From positions 1,096,001 through 1,160,000 of the forward strand of contig NZ_CP053562.1 in NCBI RefSeq assembly GCF_002085925.2: a stretch of 64,000 bases of DNA, given 5' to 3'. The position numbers and the translations under genes are program-made. Below the pieces are notes generated by a model that worked only from the letters and a program-made list of their open reading frames with translations, made no database searches and was not told where the DNA came from. Shown in pieces: positions 1 through 64,000 of this stretch. Source of the DNA: Thioclava electrotropha (GTDB lineage Bacteria > Pseudomonadota > Alphaproteobacteria > Rhodobacterales > Rhodobacteraceae). Position 1 is the first letter of the stretch; the number at the start of each line of letters is the position of its first letter.

Positions 1-967
1 CAGAACCAAGGTAGGCGCGTCCCCAAGACGAAAGAGGTTCGCAAACCTGTGAGGCCAGTGCATCGTACTCTTGGAAGGCATGTTGGGCCACGAGTGCTGG
101 TGTCCACTTCCCACCGTTGGAGGGCACGAAGTCCGTCCAATCTTTGGCATCTTCGGCAAGTGAAGCAGCGTTGCGGGCTTGATGAAGTTGGAAGCTGTTT
201 GCCCCCCCGCTGCCCTCAGCCAGCAGTAGCACAACATCTTCGAGAACTCCGGGGAATACTCGCTCCTCGAATGTCACAAGCCGGAGCGACGCAAATCGAT
301 TGAGCAAAAAACGCCTTACCTCAGCTGCATAGCCAACACTCAACAACTCGGCTGGAAGGACAAGCGCGAGCCGACCTTGTGGCTTCAGGTGCAGCGCGGC
401 CTTGATCACGAACGCCGCCCACGAACTTGCAAGGCCCGAAAGCCTAACGCCTTGCGCAAGCGCCGCTTCTAGACTTTTGGCGCGCGCGGCTCCCGAAAAC
501 TCCTGATACCGCACGTAAGGTGGATTGCCGAGGACCACGTCATAGGCGATCTCCGGCGAATGCTCAAAAAAGTCGCCCACGGCTACGTCGGCGGTGAAGC
601 CTTCGTTTGCAAGTATCTCGCGGGCCTGTACCGCCGACGTCTCATGCAGCTCCACACCTGACAACTTGCCTTCTGGCCGTGACGAGCCTTGGCTCACTTC
701 ACGCAAGGCTCTCCCGGCCGCGCGAAGAAATACGGCTTCACCGCAGGAAGGCTCAAGCACGTCATCCCCGGGGCTCCGGATGGACCACTGCGCCATGTAT
801 TCGGCGATCTCGGCGGGCGTGAAAAAGGCTCCTCGTGCCTTCTCTTCAATAGTTCCTGCCACCAATGTCTCCCCTGCATACGCGTGTCCGTGCTCCGTAG
901 CTACCGAACACCCTGTCCGCAACGTGGCATGGCGAGAACAAGATGGCAACATGGGTTGAAGCTTCAT
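1..967 (-). CDS. N6-adenine DNA methyltransferase, partial (runs off the window)
   Basis: Read on the minus strand this frame stays open from 967 to the window edge. It carries the two hallmark motifs of class I N6-adenine DNA methyltransferases in the usual order: the AdoMet-binding motif LEPSCGEAVF, preceded by RGAFFTPAEIAEYM, and about 65 residues later the catalytic motif NPPYVRYQ. A further hydrophobic strand and the segment RLALVLPAELL follow, as in HsdM/Eco57I-type enzymes. ATG at 967 is the first start after an in-frame stop; an ATG at 952 is also possible. The C-terminal part, with any target recognition or nuclease domain, lies outside the window. Its position beside an integrase suggests cargo of an integrated element, either a restriction-modification enzyme or an orphan methylase. 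The methylase call is firm; the exact type is unknown. Confidence 0.85.
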   Translation of the reverse strand, partial: MKLQPMLPSCSRHATLRTGCSVATEHGHAYAGETLVAGTIEEKARGAFFTPAEIAEYMAQWSIRSPGDDVLEPSCGEAVFLRAAGRALREVSQGSSRPEGKLSGVELHETSAVQAREILANEGFTADVAVGDFFEHSPEIAYDVVLGNPPYVRYQEFSGAARAKSLEAALAQGVRLSGLASSWAAFVIKAALHLKPQGRLALVLPAELLSVGYAAEVRRFLLNRFASLRLVTFEERVFPGVLEDVVLLLAEGSGGANSFQLHQARNAASLAEDAKDWTDFVPSNGGKWTPALVAQHAFQEYDALASQVCEPLSSWGRAYLGS

Positions 968-1160
968 TGTCTGGCTGAACGAATGTCGTAGCCGAAAATG
1001 CAACGCCTCGCTGCTTGAAGTTCCGCATTCCGTTGAGATTGGCTTGGCGTTAGCTGCTCGGGGCGGGACAAAGTGTTACACACCAAGTAATCTCGCACTC
1101 GGCGGCCATTGCCAATCAATGGCTTAGAAAATGGTAGCGGGTCCGGTACTCGCTCCCACC

Positions 1161-2780
1161 CTAGTCCACCGCATACCGCTCTACAGCCTCGCGCGTCTGC
1201 CGCAAAGTGAACCCCTCTTTCATGTACACCTGATTGGTCACGCCTTGCCGCTCATGCCCGATTATGAACTGGATACGCTCAAGGGGCACATCGGCCTGTC
1301 CTAAGCGCGTGGCGAAAGTGTGCCGCAATCCATGGAAAACATGCGCGTCGGACTTGATGCCAAGAGCTTGCATGAAGGTCCGGTTAAACCACTTGCTCAG
1401 CTTGTCGCCGTAGCCGTGCTTGGGGTGGTAAGTGTAGTCTGCGAACAGGCGGTCGCGGCCCAGAGCGCGCTGACTGTCGCGGTATTCGAGTAGTCCTAGC
1501 TTTAGCAGTTCGCTGTGGACAGGTACGCGGCGCCGGGCAGCACTGGACTTGAGGCGTTTGGTGGCATCGCCGTCGTCAGTGAAGTTGAAGACCCAAACCC
1601 CGTCAACTTGAAGAATGTCGTCAACTTGTAGCTGGCAGACCTCGTTCAGGCGAGCCCCGGAAAACATCGCAATGAGCGTTGCCCACCTGTGGCTGGTCTT
1701 CCCGAAGAACTTGCTGCCGGGGTCCGTTAGTGCCGAGTAGACCTTCTCTAGGGCTTCTTGAGTGAAGGGGCGACGGTCCTTGGTGCCGTGCCCTCTCTTG
1801 GCGACGGCCATGCCATCAAAGAGAGCCTCAGGTGCGAACCCGTGTGCCTCTGCCCAAGCCCAGAACACCTTGTAGGCGCTGAGGTATGCATTGGCTGTGG
1901 CGTTGCTGATCTTTGGGATGCCCGGCACTGCGATGGCTTCCCGTAACGACAGTCCCCGCAGTCTGGACACCTTGGCCCGATTTGCAGGAAGCGCCAGCGT
2001 TGCCTCCTTGAGGCCGGCAGCTTCCCTTTTGCCTATGTCCGCCATCGCCGTGTCTGGGCCCAGCCATTCCAACGCGACGTCCAGCACCGCGCGTCGTTTT
2101 TCAACCGTGCCGGAGGTCCAGCCCGCCGTCTTCTCATGCTCTCTGAAAAACGCTTCTACGGCCTCAGAGAGGGTTGGGCTGGCGAGAGGTGCCGGACGGG
2201 GCGCGGAGGCGCTCTGAGGGCTCCTCTGGGCTTCTGAGAAGTCATAAACCTCCAGCGCTTCGGAATGCGCCAGCAGCGCCTTCCAGTAACCGATCTGGCC
2301 CTTTCTGATCTCGTCGAGGATCACCGAGGTATGGTCCCGGCATTCGTCCCGAGGCAGCCCGGTTTCTTTGAAGAATTTGTCCAACTCTTCCCGCGCGTGA
2401 TCAGAGCCTAGGAGGTGCCAGTATTCTCTGTTGCCCTCTTCAAGCATGGAGAGGATGTCCTTGATGTTTGCCCTATCCTTCGCCGCCAGCGGTCCGTGGC
2501 GTTCACGCCAAGCTTTTGCTCTCTCAAGTCTCGCCCGAAGGTGTTTATGGAGTGTCGTCCGAATGACTGAGTAGTCCATGCCTGCCACTGGTAATCTCTG
2601 CTCAATGCTCGACCCGCAGATTGCAAGGTACCTTGCGAGAGTGCCAGCCTCCTTCGAGCATTTTGTGCCGAGGGAGACGCGTACAGTCCTGCGTTCGCTG
2701 CGTGATGGGGGATTGGGGACGGGCCAGCGGAAGTAGAAGATGCCGTGCCGGGAGACGCTAAGGTAGGCTGGTAGCTTCAT
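1161..2780 (-). CDS. Tyrosine recombinase (phage-type integrase)
   Basis: The 539-residue protein has a DUF6538-like N-terminus (LSVSRHGIFYFRWPVP), a SAM-like core-binding region near residues 200-310 and a C-terminal catalytic domain. Catalytic residues are visible: the first arginine in FSGARLNEVCQL, the box HGLRHTFATRLG, and GHERQGVTNQVYMK, which supplies the downstream histidine and the nucleophilic tyrosine. The gene starts 65 bp from the 3' end of tRNA-Ala(GGC) and reads away from it, the typical arrangement for an element integrated into a tRNA gene. There is no clear Shine-Dalgarno sequence; a pair of direct repeats sits directly upstream of the start. It probably mobilises the element that includes the neighbouring methyltransferase. 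Confidence 0.93.
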   Translation of the reverse strand: MKLPAYLSVSRHGIFYFRWPVPNPPSRSERRTVRVSLGTKCSKEAGTLARYLAICGSSIEQRLPVAGMDYSVIRTTLHKHLRARLERAKAWRERHGPLAAKDRANIKDILSMLEEGNREYWHLLGSDHAREELDKFFKETGLPRDECRDHTSVILDEIRKGQIGYWKALLAHSEALEVYDFSEAQRSPQSASAPRPAPLASPTLSEAVEAFFREHEKTAGWTSGTVEKRRAVLDVALEWLGPDTAMADIGKREAAGLKEATLALPANRAKVSRLRGLSLREAIAVPGIPKISNATANAYLSAYKVFWAWAEAHGFAPEALFDGMAVAKRGHGTKDRRPFTQEALEKVYSALTDPGSKFFGKTSHRWATLIAMFSGARLNEVCQLQVDDILQVDGVWVFNFTDDGDATKRLKSSAARRRVPVHSELLKLGLLEYRDSQRALGRDRLFADYTYHPKHGYGDKLSKWFNRTFMQALGIKSDAHVFHGLRHTFATRLGQADVPLERIQFIIGHERQGVTNQVYMKEGFTLRQTREAVERYAVD

Positions 2781-2783
2781 TTG

Positions 2784-2805
2784 GTGTCACACCTGTGTGT
2801 CACAC
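2784..2805. repeat. Two direct 9-bp repeats upstream of the integrase start
   Basis: GTGTCACAC occurs at 2784-2792 and again at 2797-2805, a 13-bp period, between the integrase start codon and tRNA-Ala. Repeats placed between an integrase gene and its attachment site are often arm-type integrase or excisionase sites, or operators of the integrase promoter. The function here is inferred from position only. Confidence 0.5.
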
Positions 2806-2844
2806 CGCTCTAGCGTCTAGCTATCATACTGATCTGTAGAGAAT

Positions 2845-2920
<76 letters not shown>

Positions 2921-3106
2921 ACCGGAGGTCCAGCAGGTAGCCCCGCTGTGTGGGGAGGCGTATAGGCAAAGCGCCGCGGCGGTGCAAGAGGAATTTCGCC
3001 CCGAACCGCGCGAAAATTTCGTCACTCTCGCATTCCCGAACGTCAGTCTTTATCCGCACCCGAAAACGGGGCGCGAGGCTGCGTGCCGGGGCAGGGCGCG
3101 GCACCA

Positions 3107-3140
3107 AAGAAAAAGGCGCCACGGTTTCCCGTCGCGCCTT
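3107..3140 (-). terminator. Intrinsic terminator after the FYDLN-domain gene
   Basis: On the minus strand, inverted arms AAGGCGC (3134-3140) and GCGCCTT (3113-3119) are followed by a run rich in T. It lies 29 bp past the stop of the gene at 3169-3495. Confidence 0.75.
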
Positions 3141-3168
3141 GATCAATGGTCCCGAGCGGCCCAGCCGA

Positions 3169-3495
3169 TCAGTTGTCTTCCTTATCCTCGGTGCTGACAT
3201 CCGCGATGTCATCGAGCGAGACATTGTCGTCATCGTCGTCGTCGTCGAGCAGATCGTCGTCGAGATCCACGTCACCGTCATCGGTGTCGAGATCGTCATC
3301 TCCGAGACTGACGTCATCGTCTTTCTGAGACGACGTCTTGTCGGTCGTAAGCGTACGACCGCTGCCCGAGGTCAGAGCCTCGAGGGTAAAGGTGTTGTTG
3401 CAGACCGGGCAGGTCATCGGGTCGTTATTCAGGTCGTAAAAGCGGCTCGCGCAATGCGGGCACAGACGCTTGACGCCCCATTCCTCTTTCGGCAT
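3169..3495 (-). CDS. TIGR02300/FYDLN acid domain zinc-ribbon protein
   Basis: This 108-residue protein begins with a zinc ribbon, LCPHCASRFYDLN followed by CPVC about 18 residues after the first cysteine pair, and ends in a strongly acidic tail of roughly 50 residues dominated by Asp. The FYDLN motif plus acidic tail defines the TIGR02300 family, widespread in alphaproteobacteria and without a settled function. I chose the ATG at 3495 because AGGAG lies seven bases upstream; a longer frame starting at 3543 has no comparable signal. It is monocistronic, with its own terminator. Confidence 0.9.
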   Translation of the reverse strand: MPKEEWGVKRLCPHCASRFYDLNNDPMTCPVCNNTFTLEALTSGSGRTLTTDKTSSQKDDDVSLGDDDLDTDDGDVDLDDDLLDDDDDDDNVSLDDIADVSTEDKEDN

Positions 3496-3674
3496 GGAAT
3501 TCTCCTGCGCACTTAATCCAGCAGAGTCGCAGCCACCTGCCACATGCCGGGCAGGGTGTCAAAGCCTTTTCGTGCCTTTTCTGGTCGGGCTGCGACCCGC
3601 GGGCCACCTCTCGCTGTCGAACCTTTCGGAGAAAGCTTCTGTCCCGCACGCCCCCCATTCCGGAACTGCCTGAG

Positions 3675-4334
3675 GTGGAGTTGGTTCTGCGCCGCTCAGG
3701 CCGCGCGCGCAGGTTCTCTCTGCGGGTGTCGCGGGTGGACGGCCGGGTGGCGCTCACGATCCCGCGGGGTGCGTCCGAGCGCGAGGCTTTGGCCTTCGCG
3801 CGCTCGCAAACCGAATGGCTGCGCAAGACCCTCGGGGCGATTCCGCCCGCGCAGGCGGTACGATTCGGGCAAGGTATCCCTTTCGAGGGGCGGATGCTGA
3901 CATTAGAGCCCGCACGGTTGCGCAGCCCGAAGATCGATGGCGCGCGGCTCTTGGTGCCCGAAGACCCGGCGCGGCTGGGGGTGCGGGTCGAGACCTTTTT
4001 CAAACACGCGGCCCGTCTGCGGTTGCATGCGGCCAGCGCGCGCTATGCCTCCGAGATCGGGCGCGACTTCGCCAAGATCACGATTCGCGACACGCGCTCG
4101 CGCTGGGGCTCGTGCAGCTCGACCGGGGCGCTGTCCTATAGCTGGCGCCTGATCATGGCGCCGCCGGAAGTGCTCGATTATGTCGCGGCCCATGAGGTCG
4201 CGCATCTCGAGGAGATGAATCACTCGCCCGCCTTCTGGCGCGTCGTCGAGGCCCTGCGTCCGAGCTTCAAGACCGAGCGCGCCTGGCTCAAGCGCGAAGG
4301 CTCTGCATTGCATGCGATCCGGTTTCGAGATTGA
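3675..4334 (+). CDS. YgjP-like (DUF45) M48-type metallopeptidase
   Basis: The protein (219 residues) contains RWGSCSSTGALSYSWRLI followed by a zinc-binding HEVAH motif near residue 174 and a third ligand region (HSPAFW). This WGSC plus HExxH combination is the signature of the YgjP/DUF45 metallopeptidase family. Substrate and physiological role are not established for most members. The predicted start is a GTG at 3675 without a strong ribosome binding site. The frame is open further upstream and continues the residues IPELPE before the GTG, so the true start may lie a little earlier. Confidence 0.85.
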   Translation: MELVLRRSGRARRFSLRVSRVDGRVALTIPRGASEREALAFARSQTEWLRKTLGAIPPAQAVRFGQGIPFEGRMLTLEPARLRSPKIDGARLLVPEDPARLGVRVETFFKHAARLRLHAASARYASEIGRDFAKITIRDTRSRWGSCSSTGALSYSWRLIMAPPEVLDYVAAHEVAHLEEMNHSPAFWRVVEALRPSFKTERAWLKREGSALHAIRFRD

Positions 4335-4347
4335 CCCCGGCTGCTAA

Positions 4348-4357
4348 CGTGATCACA
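4348..4357. promoter_or_regulatory. TGTGATCACA-type operator at the GntR gene
   Basis: CGTGATCACA, with the perfect palindrome GTGATCAC at 4349-4356, lies 8 bp before the GntR start codon. The same motif occurs as pairs upstream of sucC and sdhC. A site this close to the start would overlap the ribosome binding region or early transcript and suggests negative autoregulation (inference). Confidence 0.7.
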
Positions 4358-4365
4358 AAAAGCGC

Positions 4366-5022
4366 ATGACCACGATTTCCACACGTCCCATCGAGACCGC
4401 CGCCCATGATCGGCTCTACCGCGCCTTGCGCCAGCAGATCATGGTGGGGGAGTTGCTGCCGGGCACCGCGTTGACGCTGCGGGGTTTGGGCAAGCAATAC
4501 GGTGTCTCCATGACCCCCGCGCGCGAGGCGTTGCGGCGGCTGGTGGCGGAAGGGGCGCTGACGCTGTCGAGTTCGGGCCGCGTCGCCACGCCGGAACTGT
4601 CGAACGAGCGGATCGAGGAGCTGGCGGCGCTGCGCGCATTGATCGAGCCAGAGCTGTCCGCCCGCGCCCTACCGCGCGCCCACCTCGCACTGATCGATCG
4701 TCTCGGCGCGATCAACGTCGCCAATGCCGAGGCTGTCGCGAAGCAGGATGCGGTGGGCTACATCCGCACCAACCTCGAATTTCACCGCACGCTCTATCTG
4801 CGCGCGCAGGCGCCCGCGATGCTCGCGGTGATCGAAACCGTCTGGCTGCAGCTGGGGCCGACGATGCGCGCGGTCTACACCAAGCTGCAGCGCAACGAGC
4901 CGCCGCGCCACCACCGAATGATTCTCTCGGCTCTGCGGGCGGGCGACGAACCGGCGCTTCGATTGGCCGTGCGCACCGATGTGACCCAGGGTTTGCGCCA
5001 CCTAGCCCAGCGTGGCTGGTAA
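4366..5022 (+). CDS. akgR: GntR family (FadR/FCD-type) regulator, probable AkgR
   Basis: This 218-residue protein has an N-terminal winged helix-turn-helix of the GntR family (residues about 10-75: LYRALRQQIMVGELLPG, then YGVSMTPAREALRRLVAEG) and a C-terminal all-helical FCD ligand domain with the usual Asp/His metal-ligand pattern (for example NLEFHRTLY). A copy of the palindrome GTGATCAC immediately precedes the gene, and paired copies precede sucC and sdhC in this window. The GntR protein AkgR of Rhodobacter sphaeroides is known to activate TCA-cycle genes, so I propose this is its counterpart. The family call is firm. The AkgR identity rests on the operator pattern and could be refuted by orthology analysis. 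Confidence 0.75.
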   Translation: MTTISTRPIETAAHDRLYRALRQQIMVGELLPGTALTLRGLGKQYGVSMTPAREALRRLVAEGALTLSSSGRVATPELSNERIEELAALRALIEPELSARALPRAHLALIDRLGAINVANAEAVAKQDAVGYIRTNLEFHRTLYLRAQAPAMLAVIETVWLQLGPTMRAVYTKLQRNEPPRHHRMILSALRAGDEPALRLAVRTDVTQGLRHLAQRGW

Positions 5023-5071
5023 AACCGCCCCTTAAGCGATGCGTGAGGGGCATAAAAACGGCTTGGGCGAC

Positions 5072-5100
5072 TTGACGCGAGACGCCATTGCCCGTATTCC
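5072..5100 (+). promoter_or_regulatory. Possible rpmB promoter
   Basis: TTGACG at 5072-5077 matches a -35 box well. A weak -10 (TATTCC, 5095-5100) follows at 17-bp spacing, about 100 bp before rpmB. The -10 is poor, so this is tentative. Confidence 0.35.
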
Positions 5101-5204
5101 GCGCCAACAGATTTTCGGGCGCTGCCATGCGGCGCCTTCTCATGTTGGGGCCGGGCGCGCGATTCGCGTAACTTCGGCCAGGTAAGAAACGAAGGAAGAA
5201 TGCC

Positions 5205-5492
5205 ATGTCGCGCGTTTGCGAACTGACCGGCAAGGGCCCCACGACGGGCAACAAAGTGAGCCACGCGAACAACAAGTCGCGTCGTCGCTTCCTGCCGAAC
5301 CTGAACGATGTCTCCCTGATCTCGGACACCCTGGGCCAGAGCTTCAAGCTGCGCGTTTCCGCAGCCGGCCTGCGCTCGGTTGACCATCGCGGCGGTCTCG
5401 ACGCGTTCCTCGCCAAGGCGAAGGATGCAGAGCTGTCGGTGAATGCTCTGAAGATCAAGAAAGCGATCGCGAAAGCTCAGGCAGCCGCCTGA
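5205..5492 (+). CDS. rpmB: 50S ribosomal protein L28
   Basis: The 95-residue basic protein starts [20 protein letters not shown] and continues with [12 protein letters not shown], the conserved L28 signature for the large ribosomal subunit. The length is typical of alphaproteobacterial L28, which carries a C-terminal extension rich in Ala and Lys. A purine-rich ribosome binding site (AAGGAAG) precedes the ATG. The gene stands alone, with a strong terminator 23 bp after the stop codon. Confidence 0.97.
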
Positions 5493-5515
5493 TCCTTTCC
5501 GGATCCAAAGTTACG

Positions 5516-5545
5516 AAAACCCCGCGCTTCGGCGCGGGGTTTTTG
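5516..5545 (+). terminator. Intrinsic terminator of rpmB
   Basis: A 12-bp perfect stem (AAAACCCCGCGC with GCGCGGGGTTTT) is closed by a TTCG tetraloop and runs directly into a T tract. Confidence 0.95.
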
Positions 5546-5595
5546 CTTGTGCGGAGCGATCTGCCATATTTCCCTCCCTGCGTCGTCACGCTAGT

Positions 5596-5958
5596 GTGAG
5601 CGCCATGTGGAGGACGCGCTTCAAGCTGCCAATCGGGATCGCCGCGGCGCTCATGCTGGCCATGACCAGCATGACGATGGCGGTCGCACGCGGTCAGGCG
5701 CGCGTCGCGGGCGAGGTGGTGCTCTGCACCGGCTACGGCGTGACCACGGTCAGCGTCGATGCCGAGGGCAATCCGACCGGTCCCGCCCATATCTGCCCCG
5801 ACATGGTTCTGGCGATGATGGCCGCCGTCGCGCTCGCGCCGGCTCTACCGACACCGCCGAAGGGCGAGGGGCGCAGCGTCGAGACGGTCGAGCCCGAGAC
5901 CGCGCAGGCGCAGGCCGTCGTGGTGCCGCGCGCCCGCGGACCGCCCATGCCCGTCTGA
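5596..5958 (+). CDS. Small secreted protein, DUF2946-like, beside a copper chaperone
   Basis: This 120-residue protein has a hydrophobic signal-like segment (residues about 10-30, LPIGIAAALMLAMTSM), two cysteines in the mature region (VLCTGYG and HICPDM), and a Pro/Val/Ala-rich tail. The pattern resembles DUF2946 proteins, which are often found beside periplasmic copper handling genes. The next gene, 39 bp downstream, is a PCu(A)C chaperone, so a role in copper delivery is plausible. The start may be the GTG at 5596 or the ATG at 5605. The family assignment is from memory of the pattern and is moderate. Confidence 0.6.
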   Translation: MSAMWRTRFKLPIGIAAALMLAMTSMTMAVARGQARVAGEVVLCTGYGVTTVSVDAEGNPTGPAHICPDMVLAMMAAVALAPALPTPPKGEGRSVETVEPETAQAQAVVVPRARGPPMPV

Positions 5959-5997
5959 CCCCAAGCTTTCAGACGAACACACCCACAGGAGACGCAA

Positions 5998-6558
5998 ATG
6001 ATCCGCAAATACCTGATGAGCGCGGCGCTGATCGCCGCAGCTCTCCCCGCCTTCGCCGCCGAGCCGATCCAGATCCTCGACCCCTATGTTCGGGTCTCGA
6101 CCCCGATGTCGAAATCGGCGGCGGCCTTCATGGAGATCAAGAATATCTCCGATCTCGACGATCGCCTTCTCTCGGTCAGCTCGAACGTCGCCGCACGCGT
6201 CGAGCTGCACACCCACAAGCAAGGGCCGAATGGCGAGATGCAGATGCTCGAGGTCAAGGAAGGCTTCGAGATCCCCGCCAAGGGCGAGCATGTCCTGCAG
6301 CGCGGCGGCGATCACGTCATGTTCATGGGACTGAACCAGCCGCTCCACCAAGGCGACATGGTCACACTCAACCTGCGCTTCGAGAAGACGGGGCTGATGG
6401 TCGTGGACATCCCGGTCGATCTGAGCCGCGATCAGCCCGCCGCGGCAACGCCGGAGAGTGCACCGGTCGCCGATCCGCAGATTTCACATGAAGACATGAC
6501 CCACGGGGAGCCCGAGCATACCGAGCCCACGATGGACAAGAAAGAAAGCGATATGTGA
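5998..6558 (+). CDS. Periplasmic PCu(A)C copper chaperone
   Basis: A signal peptide (MIRKYLMSAALIAAALPAFA, residues 1-20) precedes a PCu(A)C domain that carries copper to the CuA or CuB site of cytochrome c oxidase. Candidate ligands are visible: His71 and His73, Met81 and Met83, then His106 and Met108 in GGDHVMFMG. After about residue 140 the protein has an extra tail of about 45 residues with several His and Met (HEDMTHGEPEHTEPTM), which may bind additional metal; many family members lack it. It probably forms an operon with the small secreted protein upstream. Length is 186 residues. Confidence 0.9.
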   Translation: MIRKYLMSAALIAAALPAFAAEPIQILDPYVRVSTPMSKSAAAFMEIKNISDLDDRLLSVSSNVAARVELHTHKQGPNGEMQMLEVKEGFEIPAKGEHVLQRGGDHVMFMGLNQPLHQGDMVTLNLRFEKTGLMVVDIPVDLSRDQPAAATPESAPVADPQISHEDMTHGEPEHTEPTMDKKESDM

Positions 6559-6580
6559 GCGGGGCCGGGCAGGGCGGCGC

Positions 6581-7567
6581 TCAGCCGCCCAACTGCTCCA
6601 GCATCTCGGCTGCGGCCGCCGAGGCCGCGCTCTCGCCGCTGGCCACGGCATCGCCCAATTCGCGCATCTTGGCGCGGATCTCCGGGTCCTGGCGCAGCCG
6701 CGCAAGAAGCCCCTCGCGCACTTCGGCCTCGAACCAGTGCCGCGCCTGCTCTGCCCGGCGCTGATCGAAATGCCCGTTCGCGCGCCGCCATTCGGCCAGC
6801 GCGGTCATCTCGTCCCAGGCCTTCTCCAGCCCGTTCTCTTCCATCGCCGAGACCGGCAGCGCCTTGGGGAACCCTTCGGGGTCCTGAGGCCGCTTGCGCA
6901 ACAGCCGCAGCGCGCCCGCGTAATCCGAGACCGTCCGCATCGCGGCCGGTTTCAGATCGCCATCGGCCTTGTTCACCAAGATCAGGTCGGCCATCTCCAT
7001 GATGCCGCGCTTAACGCCCTGCAGCTCGTCGCCGCCAGCCGGGGCCATCAGCAGCACGAACAGATCCACCATCTCGGCCACCAGCGTCTCGGACTGGCCG
7101 ACGCCCACGGTCTCGATCAGCACCACGTCGAAGCCCGCCGCCTCGCACAGAGACACCGCCTCGCGGGTGCGCCGCGCGACGCCGCCCAGATGCGCCTGAG
7201 ACGGCGAGGGGCGGATAAAAGCATTGGGATCGCGCGACAGGCGCTCCATCCGGGTCTTGTCGCCGAGGATCGAGCCGCCTGAGCGCGCCGAGGACGGATC
7301 GACCGCGAGCACAGCGACCTTCAGCCCCTTCGCGGTCAGCATCATCCCGAAGGCTTCGATGAAGGTGGATTTGCCGACGCCCGGCGTGCCCGAAAGCCCG
7401 ATGCGCAGTGCCTGACGCCCTTCGCCCGCCAGCGTATCCAAGAGTTCGACCGCCTGCGCGCGATGCTCGGCCCGGCCCGATTCCACCAGCGTGATCGCGC
7501 GGGCCAAGGCGCGGCGATCGGAGGCCAGAATGCGCGGAGCGAGGTCGGCGGGGCTTTGTTTGGTCAT
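6581..7567 (-). CDS. meaB: MeaB/ArgK GTPase, methylmalonyl-CoA mutase chaperone
   Basis: The 328-residue protein contains a P-loop ([10 protein letters not shown], residues 59-68), the family motif [18 protein letters not shown], the switch segment ETVGVGQSE, and the guanine-specificity motif NKAD. These define the MeaB group of G3E GTPases, which protect and reactivate adenosylcobalamin-dependent mutases such as methylmalonyl-CoA and ethylmalonyl-CoA mutase. That suits the ethylmalonyl-CoA pathway genes elsewhere in the window. I chose the ATG at 7567 (MTKQSP); a longer frame from 7612 is possible. The mutase genes themselves are not in the window. Confidence 0.93.
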
Positions 7568-7697
7568 CGGCAGGCTTTCGCTGATTTTGGGTATTCGTGT
7601 CAAAAATGACATCAGACGTGAAGACTTAACGGTTACTTGCCTGCACCCTGCGACCTATGTCCAGAGCCAATGGGAAATTCCTGACACGAGGATGCCA

Positions 7698-8450
7698 ATG
7701 ACATCTCTTTCGAACCGTTTGCCCCGCGCCTTGACCGCTGCGCTGACAGCGGCGCTGGTGATCGCGCCCCTTGGCGCAGCGCCCGCACGCGCCGAGCAAA
7801 GCGACAAGATCGTCTTCGACGTGGTGCTGAAAGGCATCCGCGCGGGGGAGCTGGCGATCAACGGCAAGATCACCGACGGCGCCTATGGCGCGAATGGCGT
7901 GTTGCAGACGGCGGGCTTCGTGGGGCTGCTGCGCAAGATCAAGTTCTCGGCCAGCGTCTCGGGGCTTCATGACGGCCAGAAATTCACCCCGCTCAAGTAT
8001 TCCGAGGTGGATGACGCGCCGGGGCGCAAATCTAAGCACCAGATCATCTACAATAACGGCACGCCCGTTTCCGTCAGCCAGCAGCCTCCGCGCAAGCCCA
8101 AACCCCGCGATGTCGATCCCGCGAAACAGGGCGGAACGGTCGATCCGCTGACTGCGCTCTATGCCGTGCTGCGCGATGTGCCGCGCGACGAGGCCTGCAA
8201 GCTCGACGTGAAGATGTATGACGGCGCGCGGCGCTCTCAGGTGCGCCTCTTCGATCCGAAACCGGACGGCAAAGATCTCGTCTGTTCGGGCGAATATCGC
8301 AGACTCGAAGGGTTCTCGGAAAAGGATATGAAGGAAAAGAGCCGCTTCGCCTTCACCCTCTATTACGAGCCGAGCGCGAAGGGCGGTTTGCAGGTCGACA
8401 AGATCGAGACCGATACGATCTATGGAAAAGGCCGCCTCACTCGGCAATAA
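7698..8450 (+). CDS. DUF3108 domain secreted protein
   Basis: This roughly 250-residue protein begins with a signal peptide (LPRALTAALTAALVIAPLGA, cleavage probable after ARA), followed by a beta-rich DUF3108 domain (DVVLKGIRAGELAINGKI ... FTLYYEPS). DUF3108 proteins are periplasmic or outer-membrane-associated and poorly characterised. I chose the ATG at 7698 because GAGGA lies six bases upstream; an ATG at 7692 overlaps that site. hrpB follows 7 bp after the stop, so the two may be co-transcribed. Confidence 0.88.
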   Translation: MTSLSNRLPRALTAALTAALVIAPLGAAPARAEQSDKIVFDVVLKGIRAGELAINGKITDGAYGANGVLQTAGFVGLLRKIKFSASVSGLHDGQKFTPLKYSEVDDAPGRKSKHQIIYNNGTPVSVSQQPPRKPKPRDVDPAKQGGTVDPLTALYAVLRDVPRDEACKLDVKMYDGARRSQVRLFDPKPDGKDLVCSGEYRRLEGFSEKDMKEKSRFAFTLYYEPSAKGGLQVDKIETDTIYGKGRLTRQ

Positions 8451-8457
8451 GGGGCGG

Positions 8458-10908
8458 GTGAACACAGACCGCTTTTCTCTTCCGATCGATGCGGTGCTGC
8501 CCGATCTGCGGGCGGCGCTGTCTGCGCATGGCCGCGCGGTGCTGATGGCGCCGCCGGGCGCGGGCAAGACGACCCGCGTGCCGCTGGCGCTACTGGATCA
8601 GATCGAGGGCCGGATCGTGATGCTGGAGCCGCGCCGTCTGGCCGCGCGCGCCGCCGCCGAGCGCATGGCGGACACTTTGGGCGAAAAGGTCGGCGAGACG
8701 GTCGGCTACCGCATCCGCGGCGAGGCGAAGGTCTCGAAAGCCACCCGGATCGAAGTGGTGACCGAAGGCATCCTGACCCGCGTGCTGCAATCCGACCCGG
8801 AACTGACCGGCATCGGCTGCGTGATCTTCGACGAATTCCACGAACGCTCGCTCAATGCCGATCTGGGGCTGGCGCTGGCATGGGAAGTACGCGGCGCGCT
8901 GCGCCCCGATCTGGCGCTGGTGGTGATGTCGGCCACGCTCGATGCCGAGCCGGTGGCGCAGCTTCTAGAGGATGCGCCGATCGTGGTCTCCGAGGGCCGT
9001 GCCTATCCGGTGGAGACGCGGTGGCTGGACCGTCCGGTGGACAGTTCGATGCGGTTTGAAGCCGCGATGGCCGGGCTAATCACCGAGGCCGCCGAGGCCA
9101 CCGACGGAAGCCTGCTGGCCTTCCTGCCGGGCGAGGGCGAGATTCGCCGCGTCGAAGGGCTGCTGAAGGGCCGCTTGGCCGATGATATCGCGATCCGCCC
9201 GCTGTTCGGCGCGATGGAGTTCGCAGCCCAACGCGCCGCCATCGCGCCCGCGCCTTCGGGCCGGAAACTGGTGCTGGCCACCGCCATCGCCGAGACCTCG
9301 CTGACCATCGAAGACATCCGCGTCGTCATCGACGGCGGCCGCGCCCGCCGCGCGCGCTTCGACCCAAGTTCGGGGATGGCGCGGCTGGTGACAGAGCCCG
9401 TCTCGCGCGCCGAGGCCGAGCAGCGCCGGGGCCGCGCGGGCCGCGTGGCGGAAGGCATCTGCTACCGGCTCTGGACCAAGGGCGCGGAAGGCGCGCTGCC
9501 CGCCTTCGCCCCGCCCGAGATCGAGGTGGCCGACCTCACCGGCCTCGCGCTGGAGCTTGCGCTCTGGGGCACCGAGGGCGGCGATCTGGCCTTCCTGACG
9601 CCGCCGCCCCCGCCTGCGATGGTGGAGGCGCGCGCTCTGCTGGAGGAGCTCGGCGCGCTGAAATCGGGGCTGATTACCGAACACGGGCGCAAGCTCGCCA
9701 AACTGCCGCTGCATCCGCGCCTCGGGCATATGCTGTTGACCGCGGGCCCCGAGGCAGCACCGCTCGCCGCCCTTCTGGCCGAACGCGATCCGCTGCGGGG
9801 CGCGCCCGCCGATCTGACCTTGCGCCTCAGCGCCATCCGCGACCCGAAGCGCTTTGAGTCGCACCACCCCTATACGCCCCATCGCGGCACGATCGAGCGT
9901 ATCCGCTCCGAGGCGAAGCGGCTGGCCCGTCTCGCCCCCGAGACGCCCGAGACCTATTCCCCCGCCGAGCAACTCGCGCTCGCCTATCCCGACCGTGTGG
10001 GCCTGCGCCGCAAGGGCGATGCGCCGCGCTACGTGCTGTCAGGCGGCAAGGGGGCGGTGGTGGCCGAGGGTGATCCGCTGGGCGCACAACGCCTGATCGT
10101 GGTGAGCGATCTCGACGGCGATCCGCGCGAGGCGAAAGTGCGCCAGGGCATCGCGATCTCCGAGGCCGAGGTTCGCCGCCTCTTCGCCGATCAGATCGCG
10201 TGGCACGATGTCTGCGACTGGTCCAAGCGCGAGGGCCGCGTGGTTGCGCGCAAGCACGAACGGTTCGGCGCGCTGGTGCTGGACGATCGGGTCTGGAAAG
10301 ACGCCCCGCGTGAGGCATTGGCGCGCGGTGCACTGGCCGGGCTGCGCCAGATCGGTCTGCCGATGACGCCCGCCGCGCGCCGCCTTCAGGCGCGGGTGGA
10401 GCTGTTGCGCGGGCAGGGGGCTGATCTTCCCGATTTCTCGGATGAGGGGCTGTTGGAGAGGGCCGAGGACTGGCTGCTGCCCTATCTCGGCAAGGTCCGG
10501 ACCGAGGCCGATCTGCGCAAGCTGGACCTCACCGATCCGCTGCGCGCGGCGCTCGACTGGGAGCAGATGCAACTGGTCGATCGTTTGGCTCCTGCGCATT
10601 TCGAGACCCCTCTGGGCCGTCGCGTGCCGATCGACTACGCGGGCGAGGCACCGGGCATCGAGATCCGCCTGCAGGAGATGTTCGGCGTCACCGCCCATCC
10701 CACGGTCGGCCCGAAACGCCTGCCGCTCAGGATCACGCTGCTGTCGCCCGGCCACAAACCCATTCAGGTGACGATGGACCTGCCGGGTTTCTGGGAGGGC
10801 TCTTACGCCGATGTGCGCAAGGATATGCGCGGGCGCTACCCCAAGCATCCGTGGCCGGAAGATCCGCGCGAGGCCGATCCGACCCTGCGGGCCAAGCCGC
10901 GCAAGTAA
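8458..10908 (+). CDS. hrpB: ATP-dependent RNA helicase HrpB
   Basis: The protein has about 816 residues from the GTG at 8458. It shows Walker A APPGAGKTT (about residues 31-39), the DEFH-type motif II (FDEFHERS), motif III MSATLD and motif VI QRRGRAGR, followed by HA2 and the HrpB-specific C-terminal domain (LRITLLSPGHKPIQ). This is the DEAH/RHA helicase HrpB, whose in vivo substrate is unclear. The GTG is preferred because AAGGGG lies a few bases upstream; an ATG at 8422 would overlap the DUF3108 gene. Confidence 0.95.
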   Translation: MNTDRFSLPIDAVLPDLRAALSAHGRAVLMAPPGAGKTTRVPLALLDQIEGRIVMLEPRRLAARAAAERMADTLGEKVGETVGYRIRGEAKVSKATRIEVVTEGILTRVLQSDPELTGIGCVIFDEFHERSLNADLGLALAWEVRGALRPDLALVVMSATLDAEPVAQLLEDAPIVVSEGRAYPVETRWLDRPVDSSMRFEAAMAGLITEAAEATDGSLLAFLPGEGEIRRVEGLLKGRLADDIAIRPLFGAMEFAAQRAAIAPAPSGRKLVLATAIAETSLTIEDIRVVIDGGRARRARFDPSSGMARLVTEPVSRAEAEQRRGRAGRVAEGICYRLWTKGAEGALPAFAPPEIEVADLTGLALELALWGTEGGDLAFLTPPPPPAMVEARALLEELGALKSGLITEHGRKLAKLPLHPRLGHMLLTAGPEAAPLAALLAERDPLRGAPADLTLRLSAIRDPKRFESHHPYTPHRGTIERIRSEAKRLARLAPETPETYSPAEQLALAYPDRVGLRRKGDAPRYVLSGGKGAVVAEGDPLGAQRLIVVSDLDGDPREAKVRQGIAISEAEVRRLFADQIAWHDVCDWSKREGRVVARKHERFGALVLDDRVWKDAPREALARGALAGLRQIGLPMTPAARRLQARVELLRGQGADLPDFSDEGLLERAEDWLLPYLGKVRTEADLRKLDLTDPLRAALDWEQMQLVDRLAPAHFETPLGRRVPIDYAGEAPGIEIRLQEMFGVTAHPTVGPKRLPLRITLLSPGHKPIQVTMDLPGFWEGSYADVRKDMRGRYPKHPWPEDPREADPTLRAKPRK

Positions 10909-10980
10909 GCTATGCGCACCGCGCGGATTGACCCGACGGGAGGCTTTCGCGCATATGGCCCGGGGCAACGAGGGAAAAAC

Positions 10981-11484
10981 ATGACCGAAACGCTGAGCTT
11001 CGAGGACCGCAAGCGCCTCGTGATGACCGTGCTGATGACGCCCGATCAGGCGAATTTCTCTGGCAAGGTGCATGGCGGCGCGCTGCTGAACTGGCTCGAC
11101 CGGGTCGCGTTCTCGCTCGCCTCGCGCTACTCGCAGCGCTACGCGGTGACGCTGTCGGTCGATCAGGTGACCTTCCAGCAGCCGATCAATGTGGGCGAAC
11201 TGGTGACGTTCCGCGCCAGCGTGAACCACACGGGCCGGACCTCGATGGAGATCGGCATCCGCGTCGAGGCCGAGAACATCACGGCCGGCACGCGGCGGCA
11301 CACCAATAGCTGTTATTTCACGATGGTTGCGGTGGACGAGAACGGTAAACCCGCCGCGGTACCGAAGCTGGAGCCGGAGACGGCAGAGGAACGCCACCGC
11401 TGGCGCGCCGCCGAACTGCGCCGCGAACTGCGCCGGGAATTCGCCGCCAAGATGGACGCGGCGGCGGATCACGGCGAGGGGTGA
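10981..11484 (+). CDS. Acyl-CoA thioesterase (YciA/BACH-type hotdog)
   Basis: This 167-residue single hotdog domain has the signature NFSGKVHGGALLNWLDRVAF and SVDQVTFQQPINVGELVTF typical of YciA/acyl-CoA hydrolase proteins, which hydrolyse acyl-CoA to free acid and CoA. The C-terminal 40 residues form a charged helix rich in Arg and Glu. The ATG at 10981 follows a GAGGG ribosome binding site. It lies downstream of hrpB in the same direction with a 72-bp gap. Chain-length preference cannot be read from the sequence. Confidence 0.9.
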   Translation: MTETLSFEDRKRLVMTVLMTPDQANFSGKVHGGALLNWLDRVAFSLASRYSQRYAVTLSVDQVTFQQPINVGELVTFRASVNHTGRTSMEIGIRVEAENITAGTRRHTNSCYFTMVAVDENGKPAAVPKLEPETAEERHRWRAAELRRELRREFAAKMDAAADHGEG

Positions 11485-11580
11485 GCTACGGCGCACTGAC
11501 GGGGTCTCGGCTCCGAAATTGCCCAGTCTTCTCGCGTAATACGAATGATGGGGAGATGAGCTCGACGACGTCGGGAAGCC

Positions 11581-12117
11581 CTAGCTTCCCGCACGGTCCG
11601 CTGGCGGCAAAATAAGGGTGACCGAGGTGAAATCCGTTCCCGGATCTCCCGTTCCGGGATGAATAAGGATGACACCCCAATTGATTGCTGTCGTGCTCGG
11701 AATCCCATCGAGCCAGCTTCGATGGAGTTTCCAGCCGAGTTTATCTTGCTCATAGGGTCGAAGACTCGGCAGACGACTTTCAATTTTCTCGCCGAGCTTA
11801 GCTGCCAGCTTTGACGCTGCCGCATCGGAAAGCGGCTTTTTGGTCGTCACGGCGCAGGCCGTGGCCTTTTGATCGAGGCTGAGTTCCGGTCCTCGGAGGA
11901 TGTGGCGGGTCTGCGTGATCGACTTGCCGTTCAATGTGAAAGTCGTCGTTTTGGCCTGTGCCTCAGGGGGAAGATGGCCGGGGCCTTCCTCTCCGATGCG
12001 CGACAGGCAGTAATTTTCAAAAAGGGTAAGAAAAGCGGTGGCTCGATCCTCGGCAAAGACTGGCGTCGCGGCCAGAAATAGGCCTGCACCACATGCGATG
12101 AAGGATTTAGAAAACAT
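11581..12117 (-). CDS. Hypothetical secreted protein
   Basis: This 178-residue protein starts with a clear signal peptide (FIACGAGLFLAATPVFAEDR, residues 6-25, cut after VFA). The mature part has two cysteines (NYCLSRIG and TACAVTT), which could form a disulfide. I do not recognise a family. The DNA looks more AT-rich than its neighbours, and the gene sits alone between two opposite units, so recent acquisition is possible. Expression would start from the short gap before the lpd terminator. Confidence 0.7.
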   Translation of the reverse strand: MFSKSFIACGAGLFLAATPVFAEDRATAFLTLFENYCLSRIGEEGPGHLPPEAQAKTTTFTLNGKSITQTRHILRGPELSLDQKATACAVTTKKPLSDAAASKLAAKLGEKIESRLPSLRPYEQDKLGWKLHRSWLDGIPSTTAINWGVILIHPGTGDPGTDFTSVTLILPPADRAGS

Positions 12118-12170
12118 CGGTTAGACCATGTCGTTGAAAAATGACAGAATAATAGCCGACCTTAACACGA

Positions 12171-12196
12171 AAAAGGCGGGCAAAAGCCCGCCTTTT
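12171..12196 (-). terminator. Bidirectional-looking terminator after lpd
   Basis: AAAAGGCGGGC and GCCCGCCTTTT form an 11-bp stem around AAAA, with T runs on both strands. It lies 23 bp past the lpd stop and closes the 2-oxoglutarate dehydrogenase gene run. Confidence 0.9.
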
Positions 12197-12218
12197 GTTT
12201 TTCTTCGAGTGTTCCGCC

Positions 12219-13607
12219 TTACGCGTGGATCGCGCCGTCGCCGCAGGCGAGCGCGGCTTCGCGCACAGCCTCGGAGAAGGTCGGGTGGGCGTGGCAGGTC
12301 AGGGCCACATCCTGCGCCGAGGCGCCGAACTCCATCGCCACGCAGATCTCGTGGATCAGGTCGCCCGCGCCGGGGCCGATGATGTGGCAGCCGAGGATGC
12401 GGTCGGTTTCCTTATCGGCGATCAGCTTCACGAAGCCGTCCGACTGGAATACTGCCTTGGCGCGGCCATTGCCCATGAAGGAGAACTTGCCGACCTTGTA
12501 GGCGCGGCCGTCCTGCTTGAGCGCCTCTTCGGTCTGGCCCACCGAAGCGACTTCCGGGGTGGTGTAGATCACGCTCGGGATCACTTCGTAGTTCACGTGA
12601 CCATGCTTGCCCGCGATGACTTCGGCGACGGCCATGCCTTCGTCCTCGGCCTTGTGGGCGAGCATCGGGCCAGTGACCGCGTCGCCGATGGCGTAGATGC
12701 CCTTGGCCGAGGTCTGCCAATGCGCGTCGGTCTTCACCTGACCGCGCGGCAGCATCTCGACGCCGACGCCTTCGAGGCCCAGACCATCGGTATAGGGCTT
12801 GCGGCCGGTCGCGACGAGAACGGTCTCGGCTTCGATCGAGGCGTTGCTCTCATCCTTGCGCAGCTGGTAGTTCACCGTGGCCTTGCTGTTCTTCACGTCG
12901 ACGCCCTGCACGGCGGCGCCCATGACGAATTTCAGGCCCTGCTTGGACAGGATCTTCTGGAAGTTCTTGGAGACCTCGCCGTCCATGCCGGGGGTAATCG
13001 CGTCGAGATATTCCACGACGGTCACATCCGCGCCGAGACGGGCATAGACCGAACCCATTTCCAGACCGATGACGCCCGCACCGATGACGACCATCGACTT
13101 CGGGATCTTGTTCAGCGACAGCGCGCCGGTCGAGGTCACGACGGTTTTCTCGTCGATCTCGATGCCCGGCAGCGAGGAGGGCTCGGAGCCGGTGGCGATC
13201 ACGATGCTCTTGGCGTTATGGACGTCCTCGCCCACTTTCACCTTGCCGGCTTCCGGGATCGAGCCCCAGCCCTTGAGCCAGTCGATCTTGTTCTTCTTGA
13301 ACAGGAACTCGATGCCCTTGGTGTTGCCGTCGATGACTTCCTGCTTGTAGGTCAGCATTTGCTTCCAATCGACCGAAGGCGATTTGCCCTTCAGGCCCAT
13401 CTTGGCGAAGTTATGCTCGGCTTCGTGCAGCTGATGCGTGGCATGCAGCAGCGCCTTGGAGGGGATGCAGCCCACGTTGAGGCAGGTGCCGCCGAGGCTG
13501 TCACGGCCTTCGACACAGGCGGTTTTCAGGCCCAGCTGGGCGCAGCGGATGGCGCAGACATAGCCGCCCGGGCCGCCGCCGATCACGATCACATCATAGT
13601 CAGCCAT
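12219..13607 (-). CDS. lpdA: Dihydrolipoyl dehydrogenase (E3)
   Basis: This 462-residue flavoprotein has an N-terminal FAD Rossmann motif ([10 protein letters not shown]), the redox-active disulfide [13 protein letters not shown] (Cys42 and Cys47), a second dinucleotide motif for NAD ([17 protein letters not shown]), and the C-terminal catalytic [10 protein letters not shown]. It reoxidises the lipoyl groups of the E2 component and passes electrons to NAD. It ends the sucC-sucD-odhA-odhB-MAPEG-lpd run, so it most likely serves the 2-oxoglutarate dehydrogenase complex. A second E3 for pyruvate dehydrogenase may exist elsewhere. Confidence 0.98.
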
Positions 13608-13655
13608 TGTTCTTGCTCCTTGGATTGGGGCGCGAGGGGGCCTCGCGCCGGGAGG

Positions 13656-14048
13656 TCAGATCAGCGCGGCAATCGCCAGCGCCAGAATTGCGAAGAAGGA
13701 AAAGCCCCAGATGAGCGAGCGCCACGGCACCCAGCCCAGCAGATAGGACGGAATGTAGAGAACCCGCGCGATCAGAAAGATCCAGGCGAAGGCCGCAGTG
13801 GCGGCGCTCGACTGCCCGGTCAGGCCGATGACCAGCGCGACGGGGGCAAAGAGGATCAGCCCCTCGAAGGAGTTGTTCATCGCGCGCTGAATCCGGCCGA
13901 GCAGGGTCGAGATCGGCGGCGGCGTCCTGTCGCGCGGAGAGACGGGGTATTTCGTGCCGAGTTCCGTATTCGCTTTGACCGAATAGGCGATCATCAGCCC
14001 CAGATGGAGCAGGATCGCGAGGATGAGCACGGTGAGTTCGGGGGTCAT
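13656..14048 (-). CDS. MAPEG family membrane protein
   Basis: This 130-residue protein has four predicted membrane segments (VLILAILLHLGLMIAYSV, LILFAPVALVIGL, TAAFAWIFLIARVLY and IWGFSFFAILALAIAALI) and a conserved N-x-x-E motif in AMNNSFEGLILF. This pattern fits the MAPEG superfamily, which includes membrane glutathione transferases; bacterial members are mostly uncharacterised. It lies between odhB and lpd in the same direction, 48 bp from lpd, so it is probably transcribed with the complex. No functional link to 2-oxoglutarate dehydrogenase is known to me. Confidence 0.85.
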   Translation of the reverse strand: MTPELTVLILAILLHLGLMIAYSVKANTELGTKYPVSPRDRTPPPISTLLGRIQRAMNNSFEGLILFAPVALVIGLTGQSSAATAAFAWIFLIARVLYIPSYLLGWVPWRSLIWGFSFFAILALAIAALI

Positions 14049-14104
14049 GGGTCGCTCCCGGTGGAGAGGGCGGACCGGAGGGCTGTCTGCCCCCCGGACC
14101 CCCC

Positions 14105-14128
14105 GAGGATATTTGGATCAAGAGGAAG
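14105..14128. repeat. Dispersed GATATTTGG...CAAG element
   Basis: GAGGATATTTGGATCAAGAG, in the gap between odhB and the MAPEG gene, matches both arms of the large inverted repeat at 39661-39729 (shared core GATATTTG-nn(n)-CAAG). I recall similar intergenic strings in other Rhodobacterales genomes. The role is unknown. Confidence 0.5.
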
Positions 14129-14158
14129 GGGCAGGGGGCTGCCGCCTTCGTCCCGGTC

Positions 14159-15697
14159 TTACAGGTCCATCAGCAGGCGGCGCGGATCTTCCAGCGCTTC
14201 CTTGACGCGCACGAGGAAGGTCACGGCGCCTTTGCCGTCGACGATGCGGTGGTCGTAGCTGAGTGCGAGATACATCATCGGCTTGATGACGATCTGGCCG
14301 TTCTCGACCATCGGACGTTCCTGGATCTTGTGCATGCCGAGGATACCCGATTGCGGCGGGTTGAGGATCGGCGAGGACATCAGCGAGCCGTAGACGCCGC
14401 CGTTCGAGATGGTGAACGAACCGCCCTGCATCTCGGCCATCGAGAGTTTGCCGTCACGGGCGCGGGTGCCCATCTCGGCGATCGTCTTCTCGATCGACGC
14501 GAAGCTCATCTGGTCAGCATCGCGCACGACCGGAACGACGAGCCCGTTCGGGGTGCCCACGGCCACGCCCATGTGGACGTAGTTCTTGTAGACGACCTCG
14601 TTACCGTCGATCTCGGCGTTGACTTCCGGGACCTCTTTGAGCGCGTGGCAGCAGGCCTTCACGAAGAAGGACATGAAGCCGAGCTTCACGCCGTGCTTCT
14701 TGTTGAACAGGTCCTTGTACTCGTTGCGCAGGTTCATCACGCCCGACATGTCCACCTCGTTATAGGTGGTCAGCATCGCGGCGGTGTTCTGCGAATCCTT
14801 GAGGCGCTTGGCGATGGTCGCACGCAGGCGGGTCATCTTCACGCGCTCTTCGCGCGACGCGTCATCGGCATTGACCGGGCCGCGCGGCGCCTGCGAGGGC
14901 GTCGAGGCGACGTTGACCGACGCCTGCTTCGGAGCGTTTTCGGCCTTGGCCACGTCTTCCTTCATGATCCGGCCGTCTTTGCCAGACCCCTGAACGGAGG
15001 CCGGGTCGATACCCTTCTCGGCCATCAGCTTCTTGGCCGAAGGTGCATCCTCGACATCCTTGCCGCCCTTGCTACTGCTCTCGGCGGGGGCTTCGGATTT
15101 GGCCTCTTCCTTCGCGGGGGCGCTGTCGGAGGCGCCACCGCTCTCGCCTTCGGCGATCACGGCAAGCTTGGCCGAGGCATCGACGGTCGTGCCTTCTTCG
15201 GCGACGATCTCCTTGAGAACGCCAGCCGCGGGAGACGGCACTTCGACGGAGACCTTGTCGGTTTCCAGCTCGCAGAGCATCTCGTCGGCCGCGACCTTGT
15301 CGCCAACCTTCTTGAACCACGTCGACACAGTTGCCTCGGTGACCGATTCACCAAGGCTGGGCACCATCACGTCGGTCATTTTTCCCTCATTCGATTGGGG
15401 CTGTTGGGCGGGTTTTTCCGCCGGTTTGTCTTCTTTCTTCTTCGGCGCGGGGCTGGCGCCAGCCTCTTCGATCGTCGCGAGAAGCGCATCGACGCCGACG
15501 GTCTCGCCTTCGGCAGCCACGATCTCGCCAAGCGTACCGGCCGCGGGGCTCGGCACTTCGACGGTCACCTTGTCGGTTTCGAGCTCGCAGAGCATCTCAT
15601 CGGCGGCAACCGTGTCGCCGGGCTTCTTGAACCAGGTGGCGACGGTAGCTTCCGTGACGCTCTCGCCGAGCGTGGGAACGCGGACTTCAGTGGACAT
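14159..15697 (-). CDS. odhB: Dihydrolipoyl succinyltransferase (E2 of 2-oxoglutarate dehydrogenase) with two lipoyl domains
   Basis: This 512-residue protein has two near-identical lipoyl domains: residues about 2-77 with lipoyl-lysine K43 in ETDKVTVEV, and about 107-182 with K148 in ETDKVSVEV. They are joined by a Pro/Lys/Ala linker, followed by a peripheral-subunit-binding domain (about 215-250) and the catalytic acyltransferase domain with [12 protein letters not shown] near the C-terminus. E. coli SucB has only one lipoyl domain and about 405 residues. It starts 4 bp after the odhA stop with a good GGAGG site, so translation is probably coupled. Confidence 0.97.
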
Positions 15698-15701
15698 CTA
15701 T

Positions 15702-18659
15702 TCAACCCTCCAGTGCATCGTTGACGAGCGCGTCCTGCTCGGCCTTGTGGCGGCTTGCCAGACCCGTCGCGGGCGAGGCGGAAGCTGCACGGCCTGCATA
15801 GCGCGCACGGGCATGTTTCGCGTCGATCTTGGCGAGGACCCATTCGATATAGGGCTCGACGAAGAACCAAGCGCCTTGGTTCTTCGGCTCCTCTTGGCAC
15901 CAGACGATCTCGGCATTCTTGAAGCGGGTCAGCTCTTTGGTGACCGCCTGCGCGGGGAACGGGTAGAACTGTTCCAGACGCAGCAGGTAGACATCGTCGA
16001 GCCCACGCTCGTCGCGCTGTGCGAGCAGGTCGTAATAGACCTTGCCCGAGCACATCACGACGCGCTTGATCTTGTCGTCGGACTTCAGCTCCATATCCGA
16101 ATTGCCGCGCTGGGCGTCGTCCCACAGCACGCGGTGGAAGCTGGACCCGGTGGTGAAGTCTTCCGTGGTCGAGACCGCCTTGGGGTGACGCAGAAGCGAT
16201 TTCGGCGTCATCAGGATCAACGGTTTGCGGAAGTCGCGATGGATCTGGCGGCGCAGAATGTGGAAGTAGTTCGCCGGCGTCGTGCAGTTCGCGACGATCC
16301 AGTTATCTTCCGCCGACAGCTGCAGGAAACGCTCCAGACGGGCCGAGCTGTGCTCGGGTCCCTGACCTTCGAAACCGTGCGGCAGCAGGCAGACGAGGCC
16401 CGACATGCGCAGCCATTTCCGCTCGCCCGAGTTGATGAACTGGTCGAACATGATCTGCGCGCCGTTGGCGAAATCGCCGAACTGCGCTTCCCAGAGCGTC
16501 AGCGCCTTCGGTTCCGCCAGCGAGTAGCCGTATTCGAACCCGAGCACCGCGTATTCGCTGAGCATCGAGTCGATCACCTCGTAGCGGGCCTGACCCTCAC
16601 GGATGTTGTTCAGCGGATAGTAGCGGTCTTCGTTGTCCTGATTGACCAGCGCCGAGTGGCGCTGCGAGAAGGTGCCGCGGGTGGCATCCTGACCCGACAG
16701 ACGGACCGGGTAGCCCTCGGTCAGAAGCGAGCCGAAGGCCAGTGCCTCGGCGGTCGCCCAGTCGAAGCCCTTGCCGGTCTCGAGCATCTGCTTCTTGTTG
16801 TCGAGCAGACGCCCGACCGTCTTGTGCAGCGCGAATTTCTCGGGCGCGGTCACGAGCGCCTTGCCGACCTCTTCGAAGGTCTCGGGCGCGATCGCGGTGG
16901 TGCCGCGCTCGTATTCGCTCTTTTCCTGCTCCATGCCGGACCAGCGACCGTCGAGCCAGTCGGCCTTGTTCGGCTTGAAGACCTTGCCGGCTTCGAACTC
17001 CTCGTTGAGATGCGATTGGAACGAGGCTTTCATATCCTCGATCTCGCCCTCGGGGATCAGGCCGTCCGCCACGAGACGCTCGGTGTAGAGCTGCAGCGTC
17101 GTTTTGTGGGTCTTGATCGACTTGTACATCACCGGGTTGGTGAACATCGGCTCGTCGCCTTCGTTGTGACCGAAGCGGCGGTAGCAGAAGATGTCGATGA
17201 CCACGTCCTTGTGGAACTTCTGGCGGAACTCGGTCGCGACGCGGGCTGCGTGCACGACGGCCTCCGGATCGTCGCCGTTCACGTGGAAGATCGGAGCTTC
17301 CACCATCAGCGCGAGATCGGTCGGGTAGGGCGAGGTGCGCGAGAAGTGCGGCGCGGTCGTGAAGCCGATCTGGTTGTTCACGACGAGGTGGATCGTGCCG
17401 CCCGTGCGGTGGCCGCGAATGCCCGAGAGCTGGAAGCACTCGGCCACGACGCCCTGACCGGCGAAGGCCGCATCCCCGTGCAGCAGCACCGAGACGACCT
17501 TGGAGCGGTCCGAACGGTCGGCCAGCTGGTCCTGCTTGGCGCGGACCTTGCCGAGTGCGACCGGGTTCACCGCCTCGAGGTGCGAGGGGTTCGCGGTCAG
17601 CGACAGGTGGACCTTGTTGCCGTCGAACTCACGGTCGGCGGACGCGCCGAGGTGGTATTTCACGTCGCCGGAGCCGTCCACGTCCTCGGGTTTGAACGAT
17701 CCGCCCTGGAATTCGTGGAAGATCGCGCGGTAGGGCTTTTGCAGCACGTTGGCGAGGACCGAGAGGCGACCGCGGTGGGGCATGCCGACCACGACCTCTT
17801 GCAGGCCGAGCTGACCGCCACGCTTGATGATCTGCTCCATCGCGGGGATCAGCGCTTCGCCGCCATCAAGGCCGAACCGCTTGGTGCCCATGTATTTGAC
17901 GTGCAGGAACTTCTCGAACCCTTCCGCCTCGACGAGCTTGTTGAGGATCGCGCGGCGGCCGGTCTTGGTGAAGGTGATCTCCTTGCCGTAGCCTTCGATG
18001 CGCTCTTTCAACCAAGCCGATTGCTCGGGGTCGGAGATGTGCATGTATTGCAGCGCGAAGGTGCCGCAATAGGTGCGCTTCACGATATCCATGATCTGGC
18101 GCATCGAGGCGATCTCGAGGCCGAGCACGTTGTCGATGAAGATCGGGCGATCCATGTCGGCATCGGTGAAGCCGTAGCTCTTCGGATCGAGCTCCGGATG
18201 TTGACCGGTTTCGCGCATGTTCAGCGGGTCGAGATCGGCGGCGAGGTGGCCGCGGATACGGTAGGCGCGGATGATCATCAGCGCGCGGATCGAGTCCAGC
18301 ACGGCGCGTTTGACCGCGGCCTCATCGACCGGAACGCCAGCCTCGGCGGCCTTCTTCTTGATCTTGTCGCCAGCGGCCTTGCCCTCGGCAGGGGCGGCGG
18401 GCCATTCGCCGGTCAGCGCGGCGGTCAGGTCGTCGGCAACCACCGGCGGCCAGTCACGACGCTCCCAGCTTGCGCCTTCGGCGGATTTCTTCACGTCCTG
18501 ATCGGGATCACCGAGCGAGGCGAAGAAGGCAGCCCAGGCGGTATCGACCGAAGACGGATCTTCGGCGAACTTGGCATAGAGCTGCTCGACATATTCGGCA
18601 TTCGCGCCTTGCAGGAACTGCGAGGCATTGAACTGGTCGTTGGGGGATTGGTCGGTCAT
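15702..18659 (-). CDS. odhA: 2-oxoglutarate dehydrogenase E1 component
   Basis: This 985-residue thiamine-diphosphate enzyme decarboxylates 2-oxoglutarate and succinylates the lipoyl groups of E2. It shows the E1 N-terminal segment (NAEYVEQLYAKFAEDPSSVD), the HRGRLSVLANV motif, the ThDP/metal-binding GDAAFAGQGVVAE and NNQIGFTT, and the C-terminal transketolase domain (LPHGFEGQGPEHSSARLERF). I chose the ATG at 18659 (MTDQSP), preceded by GGTGAGGA; an ATG three codons earlier is less likely. A gap of about 550 bp separates it from sucD, so it may have a promoter of its own. Confidence 0.98.
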   Translation of the reverse strand: MTDQSPNDQFNASQFLQGANAEYVEQLYAKFAEDPSSVDTAWAAFFASLGDPDQDVKKSAEGASWERRDWPPVVADDLTAALTGEWPAAPAEGKAAGDKIKKKAAEAGVPVDEAAVKRAVLDSIRALMIIRAYRIRGHLAADLDPLNMRETGQHPELDPKSYGFTDADMDRPIFIDNVLGLEIASMRQIMDIVKRTYCGTFALQYMHISDPEQSAWLKERIEGYGKEITFTKTGRRAILNKLVEAEGFEKFLHVKYMGTKRFGLDGGEALIPAMEQIIKRGGQLGLQEVVVGMPHRGRLSVLANVLQKPYRAIFHEFQGGSFKPEDVDGSGDVKYHLGASADREFDGNKVHLSLTANPSHLEAVNPVALGKVRAKQDQLADRSDRSKVVSVLLHGDAAFAGQGVVAECFQLSGIRGHRTGGTIHLVVNNQIGFTTAPHFSRTSPYPTDLALMVEAPIFHVNGDDPEAVVHAARVATEFRQKFHKDVVIDIFCYRRFGHNEGDEPMFTNPVMYKSIKTHKTTLQLYTERLVADGLIPEGEIEDMKASFQSHLNEEFEAGKVFKPNKADWLDGRWSGMEQEKSEYERGTTAIAPETFEEVGKALVTAPEKFALHKTVGRLLDNKKQMLETGKGFDWATAEALAFGSLLTEGYPVRLSGQDATRGTFSQRHSALVNQDNEDRYYPLNNIREGQARYEVIDSMLSEYAVLGFEYGYSLAEPKALTLWEAQFGDFANGAQIMFDQFINSGERKWLRMSGLVCLLPHGFEGQGPEHSSARLERFLQLSAEDNWIVANCTTPANYFHILRRQIHRDFRKPLILMTPKSLLRHPKAVSTTEDFTTGSSFHRVLWDDAQRGNSDMELKSDDKIKRVVMCSGKVYYDLLAQRDERGLDDVYLLRLEQFYPFPAQAVTKELTRFKNAEIVWCQEEPKNQGAWFFVEPYIEWVLAKIDAKHARARYAGRAASASPATGLASRHKAEQDALVNDALEG

Positions 18660-18710
18660 TTTCCTCACCTTCGGTCGGTGAAACAGGGATCTGTGGAACT
18701 CGAACGTCTA

Positions 18711-19142
18711 TCAGCGGCCCATTGAACGGTTGGTTAAACGCTGGGCGCGTGTGGTGGCGGGGTCGCGCGGCGCGCGAACGCCCTCGCGACGGATACAAGG
18801 GTGGAACGGGACATGATGTAGGGTCCTTTCCTTCGCGCGCGGGGCCGGCACGGATACGTCGATACCGGCACCTGCAGTCCCGGGCATATTGCCTTCTGGG
18901 TCAATGATGTAGGTGCTGATGTCAGGACTTCCATGCAGGGCAGGGATGCGCACAGTCTGAGCTGCGACCGGTGAGCGGACGCCCGCGACCGGAGCGAGGC
19001 CGCCAGGGGCGGGCTTTCCGGTGCGTTTGGCGACGCGCTCCGCCGCAAAAAAAGACCGGCCCCCGTCGCTGCTTTCAAGCAGGGCGCATGCGACCGTCCC
19101 CGAAACGGGGAGGGAGGCGCGCCGTGCGATCCGCAGCGACAT
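18711..19142 (-). CDS. Possible small gene between sucD and odhA
   Basis: A frame of 143 codons opens at ATG 19142 seven bases after the strong site AAGGAAAGGACC. The product would start MSLRIARRASLPVSGTVA, is rich in Arg, Ala and Pro, and matches no family I recognise. Codon choice and composition look less like a real gene than the neighbours, so only the first part may be translated, or it may be a leader. The identical ribosome binding string recurs before the short frame at 18734-18814, which argues that at least one of the two is translated. Confidence is low. Confidence 0.3.
   Translation of the reverse strand: MSLRIARRASLPVSGTVACALLESSDGGRSFFAAERVAKRTGKPAPGGLAPVAGVRSPVAAQTVRIPALHGSPDISTYIIDPEGNMPGTAGAGIDVSVPAPRAKERTLHHVPFHPCIRREGVRAPRDPATTRAQRLTNRSMGR
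18734..18814 (-). CDS. Possible 26-residue leader peptide upstream of odhA
   Basis: ATG at 18814 is preceded by AAGGAAAGGACC with seven bases between. It opens a 26-codon frame starting MSRSTLVSVARAFARRATP and ending PPPHAPSV, basic and proline-rich. It stops 75 bp before odhA. The same ribosome binding string precedes the ATG at 19142, about 330 bp upstream. It could be a micro-protein or a leader that affects odhA expression. No homologue is recognised. Confidence 0.4.
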   Translation of the reverse strand: MSRSTLVSVARAFARRATPPPHAPSV

Positions 19143-19211
19143 GGGTCCGGTCCTTTCCTTGGTCAGGATGCAGGGCCGCGTGCGCCGCGACCCCGCCTGT
19201 CTCAATAGGGC

Positions 19212-20099
19212 TTATTCGCCCTTGATCGCTTTCATCACAGCTTCGCCCAGCGTAGCGGGGCTGTCTGCGACGACGATACCAGCCGATTTCATGGCTTCGA
19301 TCTTCGATTCCGCATCGCCCTTGCCGCCCGCGACGATCGCGCCGGCGTGGCCCATGCGACGGCCGGGAGGGGCCGTGCGGCCAGCGATGAAGCCAGCGGT
19401 CGGCTTCCAGCGACCTTTTTTCTTCTGCTCGGCGAGGAATTCCGCGGCTTCTTCTTCCGCCGAACCACCGATCTCACCGATCATGATGATCGATTCCGTT
19501 TCCGGATCGTCGAGGAACATGTCGAGCACGTCGATATGCTCGGTGCCCTTGATCGGGTCACCGCCGATGCCGACGGCCGAGGACTGGCCCAGACCCATAT
19601 CGGTGGTCTGCTTGACCGCCTCGTAGGTCAGCGTGCCCGAACGCGACACGACGCCGACCGAACCACGCTTGTGGATGTGGCCGGGCATGATGCCGATCTT
19701 GCAGGCGTCGGGCGTGATGACACCAGGGCAGTTCGGGCCGATCAGACGCGACTTGGAGTCGATCAGCGCGCGCTTGACCTTCATCATGTCGAGGACCGGG
19801 ATGCCCTCGGTGATGCAGACGATCAGCTCCATTTCCGCGTCGATCGCTTCGAGGATCGAGTCAGCCGCGAAGGGCGGCGGAACGTAGATCACCGAGGCGT
19901 TCGCTTCGGTCTTGGCTTTCGCCTCGTGGACCGAGTTGAAGACCGGCAGGCCGAGATGCTCTTGGCCGCCTTTGCCGGGCGTCACGCCGCCGACCATCTT
20001 GGTGCCGTACGCGATTGCCTGCTCGGAGTGGAAGGTGCCCTGCGAGCCGGTGAAGCCCTGGCAGATGACCTTGGTGTTTTCGTTGACGAGAACTGCCAT
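19212..20099 (-). CDS. sucD: Succinyl-CoA synthetase alpha subunit
   Basis: The 295-residue subunit has the CoA-binding Rossmann start ([19 protein letters not shown]), GGVTPGKGG, the conserved [10 protein letters not shown], and the active-site histidine region [19 protein letters not shown] (here [16 protein letters not shown]), where the histidine is transiently phosphorylated. With SucC it converts succinyl-CoA to succinate while making a nucleoside triphosphate. It begins 5 bp after the sucC stop, so the two are coupled. An unusually long gap of about 550 bp separates it from odhA. Confidence 0.98.
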
Positions 20100-20104
20100 G
20101 ATTC

Positions 20105-21298
20105 TTAGCCTTTCACCGCTTTGACGATTTTTTCTGCGCCATCCGACAGGTTGTCGGCGGCGATGACGTTCAGGCCGGAATTCGCGATGATTTCCTTGCC
20201 TTTTTCGACGTTGGTGCCCTCGAGGCGGACGACCAGCGGCACTTCGAGGCCGACTTCCTTCACCGCAGCGATCACGCCTTCGGCGATGATGTCGCAGCGC
20301 ATGATGCCGCCGAAGATGTTCACGAGGATACCTTTGACGTTTTTGTCCGAGGTGATGATCTTGAACGCTTCGGTCACTTTCTCTTTCGTGGCGCCACCGC
20401 CAACGTCGAGGAAGTTCGCCGGTTCCGCACCGTAGAGCTTGATGATGTCCATCGTGGCCATTGCGAGGCCCGCGCCGTTCACCATGCAGCCGATCTCACC
20501 ATCGAGCGCGATGTAGTTGAGGTCGTATTTCGACGCTTCGAGCTCTTTACTGTCTTCTTCGGTCTCGTCGCGCAGGGCGGCGATGTCCGAGTGACGGTAG
20601 ACGGCGTTGCCGTCGAAGCCGAGCTTGGCGTCGAGAACCTTCAGGTTGCCGTCGGTCATGACGATCAGCGGGTTGATCTCGAGCATCTCCATGTCCTTCT
20701 CGACGAAGGCTTGGTAGAGCTTGCCGAGAAGGCCGACCATCTGCTTCACCTGCGGGCCTTCGAGGCCGAGCGAGAAGGCGACGCGGCGACCGTGGAACGG
20801 CTGGTAGCCGGTGGCCGGGTCGATCGAGAAGCTGAGGATTTTCTCGGGCGTGTTCGCCGCGACTTCCTCGATGTCCATGCCTCCTTCGGTCGAGGAAACG
20901 ATCGAGACGCGCGAGGTCACGCGGTCGACGAGCAGCGCGAGATACAGTTCGCGCTCGATGTCGGAGCCGTCTTCGATGTAGACGCGGTTGACCTGCTTGC
21001 CCGCCGGGCCGGTCTGGTGCGTCACGAGCGTCTTGCCGAGCATCTGCTTGGCGAGCGTTTCAGCCTCTTCGACCGATTTGGCGAGGCGGACACCGCCCTT
21101 TTCGCCGGCTTCGGCTTCCTTGAAGTGGCCCTTGCCGCGACCGCCGGCGTGGATCTGCGCCTTGACGACCCAGAGCGGACCATCGAGTTCGCTGGCTGCG
21201 GTCTTCGCTTCTTCGGCCTTGAGGACGACACGGCCGTCAGAGACCGGTGCGCCATAGCTCTTGAGAAGCTGTTTGGCCTGATATTCGTGGATATTCAT
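20105..21298 (-). CDS. sucC: Succinyl-CoA synthetase beta subunit
   Basis: This 397-residue subunit starts [16 protein letters not shown] and has the ATP-grasp nucleotide-binding region ([15 protein letters not shown]) and the C-terminal CoA ligase fold ([15 protein letters not shown]). I chose the ATG at 21298, the standard SucC N-terminus; the five-residue extension from 21313 is unlikely. It is the first gene of the suc/odh run. A paired palindromic operator lies 110-140 bp upstream of the start, and a candidate promoter lies between. Confidence 0.98.
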
Positions 21299-21332
21299 CC
21301 TTGGATACCCCATGCTGGTGCGATTTGAGGGG

Positions 21333-21360
21333 GTTCTAGGCTGTTAAGCGGGGCGGACAA
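21333..21360 (-). promoter_or_regulatory. Candidate sucC promoter
   Basis: On the minus strand TTGTCC (21360-21355) and TAGAAC (21338-21333) are separated by 16 bp, a plausible sigma-70-type promoter. The leader to sucC would be about 28 nt. The paired operators would then lie about 86 and 107 bp upstream of the start site, a range suited to an activator. Confidence 0.45.
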
Positions 21361-21407
21361 ACCGAAATCGCGACATTCTGCCCCACTCGCCCGGAAAAAG
21401 CGACATA

Positions 21408-21438
21408 CGTGATCACAGCGCGGAAAGGTGTGATCACA
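21408..21438. promoter_or_regulatory. Paired TGTGATCACA operators upstream of sucC
   Basis: CGTGATCACA at 21408-21417 and the perfect palindrome TGTGATCACA at 21429-21438 have centres exactly 21 bp apart, two helical turns. The same pair with the same spacing lies upstream of sdhC, and a single copy precedes the GntR gene at 4366. This is the probable binding array of that regulator. Confidence 0.8.
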
Positions 21439-21533
21439 AATTGGAAAATGCTGCGCTGTGGCATGGGAGCACTGGCACGACTCGGTTAATTGAACCTATC
21501 TGCGCAGAGGGCATCGGCAGGGATCGAATTTAG

Positions 21534-22598
21534 ATGACGCAAGGGCAAGATATGCCGCGCTGGGGCGTGGTGGCGACGGTCGACGAGCCCGCGGCGCTGG
21601 TGGCCGCCTATGTCGCGCATCATCTGAGCATCGGCGCGAGCGAGGTCCACGTCTTCTTCGACCGCCCGAACCCCGAGGCCGAGGCGCTGCTCGCCCCGGT
21701 CGACGGCGCGTTCATTCACCATTCCGGCGATGACGACTGGGCGCGCAGCTGGCGCAAGAAACGCCCCGCGCGCCATCAGGGCCGCCAGAAATACAATGCG
21801 ACCCGCGCGCTGAACGAAACCAAGCTGGATTGGATGATCCATTGCGACGCGGACGAGTTCGTGAGCCTCGCGCGCCCGCTCGAATGGGAGCTGGCGAAGA
21901 CGGGCGAACAGAAAGCGTGGCTGCGTCTCGAAATGGACGAACGCTGCTATCTCGACCGCAACCCCGGCCCGGACATCTTTAGCGGTGTCTTTAGGCGACG
22001 CTGGGACGGGTTTCAGGAGGACGGGCTGATGTTCTACGGTCTCCGGTCGCGCTTTCTAAAGAAGGGCCTCGCGGGCCATGTCGCCGGAAAACCTGTCGTG
22101 CGGGCTGGGCGCGGCTATGCGATCGGGGTGCATTACCCGCTGAAAGACTGGGACAGCAAGGAAAACGATCTGCCTTATCGGCCCAGCTATAATGGTCGGC
22201 TGATGCATTTCGACGGGCTGACGCCGTTGCACTGCATCCTCAAGATGCTGCGTCGCGCGACGACGAAGGTGAAGGGCCAACCCGTGCCCTATGTCGGGTC
22301 CCGCAAGGCGCAATTCGCTGAGGCCGCTGAGCGCGCCGCCGATCCCGCCGAGCTGATGAGCCTCTGGTGGGAGGTGCAGGGGATGCGCGATTACGAGGCC
22401 GATGAGCTGGAAGCCCATGAGCTGCTGATCCGACCAGAAGTGAAAATAGCCGCCGAGACCCGCGCGCTGTTCGGTGACAAGGTCGATCTTTCGCTCGCCG
22501 CCTTCGATCGCGCGCTGCTTCTCCATGAGGCCGAACTGATCGCGCGGCTGCGCGAGGAGTTCGGTTTCGACCCGGAGCCGCTCGTCAGTTCAGCGTGA
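21534..22598 (+). CDS. Glycosyltransferase family 2-like protein
   Basis: This 354-residue protein opens with VVATVDEPAALVAAYVAHHL, a GT-A strand-helix start, and contains HCDADEF near residue 102, a DxD-type metal and sugar-nucleotide motif. This matches the Glyco_tranf_2_4 group common in Rhodobacterales, presumed to act on surface polysaccharides. The acceptor is unknown. It is divergent from sucC, so its promoter lies in the same 235-bp gap as the paired operators. Its 3' end overlaps the converging gene at 22585 by 14 bp. Confidence 0.8.
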   Translation: MTQGQDMPRWGVVATVDEPAALVAAYVAHHLSIGASEVHVFFDRPNPEAEALLAPVDGAFIHHSGDDDWARSWRKKRPARHQGRQKYNATRALNETKLDWMIHCDADEFVSLARPLEWELAKTGEQKAWLRLEMDERCYLDRNPGPDIFSGVFRRRWDGFQEDGLMFYGLRSRFLKKGLAGHVAGKPVVRAGRGYAIGVHYPLKDWDSKENDLPYRPSYNGRLMHFDGLTPLHCILKMLRRATTKVKGQPVPYVGSRKAQFAEAAERAADPAELMSLWWEVQGMRDYEADELEAHELLIRPEVKIAAETRALFGDKVDLSLAAFDRALLLHEAELIARLREEFGFDPEPLVSSA

Positions 22599-23844
22599 AC
22601 ATCATCATGCCGGTCCGTCCGCCAACCAGCCGCGAAAAGCGCGTCCAGTTCTCGGGCGTCAGCATCGGCGTATCGGTGAAGAAAGGATCGAGTGCCCAAC
22701 CCTGAACCACTCCGGTCAGCGGCAGTGGCGTGGGATTTTCTAGCCACGCGCCCAGATCGACCCCGACGGGCACGCGCCAGAAGGGGAAGGACTTCTCGCT
22801 CGTCAGCAGCACCTCGCCATCGCTCAGCACGCCCCGCCATGTCTCTCCCAGACCGTCGGGGAATTCCACGCCAAGCGCCTGATCCTGCGCGTCGCTCGGA
22901 ATCCATTCCGCCTGATTGTCGGTCTCGGCCTCAGCCAGATCCCAGAACTGCCGGTTATCCGCAATCATCGCCAGCCAATGATCCCGCGCGGCACGGGTGC
23001 GCGGCGGATCGGGCTGCTGGTGGAGCATGTCGAGCACCGCCGCCGCCGGGTCGATGAAGCTGAACATCATCAGACCGTCCATCGACGTGGCTTGCCCGGT
23101 CCCCATCGCCCTGTCGCGCGCGTCCACGAGTTTCGCATAGGTGGCCATCACGCGGGCGATGGCCGGTTCAGGGTCGAAGGCCAAGATTAGCTCACCCACG
23201 CCCGAGACCAGATGCGTATAGGCCGAAAGCCAGGCCGCATCCGCATTGTCGAAGCGCACGATCCGCGAGGCGCCCGGGGTGGCCTCCGGCGCGCGGGGCA
23301 TGAAGGCACCGCGCAACAGCGTCACCGCGTCCTCGCCGTCGTCACGCGTGCCATTGCCGTTCAGGTCAAACCAGAGATCGTTCAGGTTGATCGCAAGACC
23401 GAACTCCTGTCCATCGGCCAGCCCGTCGAGCGCGGTCTTGGCGCGATCCATGCCTGCGATCAGCGCCTCGCTTTCGCGCGTGACCGCGTCGGCGGTGAAG
23501 GTTTCGCGCGGCGCGTCGCGCCTGCCGGGAAGGTTGCCCACGAAGGGCATCAGCACACGGGCACCGCCTGCTTCCAGCTGCCAGCGCATCGTCGCCTCGA
23601 GGCTCGCGAGGAATTCCAGCCCCCCGAGCGCGAAACGGTCCTTCGGGTCAAGCGCGTCCTGCGATTGCAGATCGGCGAGCACCGGCGCGATCCCTTCCGC
23701 CCCGATCCGCGCCGAAATCGGATCGGCGGCAGGTGCCTCGCTTCGCGCGATCTTGGCGGTCACCGGCCCGTCCTGCGCATGCGCGCTGATCGGTGAAAGG
23801 GCAAGAAGAACGGCAAGGCAAGGGGCGAGACGGGCGGAACACAT
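22585..23844 (-). CDS. Hypothetical secreted protein with a calcium-loop-like motif
   Basis: This 419-residue protein begins with a signal peptide (LAPCLAVLLALSPISAHAQD). No family is recognised. Residues about 185-200 contain DLNGNGTRDDGED, which matches an EF-hand or dockerin-type calcium loop (D-x-N-x-N-G). The rest is mixed alpha/beta with many Trp and Pro. I chose the ATG at 23844 because the longer frame would begin with non-signal sequence. It follows mdh on the same strand but behind a strong terminator, so it probably has its own promoter. Confidence 0.72.
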   Translation of the reverse strand: MCSARLAPCLAVLLALSPISAHAQDGPVTAKIARSEAPAADPISARIGAEGIAPVLADLQSQDALDPKDRFALGGLEFLASLEATMRWQLEAGGARVLMPFVGNLPGRRDAPRETFTADAVTRESEALIAGMDRAKTALDGLADGQEFGLAINLNDLWFDLNGNGTRDDGEDAVTLLRGAFMPRAPEATPGASRIVRFDNADAAWLSAYTHLVSGVGELILAFDPEPAIARVMATYAKLVDARDRAMGTGQATSMDGLMMFSFIDPAAAVLDMLHQQPDPPRTRAARDHWLAMIADNRQFWDLAEAETDNQAEWIPSDAQDQALGVEFPDGLGETWRGVLSDGEVLLTSEKSFPFWRVPVGVDLGAWLENPTPLPLTGVVQGWALDPFFTDTPMLTPENWTRFSRLVGGRTGMMMFTLN

Positions 23845-23852
23845 GGCACTCT

Positions 23853-23887
23853 CCAAAACAAAGGGCGCGCCAGTAAAGGCGCGCCCC
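23853..23887 (-). terminator. Intrinsic terminator of mdh
   Basis: GGGCGCGCC (23863-23871) and GGCGCGCCC (23878-23886) form a 9-bp stem around AGTAAA. On the minus strand this is followed by CTTTGTTTT. It lies 28 bp past the mdh stop. Confidence 0.85.
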
Positions 23888-23913
23888 AAGATTGGATCAG
23901 TCCTGTCTTTCGA

Positions 23914-25845
<1,932 letters not shown>

Positions 25846-25854
25846 GGGCGGCGC

Positions 25855-26187
25855 TTAGAGCGCCGCGTCCTTTTCCTTGAGCGTCCCGTCGAGCTCTTCG
25901 AATGCCTCGCCCGAAGCGATCAGGCAACTCACGCCATCCGCCGGTGTGACGATGATCGTCCAGTTGCCCGCCTCGGCTGCGAAGATCTCCAGCACGGAGT
26001 TGTTCGCGGAGAGCGCCACCATGCGGCGGCTCTCGTGATATTTCGCTTCGAGATTGGCCACGATCTCATCTCGCTTGCCGCAGGCGCGCGACGGATCAGA
26101 CGGGTCCCGCGTCTCTCCGTAAGAAGCTTGTGCGAAGCCGATCGCTGCGGCCAGGCCGAGCGTTAGCACATAAGTTTTGTTCAGCAT
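25855..26187 (-). CDS. Hypothetical small secreted protein
   Basis: This 110-residue protein has a signal peptide (YVLTLGLAAAIGFAQASYGE) and a mature part with two cysteines (RACGKRDEI and VSCLIASG). The segment NWTIIVTPADGVSCLIASGE is reminiscent of small conserved periplasmic proteins of Rhodobacterales, but I cannot name the family. The ATG at 26187 is preceded by GAGGGATC. It is divergent from the malyl-CoA thioesterase gene. Confidence 0.72.
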   Translation of the reverse strand: MLNKTYVLTLGLAAAIGFAQASYGETRDPSDPSRACGKRDEIVANLEAKYHESRRMVALSANNSVLEIFAAEAGNWTIIVTPADGVSCLIASGEAFEELDGTLKEKDAAL

Positions 26188-26277
26188 TTTGATCCCTCTG
26201 AGGTCATCATCAAAGAGTGACGGCCCAGCTGTCAAGAAAGCTTTACGTCGCGGCTCCGTATCGCTGAATGCTGTGAT

Positions 26278-26296
26278 TTTTCTGCGTTGCGGCAAA
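26278..26296. promoter_or_regulatory. TGC-rich palindrome upstream of the malyl-CoA thioesterase gene
   Basis: TTTTCTGCGTTGCGGCAAA differs in one base from the perfectly symmetric 19-mer TTTGCTGCGTTGCGGCAAA at 33051-33069. It lies between two divergent genes. The CTGC-n3-GC(G/A)G core resembles described binding sites of the polyhydroxyalkanoate regulator PhaR. The regulator is an inference. Confidence 0.5.
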
Positions 26297-26363
26297 TCTG
26301 GACTTGCCGATTCTGTCTCATTCGTGCGATTTGGCGAAAGAAAATTGCGAGATGGAGAATCAA

Positions 26364-27224
26364 ATGGCCTGCCCGACCCGTTCCGTGCTCTACATTCCCG
26401 GCTCGAAAGAGCGTGCGCTGGAGAAGGCCACCGGGCTTGCCTGCGACGCGATCATCTTCGATCTCGAGGACGCCGTGGCGATCGACGAGAAGGCCAATGC
26501 GCGCGCGCTGCTCGCGAAGACGCTGACCGAGGTCGATTACGGTCCGCGCATGAAGATCGTGCGGATCAACGGGCTCGACACCGAATGGGGGCGCGAGGAT
26601 GTGCTGGCCTTCGCCGACGCGATCCGCAACGGCGCCAAGGTCGATGCGATCCTGATCCCGAAGGTCTCGACCCCCGCCGATCTCGTCGAGGTGGCGGACC
26701 TGATTCAGGGCGTGCCGCTCTGGGCGATGATGGAGACCGCGCTGGGGATGCTCAACGCGGGCGATATCGCGGCCTATCCGCGGCTCGAAGGCATGGTGAT
26801 GGGCACAAACGATCTCGCGAAGGAGCTCGGGAGCCGTTTCCGCGCCGACCGTCTGCCGATGCTTCCGGGGCTGGGCCTGTGCCTGCTGGCCGCGAAAGCG
26901 CATGGCAAGATCATCGTCGACGGCGTCTATAATGCCTTCAAGGATGACGAGGGGCTCAAAGCCGAATGCGAGCAGGGCCGCGACATGGGCTTTGATGGCA
27001 AGACGCTGATCCACCCGGCGCAACTCGAGGTCTGCAATGCGGCGTTCGCGCCCTCCGAGGCCGAGATCGACCTCGCCCGACGTCAGATCGCTGCCTTCGA
27101 GGAAGCCGAGAAAGCGGGGCAGGGTGTCGCGGTCGTGGATGGAAAGATCGTCGAAAATCTGCATATCGTCACGGCGCGGCAAGTCCTCGCCAAGGCGGAG
27201 GCGATTGCCGCGCTTGGCAGCTAA
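26364..27224 (+). CDS. mcl2: CitE/HpcH-type (3S)-malyl-CoA thioesterase or lyase (Mcl2-like)
   Basis: The protein (about 286 residues) begins TRSVLYIPGSKERALEKATG and has the CitE-family signatures FDLEDAVAIDEK (metal ligand), RINGLDTEWGREDV, MMETALGM and GTNDLAKELG, then GKTLIHPAQLEVCN. In Rhodobacter sphaeroides a paralogue of this type, Mcl2, hydrolyses (3S)-malyl-CoA to malate and CoA in the ethylmalonyl-CoA pathway. The neighbouring mesaconyl-CoA hydratase gene supports the same assignment. The ATG at 26364 has GGAGA at good spacing; an ATG at 26352 is also possible. Lyase activity cannot be excluded from sequence. Confidence 0.85.
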   Translation: MACPTRSVLYIPGSKERALEKATGLACDAIIFDLEDAVAIDEKANARALLAKTLTEVDYGPRMKIVRINGLDTEWGREDVLAFADAIRNGAKVDAILIPKVSTPADLVEVADLIQGVPLWAMMETALGMLNAGDIAAYPRLEGMVMGTNDLAKELGSRFRADRLPMLPGLGLCLLAAKAHGKIIVDGVYNAFKDDEGLKAECEQGRDMGFDGKTLIHPAQLEVCNAAFAPSEAEIDLARRQIAAFEEAEKAGQGVAVVDGKIVENLHIVTARQVLAKAEAIAALGS

Positions 27225-27236
27225 GAGGCAATCGCA

Positions 27237-27788
27237 ATGGCACTACTCATCCTCGGCGTCCTGATCTGGTCGCTCGCACATCTGGCAAAACGGATCTTTC
27301 CGGGCTTCCGGCGCGCGCTCAAAGGGGCCGAGCGTCCGATGGTCGCCGCGCTTCTCCTGATCAGCCTCGTTCTGATGTTCGTCGGCTGGCGCGCCGCCGA
27401 TCCGGTCTTCTACCTCTGGACGCCGAACGCGGCGCTCAAGGGGATCAACAACCTGCTGATGATCTTCGCGGTCTACCTGTTCGCCGTTTCGGGCATGAAG
27501 CTCTGGCTCAGCGGCAAGATCCGTCACCCGCAGCTGACCGGCGTGAAGACCTGGGCCTTTGCGCACCTTCTGGTCAATCCGACCCTGCCGGGGATCATCC
27601 TGTTCGGCGGCCTGCTCGCCTGGGCGGTGGTCGAAGTCATCCTGATCAACAAGAAGTCGAAGCCCGCCAAGGTCACCCCCGAGGTGAAGATGGGCAAGGA
27701 GATCGGCGGGATCGTCGGCACGCTGGTCCTCTACGGCCTGATCGCCTCGATCCACTTCTGGTTCGGCCACAACCCGTTCGGAGCCTGA
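27237..27788 (+). CDS. NnrU family membrane protein
   Basis: This 183-residue membrane protein has about five hydrophobic segments and the NnrU pattern HLAKRIFPGFRRAL near the start, then IRHPQLTGVKTWAFAHLLVN. NnrU was first described next to nitric oxide reductase genes, but many members occur outside denitrification. Here it sits 12 bp after the malyl-CoA thioesterase gene and 1 bp before DUF1737, so it is part of that operon. Its role there is unknown. Confidence 0.85.
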   Translation: MALLILGVLIWSLAHLAKRIFPGFRRALKGAERPMVAALLLISLVLMFVGWRAADPVFYLWTPNAALKGINNLLMIFAVYLFAVSGMKLWLSGKIRHPQLTGVKTWAFAHLLVNPTLPGIILFGGLLAWAVVEVILINKKSKPAKVTPEVKMGKEIGGIVGTLVLYGLIASIHFWFGHNPFGA

Positions 27789-27789
27789 T

Positions 27790-27993
27790 ATGCAGATCTA
27801 CCGCCTTCTGACCGAGGAAGACACCTCGGCCTTCTGTCACAAGGTCAGCCGCGCGCTGTCCAAGGGCTGGGTGCTGTATGGCGATCCGCAATATGCCTAC
27901 GATCAGGCGAATGGCGTGATGCGCTGTGCCCAGGCCGTGACCAAAGAGATCGAGGGTGAGTATCACCCCGACATGAAGCTGGGAGAGCAATGA
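27790..27993 (+). CDS. DUF1737 domain small protein
   Basis: This 67-residue protein (MQIYRLLTEEDTSAFCHKVS, then SKGWVLYGDPQYAYD) matches DUF1737, a short single-domain family of unknown function. It lies one base after nnrU, and its stop codon overlaps the start codons of the mesaconyl-CoA hydratase gene, so translation of the two is probably coupled. Confidence 0.85.
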   Translation: MQIYRLLTEEDTSAFCHKVSRALSKGWVLYGDPQYAYDQANGVMRCAQAVTKEIEGEYHPDMKLGEQ

Positions 27994-29027
27994 TGGGCAA
28001 GACCAATCCGGGCCGTTTCTTCGAGGATTACAAGCTGGGCGACGTGATCCGTCACGCCGTCCCGCGCACCGTGGCAGAAGGGGAGCGCGCGCTCTATCAC
28101 GCGCTCTACCCGGCGCGCCATGCGCTCTATTCCTCGGACGAATTCGCGGCGGCCTGCGGATTGGAGGGCTCGCCCATCGACGATCTGATCGCCTTTCACG
28201 TCGTGTTCGGCAAGACCGTGCCGGATGTCTCGCTCAATGCGGTGGCCAATCTCGGCTATGCGGAAGGGCGCTGGCTGAAGCCGGTCTATCCGGGCGACAC
28301 GCTGCGCTCGGAGAGCGAGGTGATCGGGGTCAAGCAGAACTCCAACGGCAAGTCGGGCGTGGTCTATGTCCGCACCCGCGGGCTGAACCAAGTGGGCGAG
28401 ACCGTGCTGGAATATGTCCGCTGGGTGATGGTGCGCAAAGGCGATCTCGACGCCCCTGCGCCGGAGACGGTATTGCCCGATCTGGCATCGGTCGTGGCGC
28501 CTGCGGACCTGGTGATCCCGGAGGGGCTGAGCTTCGACGATTACGATTTCGATCTGGCGGGCGAGCCGCATCGCTGGGGCGATTACGAGATCGGCGAGAA
28601 GATCGACCATGTGGACGGCGTCACCATTGAGGAAGCCGAGCACATGATCGCCACGCGGCTGTGGCAGAACACCGCCAAGGTGCATTTCGACGCGACATTC
28701 CGCGAGGACGGCCAGCGTCTGATCTATGGCGGTCATGTGATCTCGATGGCCCGCGCGCTGTCCTTCAACGGGCTGGCGAACGCCCAGATGATCGTGGCGC
28801 TCAATGGCGGGGCGCATGCCAATCCCTGCTTCTCGGGCGATACGGTGAAGGCATGGTCGGAAGTACTCGACAAGGCGGAGACCGGCGCGCCCGGTGTGGG
28901 CGCGATCCGTCTGCGTCTGGTCGCCGTGAAGCAGGGCGCGCCCGAGTTCGCCTATAAGGGAGAAGACGGCAAATACCTGCCCGAGGTGCTGCTCGATCTC
29001 GACTACTGGGCACTGATGCCGATCTGA
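27990..29027 (+). CDS. mch: Mesaconyl-CoA hydratase (beta-methylmalyl-CoA dehydratase)
   Basis: This roughly 345-residue protein contains two MaoC-like hotdog halves: an N-terminal half beginning NPGRFFEDYKLGDVIRHAVP and a C-terminal half with HRWGDYEIGEKIDHVDGVTI and YGGHVISMARAL. Length and architecture match mesaconyl-C1-CoA hydratase, which interconverts mesaconyl-CoA and beta-methylmalyl-CoA in the ethylmalonyl-CoA pathway. The start is one of two adjacent ATGs (27990 or 27993) after GGGAGAG. It overlaps the DUF1737 stop codon and is followed by a GC-rich hairpin and the sdh regulatory region. Confidence 0.92.
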   Translation: MMGKTNPGRFFEDYKLGDVIRHAVPRTVAEGERALYHALYPARHALYSSDEFAAACGLEGSPIDDLIAFHVVFGKTVPDVSLNAVANLGYAEGRWLKPVYPGDTLRSESEVIGVKQNSNGKSGVVYVRTRGLNQVGETVLEYVRWVMVRKGDLDAPAPETVLPDLASVVAPADLVIPEGLSFDDYDFDLAGEPHRWGDYEIGEKIDHVDGVTIEEAEHMIATRLWQNTAKVHFDATFREDGQRLIYGGHVISMARALSFNGLANAQMIVALNGGAHANPCFSGDTVKAWSEVLDKAETGAPGVGAIRLRLVAVKQGAPEFAYKGEDGKYLPEVLLDLDYWALMPI

Positions 29028-29046
29028 ACCCGGCTCGAGAGACTCA

Positions 29047-29071
29047 CTCGCGGGGGCAGGGCGCCCGCGAG
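29047..29071 (+). terminator. GC-rich hairpin after mch
   Basis: CTCGCGGG and CCCGCGAG form an 8-bp perfect stem with a 9-base loop 20 bp past the mch stop. There is no T run, so it is either a weak terminator or an RNA-stabilising hairpin that insulates mch from sdh. Confidence 0.4.
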
Positions 29072-29079
29072 CGTTAACA

Positions 29080-29110
29080 TGTGATCACGCACAGAATTTA
29101 TGTGATCACA
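29080..29110. promoter_or_regulatory. Paired TGTGATCACA operators upstream of sdhC
   Basis: TGTGATCACG at 29080-29089 and the perfect palindrome TGTGATCACA at 29101-29110 have centres exactly 21 bp apart, as in the sucC region. The pair lies about 170-200 bp before sdhC. A GTTAAC palindrome adjoins it at 29073-29078. The probable ligand is the GntR regulator encoded at 4366. Confidence 0.82.
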
Positions 29111-29282
29111 AAGCGAATTTTTCGCCGCTCTTTATGCGTAAATGACAGGTTTTCAAGCTTGCCCCCCGTGACTTGGGAGAAATTTACGCTACTAAAAGAG
29201 CCAATTCCGGCCAGCTCCGCGCCAGCGCGTGCCTCCGATTGAGGCCGACGAGAGCGCCGAGCCCAGCGAAAAGGGACCGATC

Positions 29283-29672
29283 ATGGCTGAAGCGAAACAG
29301 GTTGAGCGTCCGCTTTCCCCGCACCTTCAAATTTACCGCCCGCAGATGACGTCTTTCTCGTCGATCATGACGCGGATCACCGGCAACGGCATCATCGTCG
29401 GCGTGCTGCTGCTCGTCTGGTGGCTTCTCGCCGCCGCGACCAGCCCCGAGTACTTCAACTTCGTGAACGCGATCGCGACCTCGTGGTTCGGCGATCTCGT
29501 CTTCACTCTGTCGCTGCTGGGCGTCTGGTATCACTACCTCGCCGGCATCCGGCACCTCATCTTCGATGCGGGTAAATACATGGACATCAAATCCGCCGAG
29601 ATGCTCGGCTGGATCTGCACCATCGGTTCGGTCGTGCTGACCGTGCTGACCCTCATCATCATCCAATTCTGA
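29283..29672 (+). CDS. sdhC: Succinate dehydrogenase cytochrome b556 subunit
   Basis: This 129-residue membrane anchor has the family start RPLSPHLQIYRPQMTSFSSIMTRITG and three transmembrane segments. HYLAGIRHLIFDAG carries the heme b histidine. It forms the membrane domain of complex II with SdhD and contributes to ubiquinone binding. The ATG at 29283 was chosen because conserved sequence starts there. It is the first gene of sdhC-sdhD-sdhA-lipoprotein-sdhB. Confidence 0.96.
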   Translation: MAEAKQVERPLSPHLQIYRPQMTSFSSIMTRITGNGIIVGVLLLVWWLLAAATSPEYFNFVNAIATSWFGDLVFTLSLLGVWYHYLAGIRHLIFDAGKYMDIKSAEMLGWICTIGSVVLTVLTLIIIQF

Positions 29673-29683
29673 CGGAGGCCCTC

Positions 29684-30076
29684 ATGCGTTACCTCACCGA
29701 CCGCAAGCGCGCCGTGGGCAAGGGCGCCTCGGGCACCGGCCCCGAGCATCACTGGTGGATGTCGGCCTCGGCCGTGGCTCTCGCCTTCATGATCCCGACC
29801 TGGCTCTACATCGTCGGCACCACGCTCGGCGCCGATCAGCAGACCGTGATCACGACCTTCTCGCAGCCCTTCCCGGCCATCCTGACCGCGCTGGTCGTGA
29901 TCGTCGGCATGCGCCACTTCGCGAAGGGCACCGAGATCTGGATCGAGGACTACATCCACGGCACCGCCGCAAAGGCGACCAAGATCGCGATGCATTCGCT
30001 GGCTTACGTGATCATGGCGACCGCACTCTATGCACTCGGCAAGATGGTCTTCATCGGCCTTCTGCTGGGCAACTGA
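29684..30076 (+). CDS. sdhD: Succinate dehydrogenase membrane anchor subunit
   Basis: The 130-residue protein starts [19 protein letters not shown], then [20 protein letters not shown], and has three membrane segments, typical of alphaproteobacterial SdhD. It pairs with SdhC to hold heme b and bind ubiquinone. It begins 11 bp after sdhC and ends 13 bp before sdhA. A chance GTGATCAC lies inside the coding sequence at 29846. Confidence 0.95.
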
Positions 30077-30089
30077 ACGGGACGAGATA

Positions 30090-31895
30090 ATGGCTGCTTA
30101 CGAATACGAAACGCATAATTACGACGTGGTCGTGGTCGGCGCCGGTGGCTCGGGTCTGCGCGCCACGCTCGGCATGGCCGAACAGGGCCTGCGCACCGCC
30201 TGCGTGACCAAGGTCTTCCCGACCCGCTCGCACACGGTCGCCGCACAGGGCGGTATCGCCGCCAGCTTGGGCAACATGGGCCCGGACAGCTGGCAGTGGC
30301 ACATGTACGACACGATCAAGGGCTCGGACTGGCTCGGCGATAACGACGCGATGGAATACCTCGCGCGTCACGCCCCCAAGGCCGTCTACGAGCTCGAGCA
30401 CTACGGCGTGCCGTTCTCGCGCACCGAAGAGGGCAAGATCTACCAGCGTCCCTTCGGCGGCCACACCACCGAATACGGTGAAGGCCCGCCCGTGCAGCGC
30501 ACCTGTGCCGCCGCGGACCGCACCGGTCACGCGATCCTGCATACGCTCTACGGTCAGTCGCTGAAGAACAACGCAGAGTTCTACATCGAATATTTCGCAA
30601 TCGACCTGATCATGTCCGATGACGGGCAGTGTCAGGGTGTCGTCTGCTGGAAGCTCGACGACGGCACGATGCACGTCTTCAACGCGAAGATGGTTGTGCT
30701 GGCGACCGGCGGTTACGGCCGCGCCTATTTCTCGGCCACCTCGGCCCATACCTGCACCGGCGACGGTGGCGGCATGGTCGCGCGGGCCGGTCTCGCGCTG
30801 CAGGACATGGAATTCGTGCAGTTCCACCCGACCGGCATCTACGGCTCCGGCTGCCTGATCACCGAGGGCGCACGCGGCGAGGGTGGTTACCTGACCAACT
30901 CCGAGGGCGAGCGCTTCATGGAGCGTTATGCGCCGACCTATAAGGATCTGGCATCGCGCGACGTGGTGTCTCGCTGCATGACGATGGAGATCCGCGAAGG
31001 CCGCGGCGTGGGCGAGCACAAGGACCACATCTTCCTCAACCTCAGCCACCTTCCGCCGGAAGCCCTGGCCGAGCGTCTGCCGGGCATCTCGGAATCCGCG
31101 AAAATCTTCGCCGGTGTCGACGTCACGAAAGAGCCGATCCCGGTTCTGCCGACCGTGCACTATAACATGGGCGGTATTCCGACGAACTACCACGGCGAAG
31201 TCATCAACCCGAAAGAGGGCGATCCCGATGCGATTGTGCCTGGCCTGATGGCCGTGGGCGAGGCGGGTTCGGCGTCTGTGCACGGTGCCAACCGTCTGGG
31301 CTCCAACTCGCTGATCGACCTCGTGGTCTTCGGCCGTGCCGCCGCGATCCGCGCTGGCAAGGTCGTCGACGCGGATGCGTCCAACCCGGTCATCCCGAAA
31401 GCCAAGATCGACGCGATCTTCGAGCGCTTCGACAAGGTGCGTTACGCGGATGGCGGCACGCCGACTGCCGAGCTGCGCGACGAGATGCAGCGCACGATGC
31501 AGGCGGATGCGGCGGTGTTCCGCACCGACAAGACGCTGGCCGAGGGTGTCGAGAAGATGAAGGCGGTCGCCGCCAAGCTCGACGATCTCAAGGTCACCGA
31601 CCGCTCGCTGATCTGGAACTCGGACCTGATGGAAACGCTGGAACTCGAGAACCTGATGCCGAACGCGCTGGCGACCATCGTCGGGGCCGAGGCGCGCAAG
31701 GAAAGCCGCGGGGCGCACGCGCACGAGGACTATCCCGATCGCGACGACACCGAATGGCGTAAGCACTCGATCATGCATGTGGAAGGCGCGAATGTCGATC
31801 TGACCTTCCGCCCGGTCCACATGGACCCGCTGACCCCCGAGGATCAGGGCGGGATCGAGATCAAGAAGATCGCGCCGAAGAAGCGGGTCTACTGA
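30090..31895 (+). CDS. sdhA: Succinate dehydrogenase flavoprotein subunit
   Basis: This 601-residue flavoprotein oxidises succinate to fumarate. It shows the FAD Rossmann motif [15 protein letters not shown], the covalently flavinylated histidine H48 in [11 protein letters not shown], the active-site [20 protein letters not shown], and the C-terminal [10 protein letters not shown]. The ATG at 30090 begins MAAYEYETH. Its stop codon overlaps the start of the small lipoprotein gene (ATGA), so that gene is probably translated by coupling. Confidence 0.98.
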
Positions 31896-32182
31896 TGCGT
31901 CACGCACCGGCATATGGGCTTCTCGCGGCAGGGCTTGGCCTTGCCGCCTGCGGCCCTATTCCGGTCGAGCAGGCAGAGCGCCAGTGCTACGCCCAGTTCG
32001 CGCCCAAACCGCCCATCTCGGGCGAGGCGGGCATGGGAGTGACCAATGACGGCTTCCGCTCGAACATGAAGGTCGAGCTCAATGTCGGGGCCTATGTGCA
32101 GGGCGATCCCTCTGCGGCGTACGACTCCTGCGTTTTCAGAAAATCCGGCCGAATGCCCACGCGGCCGCTCTATTCGTACTGA
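31895..32182 (+). CDS. Small lipoprotein encoded between sdhA and sdhB
   Basis: This 95-residue protein has a lipoprotein signal ([20 protein letters not shown]) with the lipobox LAAC at about residues 16-19. The mature part contains [13 protein letters not shown] and [18 protein letters not shown], with two more cysteines. It overlaps the sdhA stop by one base and ends 17 bp before sdhB, so it is firmly inside the complex II operon. I do not recognise a family. A role in complex II assembly, or simply operon-linked envelope function, is speculation. Confidence 0.82.
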
Positions 32183-32199
32183 CGGAAAGGGGACCAACC

Positions 32200-32976
32200 A
32201 TGGTTCAGTTCACGCTTCCGAAGAATTCCAAGATCCGCGTCGGCAAGACCTGGCCGAAGCCGGATGGCAAGAATATCCGCAAGTTCCAGATCTATCGCTG
32301 GGACCCGGATACCGGGGAGAACCCGCGTCTCGACACTTATTTCATTGATATGGATAAGTGCGGGCCGATGGTTCTCGACGCGCTCTTGAAGATCAAGAAC
32401 GAGATCGACCCGACGCTGACCTTCCGCCGCTCCTGCCGCGAAGGCATCTGTGGCTCCTGCGCGATGAACATCGACGGGATCAACACGCTGGCCTGTATCT
32501 ACGGCCTCGACGAGGTCAAGGGCGACGTGAAGATCTACCCGCTGCCGCACATGCCGGTGGTGAAAGACCTGATCCCCGACCTGACCATGTTCTACGCCCA
32601 GCACGCGTCGATCATGCCGTGGCTCGAGACCAAGACGAACCGTCCCGAGAAGGAATGGCGTCAGTCGATCGAGGACCGCAAGAAGCTCGACGGTCTGTAT
32701 GAGTGCGTCATGTGCGCCTCGTGCTCGACCTCGTGCCCGAGCTACTGGTGGAACGGCGACAAATATCTCGGCCCGGCAGCGCTGCTGCACGCCTATCGCT
32801 GGATCATTGACAGCCGCGACGAAGCGACGGCAGAGCGTCTCGATCAGCTCGAAGACCCCTTCAAGCTCTATCGTTGCCACACGATCATGAACTGCACCAA
32901 GACCTGCCCGAAAGGTCTGAACCCGGCGAAAGCGATTGCCGAGATCAAGCGGATGCAGGTCAACCGGGTCGTCTGA
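32200..32976 (+). CDS. sdhB: Succinate dehydrogenase iron-sulfur subunit
   Basis: The 258-residue subunit carries three clusters: [2Fe-2S] ligands in [16 protein letters not shown] with a further cysteine in TLAC, [4Fe-4S] ligands in [16 protein letters not shown], and [3Fe-4S] ligands in [17 protein letters not shown]. It passes electrons from FAD to ubiquinone. The ATG at 32200 follows GGAAAGGGG. It is the last gene of the sdh operon and is followed by a terminator. Confidence 0.98.
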
Positions 32977-33030
32977 TCCGATGCATATATTGGGGTGAGC
33001 CTACGGTTCACCCTCAACGATTTGTGGAAG

Positions 33031-33053
33031 GGGCGGCGTGAGCCGCCCTTTTT
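33031..33053 (+). terminator. Intrinsic terminator of the sdh operon
   Basis: GGGCGGC and GCCGCCC form a 7-bp stem around GTGA and are followed directly by TTTTT, 54 bp past sdhB. Confidence 0.93.
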
Positions 33054-33069
33054 GCTGCGTTGCGGCAAA
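33051..33069. promoter_or_regulatory. TGC-rich 19-bp palindrome upstream of a small gene
   Basis: TTTGCTGCGTTGCGGCAAA has full TTTGC-n-GC-nnn-GC-n-GCAAA symmetry and overlaps the T run of the sdh terminator. A near-identical copy is at 26278-26296. More TGC-type half sites follow to about 33086. It resembles reported PhaR sites; the regulator is unproven. Confidence 0.5.
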
Positions 33070-33166
33070 TGCATATCGCACATGCAGCATTTTGGGTTTG
33101 AATCCGCGGAAAAATCCCTAAATCGGGTGTCAGGGAGGAACTCGAAACGTGACTGGAGAGAGTTCC

Positions 33167-33343
33167 ATGGTCGACATCGTCAAATTCCCCAAAGGGGCGC
33201 AACCGATCCAGGTGGCCGAAGAGCATCTGGCTTACTACACCCCTGAGAAGTCCACGCCCGTATTCATCCCGACCGCGAAGACCGAAAATACCGACGGTCT
33301 CGAAGCGGTCGAGCTGATGTACGAGTATTACACCGCGGCTTGA
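33167..33343 (+). CDS. Hypothetical 58-residue protein
   Basis: The ATG at 33167 follows GGAGAGAG and opens a 58-codon frame starting MVDIVKFPKGAQPIQ and ending with a Tyr-rich acidic segment (VELMYEYYTAA). It has its own terminator 33 bp downstream and a palindromic candidate operator upstream, so it is a complete small transcription unit. I do not recognise a family. If the operator is a PhaR site, a link to polyhydroxyalkanoate or carbon storage would follow, but nothing in the protein shows this. Confidence 0.65.
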   Translation: MVDIVKFPKGAQPIQVAEEHLAYYTPEKSTPVFIPTAKTENTDGLEAVELMYEYYTAA

Positions 33344-33375
33344 GCGGTGACCTCCCGAATAGTTCTGTCGTGACT

Positions 33376-33399
33376 ACCCCGGCTTCGGTCGGGGTTTTT
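33376..33399 (+). terminator. Intrinsic terminator of the 58-residue gene
   Basis: ACCCCGGC and GTCGGGGT pair around a TTCG tetraloop (one G-U pair) and run into a T tract. Confidence 0.9.
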
Positions 33400-33460
33400 C
33401 TTTGCGCCTTTCGCTCTTGGTCGGGGCAGGGCAGAGTGGCGGCGACAAGGAGGGAGCCCC

Positions 33461-34318
33461 ATGCATCCGACGCCTGAGCACGCCGCACCCGAAGACGCCG
33501 AAGCCCGCCGCGCCATCGCCCCGGTGATCTGTTACCCGACCGACGCGCTGCCCGCGCCGGACTTGTCCGCCTATCGCGCCGCGCGTGAGGGCTGGGAGAA
33601 GGTCGTCGATCTGCGCGTGCCCCCGCGCGAGGCGCTGGCTTTCGACGTGCCTGCCGGGCATTTCTTCCGCATCGCTTCGGTCGAGGGGCCGCAGGTGGGC
33701 GATCTGAACCTGTTCTCGGCGGACCTGTCCGAGCGGTTCTATTCCGGCAAGACCCGCGCGCTGCATGGCACGCATCTGAGCCGCGGCGACCGAATGTGGT
33801 CGGGCTTTCCGACGATGCGCCCGTTGGCGACGATCACCGAGGATACGCTCGACTGGTATGGCATCGACGCGTTCGGTGGCTCGGTCCATGATGTGATCGG
33901 CACGCGCTGCGATCCTTATACGCATTGTCTGCTCTCCGATGGCGGGCAGTATCACCATTGCTGCCATTCGAATCTGACCCGTGCGCTGGCCGAGGCCCGC
34001 GATCTGCCGCTGCGCGAGGCGGAGGCGATGGTGCATGACGTGCTCAACGTCTTCATGTGCACCGGCTTCACCCGCGACACCGGGCAGTATTTCATGAAGG
34101 CGAGCCCGGTGCGCCCCGGCGATTATCTCGAATTCTTCGCAGAGACCGATCTGCTGGGCGTGCTCTCGGCCTGTCCGGGCGGGGATTGCTCGTCCGAGCA
34201 CAGCTCGGACACGGCCGCCTGCTTCCCGCTGGGTGTGGAGATTTACCGCCCGAAATCAGCGCCCGAAGGCTGGGCGCCGCCTGCGCCCAACGCTTACGAC
34301 CGCAGCCACGGGCTTTAA
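33461..34318 (+). CDS. DUF1989 (urea carboxylase-associated) family protein
   Basis: This 285-residue protein has the DUF1989 pattern AFDVPAGHFFRIASVEGPQVGDLNLF, then GTRCDPYTHCLLSDGGQYHHCCHSN with His and Cys residues likely to bind metal, and PGDYLEFFAETDLLGVLSACPGGDC. Such proteins are often encoded with urea carboxylase or allophanate hydrolase genes, but none is nearby. The ATG at 33461 has a strong AAGGAGGGAG site. Its end overlaps the converging ABC ATPase gene by 4 bp. Confidence 0.85.
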   Translation: MHPTPEHAAPEDAEARRAIAPVICYPTDALPAPDLSAYRAAREGWEKVVDLRVPPREALAFDVPAGHFFRIASVEGPQVGDLNLFSADLSERFYSGKTRALHGTHLSRGDRMWSGFPTMRPLATITEDTLDWYGIDAFGGSVHDVIGTRCDPYTHCLLSDGGQYHHCCHSNLTRALAEARDLPLREAEAMVHDVLNVFMCTGFTRDTGQYFMKASPVRPGDYLEFFAETDLLGVLSACPGGDCSSEHSSDTAACFPLGVEIYRPKSAPEGWAPPAPNAYDRSHGL

Positions 34319-35247
34319 CGGTTCGAGGTCAGCGAAACGAAGACTTCCTCCAGCCCCGGCTGTTCGCTCGCGATATCGCGAATCTCGACATCGGCTGCGC
34401 GCAGCGCATCGAGGATATCCTCCGCCGAGGTGTCGGTGCGCGAATAGGAAAACGCCATCTGTCCACCCGGGCGGGTCTCCAGCGTGACGCCTTCGGGCAG
34501 GCGGATCTCCTGGCTGACCTCATTGCGCGGCTCGACCACCAGCGCCTTACGGTCCATCCGCTTGAGCAGGTTCGGCGTGGTGTCGCGCACGATCAGCTCG
34601 CCATTGTTGATGATGGCGATCTCGTCGCACATTTCCTCGGCTTCCTCGAGGTAGTGCGTCGTCAGGATGATCGTCATCCCTTGCTCGTTGAGTTTGCGGA
34701 CATTGCGCCACAGCATCGCGCGCAGCTCGATATCGACGCCTGCGGTCGGCTCGTCCAGCACGAGGATCTGCGGGCGGTGCACCAGCGCCTTGGCCAGCAA
34801 TAGCCGCCGCTTCATCCCGCCCGAGAGGTTGCGCGCATAGGCCTCGGCCTTGTCCGACAGGCCCACCAGTTCGAGAATCTCGTCGGTCCAGCGCTCGGAT
34901 TTTGGCACGCCGTAAAGGCCCGCCTGCATCTCCAGCGCCGCGCGCGGCGTGAAGAACGGGTCCATGTTCAGCTCCTGCGGCATCACCCCGATCGCGGCGC
35001 GCGACTGGCGCGGGTTCACGTCCTGATCGAAGCCCCAGATCACGACGCGCCCGTCGGTTTTCTTCACCAGACCCGCGAGAATATTGATCAGCGTCGACTT
35101 GCCCGCCCCGTTCGGCCCCAGCAGCCCGAAGATCGAGCCTTCGGGGATCGACAGGTCGAGCCCCTTCAGCGCTTCCTTCGGTTCCTGCTTCTTGCCGCCT
35201 GCATAGGTCTTGCGCAGCCCGGTAACTTCGATTGCCTGCTGTTCCAA
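34315..35247 (-). CDS. ABC transporter ATP-binding protein (ABC-2 type)
   Basis: This 310-residue ATPase has Walker A GPNGAGKST, Q-loop MPQELN, the signature NLSGGMKRRLLLAKAL, Walker B ILVLDEPTAG and the H-loop TTHYLEEAEEM, plus a C-terminal accessory region of about 80 residues. It fits the CcmA/YadG group of ABC-2 exporters. Conserved sequence starts at EQQAIEVTGLRKTYAGG, and the best start is a TTG at 35247 with AGGCGGGG upstream; no ATG suits. No permease gene lies beside it, so its partner is elsewhere. Confidence 0.9.
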   Translation of the reverse strand: MEQQAIEVTGLRKTYAGGKKQEPKEALKGLDLSIPEGSIFGLLGPNGAGKSTLINILAGLVKKTDGRVVIWGFDQDVNPRQSRAAIGVMPQELNMDPFFTPRAALEMQAGLYGVPKSERWTDEILELVGLSDKAEAYARNLSGGMKRRLLLAKALVHRPQILVLDEPTAGVDIELRAMLWRNVRKLNEQGMTIILTTHYLEEAEEMCDEIAIINNGELIVRDTTPNLLKRMDRKALVVEPRNEVSQEIRLPEGVTLETRPGGQMAFSYSRTDTSAEDILDALRAADVEIRDIASEQPGLEEVFVSLTSNR

Positions 35248-35327
35248 CTTGCCCCGCCTTTCGCGATTGCTAGAATGAAGCCCAAATTCAGGGCGCGGTT
35301 TTCGTGCCTTATATAGACGGAGCATCC

Positions 35328-35534
35328 ATGACTGCCACCCATTCGCCTAATGCCCCCGAGGCACCCGAGACCGAGGTCGTCACCACCTGGAAGGTCGCCT
35401 GCGATGGCGGCGAGGGGGCGTTGGGTCATCCGCGCGTCTGGCTGTCGATCCCGCGTGACACCGGTTTCGTCGAATGCGGCTATTGCGACAAGAAATATGT
35501 GATCGACCGCGATCACGCGCATGACGATCACTGA
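35328..35534 (+). CDS. CHCC-type zinc-finger protein
   Basis: This 68-residue protein contains [20 protein letters not shown] followed by [11 protein letters not shown], giving the C-x7-H...C-x2-C ligands of the zf-CHCC family, which is related to the NDUFS6 accessory subunit of complex I. The His/Asp-rich end (DRDHAHDDH) overlaps the globin gene by 14 bp. It is divergent from the ABC ATPase. The ATG at 35328 follows a GGAG site. Confidence 0.88.
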
Positions 35535-35964
35535 GCCACTTTTGACGCCCGAGCGCGCGGCGCGGGTGAAAGCCAGCGCGGCGCGGCTCGACTTCGAGGA
35601 TCCGTCGCTGTTTCGCGACGCCTTCGCGCGGCTTTTTGCGGCCCATCCCGAGCTTGATCAGGTGTTGCCCAACAGCGAAGGCGGGCAGCAGCTGAAATAT
35701 GCCGCGATGATGGAAGTGATCCTCTCCACGCTCGATCCGCCCGAAGAGCAGGAGCTGGAACTGCCCGGCCTCGGCCAGATGCATGTGCTCTTCGGAGCCG
35801 AGCCGGACTATTACGTGTGGCTGTCAGAGGCGGTGATCGCGGGCCTCGCGGCCAAGCTGGGCGATCACTGGACGCCCGAACTGGCCGCCGACTGGGCCGA
35901 GTTGTTCAGCAAGGTCTCGGCCCAGATGATGGCCGGGGCCGCGGCGCTGGAAGATCAGCTCTAG
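35521..35964 (+). CDS. Globin-like protein
   Basis: This 147-residue all-helical protein shows the single-domain globin pattern: [34 protein letters not shown], the probable proximal histidine in [20 protein letters not shown], and [15 protein letters not shown]. It resembles the globin domain of flavohemoproteins without a reductase. Oxygen or NO binding is likely; the role is unknown. It overlaps the zinc-finger gene, so the two are co-translated. Confidence 0.8.
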
Positions 35965-35986
35965 GCACCGGTCTGGCTGCCGCGCC

Positions 35987-36145
35987 TCACTTATCCTTCT
36001 TCGCCGCCGCCTTCATCCGTTCGAGCAGCGCAGCCTTCGGGTCTTTTTTCCCGTACGGCGTCTTGTCACTGCCATAGGCGTTGTGCTCGGCATGTTTGGG
36101 CGTGTTCTTCGGCGGCCTTGCGCCACCCATTTTGGAATAATCCAT
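35987..36145 (-). CDS. Small conserved-looking basic protein
   Basis: ATG at 36145 opens a 52-codon frame starting MDYSKMGGARPPKNTPKHAE and ending KAALLERMKAAAKKDK. It is lysine-rich with no membrane segment, and AGGATC precedes the start. The composition (Lys, Pro, Gly, His) and clean boundaries look like a real small cytosolic protein, possibly nucleic-acid binding. I do not recognise a family. It converges with the globin gene and is divergent from polA. Confidence 0.65.
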   Translation of the reverse strand: MDYSKMGGARPPKNTPKHAEHNAYGSDKTPYGKKDPKAALLERMKAAAKKDK

Positions 36146-36454
36146 CGGTTCGATCCTTTGCGGTTGCCGCTTGAGATGGGGGATTTCAGGGGTTCTGGCA
36201 AGGGCTCTCCGCATATCCTTGGGTACGGGCGACCAGCCCGGGCCGCGCCCGACCCTCCCCCGGGAGGGCGCATTGGCGATGGCGCGCGGGCCCGGCGGTC
36301 TTTCGGGCTTGCGAGATAAACTGCCCAAACCAGACGACAGCGAAGCGCCCACCCAAGGCTCGGGCGCGGCCCTCCGCTTCAAGCTCCGATCCTCTTCCCC
36401 TCCGCACCCCCCTGTGGCACAACCGGGGCCAACGCGCGAAGGAGGGCTCTCGCA
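36146..36454. other. Intergenic region between a small gene and polA
   Basis: 309 bp without a convincing gene. It must hold the divergent promoters of polA and the small gene. The only clear structure is an inverted repeat CCCTCCC/GGGAGGG at 36253-36268. The polA ribosome binding site AAGGAGGG sits at its end. Confidence 0.5.
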
Positions 36455-39280
36455 ATGGCATTCGGCAAAGGCTGTCACCTGCATCTTATCGACGGTTCGG
36501 CCTTCATTTTCCGCGCCTATCACGCGCTGCCGCCGCTCACGCGCAAGTCCGACGGGCTGCCGATCGGGGCGGTCGCGGGCTTTTGCAACATGCTGTGGAA
36601 GTACATCGAAGACGCCAAGGGCTCGGACGCGCCGACCCATGCGGCGGTGATCTTCGACAAGGGCAGCCACACCTTCCGCAATGACCTCTACGATCAATAC
36701 AAGGCCAATCGCGACGAGATGCCCGAGGAACTGCGCCCGCAGATCCCGCTGACCCGCGAGGCGACCAAGGCCTTCAACATCGCCTGCGAGGAGCTGGCGG
36801 GATACGAGGCCGACGATATCATCGCGACGCTCGCCCGTCAGGGCCGCGAGGCGGGCGGCCGCGTGACGATCATCTCTTCCGATAAGGACTTGATGCAGCT
36901 CGTCGGTGGCGGGGTCGAGATGTTCGACGCGATGAAGAACCGCGCCATCGGCGTCGAGGAGGTCGAGGCCAAGTTCGGCGTCGGCCCCGAGCGCGTGATC
37001 GACGTGCAGGCGCTGGCGGGCGACTCGGTCGACAACATTCCCGGTGCGCCCGGCATCGGCGTGAAGACCGCGGCGCTTCTCATCAACGAATATGGCGATC
37101 TGGACACGCTGCTGGAGCGCGCCTCCGAGATAAAGCAACCCAAGCGTCGCGAGACGCTGATCGAGAAGGCCGACCAGATTCGCCTCTCGAAGCGGCTGGT
37201 GACGCTCGACGATCAGACCCCCATCGAATTCACGCTCGACGATCTGGAAATCCGCGAGCCGGATGTCGACACGCTGATGGGCTTCCTCAACGAGATGGAA
37301 TTCCGCACGCTGACCCGCCGCGTGGCCGAGAAATTCGGTGCCGAGCCGCCGGCCGCGCCCGAGGTCTCGGACGTGCCCGCCAGCCATGACAACGCTACGC
37401 CCGAGGTCGAGCAGCCGCCCTTCGATCCCGACAGCTATATCTGCATCCGCGATGCCGAGACGCTGACGCAATGGCTCGATGAGGCCCGCGCCAAGGGCTG
37501 GGTTGCGGTCGATACCGAGACGACCTCGCTCAACGAAATGCAGGCCGAACTGGTCGGCGTATCGCTCGCCATTGAGGCGGGGAAAGCGGCGTATCTGCCG
37601 CTCGGGCATAGCAAAGGCGAAGGCGATCTCTTCGGCGGAGCCGAGCGCGCCGAGGGGCAGATGGACCTCAAAGAGGCTCTCGCGCTGCTCAAGCCCGTGC
37701 TCGAGGATCCTGCGATCCTCAAGATCGGGCAGAACATGAAGTATGACTTCAAGATCTTCGCCCGCCACGGCATCCGCGTCGCGCCCATCGACGACACGAT
37801 GCTGATGTCCTACGCGATGTTCTCGGGGCTCCACGGCCATGGGATGGATGCGCTTTCGGATCGCTACCTCAACCACCAGCCGATCCCGATCAAGGAACTG
37901 ATCGGCTCCGGCAAGAGCCAGATCACCTTCGACAAGGTCGAGATCGACAAGGCCACGCGCTACGCCGCCGAGGATGCCGATATCACGCTGCGCCTCTGGC
38001 AGCAGTTCAAGCCGCGGCTCCATCGCGAACAGGTCACCACCGTCTATGAGACGCTGGAGCGCCCGATGGTCCCGGTGCTCGCCGATATGGAAATGGCCGG
38101 CGTGAAGGTCGACGCCTCGGTGCTGTCGCGCATGTCGAACGCCTTCGCGCAAAAGATGGCGCAGCTAGAGGACGAAATCGCCGAGATCGCGGGCCAGCCC
38201 TTCAATGTCGGCTCGCCGAAACAGCTGGGCGAGATCCTGTTCGACACGATGGGCGTCGAGGGCGGCAAGAAGGGCAAGACCGGCGCCTATGGCACCGGGG
38301 CGGACGTGCTCGAAGACGTGACCACGATGGAGGACACCAACCCGCAGGCTGCGAAGCTGGCGGCGCGGGTGCTCGATTGGCGGCAGATCTCGAAGCTGAA
38401 ATCGACCTATACGGATGCGCTGCAAACCCATGTGAACCCGGATACGGGCCGCGTTCACACCTCCTATTCTATCGCGGGCGCGAATACCGGGCGTCTGGCT
38501 TCGACCGATCCGAACCTGCAGAACATCCCCGTGCGCTCCGAGGAAGGCCGCCGCATCCGCGAGGCGTTTGTCGCGCGCGACGGCTGCAAGATCGTCTCGC
38601 TCGACTATAGCCAGATCGAGCTGCGCATCCTCGCCCATGTCGCGGATCTTCCCGAGATGCGCGAAGCGTTCAAGGACGGCCTCGACATCCACGCGGCCAC
38701 CGCGTCGGAGATGTTCGATGTGCCGCTGGATCAGATGACGCCCGAAATCCGCCGTCAGGCGAAGGCGATCAATTTCGGGGTGATCTACGGGATTTCGGGC
38801 TTTGGTCTCGCGCGCAACCTGCGCATCCCGCGCGCCGAGGCGCAGGGCTTTATCGACCGCTATTTCGAGCGTTTCCCCGGTATCCGCAAATACATGGACG
38901 ACACCGTGGCCTTCGCCAAAGAGCACAAATTCGTCCAGACCCTGTTCGGGCGCAAAATCCACACGCCCGATATCGGCGCGAAGGGACCGTCGGCGGGCTT
39001 CGCCAAGCGCGCCGCGATCAACGCGCCGATCCAGGGGGCAGCGGCCGATATCATCCGCCGCGCGATGGTGCGGATGCCCGAGGCGATCGAAGGCATCCCC
39101 GCGCGGATGCTGCTACAGGTGCATGACGAATTGATTTTCGAGGTCGAGGAGGCTGCGATCGACGACCTGATCAAGACCGCCCGTGCCACGATGGAAGGCG
39201 CGGCGGAACCTGTGATGAAACTCTCGGTGCCGCTGGTCGTCGATGCGGGGCAGGGCGATAGCTGGGCCGCCGCTCACTGA
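36455..39280 (+). CDS. polA: DNA polymerase I
   Basis: This 941-residue enzyme has all three domains: an N-terminal 5'-3' exonuclease (LIDGSAFIFRAYHALPP, YEADDIIATLA, GDSVDNIPGAPGIG), a 3'-5' proofreading exonuclease with the intact first motif VDTETTSLNE at about residue 350 and YAAEDADITLRL, and the polymerase domain with LDYSQIELRILAH, RRQAKAINFGVIYGISGFGL and LQVHDELIFEV. It fills gaps and removes RNA primers. Its stop overlaps the converging DUF2798 gene by 7 bp. Confidence 0.98.
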   Translation: MAFGKGCHLHLIDGSAFIFRAYHALPPLTRKSDGLPIGAVAGFCNMLWKYIEDAKGSDAPTHAAVIFDKGSHTFRNDLYDQYKANRDEMPEELRPQIPLTREATKAFNIACEELAGYEADDIIATLARQGREAGGRVTIISSDKDLMQLVGGGVEMFDAMKNRAIGVEEVEAKFGVGPERVIDVQALAGDSVDNIPGAPGIGVKTAALLINEYGDLDTLLERASEIKQPKRRETLIEKADQIRLSKRLVTLDDQTPIEFTLDDLEIREPDVDTLMGFLNEMEFRTLTRRVAEKFGAEPPAAPEVSDVPASHDNATPEVEQPPFDPDSYICIRDAETLTQWLDEARAKGWVAVDTETTSLNEMQAELVGVSLAIEAGKAAYLPLGHSKGEGDLFGGAERAEGQMDLKEALALLKPVLEDPAILKIGQNMKYDFKIFARHGIRVAPIDDTMLMSYAMFSGLHGHGMDALSDRYLNHQPIPIKELIGSGKSQITFDKVEIDKATRYAAEDADITLRLWQQFKPRLHREQVTTVYETLERPMVPVLADMEMAGVKVDASVLSRMSNAFAQKMAQLEDEIAEIAGQPFNVGSPKQLGEILFDTMGVEGGKKGKTGAYGTGADVLEDVTTMEDTNPQAAKLAARVLDWRQISKLKSTYTDALQTHVNPDTGRVHTSYSIAGANTGRLASTDPNLQNIPVRSEEGRRIREAFVARDGCKIVSLDYSQIELRILAHVADLPEMREAFKDGLDIHAATASEMFDVPLDQMTPEIRRQAKAINFGVIYGISGFGLARNLRIPRAEAQGFIDRYFERFPGIRKYMDDTVAFAKEHKFVQTLFGRKIHTPDIGAKGPSAGFAKRAAINAPIQGAAADIIRRAMVRMPEAIEGIPARMLLQVHDELIFEVEEAAIDDLIKTARATMEGAAEPVMKLSVPLVVDAGQGDSWAAAH

Positions 39281-39510
39281 GCCGCGGGCTGACGCACCAA
39301 CAGATTGGTCACGCGCCGTGCAAACGGCGCGACGATCAACACCGACGGGTAGGAGAGCATCCAGCTGGACACCCAGCTTGCCACCCACAGCGCCGTGAAG
39401 TCTTCCACCATCCCCGTCGCGCGGTAGGTCGCGATACCCGAGACCAGAAACGACATGATCCCCGACAGGATCAGGCTGAAAATGAAATGCGCGTAGCGGG
39501 CGGGGATCAT
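39274..39510 (-). CDS. DUF2798 family small membrane protein
   Basis: This 78-residue protein has two hydrophobic segments (FIFSLILSGIMSFLVSGIA and LWVASWVSSWMLSYPSVLIV) and ends with PFARRVTNLLVRQ. The pattern matches DUF2798, short two-helix membrane proteins of unknown function. The ATG at 39510 follows AAGGAGG. It overlaps the 3' end of polA on the opposite strand. Confidence 0.85.
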   Translation of the reverse strand: MIPARYAHFIFSLILSGIMSFLVSGIATYRATGMVEDFTALWVASWVSSWMLSYPSVLIVAPFARRVTNLLVRQPAAQ

Positions 39511-39660
39511 CGGGTCTCCTCCTTGGGCCGGAAAGTCAGTCGCTCGCATTTTGGTGATTGGACGTGAGCACGCAACGCACAAACCTGTGTGTTCATTCGC
39601 GCAGAGACACCGTCCCGCATTGACCCTGCCGCCCGGCAATGTTGAGACTGCGCATGCCTC

Positions 39661-39729
39661 CGGCGGGGATATTTGCGCCAAGCCGAAACACGCGCCTTGC
39701 TTTCGGCTTGGTCCAAATATCCCCCGCGG
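39661..39729. repeat. Large imperfect inverted repeat (GATATTTG/CAAG element)
   Basis: The left arm GGCGGGGATATTTG, two unpaired bases, then CCAAGCCGAAA, pairs with TTTCGGCTTGG and CAAATATCCCCCGC on the right, leaving a 12-base loop. The inner 11 bp are perfect. It sits 47 bp upstream of the CDF transporter gene. The same core recurs once at 14105-14128. Confidence 0.75.
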
Positions 39730-39775
39730 AGCGTCCCAACCGCGCCTCAGGCGCCGAAATCCGAGAAAGGCGCCC

Positions 39776-40747
39776 ATGCCCCACGATCATCATCACCACC
39801 ACAATCTGGACAATGCCAGTGACAACCGTGTGCTCTGGGCGGTGGTCGTCAATGTCGTGCTTACCTTTGCGCAGGTCTTCGGCGGGGCGATCGCGGGCTC
39901 GATGGCGCTGATCGCGGACGGGGTGCATAACTTCTCCGACGCGGCGGCGCTGGTGCTGGCCTTCGGGGCGCGCAAACTGGCCAAGCGCGGGGCGGATGCG
40001 GCGATGAGCTTCGGCTGGTCGCGCGCCGAGGTCATCGCGGCCTTCGTCAATTACATCGCGCTGATCTTGATCTCGGTCTGGCTGGTCGTCGAAGCGGTGG
40101 GGCGGATGATCCACCCGCCGCAGGTCGATGGCTGGATCGTGGTCTGGCTGGCGACGCTGGCGCTGATCATCGATCTGGCGACCGCCGCGCTGACCTATGC
40201 GCTTTCCAAGCACAGCCTGAACATCCGCGCGGCCTTCCTGCATAACCTCGCCGATGCCGGCGCCTCAGTCGCGGTGATCGTGGGCGGTATCGTGATCCTT
40301 CTCTACGATTGGCGGCTGGTCGACCCGATCCTGACCATTGGCATCTCGGTCTTCATCCTGTGGCATGTCGCGACCGATCTGAAACCGGTGCTGCGCATCC
40401 TGATGCTGGGCGCGCCGCCCGAGAAGGATTGTACGGAAGTGCAGGGCGCGCTGGGCGAGGTCGAGGGCGTTTCGAGCGTCCACCACGTCCATCTGTGGCA
40501 GATCGACGAGAAGCGTGTCTCCGTCGAGGCGCATCTGGTGCTGGACGAGGGGCGGGATTACGCAACGGTCATCGCGCGGGCCAAGGATATGCTGGCGCAT
40601 CAGTTCGGCATCCACCACGCGACGCTGGAGCCGGAAAGCGCGAGCTTGGGCTGTGCCGATCACGCGGACCATGACGACCACGAAGATCACGATCACTCAG
40701 ATCATGGGCACGCAGATCATGCGCACGCGGGCCAACCGGCGCATTGA
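39776..40747 (+). CDS. Cation diffusion facilitator (zinc/cobalt/cadmium efflux)
   Basis: This 323-residue protein begins with a His run (HDHHHHH), has six membrane segments with the site-A motif HNFSDAAALVLAFGA and the site-B motif HNLADAGASVAVIVGG, and then a cytosolic dimerisation domain. The last 30 residues are again rich in His and Asp (HADHDDHEDHDHSDHGHADH). This is the CDF/ZnT architecture of proton-coupled divalent metal export. The metal is probably Zn(II). The start follows a large inverted repeat. It converges with the isomerase gene, 1 bp apart. Confidence 0.93.
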   Translation: MPHDHHHHHNLDNASDNRVLWAVVVNVVLTFAQVFGGAIAGSMALIADGVHNFSDAAALVLAFGARKLAKRGADAAMSFGWSRAEVIAAFVNYIALILISVWLVVEAVGRMIHPPQVDGWIVVWLATLALIIDLATAALTYALSKHSLNIRAAFLHNLADAGASVAVIVGGIVILLYDWRLVDPILTIGISVFILWHVATDLKPVLRILMLGAPPEKDCTEVQGALGEVEGVSSVHHVHLWQIDEKRVSVEAHLVLDEGRDYATVIARAKDMLAHQFGIHHATLEPESASLGCADHADHDDHEDHDHSDHGHADHAHAGQPAH

Positions 40748-40748
40748 G

Positions 40749-41501
40749 TTAACGTGGAAGCCAGCCCAGCGTTTCCCGCGTCTCCGCCTGCGGGGTGTAT
40801 TCCGCTGACGCATAGCCCTCGTAGCCATCGGCATCGAGCGTCGCGAAGAAACCTTCCAGATCGATCTTGCCCGAACCGGGGCCGCCGCGCCCCGGGGCAT
40901 CGGCAAATTGCACATGGGCCGCACGGTGACCATGCTTCGCCCAAGCTCCCGCCACATCGCCGGTCAGCATCTGCGCGTGATAGGCGTCGAATTGCAGATG
41001 CAGGTTCGGGGCGGCGACCGCATCGAGGATATCCGCCGCCTGATCGAAATCGTTCAGGAAATAGCCCGGCATGTCGGTCGGGTTGATCGGCTCGATCGTC
41101 AGGCGCCGTTTTGGCGCGCGCGCCGCCGCCCATTTCAGGTTCGCGATATAGGTCGCACGGGCCTCCGCGCCCTCGGCCTTGCCCGCCATGATATGGATGA
41201 CGCGCGGCTTCAGGATATCCGCGAAGCGCATCGCGCGGTCGAAATCGCGGCGGAAGCGGTCTTCCAGCCCCGGCACGGCGGCGAAGCCCCGATCGCCGCC
41301 CGTATAATTCGGCGGCGGCACGTTCATCAGCACGAAGCTCAGGTCGTGACGGATCAACTCGTGGCGCATCTCCTGCGCGGAGGCGTCGTAGGGGGAAAGC
41401 ACTTCGACCGCATCGAAGCCGGCCTGTTTCGCCGCTTTGAACCGCTCCATGAAGGGCAGTTCGGTGAAGAGGAAGGTCAGGTTCGCTGCGAAACTCGGCA
41501 C
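40749..41501 (-). CDS. hyi: Hydroxypyruvate isomerase family protein
   Basis: This 250-residue TIM-barrel protein starts FAANLTFLFTELPFMERFKA and shows the family pattern AGFDAVEVLSPYD, LTIEPINPTDMPGYFL with a metal-binding glutamate, FDAYHAQML, HVQFADAPGRGGPGSGKID and YEGYASAEYTP. It belongs to the Hyi/OtnI group of sugar-acid isomerases. The exact substrate (hydroxypyruvate or a 2-oxo-tetronate) is not certain. It follows the DUF1285 gene by one base, so the two form an operon. Confidence 0.87.
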   Translation of the reverse strand: MPSFAANLTFLFTELPFMERFKAAKQAGFDAVEVLSPYDASAQEMRHELIRHDLSFVLMNVPPPNYTGGDRGFAAVPGLEDRFRRDFDRAMRFADILKPRVIHIMAGKAEGAEARATYIANLKWAAARAPKRRLTIEPINPTDMPGYFLNDFDQAADILDAVAAPNLHLQFDAYHAQMLTGDVAGAWAKHGHRAAHVQFADAPGRGGPGSGKIDLEGFFATLDADGYEGYASAEYTPQAETRETLGWLPR

Positions 41502-41502
41502 G

Positions 41503-42096
41503 TTACAATTCCGCCGCGCGCAGGATCGGGAAGAAGCTGCCCGCCGAGATCACGCCGGTCCAGTCCTCGCCCTCATGCTCGCGCGTCACGGCCAGATCGA
41601 CGAGCCGGTAGAAGCTCTTGCGATCGATCAAAGCCTCCAGCCCGCGGCGCACATGCAGGTAAGGGCGGGGCTCGCCATCCTCGCTATGCTCCACCCGGAT
41701 CGCGTGCTCCGCATCGGCCAGAACCACGTCGCCCACATTGGTCGTGAAGCGAATCGACTGGTCGTCGCCTTCGCCCTCGGTTGTGAAATCGACGGCGATG
41801 AAAGGCGCGTCCTCGACCCGGATACCGACCTTCTCGACCGGGGTGACGAGATAGTATTTCCCGTCCTCGAGTTTCAGAATCGATGAAAACAGTCGCACCA
41901 GCGCCTCGCGGCCGATGGGCGTGCCAAGATAGAACCATGTCCCGTCGCGGCGGATCTCCATATCGAGATCGCCACAGAAGGGCGGATCCCACAAATGCAC
42001 GGGCGGCGGGCCCTTTTTGCTGGCTTTCTTGGCGGCATCGGCAAGCCCGTCTGCCGTCGGGGAAGGGGTCGAAACTGTCTGTTTGTGATCCGTCAT
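41503..42096 (-). CDS. DUF1285 domain protein
   Basis: This 197-residue protein contains PPVHLWDPPFCGDLDMEIRRDGTWFYLGTPIGREALVRLFSSIL, shown here in part (WDPPFCGDLDMEIRRDG), the hallmark of DUF1285, with a beta-rich C-terminal half. The function of the family is unknown. I chose the ATG at 42096 (MTDHKQ) because upstream sequence is not conserved-looking. It is divergent from the moxR operon, sharing a 73-bp promoter region. Confidence 0.87.
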   Translation of the reverse strand: MTDHKQTVSTPSPTADGLADAAKKASKKGPPPVHLWDPPFCGDLDMEIRRDGTWFYLGTPIGREALVRLFSSILKLEDGKYYLVTPVEKVGIRVEDAPFIAVDFTTEGEGDDQSIRFTTNVGDVVLADAEHAIRVEHSEDGEPRPYLHVRRGLEALIDRKSFYRLVDLAVTREHEGEDWTGVISAGSFFPILRAAEL

Positions 42097-42169
42097 GTAA
42101 ATTTGGCCGTTGGTCGGAGCGTGGATATCTGCTTTGCTGGGAAAGATAGGCATCAACGGGGAGAATGTC

Positions 42170-43182
<1,013 letters not shown>

Positions 43183-43186
<4 letters not shown>

Positions 43187-44103
43187 GCGTAACCTCCGAT
43201 ACCGCAGCGTCGGGGCAGGCCCCCGCGCTGAGCCTGCGCCGCGAGGCGGAAGGGGCGGCCTCTGCGCTGCCCCCGCTGCTGGTCGCGGCGGAGCATCTGG
43301 CGGCGACCGTCCAGATGGGCGCGCATGGCCGCAGGCGCGCGGGATCGGGCGAGGAATTCTGGCAATACCGGCCCGCTCATGCGGGCGACGAGCTGCGCTT
43401 CGTCGATTGGCGGCGCTCGGCGCGCTCGGACAGCCAATATGTGCGCCAGCGGGAATGGCAGCTGGCGCAATCGGTCCATCTCTGGGTCGATGACGCGGCC
43501 TCGATGCGCTTCACCGGGGCCGAGAGCGGACGCAATGCGCGTGCCACGAAATCAGAGCGCGCCCGTGTTCTGGGGCTCGCGCTTGCGGTGCTGATGGTGC
43601 GCGGCGGCGAACGCGTGGGGCTGACCGGCCCGCTCGCGCCGCCACGTCCGGGGCGCGCGCAGCTGATGGAGCTTGCAGGCTTGCTTTCGCGTGAGGCGGG
43701 CGTGCAGGATTACGGCGCCCCTGAAATCGCTGGCGTCACGCCGCAGTCGCGCGTGGTGCTGCTGTCGGATTTCTTCGGTGATCTCGGCCCGATCGAAGCC
43801 GCGCTGGGCCGTCTGGCCGACCGGGGCGTCTCGGGCGTGATGATGCAGGTGCTCGACCCCGACGAAGAGGCCTTTCCCTATGACGGGCGCACGATCTTCC
43901 AGTCGATGACCGGCTCGCTGGTCCATGAAACCCGCAAGGCGGGCGATCTGCGTGCGCGTTATCTCGACCGGCTGGCCGCGCGACGCGATCAGCTCGCCCG
44001 GCTGGCGCGCAGCGCGGGCTGGCAATTCTCGACCCATCACACGGGCGATCCGGCGCAGGCTGCGCTGCTGTGGCTTTATTCCGCGCTCGAGAGGGGGCGC
44101 TGA
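43183..44103 (+). CDS. DUF58 domain protein
   Basis: This 306-residue protein has the DUF58 signature GEEFWQYRPAHAGDELRFVDWRRSAR-type segment (WQYRPAHAGDELRFVDWRRS) and a von Willebrand-like strand LWVDDAASMRF, where the second serine of the classic metal site is replaced by alanine. DUF58 proteins are the usual partners of MoxR ATPases in envelope stress or metal-insertion systems. It overlaps moxR by 4 bp and the next gene by 1 bp. Confidence 0.92.
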
Positions 44104-46844
44104 TGTGGATGCTCGGCCCCATCGGCTTCACCGCGCCCTGGCTTCTGCTGGGGCTGGCCGCCTTGCCGATCATCTGGCTGATCCTGCGCGCGGTGCCGCC
44201 CGCGCCGATCCGCAGGCGTTTTCCCGGCGTCGCGCTGCTCCTGGGTCTCAAGGACGAGGAAGTGCAGGCCGCGCGCACGCCGTGGTGGCTGCTGGCGCTG
44301 CGTCTTCTGGCGCTGGCTGCCGCGATCATCGGCTTTGCCGGGCCGGTCCTGAACCCGCAGCGGGCCGTTCCCGGCACCGGACCGCTCCTGATCGTGGCCG
44401 ACGGTAGCTGGGCCTCCGCGCGCGACTGGCCGCGCCGGGTGGAGCGGATGACGTCGGCGCTGAAGGATGCGCAACAGGCGGGACGTCCCGCAGCGGTGAT
44501 CTCGCTGACCGATCCGCCGCCCGCGCAGGTGAGTTTCATGGATGCGGGCGCGCTGATCCAGTCGCTGCCCGGTATCCAGCCGCAGCCCTGGGCCCCGCAG
44601 AGCTTCGACGCCGCCAATCTGCCCGAGGGGAATTTCGAGACGCTCTGGCTGTCGGACGGCTTGGCCCGCGACAGCCGCGCCGGCGTTCTGAATGCGCTGG
44701 AGGCGCGCGGTCCGGTCAAGGTCTGGCAACCGCAATTGTCGGTCTTGGCGCTGGGCGCTGCCCGGATCGAGGATGGCGCGCTCGTCGTGCCTGCGCTCGC
44801 CTCAACAATCCCGCCCAGCCCGCGCGATGTTGCCGCCGTGGGGCGCGACCCGGCGGGGATCGAGCGCGAACTGGCCAGCCAGCCGCTGCAATTCACCGAC
44901 TCGCGCGAGACCGAGCTGCGCTTCGATCTGCCGCCCGAGCTGCGCAACCGCATCACCCGGATCGAGATCACCGGCATGCGCTCGGCAGGCGCAGTCAGCC
45001 TGACCGACGACGCGGTGAAGCGCCGCAAGGTCGCGATCCTGTCCGGCGCGCGCGACCGCGAGGGTTTGGAACTGCTCTCGCCCACCCATTACCTGCATCA
45101 GGCGCTCGCCCCCACGGCGGACCTGATCGAGGGCACGCTCGCCGATGTGCTGACCGCCGATCCGGACGTGATCATCCTCGCCGATATGGCCGATCTGCCG
45201 GAGCAATCGAAACTGCACGACTGGGTCGAGAAGGGCGGGCTACTGATCCGTTTCGCAGGGCCCCGCATGGCCAATGCCGATCTCGATGCCGATACGCTTC
45301 TGCCGGTGCAGCTGCGCGCGGGCGGCCGCTCGCTGGGCGGCACGATGAGCTGGGGCGATCCGCGCGCGCTGGCGCCCTTCCCGGAGAACTCGCCCTTCGC
45401 GGGGCTGCAAGTGCCCGAGGATGTGACGGTGAAGGCGCAGGTCATGGCCGAGCCCACGCCGGACCTCTCCGAACACACCATCGCCGCGCTGACCGACGGT
45501 ACGCCGCTCGTGACCCGCGCCAAGATGGGGCAGGGGGCGGTCGTGCTGTTCCATGTCACCGCCAATGCCGAATGGTCGACGCTGCCGCTGTCGCTACTGT
45601 TCCCGCAGATGCTGGAGCGGCTCGCGGTCTCGGCCCGGCCCGCCGCACCGGAAGAGGCTGATCTCGCAGGCCAGACCTGGGTGCCGCAGAAGCTGCTCGA
45701 CGGGTTCGGGCGGCTGCAGGACTCAGGCGCCGCCGCAGGTGTGCCGGGCGAGGAGCTGGCCAAGGCCGAGCCGGGGCCGAAGCTGCGCCCGGGCATCTAC
45801 ACCGCCGAGGATCGCTCGGTCGCGCTGAACGCCCTTCCACGCGGCGCGACGCTGTCCCCGGCCAGCTGGCCCGCCAATGTCCCCGTCGAAGGGGCCTTCG
45901 AGCAACGCGAAATGCCGCTGAAGGGCTGGCTGCTGGGCGCGGCGCTGGCGGCGCTGCTGATCGATATCCTCGCGACGCTGGCGCTCTCGGGCAAGCTTTG
46001 GGGACCGCGCGCGATGAAGGCCGCCGCCTTCGGGGCCGCCCTGATCCTCGCCAGCTTCGCACCGCCGCAAGCCCATGCCGAGGATATGGATCCGGCGCGC
46101 GCGATCGAGGCTGCGTCCAATGTGGTTCTGGCCGCGATGCCCACCGGCGATGCCGAGGTGGACCGGGTCTCCATGGCGGGGCTCAAGGGGCTGTCGCAGG
46201 TTCTCAATCGCCGCACCACGGTCGAGCCCTCCGCACCGATGATGGTCGACCTCAAGAACGACGATCTGGCCGTCTTCACCTTCATCTACTGGCCGATCAC
46301 CGCAGATCAGCCCGCGCCGAGCCCGATGGAATATGCCAAGCTGAACCGCTACCTGCGCGGCGGCGGCATGATCCTGTTCGACACGCGCGACGCCGATATC
46401 GCGGGCTTCGGCGAGGCGACGCCCGCAGGCAAACGGTTGCAGGCGCTGGCCGCGCCCTTGGATATTCCACCGCTCGCGCCGATCCCGGACGATCACGTGC
46501 TGACACGCACCTTCTACCTGCTGCAGGATTTCCCCGGCCGCTACGACGGCACGATCTGGGTGGAGGCCCCGCCCGCCGATGCCGAACGCGCCGAGGGGAT
46601 GCCGTTTCGCAACCTCAATGACGGGGTGACGCCGGTGGTGATCGGCGGCAATGACTGGGCCTCGGCCTGGGCGGTCGACGATCGCGGGATGCCGATGTTC
46701 CCGGTGGGCCGTGGCCGCACCGGCGAGCGTCAGCGCGAAATCGCGGACCGCTTCGGGGTGAACCTGATCATGCATGTGCTGACCGGCAACTATAAATCCG
46801 ATCAGGTCCATGTGCCTGCGCTTCTCGAAAGGCTGGGGCAATGA
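44103..46844 (+). CDS. BatA-like membrane protein with C-terminal DUF4159 domain
   Basis: This 913-residue protein starts with a BatA-type membrane segment (GFTAPWLLLGLAALPIIWLI), a second segment near residue 65, and a von Willebrand-like fold beginning LLIVADGSWASARDW with a degenerate metal site. A further membrane segment lies near residues 615-640, another near 650, and the C-terminal 220 residues form a DUF4159 (ThuA/amidotransferase-like) domain with FTFIYWPI and GGMILFDTRDAD. It is part of the MoxR operon; ATGA overlaps link it to both neighbours. Confidence 0.9.
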   Translation: MWMLGPIGFTAPWLLLGLAALPIIWLILRAVPPAPIRRRFPGVALLLGLKDEEVQAARTPWWLLALRLLALAAAIIGFAGPVLNPQRAVPGTGPLLIVADGSWASARDWPRRVERMTSALKDAQQAGRPAAVISLTDPPPAQVSFMDAGALIQSLPGIQPQPWAPQSFDAANLPEGNFETLWLSDGLARDSRAGVLNALEARGPVKVWQPQLSVLALGAARIEDGALVVPALASTIPPSPRDVAAVGRDPAGIERELASQPLQFTDSRETELRFDLPPELRNRITRIEITGMRSAGAVSLTDDAVKRRKVAILSGARDREGLELLSPTHYLHQALAPTADLIEGTLADVLTADPDVIILADMADLPEQSKLHDWVEKGGLLIRFAGPRMANADLDADTLLPVQLRAGGRSLGGTMSWGDPRALAPFPENSPFAGLQVPEDVTVKAQVMAEPTPDLSEHTIAALTDGTPLVTRAKMGQGAVVLFHVTANAEWSTLPLSLLFPQMLERLAVSARPAAPEEADLAGQTWVPQKLLDGFGRLQDSGAAAGVPGEELAKAEPGPKLRPGIYTAEDRSVALNALPRGATLSPASWPANVPVEGAFEQREMPLKGWLLGAALAALLIDILATLALSGKLWGPRAMKAAAFGAALILASFAPPQAHAEDMDPARAIEAASNVVLAAMPTGDAEVDRVSMAGLKGLSQVLNRRTTVEPSAPMMVDLKNDDLAVFTFIYWPITADQPAPSPMEYAKLNRYLRGGGMILFDTRDADIAGFGEATPAGKRLQALAAPLDIPPLAPIPDDHVLTRTFYLLQDFPGRYDGTIWVEAPPADAERAEGMPFRNLNDGVTPVVIGGNDWASAWAVDDRGMPMFPVGRGRTGERQREIADRFGVNLIMHVLTGNYKSDQVHVPALLERLGQ

Positions 46845-48979
46845 ACGGGATGTCGATCATCTTCGCACCGCTTCTGCCGTGGCCTGTGATCGCGGGGGCA
46901 GCCGTGGTGGCGGTCGTGCTGCTCGCGCTGGCGCTGTGGCGCGGGCTGAAAGGCTGGGCGCTGCGGGCCTTGGCCGCGCTGGTGCTGCTGGCCGCCATCG
47001 CGCAGCCCTCCTTGCAGCGCGAACAGACCGCGCCGCTGTCCAATATCGTACTGCTGATCGACGACCGCTCCTCGTCGCAGAAACTTTCGGATCGTGTCGC
47101 GCAGACCGATACCGCCCTGACGCGTCTGCAGGCACAGCTCGACGCGATGCCCAATGTGGAGACGCGCCGGATCACCGTTCCGGACGGGGCCGACAATGCG
47201 GGCACCGAACTGGGCTCGACCCTGGCCGAGGCGCTCGCCGCAGAGCCGCGCGCACGGGTCGCAGGCGCGCTGATGGTCACCGACGGGCAGGCCCATGACG
47301 CGCAGCTCGCCCCCGATCTGCCCGCGCCGCTGCAGGTGCTGCTGACCGGCAAGCGCAGCGACTGGGATCGTCGTATCCTGATCGAGACGGCGCCTTCCTT
47401 CGGGATCATCGGGGAGGAGACCGATATCCGCCTCAAGGTCGAGGATATGGGCAACGTGCCTGAAAGCGCGGGCGGCACCGCCGATCTGACCATCTCGATC
47501 GACGGCAAGGATCCGAAAAGCTACACGGTGCGCACCGACCGCGATCTGGAACTGCCGCTGACGCTGACCCATGGGGGGCAGAACGTGGTGCAGTTCACGC
47601 TGTCGCCGACCGATGGCGAGCTGACCGACCGTAACAACGTCGCCACCGTGCAGATCAACGGCGTGCGCGACCGGCTGCGGGTGCTCTTGGTGTCCGGCCA
47701 GCCCCATGCGGGCGAGCGGACTTGGCGCAATTTGCTGAAATCGGACGCTGGCGTGGACCTCGTGCATTTCACCATCCTGCGCCCGCCCGAGAAACAGGAC
47801 GGTGTGCCGGTGACGGAACTGTCGCTCATCGCCTTCCCGACGCAGGAGCTGTTCGTCGACAAGATCGACGAGTTCGACCTGATCATTTTCGACCGCTACG
47901 GCGCGCGGGGCATCCTGCCGTCCGCGTATTTCGACAATATCAAGGATTACGTCGAACGCGGCGGGGCGATCCTCGTGGCCGCCGGTCCGGAATTCGCGAC
48001 CGTCGAAAGCCTCTATCAGACCAGCCTTGGCGATATCATGCCCGCGCGCCCCACGGGTCGTGTGATGTCGGAAAGCTTTCTGCCGCGCCCGACCGATCTG
48101 GGTCTGCGCCACCCGGTGACCGCCGGGCTGGAAGGGGCGCCCGCGCCCGAGGGCGAGGATACGGAAGCCGAGAAAGTCGGCCCGCATTGGGGGCACTGGC
48201 TGCGCCAGATCGAACTGACAAACCCCACAGGCGAGGTCGTGATGTCCGGCGCCGAGGGCAAGCCGCTTCTGGTGCTCTCGCGCGAAGGCGAGGGGCGCGT
48301 GGCGCTGCTGGCCTCGGATCAGGCGTGGCTCTGGGATCGCGGCTATGACGGCGGCGGGCCGCAGCTCGAATTGCTGCGTCGGATCGCGCATTGGGAAATG
48401 AAAGAGCCGGAACTCGAGGAAGAGGCGCTCTATGCCGAGATCGATCCCGGCGCGCTCTCGATGCGGATCATCCGCCGCACGATGGAAGACAGCGCGCCGC
48501 CGGTGACCGTGACCCTGCCTGATGGCTCGACCGAGCAGGTGCCGCTGACCGAGACCGCACCGGGCCGCTTCACCGCGCGCTGGACTGCGCCCGAGGCGGG
48601 GCTCTACCGCCTCAAGGACGGCGATCTGGAGCGGGTCGTGGCGATGGGGCCTGCAAGCCCGCGCGAGTTCGAACAGACGATCGCCAGTGGCGGTCCCCTC
48701 TCCGCCGTGGTCGAGGCGTCGAATGGCGGCGTGACACGGCTCGAGGACGGGGTGCCCGCCATCCGCGAAGTGCGTGCGGGCCGCCCGACATCGGGGCGCG
48801 GCTGGATCGGCATCACGCCGCGCGGCGCGACCGCCACCACCGACATCCGGGTGCAGCCGCTGCTGCCCGCCTGGGCATGGCTGATCCTGGCGGCCTTGCT
48901 GACCGTGGGCGCGTGGCTGGTCGAAGGACGCAACCGGCGCGGCGGTGGCGGCGATAGGGGCGGGCCGACTGCAGCGTGA
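46841..48979 (+). CDS. Large membrane protein of the MoxR operon (glutamine amidotransferase-like)
   Basis: This 712-residue protein has two N-terminal membrane segments (residues about 12-60), a von Willebrand-like strand with IDDRSSSQ (an intact DxSxS-type site), Ig-like and amidotransferase-like middle domains (RVLLVSGQPHAGERTWRNLL, FDLIIFDRYGARG), and one C-terminal membrane helix (AWAWLILAALLTVGAWLV). It overlaps the DUF4159 gene by 4 bp and ends the operon. It probably forms a membrane complex with the DUF4159 protein. The biochemical role is unknown. Confidence 0.85.
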   Translation: MNGMSIIFAPLLPWPVIAGAAVVAVVLLALALWRGLKGWALRALAALVLLAAIAQPSLQREQTAPLSNIVLLIDDRSSSQKLSDRVAQTDTALTRLQAQLDAMPNVETRRITVPDGADNAGTELGSTLAEALAAEPRARVAGALMVTDGQAHDAQLAPDLPAPLQVLLTGKRSDWDRRILIETAPSFGIIGEETDIRLKVEDMGNVPESAGGTADLTISIDGKDPKSYTVRTDRDLELPLTLTHGGQNVVQFTLSPTDGELTDRNNVATVQINGVRDRLRVLLVSGQPHAGERTWRNLLKSDAGVDLVHFTILRPPEKQDGVPVTELSLIAFPTQELFVDKIDEFDLIIFDRYGARGILPSAYFDNIKDYVERGGAILVAAGPEFATVESLYQTSLGDIMPARPTGRVMSESFLPRPTDLGLRHPVTAGLEGAPAPEGEDTEAEKVGPHWGHWLRQIELTNPTGEVVMSGAEGKPLLVLSREGEGRVALLASDQAWLWDRGYDGGGPQLELLRRIAHWEMKEPELEEEALYAEIDPGALSMRIIRRTMEDSAPPVTVTLPDGSTEQVPLTETAPGRFTARWTAPEAGLYRLKDGDLERVVAMGPASPREFEQTIASGGPLSAVVEASNGGVTRLEDGVPAIREVRAGRPTSGRGWIGITPRGATATTDIRVQPLLPAWAWLILAALLTVGAWLVEGRNRRGGGGDRGGPTAA

Positions 48980-49052
48980 TCCCTGCGGGGATTGCCCGGA
49001 CACCGCTTCGCGTGTAGCAGGTGTTAGCGGTATCGGAATGAGGAGGCCCCCG

Positions 49053-49976
49053 ATGATCCTGAGTTGTGGCGAAGCCCTGATCGACATGCTCCCGCGCGAG
49101 AGCGCGCAAGGCGAGGCGGCCTTTGCGCCCTATCCGGGGGGTGCGGTGTTCAACACTGCGATCGCGCTGGGGCGGCTCGGTGCGCGCTCGGGGTTTCTAT
49201 CGGGGCTGTCGGAAGACCTGTTCGGCAAGATGCTGATCCATTCGCTCTCCGATAGCGGGGTGGATGCAGGGCTTGCGGTGCGCTCGGACCGACCCACGAC
49301 GCTCGCCTTCGTGACCCTCACCGACGGCCATGCGAGCTACGCTTTCTACGACGAGAATACGGCTGGCCGGATGCTGAAGATCGAGGATATGCCCGCGATC
49401 CCGGGAGAGGTGAAGGCCATGTTCTTCGGCGGCATCTCGCTGCCGGTCGAGCCTTGCGGCGCGGCCTATGAGGCGCTGATGCTGCGCGAGGCCGAGAGCC
49501 GCGTGACCATGATCGATCCGAATATCCGCCCCGGGTTCATCGGCGACGAAGCGGCCTATCGCGCGCGGCTGGAACGGATGTTCGCCGTGGCCGATATCGT
49601 GAAGGTCTCGGACGAGGATCTGCGCTGGATCGAAGGACCGGGCACCATCGCCGATCTCGCGCGCGGGCTGCTCGCCAAGGGGCCGAAGCTGGTCTTCGTG
49701 ACCGAAGGCGCGACCGGCGCGCATGGGTTCTCGAAACACTGCGAAGTGTTCGTGCCCGCGCGCAAGGTTGAGGTCATCGACACGGTCGGCGCGGGCGACA
49801 CGTTCAACGCGGGCGTTCTGGCGGCGCTGGATCGCGCGGATGCTCTCGACAAGCGCAGGCTCGCAGGGGCGGAGGAAGAGCTGATCGCCGACTGCCTGAA
49901 ACTGGGCGTGGCTGCCGCTGCGGTGGTCGTCAGCCGGGCAGGGGCCAACCCGCCCTGGTCGGACGAACTGGCATGA
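49053..49976 (+). CDS. PfkB family carbohydrate kinase (fructokinase-like)
   Basis: This 307-residue kinase starts [15 protein letters not shown] and has [15 protein letters not shown] (PfkB signature 1 region) and the C-terminal signature 2 [17 protein letters not shown] with the catalytic aspartate. Similarity in the opening and in the length points to fructokinase. I chose the ATG at 49053 because GAGGAGG lies six bases upstream. Its stop overlaps dtd by 4 bp, so the two form an operon. Confidence 0.92.
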
Positions 49977-50422
49977 GGGCGCTCATCCAGCGGGTCTCCG
50001 AGGCCTCGGTCACTGTCGATGGCAATCGCATCTCTGAGATCGGGCCGGGCCTTCTGATCCTGTGCTGCGCGATGCAGGGCGATGACGAGAAAGTGGCCGA
50101 GAAACTGGCCGAGCGCGTCTCGAAGCTGCGCATCTTCAAGGATGAGGCGGGCAAGATGAACCGCGCGGTGGGCGATATCGGCGGCTCCTGTCTCGTGGTC
50201 AGCCAGTTCACGCTGGCGGCTGACACGTTGCGCGGCAACCGCCCCGGTTTCTCCGCAGCCGCCCCGCCCGAAGAGGGCGATCGCCTGTATCAGCATTTCG
50301 CCCGGCACCTCGAATCTCTGGGGCTGCCCGTCCAGACCGGCGCGTTCGGCGCGGATATGAAAGTGGCGCTTCTGAATGACGGGCCGGTCACGATCTGGAT
50401 GGACAGCGCCGACCGTCCCTGA
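49973..50422 (+). CDS. dtd: D-aminoacyl-tRNA deacylase
   Basis: The 149-residue protein begins [17 protein letters not shown] and has the two active-site motifs SQFTLAADT and [11 protein letters not shown], diagnostic of DTD. It frees tRNAs mischarged with D-amino acids or glycine. It overlaps the sugar kinase gene by 4 bp. Length is standard for the family. Confidence 0.97.
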
Positions 50423-50473
50423 GCGTCGCGTGGGCAGTCTTGCTCCCCTGAAAATCGCGGGCTATTGCAGGCC

Positions 50474-51055
50474 ATGGCCAAGCTGTACTTCCATTATTCC
50501 ACGATGAACGCGGGCAAGAGCACGATCCTCTTGCAAGCCTCCCACAACTATATCGAACGCGGGATGGAGACCTGCCTCGTGACCGCGCGGCTCGACAATC
50601 GCGCGGGCGACGGGCGCATCGCGAGCCGGATCGGCATCGGTGCGCAAGCGGCCTGTTTCACCGAAGAGACGGACATGTTCGCGCTGATCGAGGCGCGGCT
50701 GGCCGAGGGCCCCTGCGCCTGCATCTTCGTGGACGAGGCGCAGTTCCTGACCGAGACGCAGGTCTGGCAGATCGCCCGCGCGGTCGATGACCTGCGCGTG
50801 CCGGTGATGTGCTACGGGCTGCGGGTGGATTTTCAGGGCAAGCTGTTCCCCGGCTCGGCGGCGCTGCTCGCGCTGGCCGACGAGATGCGCGAAGTCCGCA
50901 CGATCTGCCATTGCGGCAAGAAGGCCACGATGGTGGTGCGGATGGGCCCTGACGGACAGGCGCTGCGCGATGGCGATCAGGTGCAGATCGGCGGCAACGA
51001 GACCTATGTCAGCCTCTGCCGCCGTCACTGGCGCAAAGCGATGGGTGAGGCGTAA
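50474..51055 (+). CDS. tdk: Thymidine kinase
   Basis: This 193-residue enzyme has the P-loop STMNAGKSTILLQ, the active-site FVDEAQFL, the lasso segment (YGLRVDFQGKLFPGS), and a zinc site with CHCGKKAT and a later CRRHW. It phosphorylates thymidine in the salvage pathway, type II TK family. I chose the ATG at 50474 (MAKLYFHYS); an ATG three codons earlier is weaker. It converges with the KAS III gene, 3 bp apart. Confidence 0.97.
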   Translation: MAKLYFHYSTMNAGKSTILLQASHNYIERGMETCLVTARLDNRAGDGRIASRIGIGAQAACFTEETDMFALIEARLAEGPCACIFVDEAQFLTETQVWQIARAVDDLRVPVMCYGLRVDFQGKLFPGSAALLALADEMREVRTICHCGKKATMVVRMGPDGQALRDGDQVQIGGNETYVSLCRRHWRKAMGEA

Positions 51056-51058
51056 GCC

Positions 51059-52177
51059 TCAGATCTTCTCGACCACGACCGAGCCCACCGAATAGCCCGC
51101 CCCGAAGGAACAGATCAGCCCGATCTCGCCCGGTTTGAAATCGTCGGAATATTTCGAAAACGCGATGATCGACCCGGCGGAGGACGTGTTGGCGTAATCC
51201 TGCAGGATATTGGGCTGCTCGCCCGGCTCGGGATCGCGGCCGAGCACCTTTTTCCCCACAAAGTCGTTCATCGTCTTGTTGGCCTGATGCAGCCAGAGAC
51301 GGTGCAGATCCTCGGGCTTCACCTGTGCATCGGCGAGATGGCCGAGGATGTGCTGCGCGACCATCGGCATCACTTCCTTGAAGACCTTCCGACCCTCTTG
51401 CATGAACTGCATGTCGCGACGGTCGGCCACGCCATCGGGGCGGGTGCGGCGCAGGAAGCCGTTATTGTTGCGGATGTTGTTGGAAAATTCCGTCGCGCAA
51501 CGGGTGGAGCGGATCAGGAAGCCATGCGGCGCATCCTCACGCCGCTCGATCAGCGTCGCGGTCGCCACATCGCCGAAGATGAAGTGGCAATCGCGGTCGC
51601 GCCATTCCAAATGACCGGAAGTGATCTCGGGGTTCACGACCAGCGCGCGGCGCACGGAGCCCGTGCGGATCATGTCGGCGGCGGCCTGAATGCCGAAGGT
51701 GGCCGAGGAACAGGCGACGTTCATATCGAAAGCGAACCCGCCCGCGCCGAGAAGCTTCTGGATCTCGATGGCGACGGCGGGGTAGGCGCGCTCCATATTC
51801 GAAGCGGCGCAGATCACGAGATCGACGTCCTCGCCCTTCCGTCCGGCCTGCGCCAGCGCCTTGTTGCAGGCATCGAGCGCGATCTCGGCCATGATGCCCG
51901 GCTCGTCATCCGAGCGTTGGCGAAGGCGCGGATACATGCGCGTGGGGTCCAGCACGCCTTCCTTGTCCATCACGTAGCGCTGCTCGATCCCGGAGGCTTT
52001 CAGGATGAACTCGACCGAGCTATGCGGCTTGGCCTCGATCTCGCCCGCGGCGATGGCCTCTGCGTTCTCGGCGTTGAACAGATCGGCATAGGCGTTGAAC
52101 GCCTCGACCAGTTCGGCATTCGTGATGACGTGTTCCGGCGTATAGACCCCGGTCCCGGTAATGACGGCTTGATGCAT
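51059..52177 (-). CDS. Beta-ketoacyl-ACP synthase III-like protein
   Basis: This 372-residue thiolase-fold enzyme has the catalytic triad of the KAS III family: cysteine in NVACSSATFG, histidine in RLWLHQANKTMND and asparagine in YANTSSAGSI. It is about 50 residues longer than standard FabH, with an insertion in the first third, as in FabH-like enzymes that start acyl chains from longer acyl-CoAs. A canonical fabH probably exists elsewhere. The ATG at 52177 follows AAGGAGG. It is the last gene of the ybjN-proC-csaA-dehydrogenase run. Confidence 0.88.
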   Translation of the reverse strand: MHQAVITGTGVYTPEHVITNAELVEAFNAYADLFNAENAEAIAAGEIEAKPHSSVEFILKASGIEQRYVMDKEGVLDPTRMYPRLRQRSDDEPGIMAEIALDACNKALAQAGRKGEDVDLVICAASNMERAYPAVAIEIQKLLGAGGFAFDMNVACSSATFGIQAAADMIRTGSVRRALVVNPEITSGHLEWRDRDCHFIFGDVATATLIERREDAPHGFLIRSTRCATEFSNNIRNNNGFLRRTRPDGVADRRDMQFMQEGRKVFKEVMPMVAQHILGHLADAQVKPEDLHRLWLHQANKTMNDFVGKKVLGRDPEPGEQPNILQDYANTSSAGSIIAFSKYSDDFKPGEIGLICSFGAGYSVGSVVVEKI

Positions 52178-52219
52178 CGGATCCTCCTTGGCAGAGCCTC
52201 CCGCCAAGGAGGTGAAAGG

Positions 52220-53167
52220 TCAAGACGACACGCGATTGGGCGGCGTGTTGCCGTCACGAAAGGCGATGAGATTGTCGACCGCCATGTGGCCCATGTCGTC
52301 ACGCACCTCAAGAGCGGCGGTGCCGAGATGCGGAAGCAACGTGACGTTATCCATCTCGCGCAGGGCTTCCGGCACATAAGGCTCGCGCTCATAGACGTCG
52401 AGACCCGCGCCTGCGATCGCATTGCCCTGCATTGCCGCCACCAGCGCCGCCTCGTCGACGATATCGCCGCGCGCGATGTTGATGAGATGCGCATGCGGCT
52501 GCATCTTCGCGATCTCCGCCGCGCCGATCAGATGATGCGTGGCGGGGCTGGCGGGTACCGCGATCACCACGAAATCGGAAGTTGCGAGCAGCTCGTCCTG
52601 GCTCAGATGCGTCGCGGGGAAACCCGGATCGACGGGGGTGCGCTTGGTGTAAGCCACCTCCATGCCGAAGCCGAAATGGCAGCGTTTCGCAATCGCTGTG
52701 CCGATCCGGCCCAGACCGATGATGCCGACCTTCTTGCCCGAGACGTGCTGGCCGAGGAATTGCGTCGGCGTCCATCCAGTCCAGTCGCCGCGCCGCACGA
52801 ACCGCTCGCCCGCCGAGGCCCGTCTTGCGCTCATCAGGATCAGCATCATCGCGATATCGGCGGTCGCATCGGTCACCGCGCCCGGCGTGTTGGTCACCGT
52901 AATGCCCTTCGCCTCGGCGGCATCCACGTCGATATGGTTATAGCCGACTCCGAAGTTGGCCACGATCTTCGCGCGCGGGCTGCCCTCGAAGGCCGCCGCA
53001 CTCACCTTGTCGCCAAGCGTGACCAGAAGCGCATCGTATTCGGCCAGCGCCTGCCGCGCCTCGTCCTCGGTCATCGGCGCGGCCCCGTTGCGGAAGGTCA
53101 CGTCGAATTCTTTCGCCACGCGGGCCTCGACCTCGTCGGTCAGCTTGCGGGTCACGAGGAGCTTCAT
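52220..53167 (-). CDS. D-2-hydroxyacid dehydrogenase (glycerate/glyoxylate reductase type)
   Basis: This 315-residue enzyme has the NAD motif GIIGLGRIGTAIAKRC, the substrate-binding NFGVGYNHIDVDAA, NIARGDIVDEAAL with the catalytic arginine, and the catalytic histidine in LLPHLGTAALEVR. It resembles GyaR-type glyoxylate/hydroxypyruvate reductases. The start codon shares one base with the csaA-like stop, so translation is coupled. Confidence 0.9.
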   Translation of the reverse strand: MKLLVTRKLTDEVEARVAKEFDVTFRNGAAPMTEDEARQALAEYDALLVTLGDKVSAAAFEGSPRAKIVANFGVGYNHIDVDAAEAKGITVTNTPGAVTDATADIAMMLILMSARRASAGERFVRRGDWTGWTPTQFLGQHVSGKKVGIIGLGRIGTAIAKRCHFGFGMEVAYTKRTPVDPGFPATHLSQDELLATSDFVVIAVPASPATHHLIGAAEIAKMQPHAHLINIARGDIVDEAALVAAMQGNAIAGAGLDVYEREPYVPEALREMDNVTLLPHLGTAALEVRDDMGHMAVDNLIAFRDGNTPPNRVSS

Positions 53168-53502
53168 CAGAACATCCTCCCGCCGATCGGCACGTCCTTG
53201 TCGGGCGTCAGCAGTACGACCTCGCCGTCTTCATCGGGCACGCCGAGCACCAGCGCCTCGGACATGAACGGCCCGATCTGGCGCGGCGGAAAGTTGACCA
53301 CGCCGAAGACCAGCTTGCCGACCAGCTCCTCGGGCGCGTAATGCACCGTGATCTGGGCGGAGCTTTTCTTCACGCCGATCTCCGGGCCGTAATCGACCCA
53401 GAGCTTGATCGCGGGCTTGCGCGCCTCAGGGAAGGGCTCGGCTTCGGTGATCCGCCCACAGCGAATGTCGACCTTCATGAAGTCGTCGAAGGAGATGGTC
53501 AT
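53167..53502 (-). CDS. CsaA-like tRNA-binding protein
   Basis: This 111-residue single OB-fold protein starts FDDFMKVDIRCGRITEAEPF and has AQITVHYAPEELVGK and VVNFPPRQIGPFMSEALVLG, the pattern of the CsaA/Trbp111 tRNA-binding domain. Such proteins are reported to have chaperone or tRNA-binding activity. It overlaps proC by 4 bp and the dehydrogenase gene by 1 bp. Confidence 0.93.
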   Translation of the reverse strand: MTISFDDFMKVDIRCGRITEAEPFPEARKPAIKLWVDYGPEIGVKKSSAQITVHYAPEELVGKLVFGVVNFPPRQIGPFMSEALVLGVPDEDGEVVLLTPDKDVPIGGRMF

Positions 53503-54311
53503 TTCCCCAGCTCCCGGTTGCGCGCGATATTTGCGGCGACCGCTTTGCGCATCAGGGGCGGCATGCCGGTCTCGGGGTCCATCAGAACCTCCAGGGCCGC
53601 AGCCGTCGTCCCGCCGGGAGAAGTCACGTTCTCGCGCAGCTTCGAAGGCGTCTCGTCGCTATCCTCGGCCAGTTGCCCCGCGCCACCCACGGTCGCCTTG
53701 GCGAGTCGCAGCGCCAGATCGGGGTCGAGCCCCTCGGCCTCGCCCGCCGCCGCCATCACCTCGATCAGGTGGAAGACATAGGCCGGGCCCGAGCCGGAGA
53801 CGCCGATCACGGCGTTCATCTGTTCCTCATCGTCGAGCCGCACGACCTGACCCACGCCGGTCATCAGCGCATCCGCCGTGTCCAGATCGTCCCCAGTCGC
53901 GTTCGGATTGCCGACGATGGCGGTCACGCCCCGGCCGATCGCCGCAGGCGTGTTGGGCATCGCGCGCACCAGCCGGGCCTGCGTGCCCAGCATCTTCTCG
54001 TAGCCCTCTATGGTGATCCCGGCGGCGACGGTCACAAACAGCGTATCGCCCTCGGCCATGGCCGACAGCTGCGGCAGCGCGTCGGCCATCATCTGCGGCT
54101 TCACCGCGACCAGAACGACAGCCGGATTCTCGGGCAGATCGGCGTTGAGATTCACGCCGGTCTCTTTCAGCCAATCGGATGGATTCGGATCGACCACCCA
54201 GACCGAGGCTGCGGGCAGACCGCCCTTCAACAGCCCCTGAAGGATCGCGCCGCCCATGCGTCCGCAGCCCAGAATGACGAGGCCGCGGTCGGAAATCTTG
54301 TCAAAGCTCAT
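53499..54311 (-). CDS. proC: Pyrroline-5-carboxylate reductase
   Basis: This 270-residue enzyme makes proline from pyrroline-5-carboxylate with NAD(P)H. It has the N-terminal Rossmann motif ILGCGRMGGAILQGLL, AVKPQMM, RAMPNTPAAIGRG and the C-terminal ProC signature VSGSGPAYVFHLIEVM through LRENVTSPGGTTAAALEVL. It starts 27 bp after ybjN. Length and motifs are complete. Confidence 0.97.
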   Translation of the reverse strand: MSFDKISDRGLVILGCGRMGGAILQGLLKGGLPAASVWVVDPNPSDWLKETGVNLNADLPENPAVVLVAVKPQMMADALPQLSAMAEGDTLFVTVAAGITIEGYEKMLGTQARLVRAMPNTPAAIGRGVTAIVGNPNATGDDLDTADALMTGVGQVVRLDDEEQMNAVIGVSGSGPAYVFHLIEVMAAAGEAEGLDPDLALRLAKATVGGAGQLAEDSDETPSKLRENVTSPGGTTAAALEVLMDPETGMPPLMRKAVAANIARNRELGK

Positions 54312-54338
54312 GCTTCCCCCTTTTGGTTCGGGGGGAGA

Positions 54339-54842
54339 TTAGGCGCGCCCGTAGGCCTCCGCAATGGCCACCTGCATCGCGTCTTCGGGATCGCGCTCGC
54401 CCCAGGTCGCCAGCTGGAAGGCCGGGTAGAACCGCTCGGAGGACACGACAGCCGCGCCGATCAGCCGGTCGATCTGCTCTGGCCCGGGCAGCTGCCCGCC
54501 CGAGAGCACAAGACCATGCCGCCAGACCATCAGCCGCTGATCGGGCCAGAAGGTGAAGGCGCCGGTCCAGACCCGGTCGTTGATGCGGTTGAGAAGCTCG
54601 TAAAGCGCGCCCTCGCGGGCCGGCGGCGGGTCCATCTCGAAAGTGCAGATCAGCCGCAGGGTTTCGTCCATCGGCGACCAGGCGAGGGTGATCGAGTAGG
54701 TCCGCCACTGACCCTCGACCGCCATTGCGATCTGGTCATCGGTGACCCGGTCGAATTCCCATTCATGGGCTTCGGCCAGCGTCTCGACGATGTCGATCGG
54801 GTGGAGTTCTTCGGCGTACAGATAGTCTTCGCTCAGTGCCAT
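54339..54842 (-). CDS. YbjN domain protein
   Basis: This 167-residue cytosolic protein has the YbjN pattern (HPIDIVETLAEAHEWEFDRV, then RLICTFEMDPPP, LLNRINDRVWTGAFTFWPD and ERFYPAFQLATWG). The family is related to type III secretion chaperone folds and is linked to motility and stress in enterics; its role in alphaproteobacteria is unknown. It heads the run leading to proC. An inverted repeat lies about 90 bp upstream of its start. Confidence 0.87.
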   Translation of the reverse strand: MALSEDYLYAEELHPIDIVETLAEAHEWEFDRVTDDQIAMAVEGQWRTYSITLAWSPMDETLRLICTFEMDPPPAREGALYELLNRINDRVWTGAFTFWPDQRLMVWRHGLVLSGGQLPGPEQIDRLIGAAVVSSERFYPAFQLATWGERDPEDAMQVAIAEAYGRA

Positions 54843-55088
54843 GCTCGTATCCCCCTGCCTTTTTAGATGCCCGGGGTGCAGCTCCCCTAGGGCTTGTCGG
54901 CTTTACAAGGAACGGCGGTAGCAGCCGCCTGTCCCTACAAGATATCGTGTAGGCAGGTTGCTATTGTGTAAAGCAAATTCTGGTGGATAAGCCGGGCGGC
55001 CCCCACGAAATCTGGGGATAGTTCATCCACAACGCGGGGCGAATTGCGGATTGCTACACGCTAAGCATTTGAGATTGTTTGGAAACGC
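54843..55088. promoter_or_regulatory. Intergenic region with an inverted repeat and DnaA-box-like sequences
   Basis: The gap before ybjN holds the inverted repeat CCTACA-n8-TGTAGG at 54934-54953, a possible operator. It also has two sequences one mismatch from the DnaA box TTATCCACA: TTATCCACC on the minus strand (54982-54990) and TCATCCACA on the plus strand (55023-55031). It looks more AT-rich than its surroundings. No gene is seen. Confidence 0.4.
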
Positions 55089-55117
55089 AAAAAGCGCCCG
55101 AAGATCGGGCGCTTTTT
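55089..55117 (-). terminator. Terminator downstream of tRNA-Ala(CGC)
   Basis: AAAAAGCGCCCG and CGGGCGCTTTTT form a perfect 12-bp stem around AAGAT, with a T run on either strand. It lies 9 bp past the tRNA 3' end. Confidence 0.93.
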
Positions 55118-55126
55118 GAAGCGGTT

Positions 55127-55202
<76 letters not shown>

Positions 55203-55288
55203 GAACCGTGGCGTGGTATTTCGCGCAAGGCGCAGGCGTTGTCAAGCGGCCCGCCCGCGCCGCGCGCGAAAATTTCTGCCGATCCGCG

Positions 55289-55741
55289 TTATGCGGGCAC
55301 CGAGATTTTCGACTTCACAAAATTGACCAGATCGCCTGCCGGGCGGGCGCCTGCGGCGCGGGCAACCTCGCGGCCTTTGGCGAACAGGATGAAGGCGGGG
55401 ATGCCCTGAATCCGGTAGCGCTGGGTCGCGGTGGGGTTCACCTGCGTGTTGATCTTCGCCAGCCGCACATGTGGGGTCAGCTTCTCGGCGGCCATGTTGA
55501 ACTGCGGCGCCATCGCCTTGCACGGGCCGCACCACGGCGCCCAGAAATCGACCAGCAGCGGCAGATCGTCCTTTTCGGCCTTGGCGAGCGTCTTGAAGTC
55601 GACTTCGGTCACCTTGTGCGAGACGAGCCAGCCGCCGCAGGTGCCGCATTTCGGATTCGCGCCCAGCTTCTCGGCGGGGACGCGGTTGGCCTGCCCGCAA
55701 TCAAGGCAGGTTACGCGGTAGCTTTGAGAGGATTGGGTCAT
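55289..55741 (-). CDS. trxC: Thioredoxin 2 (TrxC) with N-terminal zinc finger
   Basis: This 150-residue protein has an N-terminal zinc finger with CLDCGQ and CGTCGG, and a thioredoxin domain with the active site FWAPWCGPCKAMAPQ and the cis-proline segment IQGIPAFILF. This is the TrxC arrangement, a zinc-containing thioredoxin often linked to oxidative stress. It starts just after a promoter gap shared with the divergent 58-residue gene. Confidence 0.95.
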   Translation of the reverse strand: MTQSSQSYRVTCLDCGQANRVPAEKLGANPKCGTCGGWLVSHKVTEVDFKTLAKAEKDDLPLLVDFWAPWCGPCKAMAPQFNMAAEKLTPHVRLAKINTQVNPTATQRYRIQGIPAFILFAKGREVARAAGARPAGDLVNFVKSKISVPA

Positions 55742-55809
55742 GTCACCCCTCCTTTACATTGGGTTGCAAGATATATCGGAAACCCACTTCGGCTTTGCAA
55801 GGAGACGAC

Positions 55810-55986
55810 ATGACGCGCTGGAAAGAGCTGAGCCCCGAACGCCAGATGGACCTTCGCGCCGCCTATGACATCGAGATGGCGCGGCAAACCAATACCTGTT
55901 CGCTCGACGAGAAGATCGCGCGCTTCGCCGAATGGCTCGCCCCACAGGGCATCGCCTTCGGGATGGACGATCTCGCGAAAGGCTGA
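55810..55986 (+). CDS. Small hypothetical protein
   Basis: ATG at 55810, preceded by AAGGAGAC, opens a 58-codon frame starting MTRWKELSPERQMDLRAAYD and ending GMDDLAKG. It is helical and charged with one cysteine and has no signal or membrane segment. It is probably a genuine small cytosolic protein. The family is not recognised. It converges with the zinc-ribbon gene, 5 bp apart. Confidence 0.65.
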   Translation: MTRWKELSPERQMDLRAAYDIEMARQTNTCSLDEKIARFAEWLAPQGIAFGMDDLAKG

Positions 55987-55991
55987 TCCGC

Positions 55992-57125
55992 TCAGCGGCT
56001 CTTGAGGTAGAAGAGCGTCCCCCCGACGATCACCGCAGCGAGCACCGCCAGCGCGATCTTCCATGCCGACCACGGGCGATCCCCGCGCACGCGGCCTGTC
56101 TGGGCGTTCACGACGAAGCGGTAGGAGCGGCCACGGAACTTGTAGGCGGCGGTCCAGATCGGCAGCAGGATATGCTTGAAGGTCTCGGCCGAGAACTGCG
56201 GGTCCATCGCGCCGATCCGCTGCTCGTCGCCGCCAATATCGCGGCGGATGTCGGTCTGGATGACGCGGATCATCTCGGCCTGCGCGGCGTGATGACCCTC
56301 CTGCAGTTGCACCGTGTAGCCCTCGGCGGTGAAGCCCGCGAGATAATCGCGCCGATAAGGTTCGAGCGCCGTCAGGTCCCACGGGCGCAGCGCCTGCACG
56401 TAATCGGGCGGCAGCGAGCGCGCGGCGTAGATCACCACATCGTCGAAATCGCGCGCCACCTGACCCGAGACCGGCGTCCAGCGGATGCGCCGGACCTGCT
56501 CGGTGCGGGGGCCTTTGTCGGTCTGCACCGTGCGCGTGACGTAATAGGCGTCGCCGCGCTGGCCGGAATAGCGCGTGCGGGTTGCGGCGTCGAAGGTCCA
56601 GAAGGGCGCGTAGATGCCGGTCATGCGCCGGCCCTTGCGGGCGTATTGCGAAAGCCCGTTGGGGGCGAACCAGAGCGAGCCGAGCCATTTCGAGAGCGCC
56701 GCGCGCGCTTGGTCCTCGGTCAGCTGGAATGGCAGCACCCCTTGCGGCTTGATCAGCCGCGTCGTGCCCGTATCGACCACCACGGGCGTCGCGCAGAACG
56801 GGCATTCGGTCGCGTGCTCGCCGTTTTGCAACTCGATCGAGGCGCCGCAATTGGGGCAGGAGACGGTGCGGTGCTCCTCCATCTCCTGCGCGGGCAATTC
56901 ACGGGTCAGCGCATCGTCGAGCGGCAATTCGCGCAAGCGCGCCTCTCCGCGCCCGGTGGCGGAGGGAATGTCCTGCACATGGCCGCAATGATCGCAGACG
57001 AGCCGCGTCTGGCCCGGTGCGAAGCGCAGATCGGCGCCGCAGCTTTCGCAGTGATAGTGGCTCTCGCCGCGTGGGGCGGCAGGGGCGGCAGCCGCGCTCC
57101 GCCCCACTTTCGGGAAACCCAGCAT
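55992..57125 (-). CDS. Zinc-ribbon protein with C-terminal membrane anchor
   Basis: This 377-residue protein has two zinc ribbons: HCESCGADL with CDHCGHVQD, and CPNCGAS with CPFCATPVV. A beta-rich core of about 200 residues follows (IYAPFWTFDAATRTRYSGQRG), then a single C-terminal membrane helix (ALAVLAAVIVGGTLFYLKSR). It is sometimes annotated as a PriA-like zinc protein, but no helicase motifs are present. It starts 4 bp after the SPFH gene and ends the XpaC-TelA operon. Function is unknown. Confidence 0.8.
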   Translation of the reverse strand: MLGFPKVGRSAAAAPAAPRGESHYHCESCGADLRFAPGQTRLVCDHCGHVQDIPSATGRGEARLRELPLDDALTRELPAQEMEEHRTVSCPNCGASIELQNGEHATECPFCATPVVVDTGTTRLIKPQGVLPFQLTEDQARAALSKWLGSLWFAPNGLSQYARKGRRMTGIYAPFWTFDAATRTRYSGQRGDAYYVTRTVQTDKGPRTEQVRRIRWTPVSGQVARDFDDVVIYAARSLPPDYVQALRPWDLTALEPYRRDYLAGFTAEGYTVQLQEGHHAAQAEMIRVIQTDIRRDIGGDEQRIGAMDPQFSAETFKHILLPIWTAAYKFRGRSYRFVVNAQTGRVRGDRPWSAWKIALAVLAAVIVGGTLFYLKSR

Positions 57126-57129
57126 TCGA

Positions 57130-58260
57130 TCAGCTCGCAGGTGGCGCAGCAGGCGGGGGCGGCGGCGGTGCGATGGTGAAGAGCTGCGCCAGTTCGGTCA
57201 CGTCCTCGGCACGCATCCAGCCATTCTGACCGGGCGTCCAGACGAGGCTGTCGCGGGTGAGCGAGCCTTCCGACACCATACGCCCCAGATGCCCGCGCCC
57301 GAAGGGCCCCTGCGTTGCCCATTCACCGCGAGATGCCAGACCTTCTCCACCGGCGGCGGGGAGGGGCGGCGGTGCGGCGGCGGGTTGCTGGGCCATCTGC
57401 CCCCAGGGCCCCATCTGCTGGCCCATCGCCATGCCCATGCCTGCGCCCATGCCCGCGCCCATCGCGGCGCCCATCCCGGCGGAGGCGCCCGAGCCCGGCT
57501 GGCCCATCGCCTCGGCGGCGTTGTATTGCATGTATTTGTTCAGATCGCCCACGATCCCCATTGAGGTGCGCTTGTCGAGAACCGCCTCCACCGCTTCGGG
57601 CAGCGAGACGTTCTCGATGTAGAACTCGGGCAGCTCCAGCCCGTAATTCGCGATGGTCGGCGCGATCGCCTTGGTGATCAGCTTGCCCATGTCGGCGGTG
57701 TTCGCGGCCATGTCCAGGATCGGGATGCCCGAGCTGGCAATAGCGCGCGAGAACTCCTGCACGATCACGTTGCGCAGCTGGTAGCTGATCTCGTCAGAGG
57801 TGAACTCGCCATCGGTGCCGACGATCTCGGTCAGGAACTTGCCCGGATCGGTGACGCGCATCGAATAGGTGCCGAAAGCGCGGATGCGCACCGGGCCGAA
57901 TTCCGGATCGCGCGCCATGACCGGGTTTTTCGTGCCCCATTTGAGGTCGTTGAACCGGGTGGTGTTGACGAAATAGATCTCGGACTGGAAGGGCGATTTG
58001 AACCCGTGATCCCAGTGCTGAAGCGTCGTCAGGATCGGCAGGTTGTTGGTCTCGAGCATATAGAGCCCGGGCCCGAAGATATCGGCCAACTGGCCCTCAT
58101 GGACGAAGACCGCGGCCTGACCTTCGCGCACGGTCAGCTTCGCGCCGTATTTGATCGCGTGACCCTCGCGCTCGAACCGCCAGACCATCGTGTCGCGGGT
58201 GTCGTCGGTCCAGCCGATTACGTCGATGAATTCGCCGGAGAGGAAATCGAGAATGCCCAT
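57130..58260 (-). CDS. SPFH domain protein with C-terminal GYF_2 domain
   Basis: This 376-residue protein has an SPFH (band 7/flotillin-like) domain over residues about 20-240 (IKYGAKLTVREGQAAVFVHEG), a Gly/Met/Ala-rich hinge (GAGMGAGMGMAMG) at about 265-285, a Pro-rich stretch, and a GYF_2 domain (GHLGRMVSEGSLTRDSLVWT). This matches the YdjI-type group formerly called virion-core-like proteins. It lacks a clear membrane helix, so it may form a scaffold at the membrane. It follows the DUF2927 gene by 22 bp. Confidence 0.88.
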   Translation of the reverse strand: MGILDFLSGEFIDVIGWTDDTRDTMVWRFEREGHAIKYGAKLTVREGQAAVFVHEGQLADIFGPGLYMLETNNLPILTTLQHWDHGFKSPFQSEIYFVNTTRFNDLKWGTKNPVMARDPEFGPVRIRAFGTYSMRVTDPGKFLTEIVGTDGEFTSDEISYQLRNVIVQEFSRAIASSGIPILDMAANTADMGKLITKAIAPTIANYGLELPEFYIENVSLPEAVEAVLDKRTSMGIVGDLNKYMQYNAAEAMGQPGSGASAGMGAAMGAGMGAGMGMAMGQQMGPWGQMAQQPAAAPPPLPAAGGEGLASRGEWATQGPFGRGHLGRMVSEGSLTRDSLVWTPGQNGWMRAEDVTELAQLFTIAPPPPPPAAPPAS

Positions 58261-58282
58261 GGATGCGGTTCCTTCTTGGTTC

Positions 58283-59251
58283 TCAGCTTGCGCCGCCCAG
58301 CAATTCGGAGGCGATGGTGGTGACGATCGGGCGGGCCTCGCGTTCGGTCATGCCGGGCGTCAGGCGCGGGTCGTAAAGCATTTGCAGCAGCAACTCGTCA
58401 TGCTTGGTCAGCAGCGAGAATTCCTCGTCATCGTTGAAGATCGAGGGCCGCGCGCGCGGATAGTCATTGGCGAGACCCAGCCCCTGGGCCAGTTCCTCAT
58501 GGATACAGCTCGTGCGCAGTTCGGGCGGATGCTCGCCCCGGATCACCGCGACGGCGTCGGTATAGATCGGACTGTCGCCCTGCGAGAAGGCAAAGACCAC
58601 GCAATAAGTCGAGAGCGGCAGGTTGGTGATCGCCTCGACTGAGCTGTCATCGATCCCCGGCACCAATTGGCGCAGGCGCGGGCCGATCGCCCGGCGCTCG
58701 TCCTCATTTAGGAACAGGACGTGGAAATTGCCGCCCCGGTTCACCACGCTGACCGGATGGCGCGAGGCGCGCGCGAGCTTGCCCGCATAGGCGCGCACTT
58801 CGGCGATATCCGAGGCGCGGTCGGCCTTGGGGATCGAGGCGCCGAAATCGATATCCATCCGCACCGGCTTGTCCCAGCGCCGCAGGCGCGAGGGGGTCTG
58901 ACGCGCGACGAACCCGCCGCCCTGCGCCGCGTATTCGTCGTAAAGCGCGATATGGATGAAGTCCTGCACCAGTTGCCGCTGGTTGAACGGCGCATCGCGC
59001 GGCGCGACATCGGTGCGCAACTGGCCGCGCGCTTCCATCTCGGCGGCGGTCTTGGCGAAATAGGCCGACATCTCCCGCGAGAGCGCGCTTTGCTTGGTAG
59101 CGTTCGAGCGATCGAGATCGGCCGGTGCGCTGGGCGGGCGCGCGGTCTTGTCCGGTGCGAGCGGCGAGCCGCCCAAGCCCGGCGCGCAGGCCGAAAGGGC
59201 CAGCGCCGCCAGCCCTGCAAGAACCGGAAAGGCCGCACGCATCCGTGTCAT
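58283..59251 (-). CDS. DUF2927 lipoprotein
   Basis: This 322-residue protein has a lipoprotein signal (FPVLAGLAALALSACAPGLG) with lipobox LSAC. The mature domain matches DUF2927 (IHIALYDEYAAQ, RGEHPPELRTSCIHEELAQGLGLANDYP). The HEELAQGLGL segment looks metalloprotease-like (HExxxxxG), as in other DUF2927 proteins. It overlaps telA by 4 bp (ATGA), so its translation is coupled to that gene. It should sit at the outer face of the inner membrane or in the outer membrane. Confidence 0.88.
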   Translation of the reverse strand: MTRMRAAFPVLAGLAALALSACAPGLGGSPLAPDKTARPPSAPADLDRSNATKQSALSREMSAYFAKTAAEMEARGQLRTDVAPRDAPFNQRQLVQDFIHIALYDEYAAQGGGFVARQTPSRLRRWDKPVRMDIDFGASIPKADRASDIAEVRAYAGKLARASRHPVSVVNRGGNFHVLFLNEDERRAIGPRLRQLVPGIDDSSVEAITNLPLSTYCVVFAFSQGDSPIYTDAVAVIRGEHPPELRTSCIHEELAQGLGLANDYPRARPSIFNDDEEFSLLTKHDELLLQMLYDPRLTPGMTEREARPIVTTIASELLGGAS

Positions 59252-60426
59252 CCCGCAGCCCCGCCAGCCTGTGCGGAGGATTTCGCCGCCGACAGGGTGT
59301 CGCGCAGCTTGTCTTCCATTTCGACCAGATCATGCTCTGCGGCGGCCCGCTTGCGCTTGCCCTCATCCGCGATGCGCAAGGAGTCCTCGATCGTGGCGAC
59401 CAGATCGGCATTGGCGGCCTTCACCGCCTCGATGTCGAAGACACCGCGCTCCATCTCGGTGCGGATCTCGGCATTGGCTTCGCGCAGGTTCTTGGCATTC
59501 GATGTCAGAAGCTCGTTGGTCAGATCATTGGCCTCGCGCACAGCGCCTGCCGCCTCGCGCGAGCGTTGGATCGTGACCGCCTGCGCCAGCTGGGTCTCCC
59601 ACAGCGGCACGGTGTTCACGAGCGTCGAGTTGATCTTGGTCACAAGGCTCTTGTCGTTCTCCTGCACCAGCCGGATCGACGGCAGCGACTGCATCGTCAC
59701 CTGACGGGTCAGTTTCAGATCATGCACCCGGCGCTCCAGATCGTCGCGGGCTGCGCGCAGATCGCGGATTTCCTGCGCCTTGAGCACTTTCTGATCCTCG
59801 GATGCGGCTTCCATCGCCGCCTCTTTAGCGGGGATTTCCTCCCGGTCGAGCTGGGCCAGCTTTTCCTCGCCCGCCGCGATATAGAGGGCGAGCTCGTCAT
59901 AGAAATGCAGCGTCTTGTCGTAGAGCATGTCGAGCGATTTGATGTCCTTGAGCAGCTTGTGCTCGTGGCTCAGCAACTCGTCGGTGACGCGGTCGATCTG
60001 GCCCTGCACCTCTTCGAACCGGGCGATGAAGTTGCCAAACGGCGCGGCGCGGCCCAGCAGCTTTTCCCACCAGCTCCGCTTGCGGCGCACGTCGAGTTCC
60101 GAGACCGAGAAGCCGCGGATCGTGGTGACGATCTGGCGCAGGCTGTCTCCGGCGGGACCGACATCCTTGTTCTTGACGCCCGAGAGCATCTCCTGGCTGA
60201 TCGACTGCAGATCGACCTGCGCGCGCGAGCCGAACTGCACAATCGAATTCGAGTCGCCCATGTCCAGCTCGGCCATGCGCTTGCGGATTTCTTCGGCGGT
60301 CTCGGGCGGGGCCTGATCGAGCGGCGTCACCGCCTCTGCCGGGCCCGGCTCGGGCAGCAGCGAACCGCTGACACCTTCCACTTCGGTCATCAGCTCGGTT
60401 GCCTTTTGGCGGGTCGTCTCGGTCAT
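59248..60426 (-). CDS. TelA/KlaA toxic anion resistance family protein
   Basis: This 392-residue, highly helical protein has the TelA pattern (FGSRAQVDLQSISQEMLSGV, NTVPLWETQLAQAVTIQRSR and EANDLTNELLTSNAKNL). TelA proteins were linked to tellurite resistance on plasmids; chromosomal copies are often paired with XpaC and their role is unclear. Here it lies 61 bp after xpaC and overlaps the DUF2927 gene by 4 bp. Probably a cytosolic coiled-coil protein. Confidence 0.93.
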   Translation of the reverse strand: MTETTRQKATELMTEVEGVSGSLLPEPGPAEAVTPLDQAPPETAEEIRKRMAELDMGDSNSIVQFGSRAQVDLQSISQEMLSGVKNKDVGPAGDSLRQIVTTIRGFSVSELDVRRKRSWWEKLLGRAAPFGNFIARFEEVQGQIDRVTDELLSHEHKLLKDIKSLDMLYDKTLHFYDELALYIAAGEEKLAQLDREEIPAKEAAMEAASEDQKVLKAQEIRDLRAARDDLERRVHDLKLTRQVTMQSLPSIRLVQENDKSLVTKINSTLVNTVPLWETQLAQAVTIQRSREAAGAVREANDLTNELLTSNAKNLREANAEIRTEMERGVFDIEAVKAANADLVATIEDSLRIADEGKRKRAAAEHDLVEMEDKLRDTLSAAKSSAQAGGAAG

Positions 60427-60487
60427 CTCAGGGCCTCCTTGCGCCTGTCGGGGCAGTTCCCGGTGTCACTCTTAAACTCACGCTTCG

Positions 60488-61402
60488 TCAATTCTCGCGG
60501 GTCGTCGGCACGACCCCTTCGCGCGCCAGCCGGTCGCGCAGCACGTCGATCTCGATCTCCAGCCCCTCGCGGCCATCTTCCAGCATCTTGCGGGTGCGGG
60601 CGGTGAAATTCGCCTCCAGATCATCAAGCAGCGCCGCGTAATCGTCGCGTGCCTTGTGATCGCGCGTGTTGCGCCACAGATCGGCGAACTTGATCGTCGC
60701 GTCGCGCGCGCCCTCCAGATAAACGGTCATGTAGCGCCGCGCCTGCGCCAGATCGCCGGGATCTTCCTCGACCGCACGGAACAGATCGCGCGCGGTGGTC
60801 GCGAATTGCTCGACCCGGGTGATCAACACTCGCTCGCCCGAGGGGGTGATCGCCTTGCGCATCTCGGCCAGATAGGCCTCGCCTTCCTTGACCACGCGAG
60901 CGACGCGCTCTTGCTGAAACTCGTCTACGCCCTCCATCCCCTTGTCTTTCAGCGGATCGAGACCGAAGGCCACGAGCGAGACCACCATGCCGATAGCCCC
61001 GATCCCGGCCGCGCCGATCACGCCCAATTCGGGGGCCTGTGCGCCCAATGCGAGACCCAGACCATAGGCGACGGAGCCCAGAATTTTTCGCGGAAAGGCG
61101 GGGCGCTTGGCCGAACTGCGCGCGACATAGGCGAATTCGGCCCGCAGCCCCTCGCGGATCGTCCAGGCGGCGCCCGCGATCAGCGCGAAGGCGCCAAGCG
61201 CGCGGGCCAGTGCGAAGGGGCCTTCGCCGAAGGCACCTAGCAAGAAGGGCAGGGCGGCGGCCACGATCCAGAACGGACGGCCTTCTTCGGGGTGGCGGGC
61301 ATCGGGACGACGATGGGGCGGCACGCTGCGGGGATCATGCAGGTCCGGCCCGCTGGCCGGGCCTTGGGGCGAGTATTTTCCGCCATAGCGTTGAGCCATC
61401 AT
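60488..61402 (-). CDS. XpaC-like (5-bromo-4-chloroindolyl phosphate hydrolysis) protein
   Basis: This roughly 304-residue protein has two or three membrane segments in the first half (FWIVAAALPFLLGAFGEGPF, LGVIGAAGIGAIGMVVSLVA) and a helical C-terminal domain (AYLAEMRKAITPSGERVLI, RRYMTVYLEGARDATIKFAD). This is the XpaC pattern, the usual partner of TelA. The first of two adjacent ATGs (61402) overlaps the stop of a 27-codon gene upstream as ATGA, so translation is probably coupled. Confidence 0.85.
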   Translation of the reverse strand: MMAQRYGGKYSPQGPASGPDLHDPRSVPPHRRPDARHPEEGRPFWIVAAALPFLLGAFGEGPFALARALGAFALIAGAAWTIREGLRAEFAYVARSSAKRPAFPRKILGSVAYGLGLALGAQAPELGVIGAAGIGAIGMVVSLVAFGLDPLKDKGMEGVDEFQQERVARVVKEGEAYLAEMRKAITPSGERVLITRVEQFATTARDLFRAVEEDPGDLAQARRYMTVYLEGARDATIKFADLWRNTRDHKARDDYAALLDDLEANFTARTRKMLEDGREGLEIEIDVLRDRLAREGVVPTTREN

Positions 61403-61482
61403 ACGCTCCCGGTGAGCGCGACCGACAGCGTCAGCGCGATCATCAGCCAGAAAGCGATTCTCTTTTGCGCCTCGCGCGACAT
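61399..61482 (-). CDS. 27-residue membrane peptide coupled to xpaC
   Basis: ATG at 61482 opens a 27-codon frame that begins MSREAQKR and continues with a single hydrophobic helix (residues about 9-24, IAFWLMIALTLSVALT) before GSV and stop. The stop TGA overlaps the xpaC ATG as ATGA. AGGGG lies about eight bases upstream. The positive-then-hydrophobic layout and exact coupling favour a real single-pass micro-protein at the head of the operon. No family is recognised, and it would escape most annotation by length. Confidence 0.6.
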   Translation of the reverse strand: MSREAQKRIAFWLMIALTLSVALTGSV

Positions 61483-61601
61483 CGCCAGCCCCTGCCATCG
61501 GACGCGAATTTCGACGTCCTCAGGGGAATTTATAAGCAGGCTGGCGGGTCTATGCCAGAGAGACGGTGTGAAATTCGCGTAAACCCGCCGAGGAAAAAGA
61601 A

Positions 61602-61630
61602 GAGGGGAAAACCACGGCGGTTTTCCCCTC
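61602..61630 (-). terminator. Intrinsic terminator of the pseudouridine synthase gene
   Basis: GAGGGGAAAACC and GGTTTTCCCCTC form a 12-bp stem around ACGGC. On the minus strand it is followed by TTCTTTTTCC, 23 bp past the stop codon. Confidence 0.9.
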
Positions 61631-61652
61631 TCTCAAAGCGCGTTTTCGCCGG

Positions 61653-63311
61653 TCAGTCGCGATTGCCACCGCGCGGCTTGCCACCGAAGGGCTTGCCACC
61701 GGGTTTCCCGCCCGGTTTGCCCGAATGCGACTTGAAGCCGCCCGAGCGTGCGGGCCGGTCACCGCGCGCGTCACCGTGGGACTTGAACCCGCCCGAGCGC
61801 GGCTTGCCGCCCGGTTTTCCGCCATGCGATTTGAAGCCGCCCGAGCGGGGCTTGTCGCCACCACGGTCGTCACGGCCACCTTCGTCGCGATCCCGGTTGA
61901 AGCGCGCCTTGTCGCCGAACTTCCCACTGGGCTTGCCGCCGAACTTCCCGCCCGAGCGGTCGTCGCGGTCGCGGTTGAAGCTGGGCTTGTCGCCACGCGG
62001 CCCACGATCGGGGCGGTCGCCGCGATCTTTCGAGAAGCGAGGCTTGTCGCCCCGGTCGCCGCGCTCGCCTTCATCACGATGCGACTTGAACCCACCGGTG
62101 CGCGGCTTGCGCGGCCCGTCGCGGAACGGACGATCCTCGCGGCCGCCCTCTTCGCGATCCTTGCGGAAACGCGGTTTGTCGTCACGACCACCCTCGTCGC
62201 GGTCGCGGTTGAAGCGCGGCTTGTCGCCACGCGGCCCGCGATCCGGACGGTCGCCCCGGTCCTTCGAGAAGCGCGGCCCCCGATCGCCACGATCGCCGCG
62301 GTCGCCCTCGTCACGATGCGATTTGAAGCCGCCCGTACGCGGCTTGCGCGGACGATCTTCACGACCACCTTCGTCACGATCCTTGCGGAAGCGCGGCTTG
62401 TCATCACGCCCGCCGTCATCGCGATCGCGCTTGAAGCGCGGCTTGTCGCCCCGATCCTTGCGATCGCCGCGCTCCGGACGATCCCCACGCTCTTTGCGCT
62501 CGGGCTTGGCCTCGCCGCCTGCGGGCTTGTCGTCGAGCAACCCGCCAAGCTGATCGCGCAGCATCCGGCGCTTCACTTCCATGACGTCGCCCGCCTTCAT
62601 GTCCATCAGGCGGAACGGGCCGTAGCTGATCCGGATCAGGCGGTTCACCTGGAAGCCGATCTCGGTCATCGCGCGACGGATTTCGCGGTTGCGACCTTCG
62701 CGGATGCCCACGGTCAGCCACGCATTCGCGCCTTGCTGACGGTCGAGCGAGACCTCCATCGGCAGGAATTCCTCGCCGTCGATGGTGATGCCCTGACGCA
62801 GCGGCTCGAAAGACTGCTCGGTCGGGCGGCCATTCACGCGCACGCGGTATTTGCGTAGCCAGCCGGTCTCGGGCAGCTCCAGACGGCGCTTCAACCCGCC
62901 ATCATTGGTCAAGAGCAGCAGGCCTTCGGAGTTGATGTCGAGACGGCCCACGTTCAGCACGCGCGGCATGCCCTCGGGCATCTCGTCGAAAATCGTGCGG
63001 CGGCCCTGTTCGTCTTTCTCGGTCGTGACCAGACCCAGCGGCTTGTAATAGAGCCACAGCCGCGTTTCCTGCGGTGCGTCGATCGGCTTGCCGTCGATGG
63101 TGATCTTGTCGGACGCAGCCACGTCGAGCGCGGGCGAGTCGATCTGCTTGCCGTTCACCGCGACCTTGCCGGCGAGGATCATCTTCTCGGCGTCGCGGCG
63201 CGAGGCCACGCCGGAGCGCGCGATCACCTTGGCGATGCGTTCTTTCGCGCCGGATTTCTCGGCGGATTTCGAAACGGAATTTTCGGGGGAGTTGTCGGGA
63301 GTATCGGTCAT
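61653..63311 (-). CDS. 23S rRNA pseudouridine synthase (RluB-type) with long repetitive tail
   Basis: Residues about 22-70 form an S4 RNA-binding domain (ERIAKVIARSGVASRRDAEK). Residues about 80-250 form the RsuA/RluB-type synthase with the catalytic aspartate D125 in VGRLDINSEGLLLLTNDG. After residue 260 comes a tail of about 290 residues made of Arg/Asp/Gly/Lys-rich repeats, including five copies of GGFKSH and repeated blocks such as KPRFNRDRDEGGRDDKPRF. The tail exceeds the enzyme core in length and is presumably disordered and RNA-binding. Subgroup RluB is my best guess from the core. Confidence 0.93.
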   Translation of the reverse strand: MTDTPDNSPENSVSKSAEKSGAKERIAKVIARSGVASRRDAEKMILAGKVAVNGKQIDSPALDVAASDKITIDGKPIDAPQETRLWLYYKPLGLVTTEKDEQGRRTIFDEMPEGMPRVLNVGRLDINSEGLLLLTNDGGLKRRLELPETGWLRKYRVRVNGRPTEQSFEPLRQGITIDGEEFLPMEVSLDRQQGANAWLTVGIREGRNREIRRAMTEIGFQVNRLIRISYGPFRLMDMKAGDVMEVKRRMLRDQLGGLLDDKPAGGEAKPERKERGDRPERGDRKDRGDKPRFKRDRDDGGRDDKPRFRKDRDEGGREDRPRKPRTGGFKSHRDEGDRGDRGDRGPRFSKDRGDRPDRGPRGDKPRFNRDRDEGGRDDKPRFRKDREEGGREDRPFRDGPRKPRTGGFKSHRDEGERGDRGDKPRFSKDRGDRPDRGPRGDKPSFNRDRDDRSGGKFGGKPSGKFGDKARFNRDRDEGGRDDRGGDKPRSGGFKSHGGKPGGKPRSGGFKSHGDARGDRPARSGGFKSHSGKPGGKPGGKPFGGKPRGGNRD

Positions 63312-63434
63312 GTCCGGTTCCTTCTAGGGGAGGGGGCGCGCGAGTCACTCGGGCGCGAAAGATGGCGATCTACACCTTTCTGCTGCGCGTGGGAAGCGTC
63401 TTGATAAGCGCGGATTTGCAAGCGATGAAGAGCC

Positions 63435-63884
63435 ATGGAATTCCGGTCTTTCATGCAACAGGCTCTGGCAGAGGCGCGCGAGGCGGCCAAACGCGGCGAG
63501 GTGCCCGTGGGCGCGGTCGTCGTCTCCCCTGACGGTAGGGTGGTGGCCGCCGCTGGCAACCGCACCCGCGAGCTGGGCGATCCGACTGCCCATGCGGAGA
63601 TCCTCGCGATGCGCGAGGCCTGCGCGCAGATCGGTTCGGAGCGGCTGCCGGGCTATGATCTCTATGTCACGCTCGAGCCCTGTCCGATGTGCGCCTCGGC
63701 GATCTCACAGACCCGGATCGCGCGGCTTTATTACGGCGCGGCAGATCCGAAATCGGGCGGCGTCGCGCAGGGGCCGCGCGTCTTCTCGCATCCGCAAAGC
63801 CACCACGTGCCGGAAATCTACGACGGTATCGGGGCGGCAGAGGCGGAGGCGCTTTTGAAGGATTTCTTCGCCGCGCGCCGCTGA
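63435..63884 (+). CDS. tadA: tRNA-specific adenosine deaminase
   Basis: This 149-residue enzyme has the zinc deaminase motifs HAEILAMREAC (catalytic glutamate) and LEPCPMCASAISQTRI, followed by KSGGVAQGPRV. It converts adenosine 34 of tRNA-Arg(ACG) to inosine. The gene is divergent from the pseudouridine synthase gene, fitting a shared RNA-modification locus. Confidence 0.93.
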   Translation: MEFRSFMQQALAEAREAAKRGEVPVGAVVVSPDGRVVAAAGNRTRELGDPTAHAEILAMREACAQIGSERLPGYDLYVTLEPCPMCASAISQTRIARLYYGAADPKSGGVAQGPRVFSHPQSHHVPEIYDGIGAAEAEALLKDFFAARR

Positions 63885-63988
63885 GCGACGCCCGTCTGGA
63901 CGGATTGCCTTTCCTGTGGCATATCAATCGCATCGCAGGCCCCAAGGGCCGCGATCCCCGACATTGGTATCAGTCAGAAGGAGCGGGC

Positions 63989-64000
63989 ATGCGTCCGGCA
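63989..64000 (+). CDS. Start of a further gene, cut by the window edge
   Basis: ATG at 63989 is preceded by AGAAGGAG with good spacing and opens a frame MRPA that runs off the window. Only four codons are visible, so the product cannot be named. The start is inferred from the ribosome binding site. Confidence 0.5.

Follow-up and report, generated by a model that had tools for sequence, protein, structure and literature searches.

The operator copies and their genes

The DNA analysed here (the window) is a stretch of 64,000 nt from Thioclava electrotropha (GCF_002085925.2, NZ_CP053562.1 positions 1,096,001-1,160,000, forward strand). It carries a gene for a GntR-FCD regulator with a single upstream copy of the 8-mer GTGATCAC, and the operons sucCD-sucAB-lpd and sdhCDAB, each preceded by a pair of copies. 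All -35 and -10 assignments below are consensus matches and predicted only.

Regulator gene:
4331..4336, plus strand: predicted gntR -35, TTGACC
4349..4356, plus strand: single operator GTGATCAC, 9 bases 5' of the gntR ATG and 18 bp (start) past the first base of the -35; predicted autorepression site
4366..5022, plus strand: GntR-FCD regulator gene, probable AkgR orthologue (Pfam GntR 2.8e-15, FCD 1.9e-16)

suc operon:
21430..21437, minus strand: distal operator of the sucC pair, exact GTGATCAC
21409..21416, minus strand: proximal operator of the sucC pair, exact GTGATCAC
21355..21360, minus strand: predicted sucC -35, TTGTCC, starting ~52 bp downstream of the centre of the proximal operator
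21333..21338, minus strand: predicted sucC -10, TAGAAC, after a 16-bp spacer; weak column conservation
20105..21298, minus strand: sucC (Pfam ATP-grasp_2, Ligase_CoA); start taken at the MNIHEYQ methionine, with a longer ORF from 21313
19212..20099, minus strand: sucD (Pfam CoA_binding, Ligase_CoA)
15702..18668, minus strand: sucA, 2-oxoglutarate dehydrogenase E1
14159..15697, minus strand: sucB, dihydrolipoyl acyltransferase (Pfam 2-oxoacid_dh, Biotin_lipoyl, E3_binding)
12219..13607, minus strand: lpd-like dihydrolipoyl dehydrogenase, inferred name (Pfam Pyr_redox_2, Pyr_redox_dim)

sdh operon:
29081..29088, plus strand: distal operator of the sdhC pair, exact GTGATCAC
29102..29109, plus strand: proximal operator of the sdhC pair, exact GTGATCAC
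29168..29173, plus strand: predicted sdhC -35, GTGACT; the centre of the proximal operator is 62.5 bp upstream
29190..29195, plus strand: predicted sdhC -10, TACTAA, after a 16-bp spacer
29283..29672, plus strand: sdhC (Pfam Sdh_cyt)
29684..30076, plus strand: sdhD (Pfam Sdh_cyt)
30090..31895, plus strand: sdhA (Pfam FAD_binding_2, Succ_DH_flav_C); the ORF opens at 30030, with an in-frame ATG at 30090
32200..32976, plus strand: sdhB (Pfam Fer2_3 and Fer4 models)

Together with a copy inside sdhD (29846-29853), the window thus holds six exact copies of GTGATCAC versus 0.86 expected, and none of 100 dinucleotide shuffles contained six or more. Our recount reproduced all site coordinates of the initial annotation (gntR, the sucC and sdhC pairs), and the identical spacing that it had claimed was measured as 21 bp, two helical turns, in both pairs. 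It had also described five copies of a 10-mer; two are perfect TGTGATCACA, but three carry one end mismatch, and with up to two mismatches the 10-mer occurs 17 times in the window versus 16.3 expected, i.e. without excess over chance. The sdhD copy was ruled out as a further operator for lack of conservation: counting that of the window, only 4 of 52 sdhD genes hold a copy, and its position differs between them.

The whole host genome contains 141 copies of the 8-mer, of which the first 100 places were listed, so that a single copy by itself carries little meaning; a reversed-pattern control gave a count of 2, and contains CTAG, which makes it a poor control. Two copies 18-24 bp apart were found in this genome (G000) at sucC and sdhC and nowhere else. 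The paired-site observation is confirmed as real and lies far beyond chance.

Conservation of the pairs and co-occurrence with gntR

Among 295 genomes of the host's family, 266 contain a GTGATCAC pair at 18-24 bp, versus 39 in a control that used 24 wider spacings. Most pairs that were assigned to genes adjoin sucC or sdhC upstream; two further pairs lie upstream of fumC (L053) and sucA (L057). Most of the genera examined in the family retain this arrangement. Conservation in relatives, on which the initial annotation had made its proposal depend, was tested across the family and found before both operons. The spacing is 21 bp in 67 of the 75 pair places listed for family genomes, out of many more such places. 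In a set of 91 placed pairs (56 sucC, 35 sdhC), for which spacings of 17-24 bp were scanned and three rows (L213, L214, L216) came from a pattern fixing N13, 88 pairs are spaced by 21 bp and three by 20 bp. Such near-constant spacing, close to whole helical turns, would be expected of cooperative tandem operators. The spacing searches overall covered 17 bp start to start and wider. In three genomes a third site lies another 21 bp upstream of the sucC pair, forming a triple array; pairs at 30-31 bp occupy intergenic places in three genomes (L274, L275, L276), none of them before sucC or sdhC. Long open frames enclose the 18-bp pairs of G044 (L052, L161) as well as those in L212 and L241; all of these were taken as chance occurrences rather than operators. 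The many single copies in the host genome would be in keeping with a chance or coding artefact as the origin of the pairs, but this explanation is already refuted by conservation; given also the excess in the window and the uniform spacing, we assign it a negligible probability.

The pairs tend to disappear together with the GntR gene. Scoring GntR matches below 1e-60, a threshold set after viewing a match list that was part of all matches, we found both pair and gene in 259 of the 295 genomes, neither in 23, the pair only in 7 and the gene only in 6 (Fisher p 8e-23, a value inflated by shared descent). Put differently, where a strong GntR match is lacking the pair is missing from 23 of 30 genomes, versus 6 of 265 where there is one. 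Two of the six GntR-only genomes (L187, L191) do carry a 21-bp pair upstream of sucC if one mismatch is allowed, and in 20 sucC upstream regions of GntR-lacking genomes no pair nearer than four mismatches was found. Four of the pair-only genomes (G033, G096, G264, G273) are 73-77% complete; in the other three (G019, 91%; G114, 100%; G256, 93%), incompleteness does not account for the missing match. Outside the family two genomes have a pair, and in one of them (L211) it lies directly 5' of a GntR-FCD gene that is 31% identical to the one in the window.

The single site at the regulator gene

The regulator of the window is a protein of 218 aa with its HTH starting at residue 15. Its identity to the six Thioclava loci is 87-100%, and to the best 80 of 501 relatives 75-100%. 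Its top sequence match among solved structures is McbR (4p9f, E 2e-20), which belongs to a different pathway. An exact GTGATCAC lies upstream of gntR in 66 of these 80 nearest relatives, starting 11-21 bp 5' of the inferred start codon in 61 of the 66. All 66 have TTGAC upstream of the site; 42 of them keep a distance of 18 bp, 18 have 19 or 20 bp and 6 have other values. The single site would thereby cover the predicted -10 region, which suggests autorepression. The site that the initial annotation had noted at the regulator gene is therefore present and conserved, but its place on the core promoter fits autorepression better than an additional activated target.

Helical phasing between pairs and promoters

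At sucC, the -35 columns at the fixed distance show T in 47, 46 and 37 of 53 upstream regions. At sdhC, distances from the pair to the predicted -35 fall into classes near 52, 63, 73 and 83 bp. Among 72 sdhC upstream regions, all 53 occurrences of GTGAC[ACT] with TA after N16 lie at 52.5, 62.5-65.5, 72.5-74.5 or 82.5-83.5 bp; two out-of-phase GTGAC copies, at 19.5 and 90.5 bp and both without TA after N16, were passed over, and 9 of the 72 regions had no GTGAC element in range. Distances off the main class gave a best period of 10.4 bp, and none of 200,000 simulations was equally regular. Classes about whole turns apart indicate helical phasing, as expected for an activator that contacts RNA polymerase.

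Seven of 150 pair-promoter matches listed (main-class rows checked in part for strand and gene) are off phase, at 48.5, 58.5 (twice), 59.5, 67.5 and 70.5 bp (twice). Three of these belong to sucC pairs (G233; G146 = L177; G016), and four lie on the opposite strand of a pair that has an in-phase match too (G219, G005, G002, G003). G192 (75.5 bp) and G015 (72.5 bp), first counted in phase, were dropped because GTGAC is missing at that distance on the strand of sdhC. The class proportions are not random, because most of 20 added loci were picked for a distance outside the main class, in phase or not; and these loci and a few others, having come from patterns fixing N13, are spaced by 21 bp by construction, which is why the 91-pair set was used for spacing instead. 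One quick tree gives 18 changes of distance class, a count of separate shifts that is uncertain since the classes cluster on it no more than shuffled labels do. The proximal site would fall near -87 (suc) and -97 (sdh) from the predicted promoters; CRP at class I promoters usually binds elsewhere, which counts against activation from these sites.

The regulator is likely AkgR

We take RSP_0981 of Rhodobacter sphaeroides and AkgR to be the same protein. According to the available parts of two sources, RSP_0981 is of the GntR family with sucCD, sdh and 2-oxoglutarate dehydrogenase genes as predicted targets (PMC4344238), and AkgR, termed an activator, has binding sites that include GTGATCAC (PMC6365646). 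This agrees with the mention of AkgR in the initial annotation as a known GntR regulator of TCA genes in this species. As the window protein is of the same family as AkgR, and the 8-mer and the sucCD-sucAB and sdh operons that it precedes agree with the AkgR motif and predicted targets, the product of 4366-5022 is likely the AkgR orthologue. Regulon and motif are already in print for AkgR in those sources, which makes this a known system. The paired 21-bp geometry, the helical phasing and the triple arrays were not found in the available parts of the AkgR literature; the primary paper (Imam 2015 mBio) may describe them.

A model for activation and autorepression

We consider it highly probable that the GntR-FCD protein uses these sites as its operators; it would activate from the suc and sdh pairs in helical register and repress at its own promoter. 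Two GntR dimers would sit side by side on one helix face at each 21-bp pair, binding directly and probably cooperatively, and the pairs would control sucCD-sucAB-lpd and sdhCDAB. In register with a downstream -35, at ~52 bp for suc and ~63 bp for sdh, each pair would activate RNA polymerase; that the protein activates suc and sdh is proposed from the published work on AkgR. At the gntR promoter, a single dimer over the -10 region would repress, and we propose that the regulator thereby limits its own amount.

Its most serious competitor, although unlikely, is that each pair represents two independent sites without dimer contact, 21 bp being kept only so that both are presented to one side of RNA polymerase. 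Phasing both inside the pair and from pair to -35, the lone site at gntR and the intergenic 30-31 bp pairs, though these do not precede sucC or sdhC, are all compatible with this. However, if phase alone counted, pairs one or three turns apart should also turn up at suc and sdh; instead, at the spacings scanned (17-24 bp for the 91-pair set), the within-pair spacing is near invariant (88/91 at 21 bp, the other three at 20 bp) while the distance between pair and promoter shifts by about whole turns, and the third site at sucC is again placed 21 bp further up. Alternatively, another transcription factor could bind the pairs, the GntR gene being merely a co-target with one site, as the seven pair-only genomes might suggest. 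The joint absence of pairs and GntR, the pair adjoining a remote GntR-FCD gene outside the family and GTGATCAC as the published AkgR motif (available part of PMC6365646) argue against this. We regard it as improbable. Many GntR-FCD proteins are repressors, which counts for a model of repression of suc and sdh by the protein at the pairs, relieved once an effector detaches it. In contrast, the pairs are placed well 5' of the predicted core promoters and at phased distance, and the available part of PMC6365646 terms AkgR an activator; this model appears marginally less probable still than that of a different factor.

With activation from phased pairs as the preferred model, we give even weight, for and against, to a broader reading. 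AkgR-type regulators would use two sites 21 bp apart as one composite operator, which a third site can extend, which activates only when facing RNA polymerase and which has moved by whole turns many times; their own gene would be repressed from one core-promoter site, so that number and position of sites set the sign of regulation. TCA-cycle control in the family can be deduced by one simple rule, which lends itself to scanning any genome. Helical-phase dependence of activators is commonly demonstrated by engineered insertions. The whole-turn shifts amount to an evolutionary test of this dependence and give precise bench predictions for the GntR-FCD protein as an activator.

Cooperative binding by related regulators is on record. 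In the available part of PMC8012715, dimers of the GntR-type repressor NanR (Escherichia coli) bind adjacent GGTATA repeats cooperatively, an ability attributed to a 32-residue N-terminal extension; in contrast, the window protein, with its HTH from residue 15, has little room for such an extension. GTGATC is absent from the main text of PMC4494728, as far as available, where double sites of FadR/HutC subfamily regulators at roughly constant distance are taken as cooperative. Those sites were studied in divergons, the constant-distance group together with the regulator gene, and the pairs described here likewise keep a fixed distance.

A predicted double operator upstream of sucC and sdhC

All six copies of GTGATCAC that the initial annotation had located in the window were recovered at the same positions on re-scanning. 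Two copies lying 18–24 bp apart occur at two places in the 4.4-Mb source genome, both inside the window. The predicted operators are as follows:

21409–21437, minus strand: GTGATCAC pair upstream of sucC-sucD-sucA-sucB-lpd
29081–29109: GTGATCAC pair upstream of sdhC-D-A-B
Single GTGATCAC site ending 9 bases 5′ of the ATG of the GntR-FCD regulator gene (4366–5022)

A glycosyltransferase-like gene (window 21534–22598) is divergent from sucC, sharing the intergenic region that holds the pair; a relative of this gene was found in only some of the relatives' loci compared. Near the window start, 1164–2780 is a frame of the phage-integrase family (Pfam PF00589).

The regulon itself is already known. 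RSP_0981 (AkgR), of which the window's GntR-FCD protein is the probable orthologue, was predicted to regulate sucCD, sdh and 2-oxoglutarate dehydrogenase (excerpts of the 2015 network paper, PMC4344238), and AkgR sites include GTGATCAC (excerpts of the deoxyribose paper, PMC6365646). A literature search for TGTGATCACA together with GntR gave no match. The pair geometry was absent from the excerpted literature found on GntR in Rhodobacter, the TCA cycle, and helical and tandem GntR-FCD operators (including PMC4494728 and PMC8012715), a scope outside which lies the primary AkgR paper, which may describe pairs. We regard the pairs as real and strongly conserved, a predicted operator arrangement that serves a regulator already known; what merits testing is the 21-bp double operator with its helically phased promoter distance.

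Conservation of the pairs and co-occurrence with the regulator

The pattern GTGATCAC-N10–16-GTGATCAC was present in 266 of 295 Rhodobacteraceae genomes, nearly one per genus; 24 wider spacings matched in 39/295, part of these matches being triple arrays. Among the 75 pattern places listed, the spacer was N13 in 67, N12 in 6 and N10 in 2. The 21-bp spacing claimed for the pairs held up in a less selected locus set (88/91 pairs at 21 bp, 3/91 at 20 bp), and further 20-bp pairs stand at sucC or sdhC in L238, L251 and L258. The expectation that pairs precede suc and sdh in relatives was also borne out: placed pairs lay upstream of sucC in 58 cases, of sdhC in 53 (over-represented owing to locus selection) and elsewhere in 6. 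All ten named genomes checked, including Roseobacter sp. MED193, Yoonia vestfoldensis SKA53 and Paracoccus sp. JM45, carried two pairs, except Rhodobacter capsulatus DSM 1710 with one; the one pair placed per genome was upstream of sdhC in eight and of sucC in two (R. capsulatus and Yoonia). Outside the family, an N13 pair was found in 2/332 genomes of the class, one of them within a long open frame.

Absence of the pair went with absence of the regulator: a GntR match below 1e-60 was lacking in 23/29 pair-negative vs 7/266 pair-positive genomes (Fisher p 8e-23; 4e-21 among genomes at least 90% complete; both values inflated by shared descent). The sucC upstream region was readable in two of the six GntR-positive, pair-negative genomes (G040 and G291), and both carry a one-mismatch 21-bp pair there. 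Genomes lacking the GntR match supplied 20 sucC upstream regions for comparison; the closest approach to a 21-bp pair among them had 4/16 mismatches (L192), and the other regions came no closer than 5–7.

Helical phasing of the predicted promoters

When sucC upstream regions were aligned on the pair, a T run was conserved at one distance, which fits a predicted −35 element about 52 bp from the proximal operator centre; a −10-like element follows after N16 and is weakly conserved. The same alignment for sdhC revealed GTGAC[A/T]-N16-TA. Among 150 GTGAC-type matches listed, 125 lay at 61.5–64.5 bp, 8 at 51.5–52.5 bp, 10 at 72.5–75.5 bp and 7 at other distances; the latter seven were ruled out, none being an sdhC promoter on the correct strand. 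GTGAC[ACT] was within range in 63/72 sdhC pair regions (none in 9/72), at 51.5–52.5 bp in 9, 61.5–65.5 bp in 43, 72.5–74.5 bp in 8 and 82.5–83.5 bp in 3. Every copy followed by TA after N16 (53/53) fell inside these four distance classes, and two regions have an extra out-of-phase GTGAC copy (19.5 and 90.5 bp), both without TA. The sucC pair, in the 52-bp class, is one turn closer than the common sdhC class.

For the 19 off-main sdhC distances, taken from an earlier set of 46, the best period was 10.4 bp; none of 200,000 simulations was as regular, nor was any with only 11 events. A quick tree built from 45 SdhC-SdhD rows required 18 changes to account for the four classes, whose labels clustered no more than shuffled labels; if just the well-supported branches are counted, the three minor classes demand fewer changes (4, 5 and 2). 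Whole-turn shifts therefore look frequent and separate, but the number is rough.

The regulator and its single site

The window's GntR protein is 100% identical over 218 residues to one from Thioclava sp. JE_KL1. In the 81 sequences compared, conservation reaches 97% or more at 103 residues, including N136, H140, H183 and D205 of the FCD domain. The usual FCD metal site is Asp-His-His-His; because this set differs, the ligand site may differ too.

An exact single GTGATCAC lay directly upstream of gntR in 66 of 80 relatives (from 501), with one mismatch in 2/80 and none in 12/80. All 66 site-bearing relatives have TTGAC upstream of the site, at 18 bp in 42 and at 19 or 20 bp in 18; in the window (region 4331–4366), this predicted −35 shares bases with the stop codon that ends the YgjP-like gene before it. 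Since the site would cover the −10 element and transcription would start near the ATG, repression from the single site and a leaderless transcript are likely.

Unusual pairs and triple arrays

The six pairs placed elsewhere than sucC or sdhC comprise three in open frames (L052, L161 and L212) and three at genes. One precedes a fumC-like gene (L053:1501–1529, from G042; one genome), adding a further TCA gene to the pair-bearing set; another lies upstream of sucA, 3′ of mdh (L057:1501–1529, from G177; one genome). The third, outside the family, is a 21-bp pair directly 5′ of a distant GntR-FCD gene (L211:992–1020) with 31% identity to the window's regulator; the frame beside it is TonB-receptor-like.

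A third site 21 bp farther upstream at sucC was seen in 3 of the 13 listed genomes with at least three pairs (G135, G191 and G285). In the triple arrays at sucC with 21-bp steps (L240, L246 and L256), the two gene-proximal sites keep the usual distance to the gene. Ahead of sdhC, third sites occur at other steps in two genomes (32 bp in L277, 13 bp in L279). Pairs at about three helical turns were found in three genomes (L274:1213–1251 and L275:1243–1281, 31 bp; L276:1269–1306, 30 bp), in regions other than those upstream of sucC or sdhC. Finally, a 20-bp pair (L247:1501–1528) lies upstream of a membrane-protein frame that resembles a queuosine-precursor transporter.
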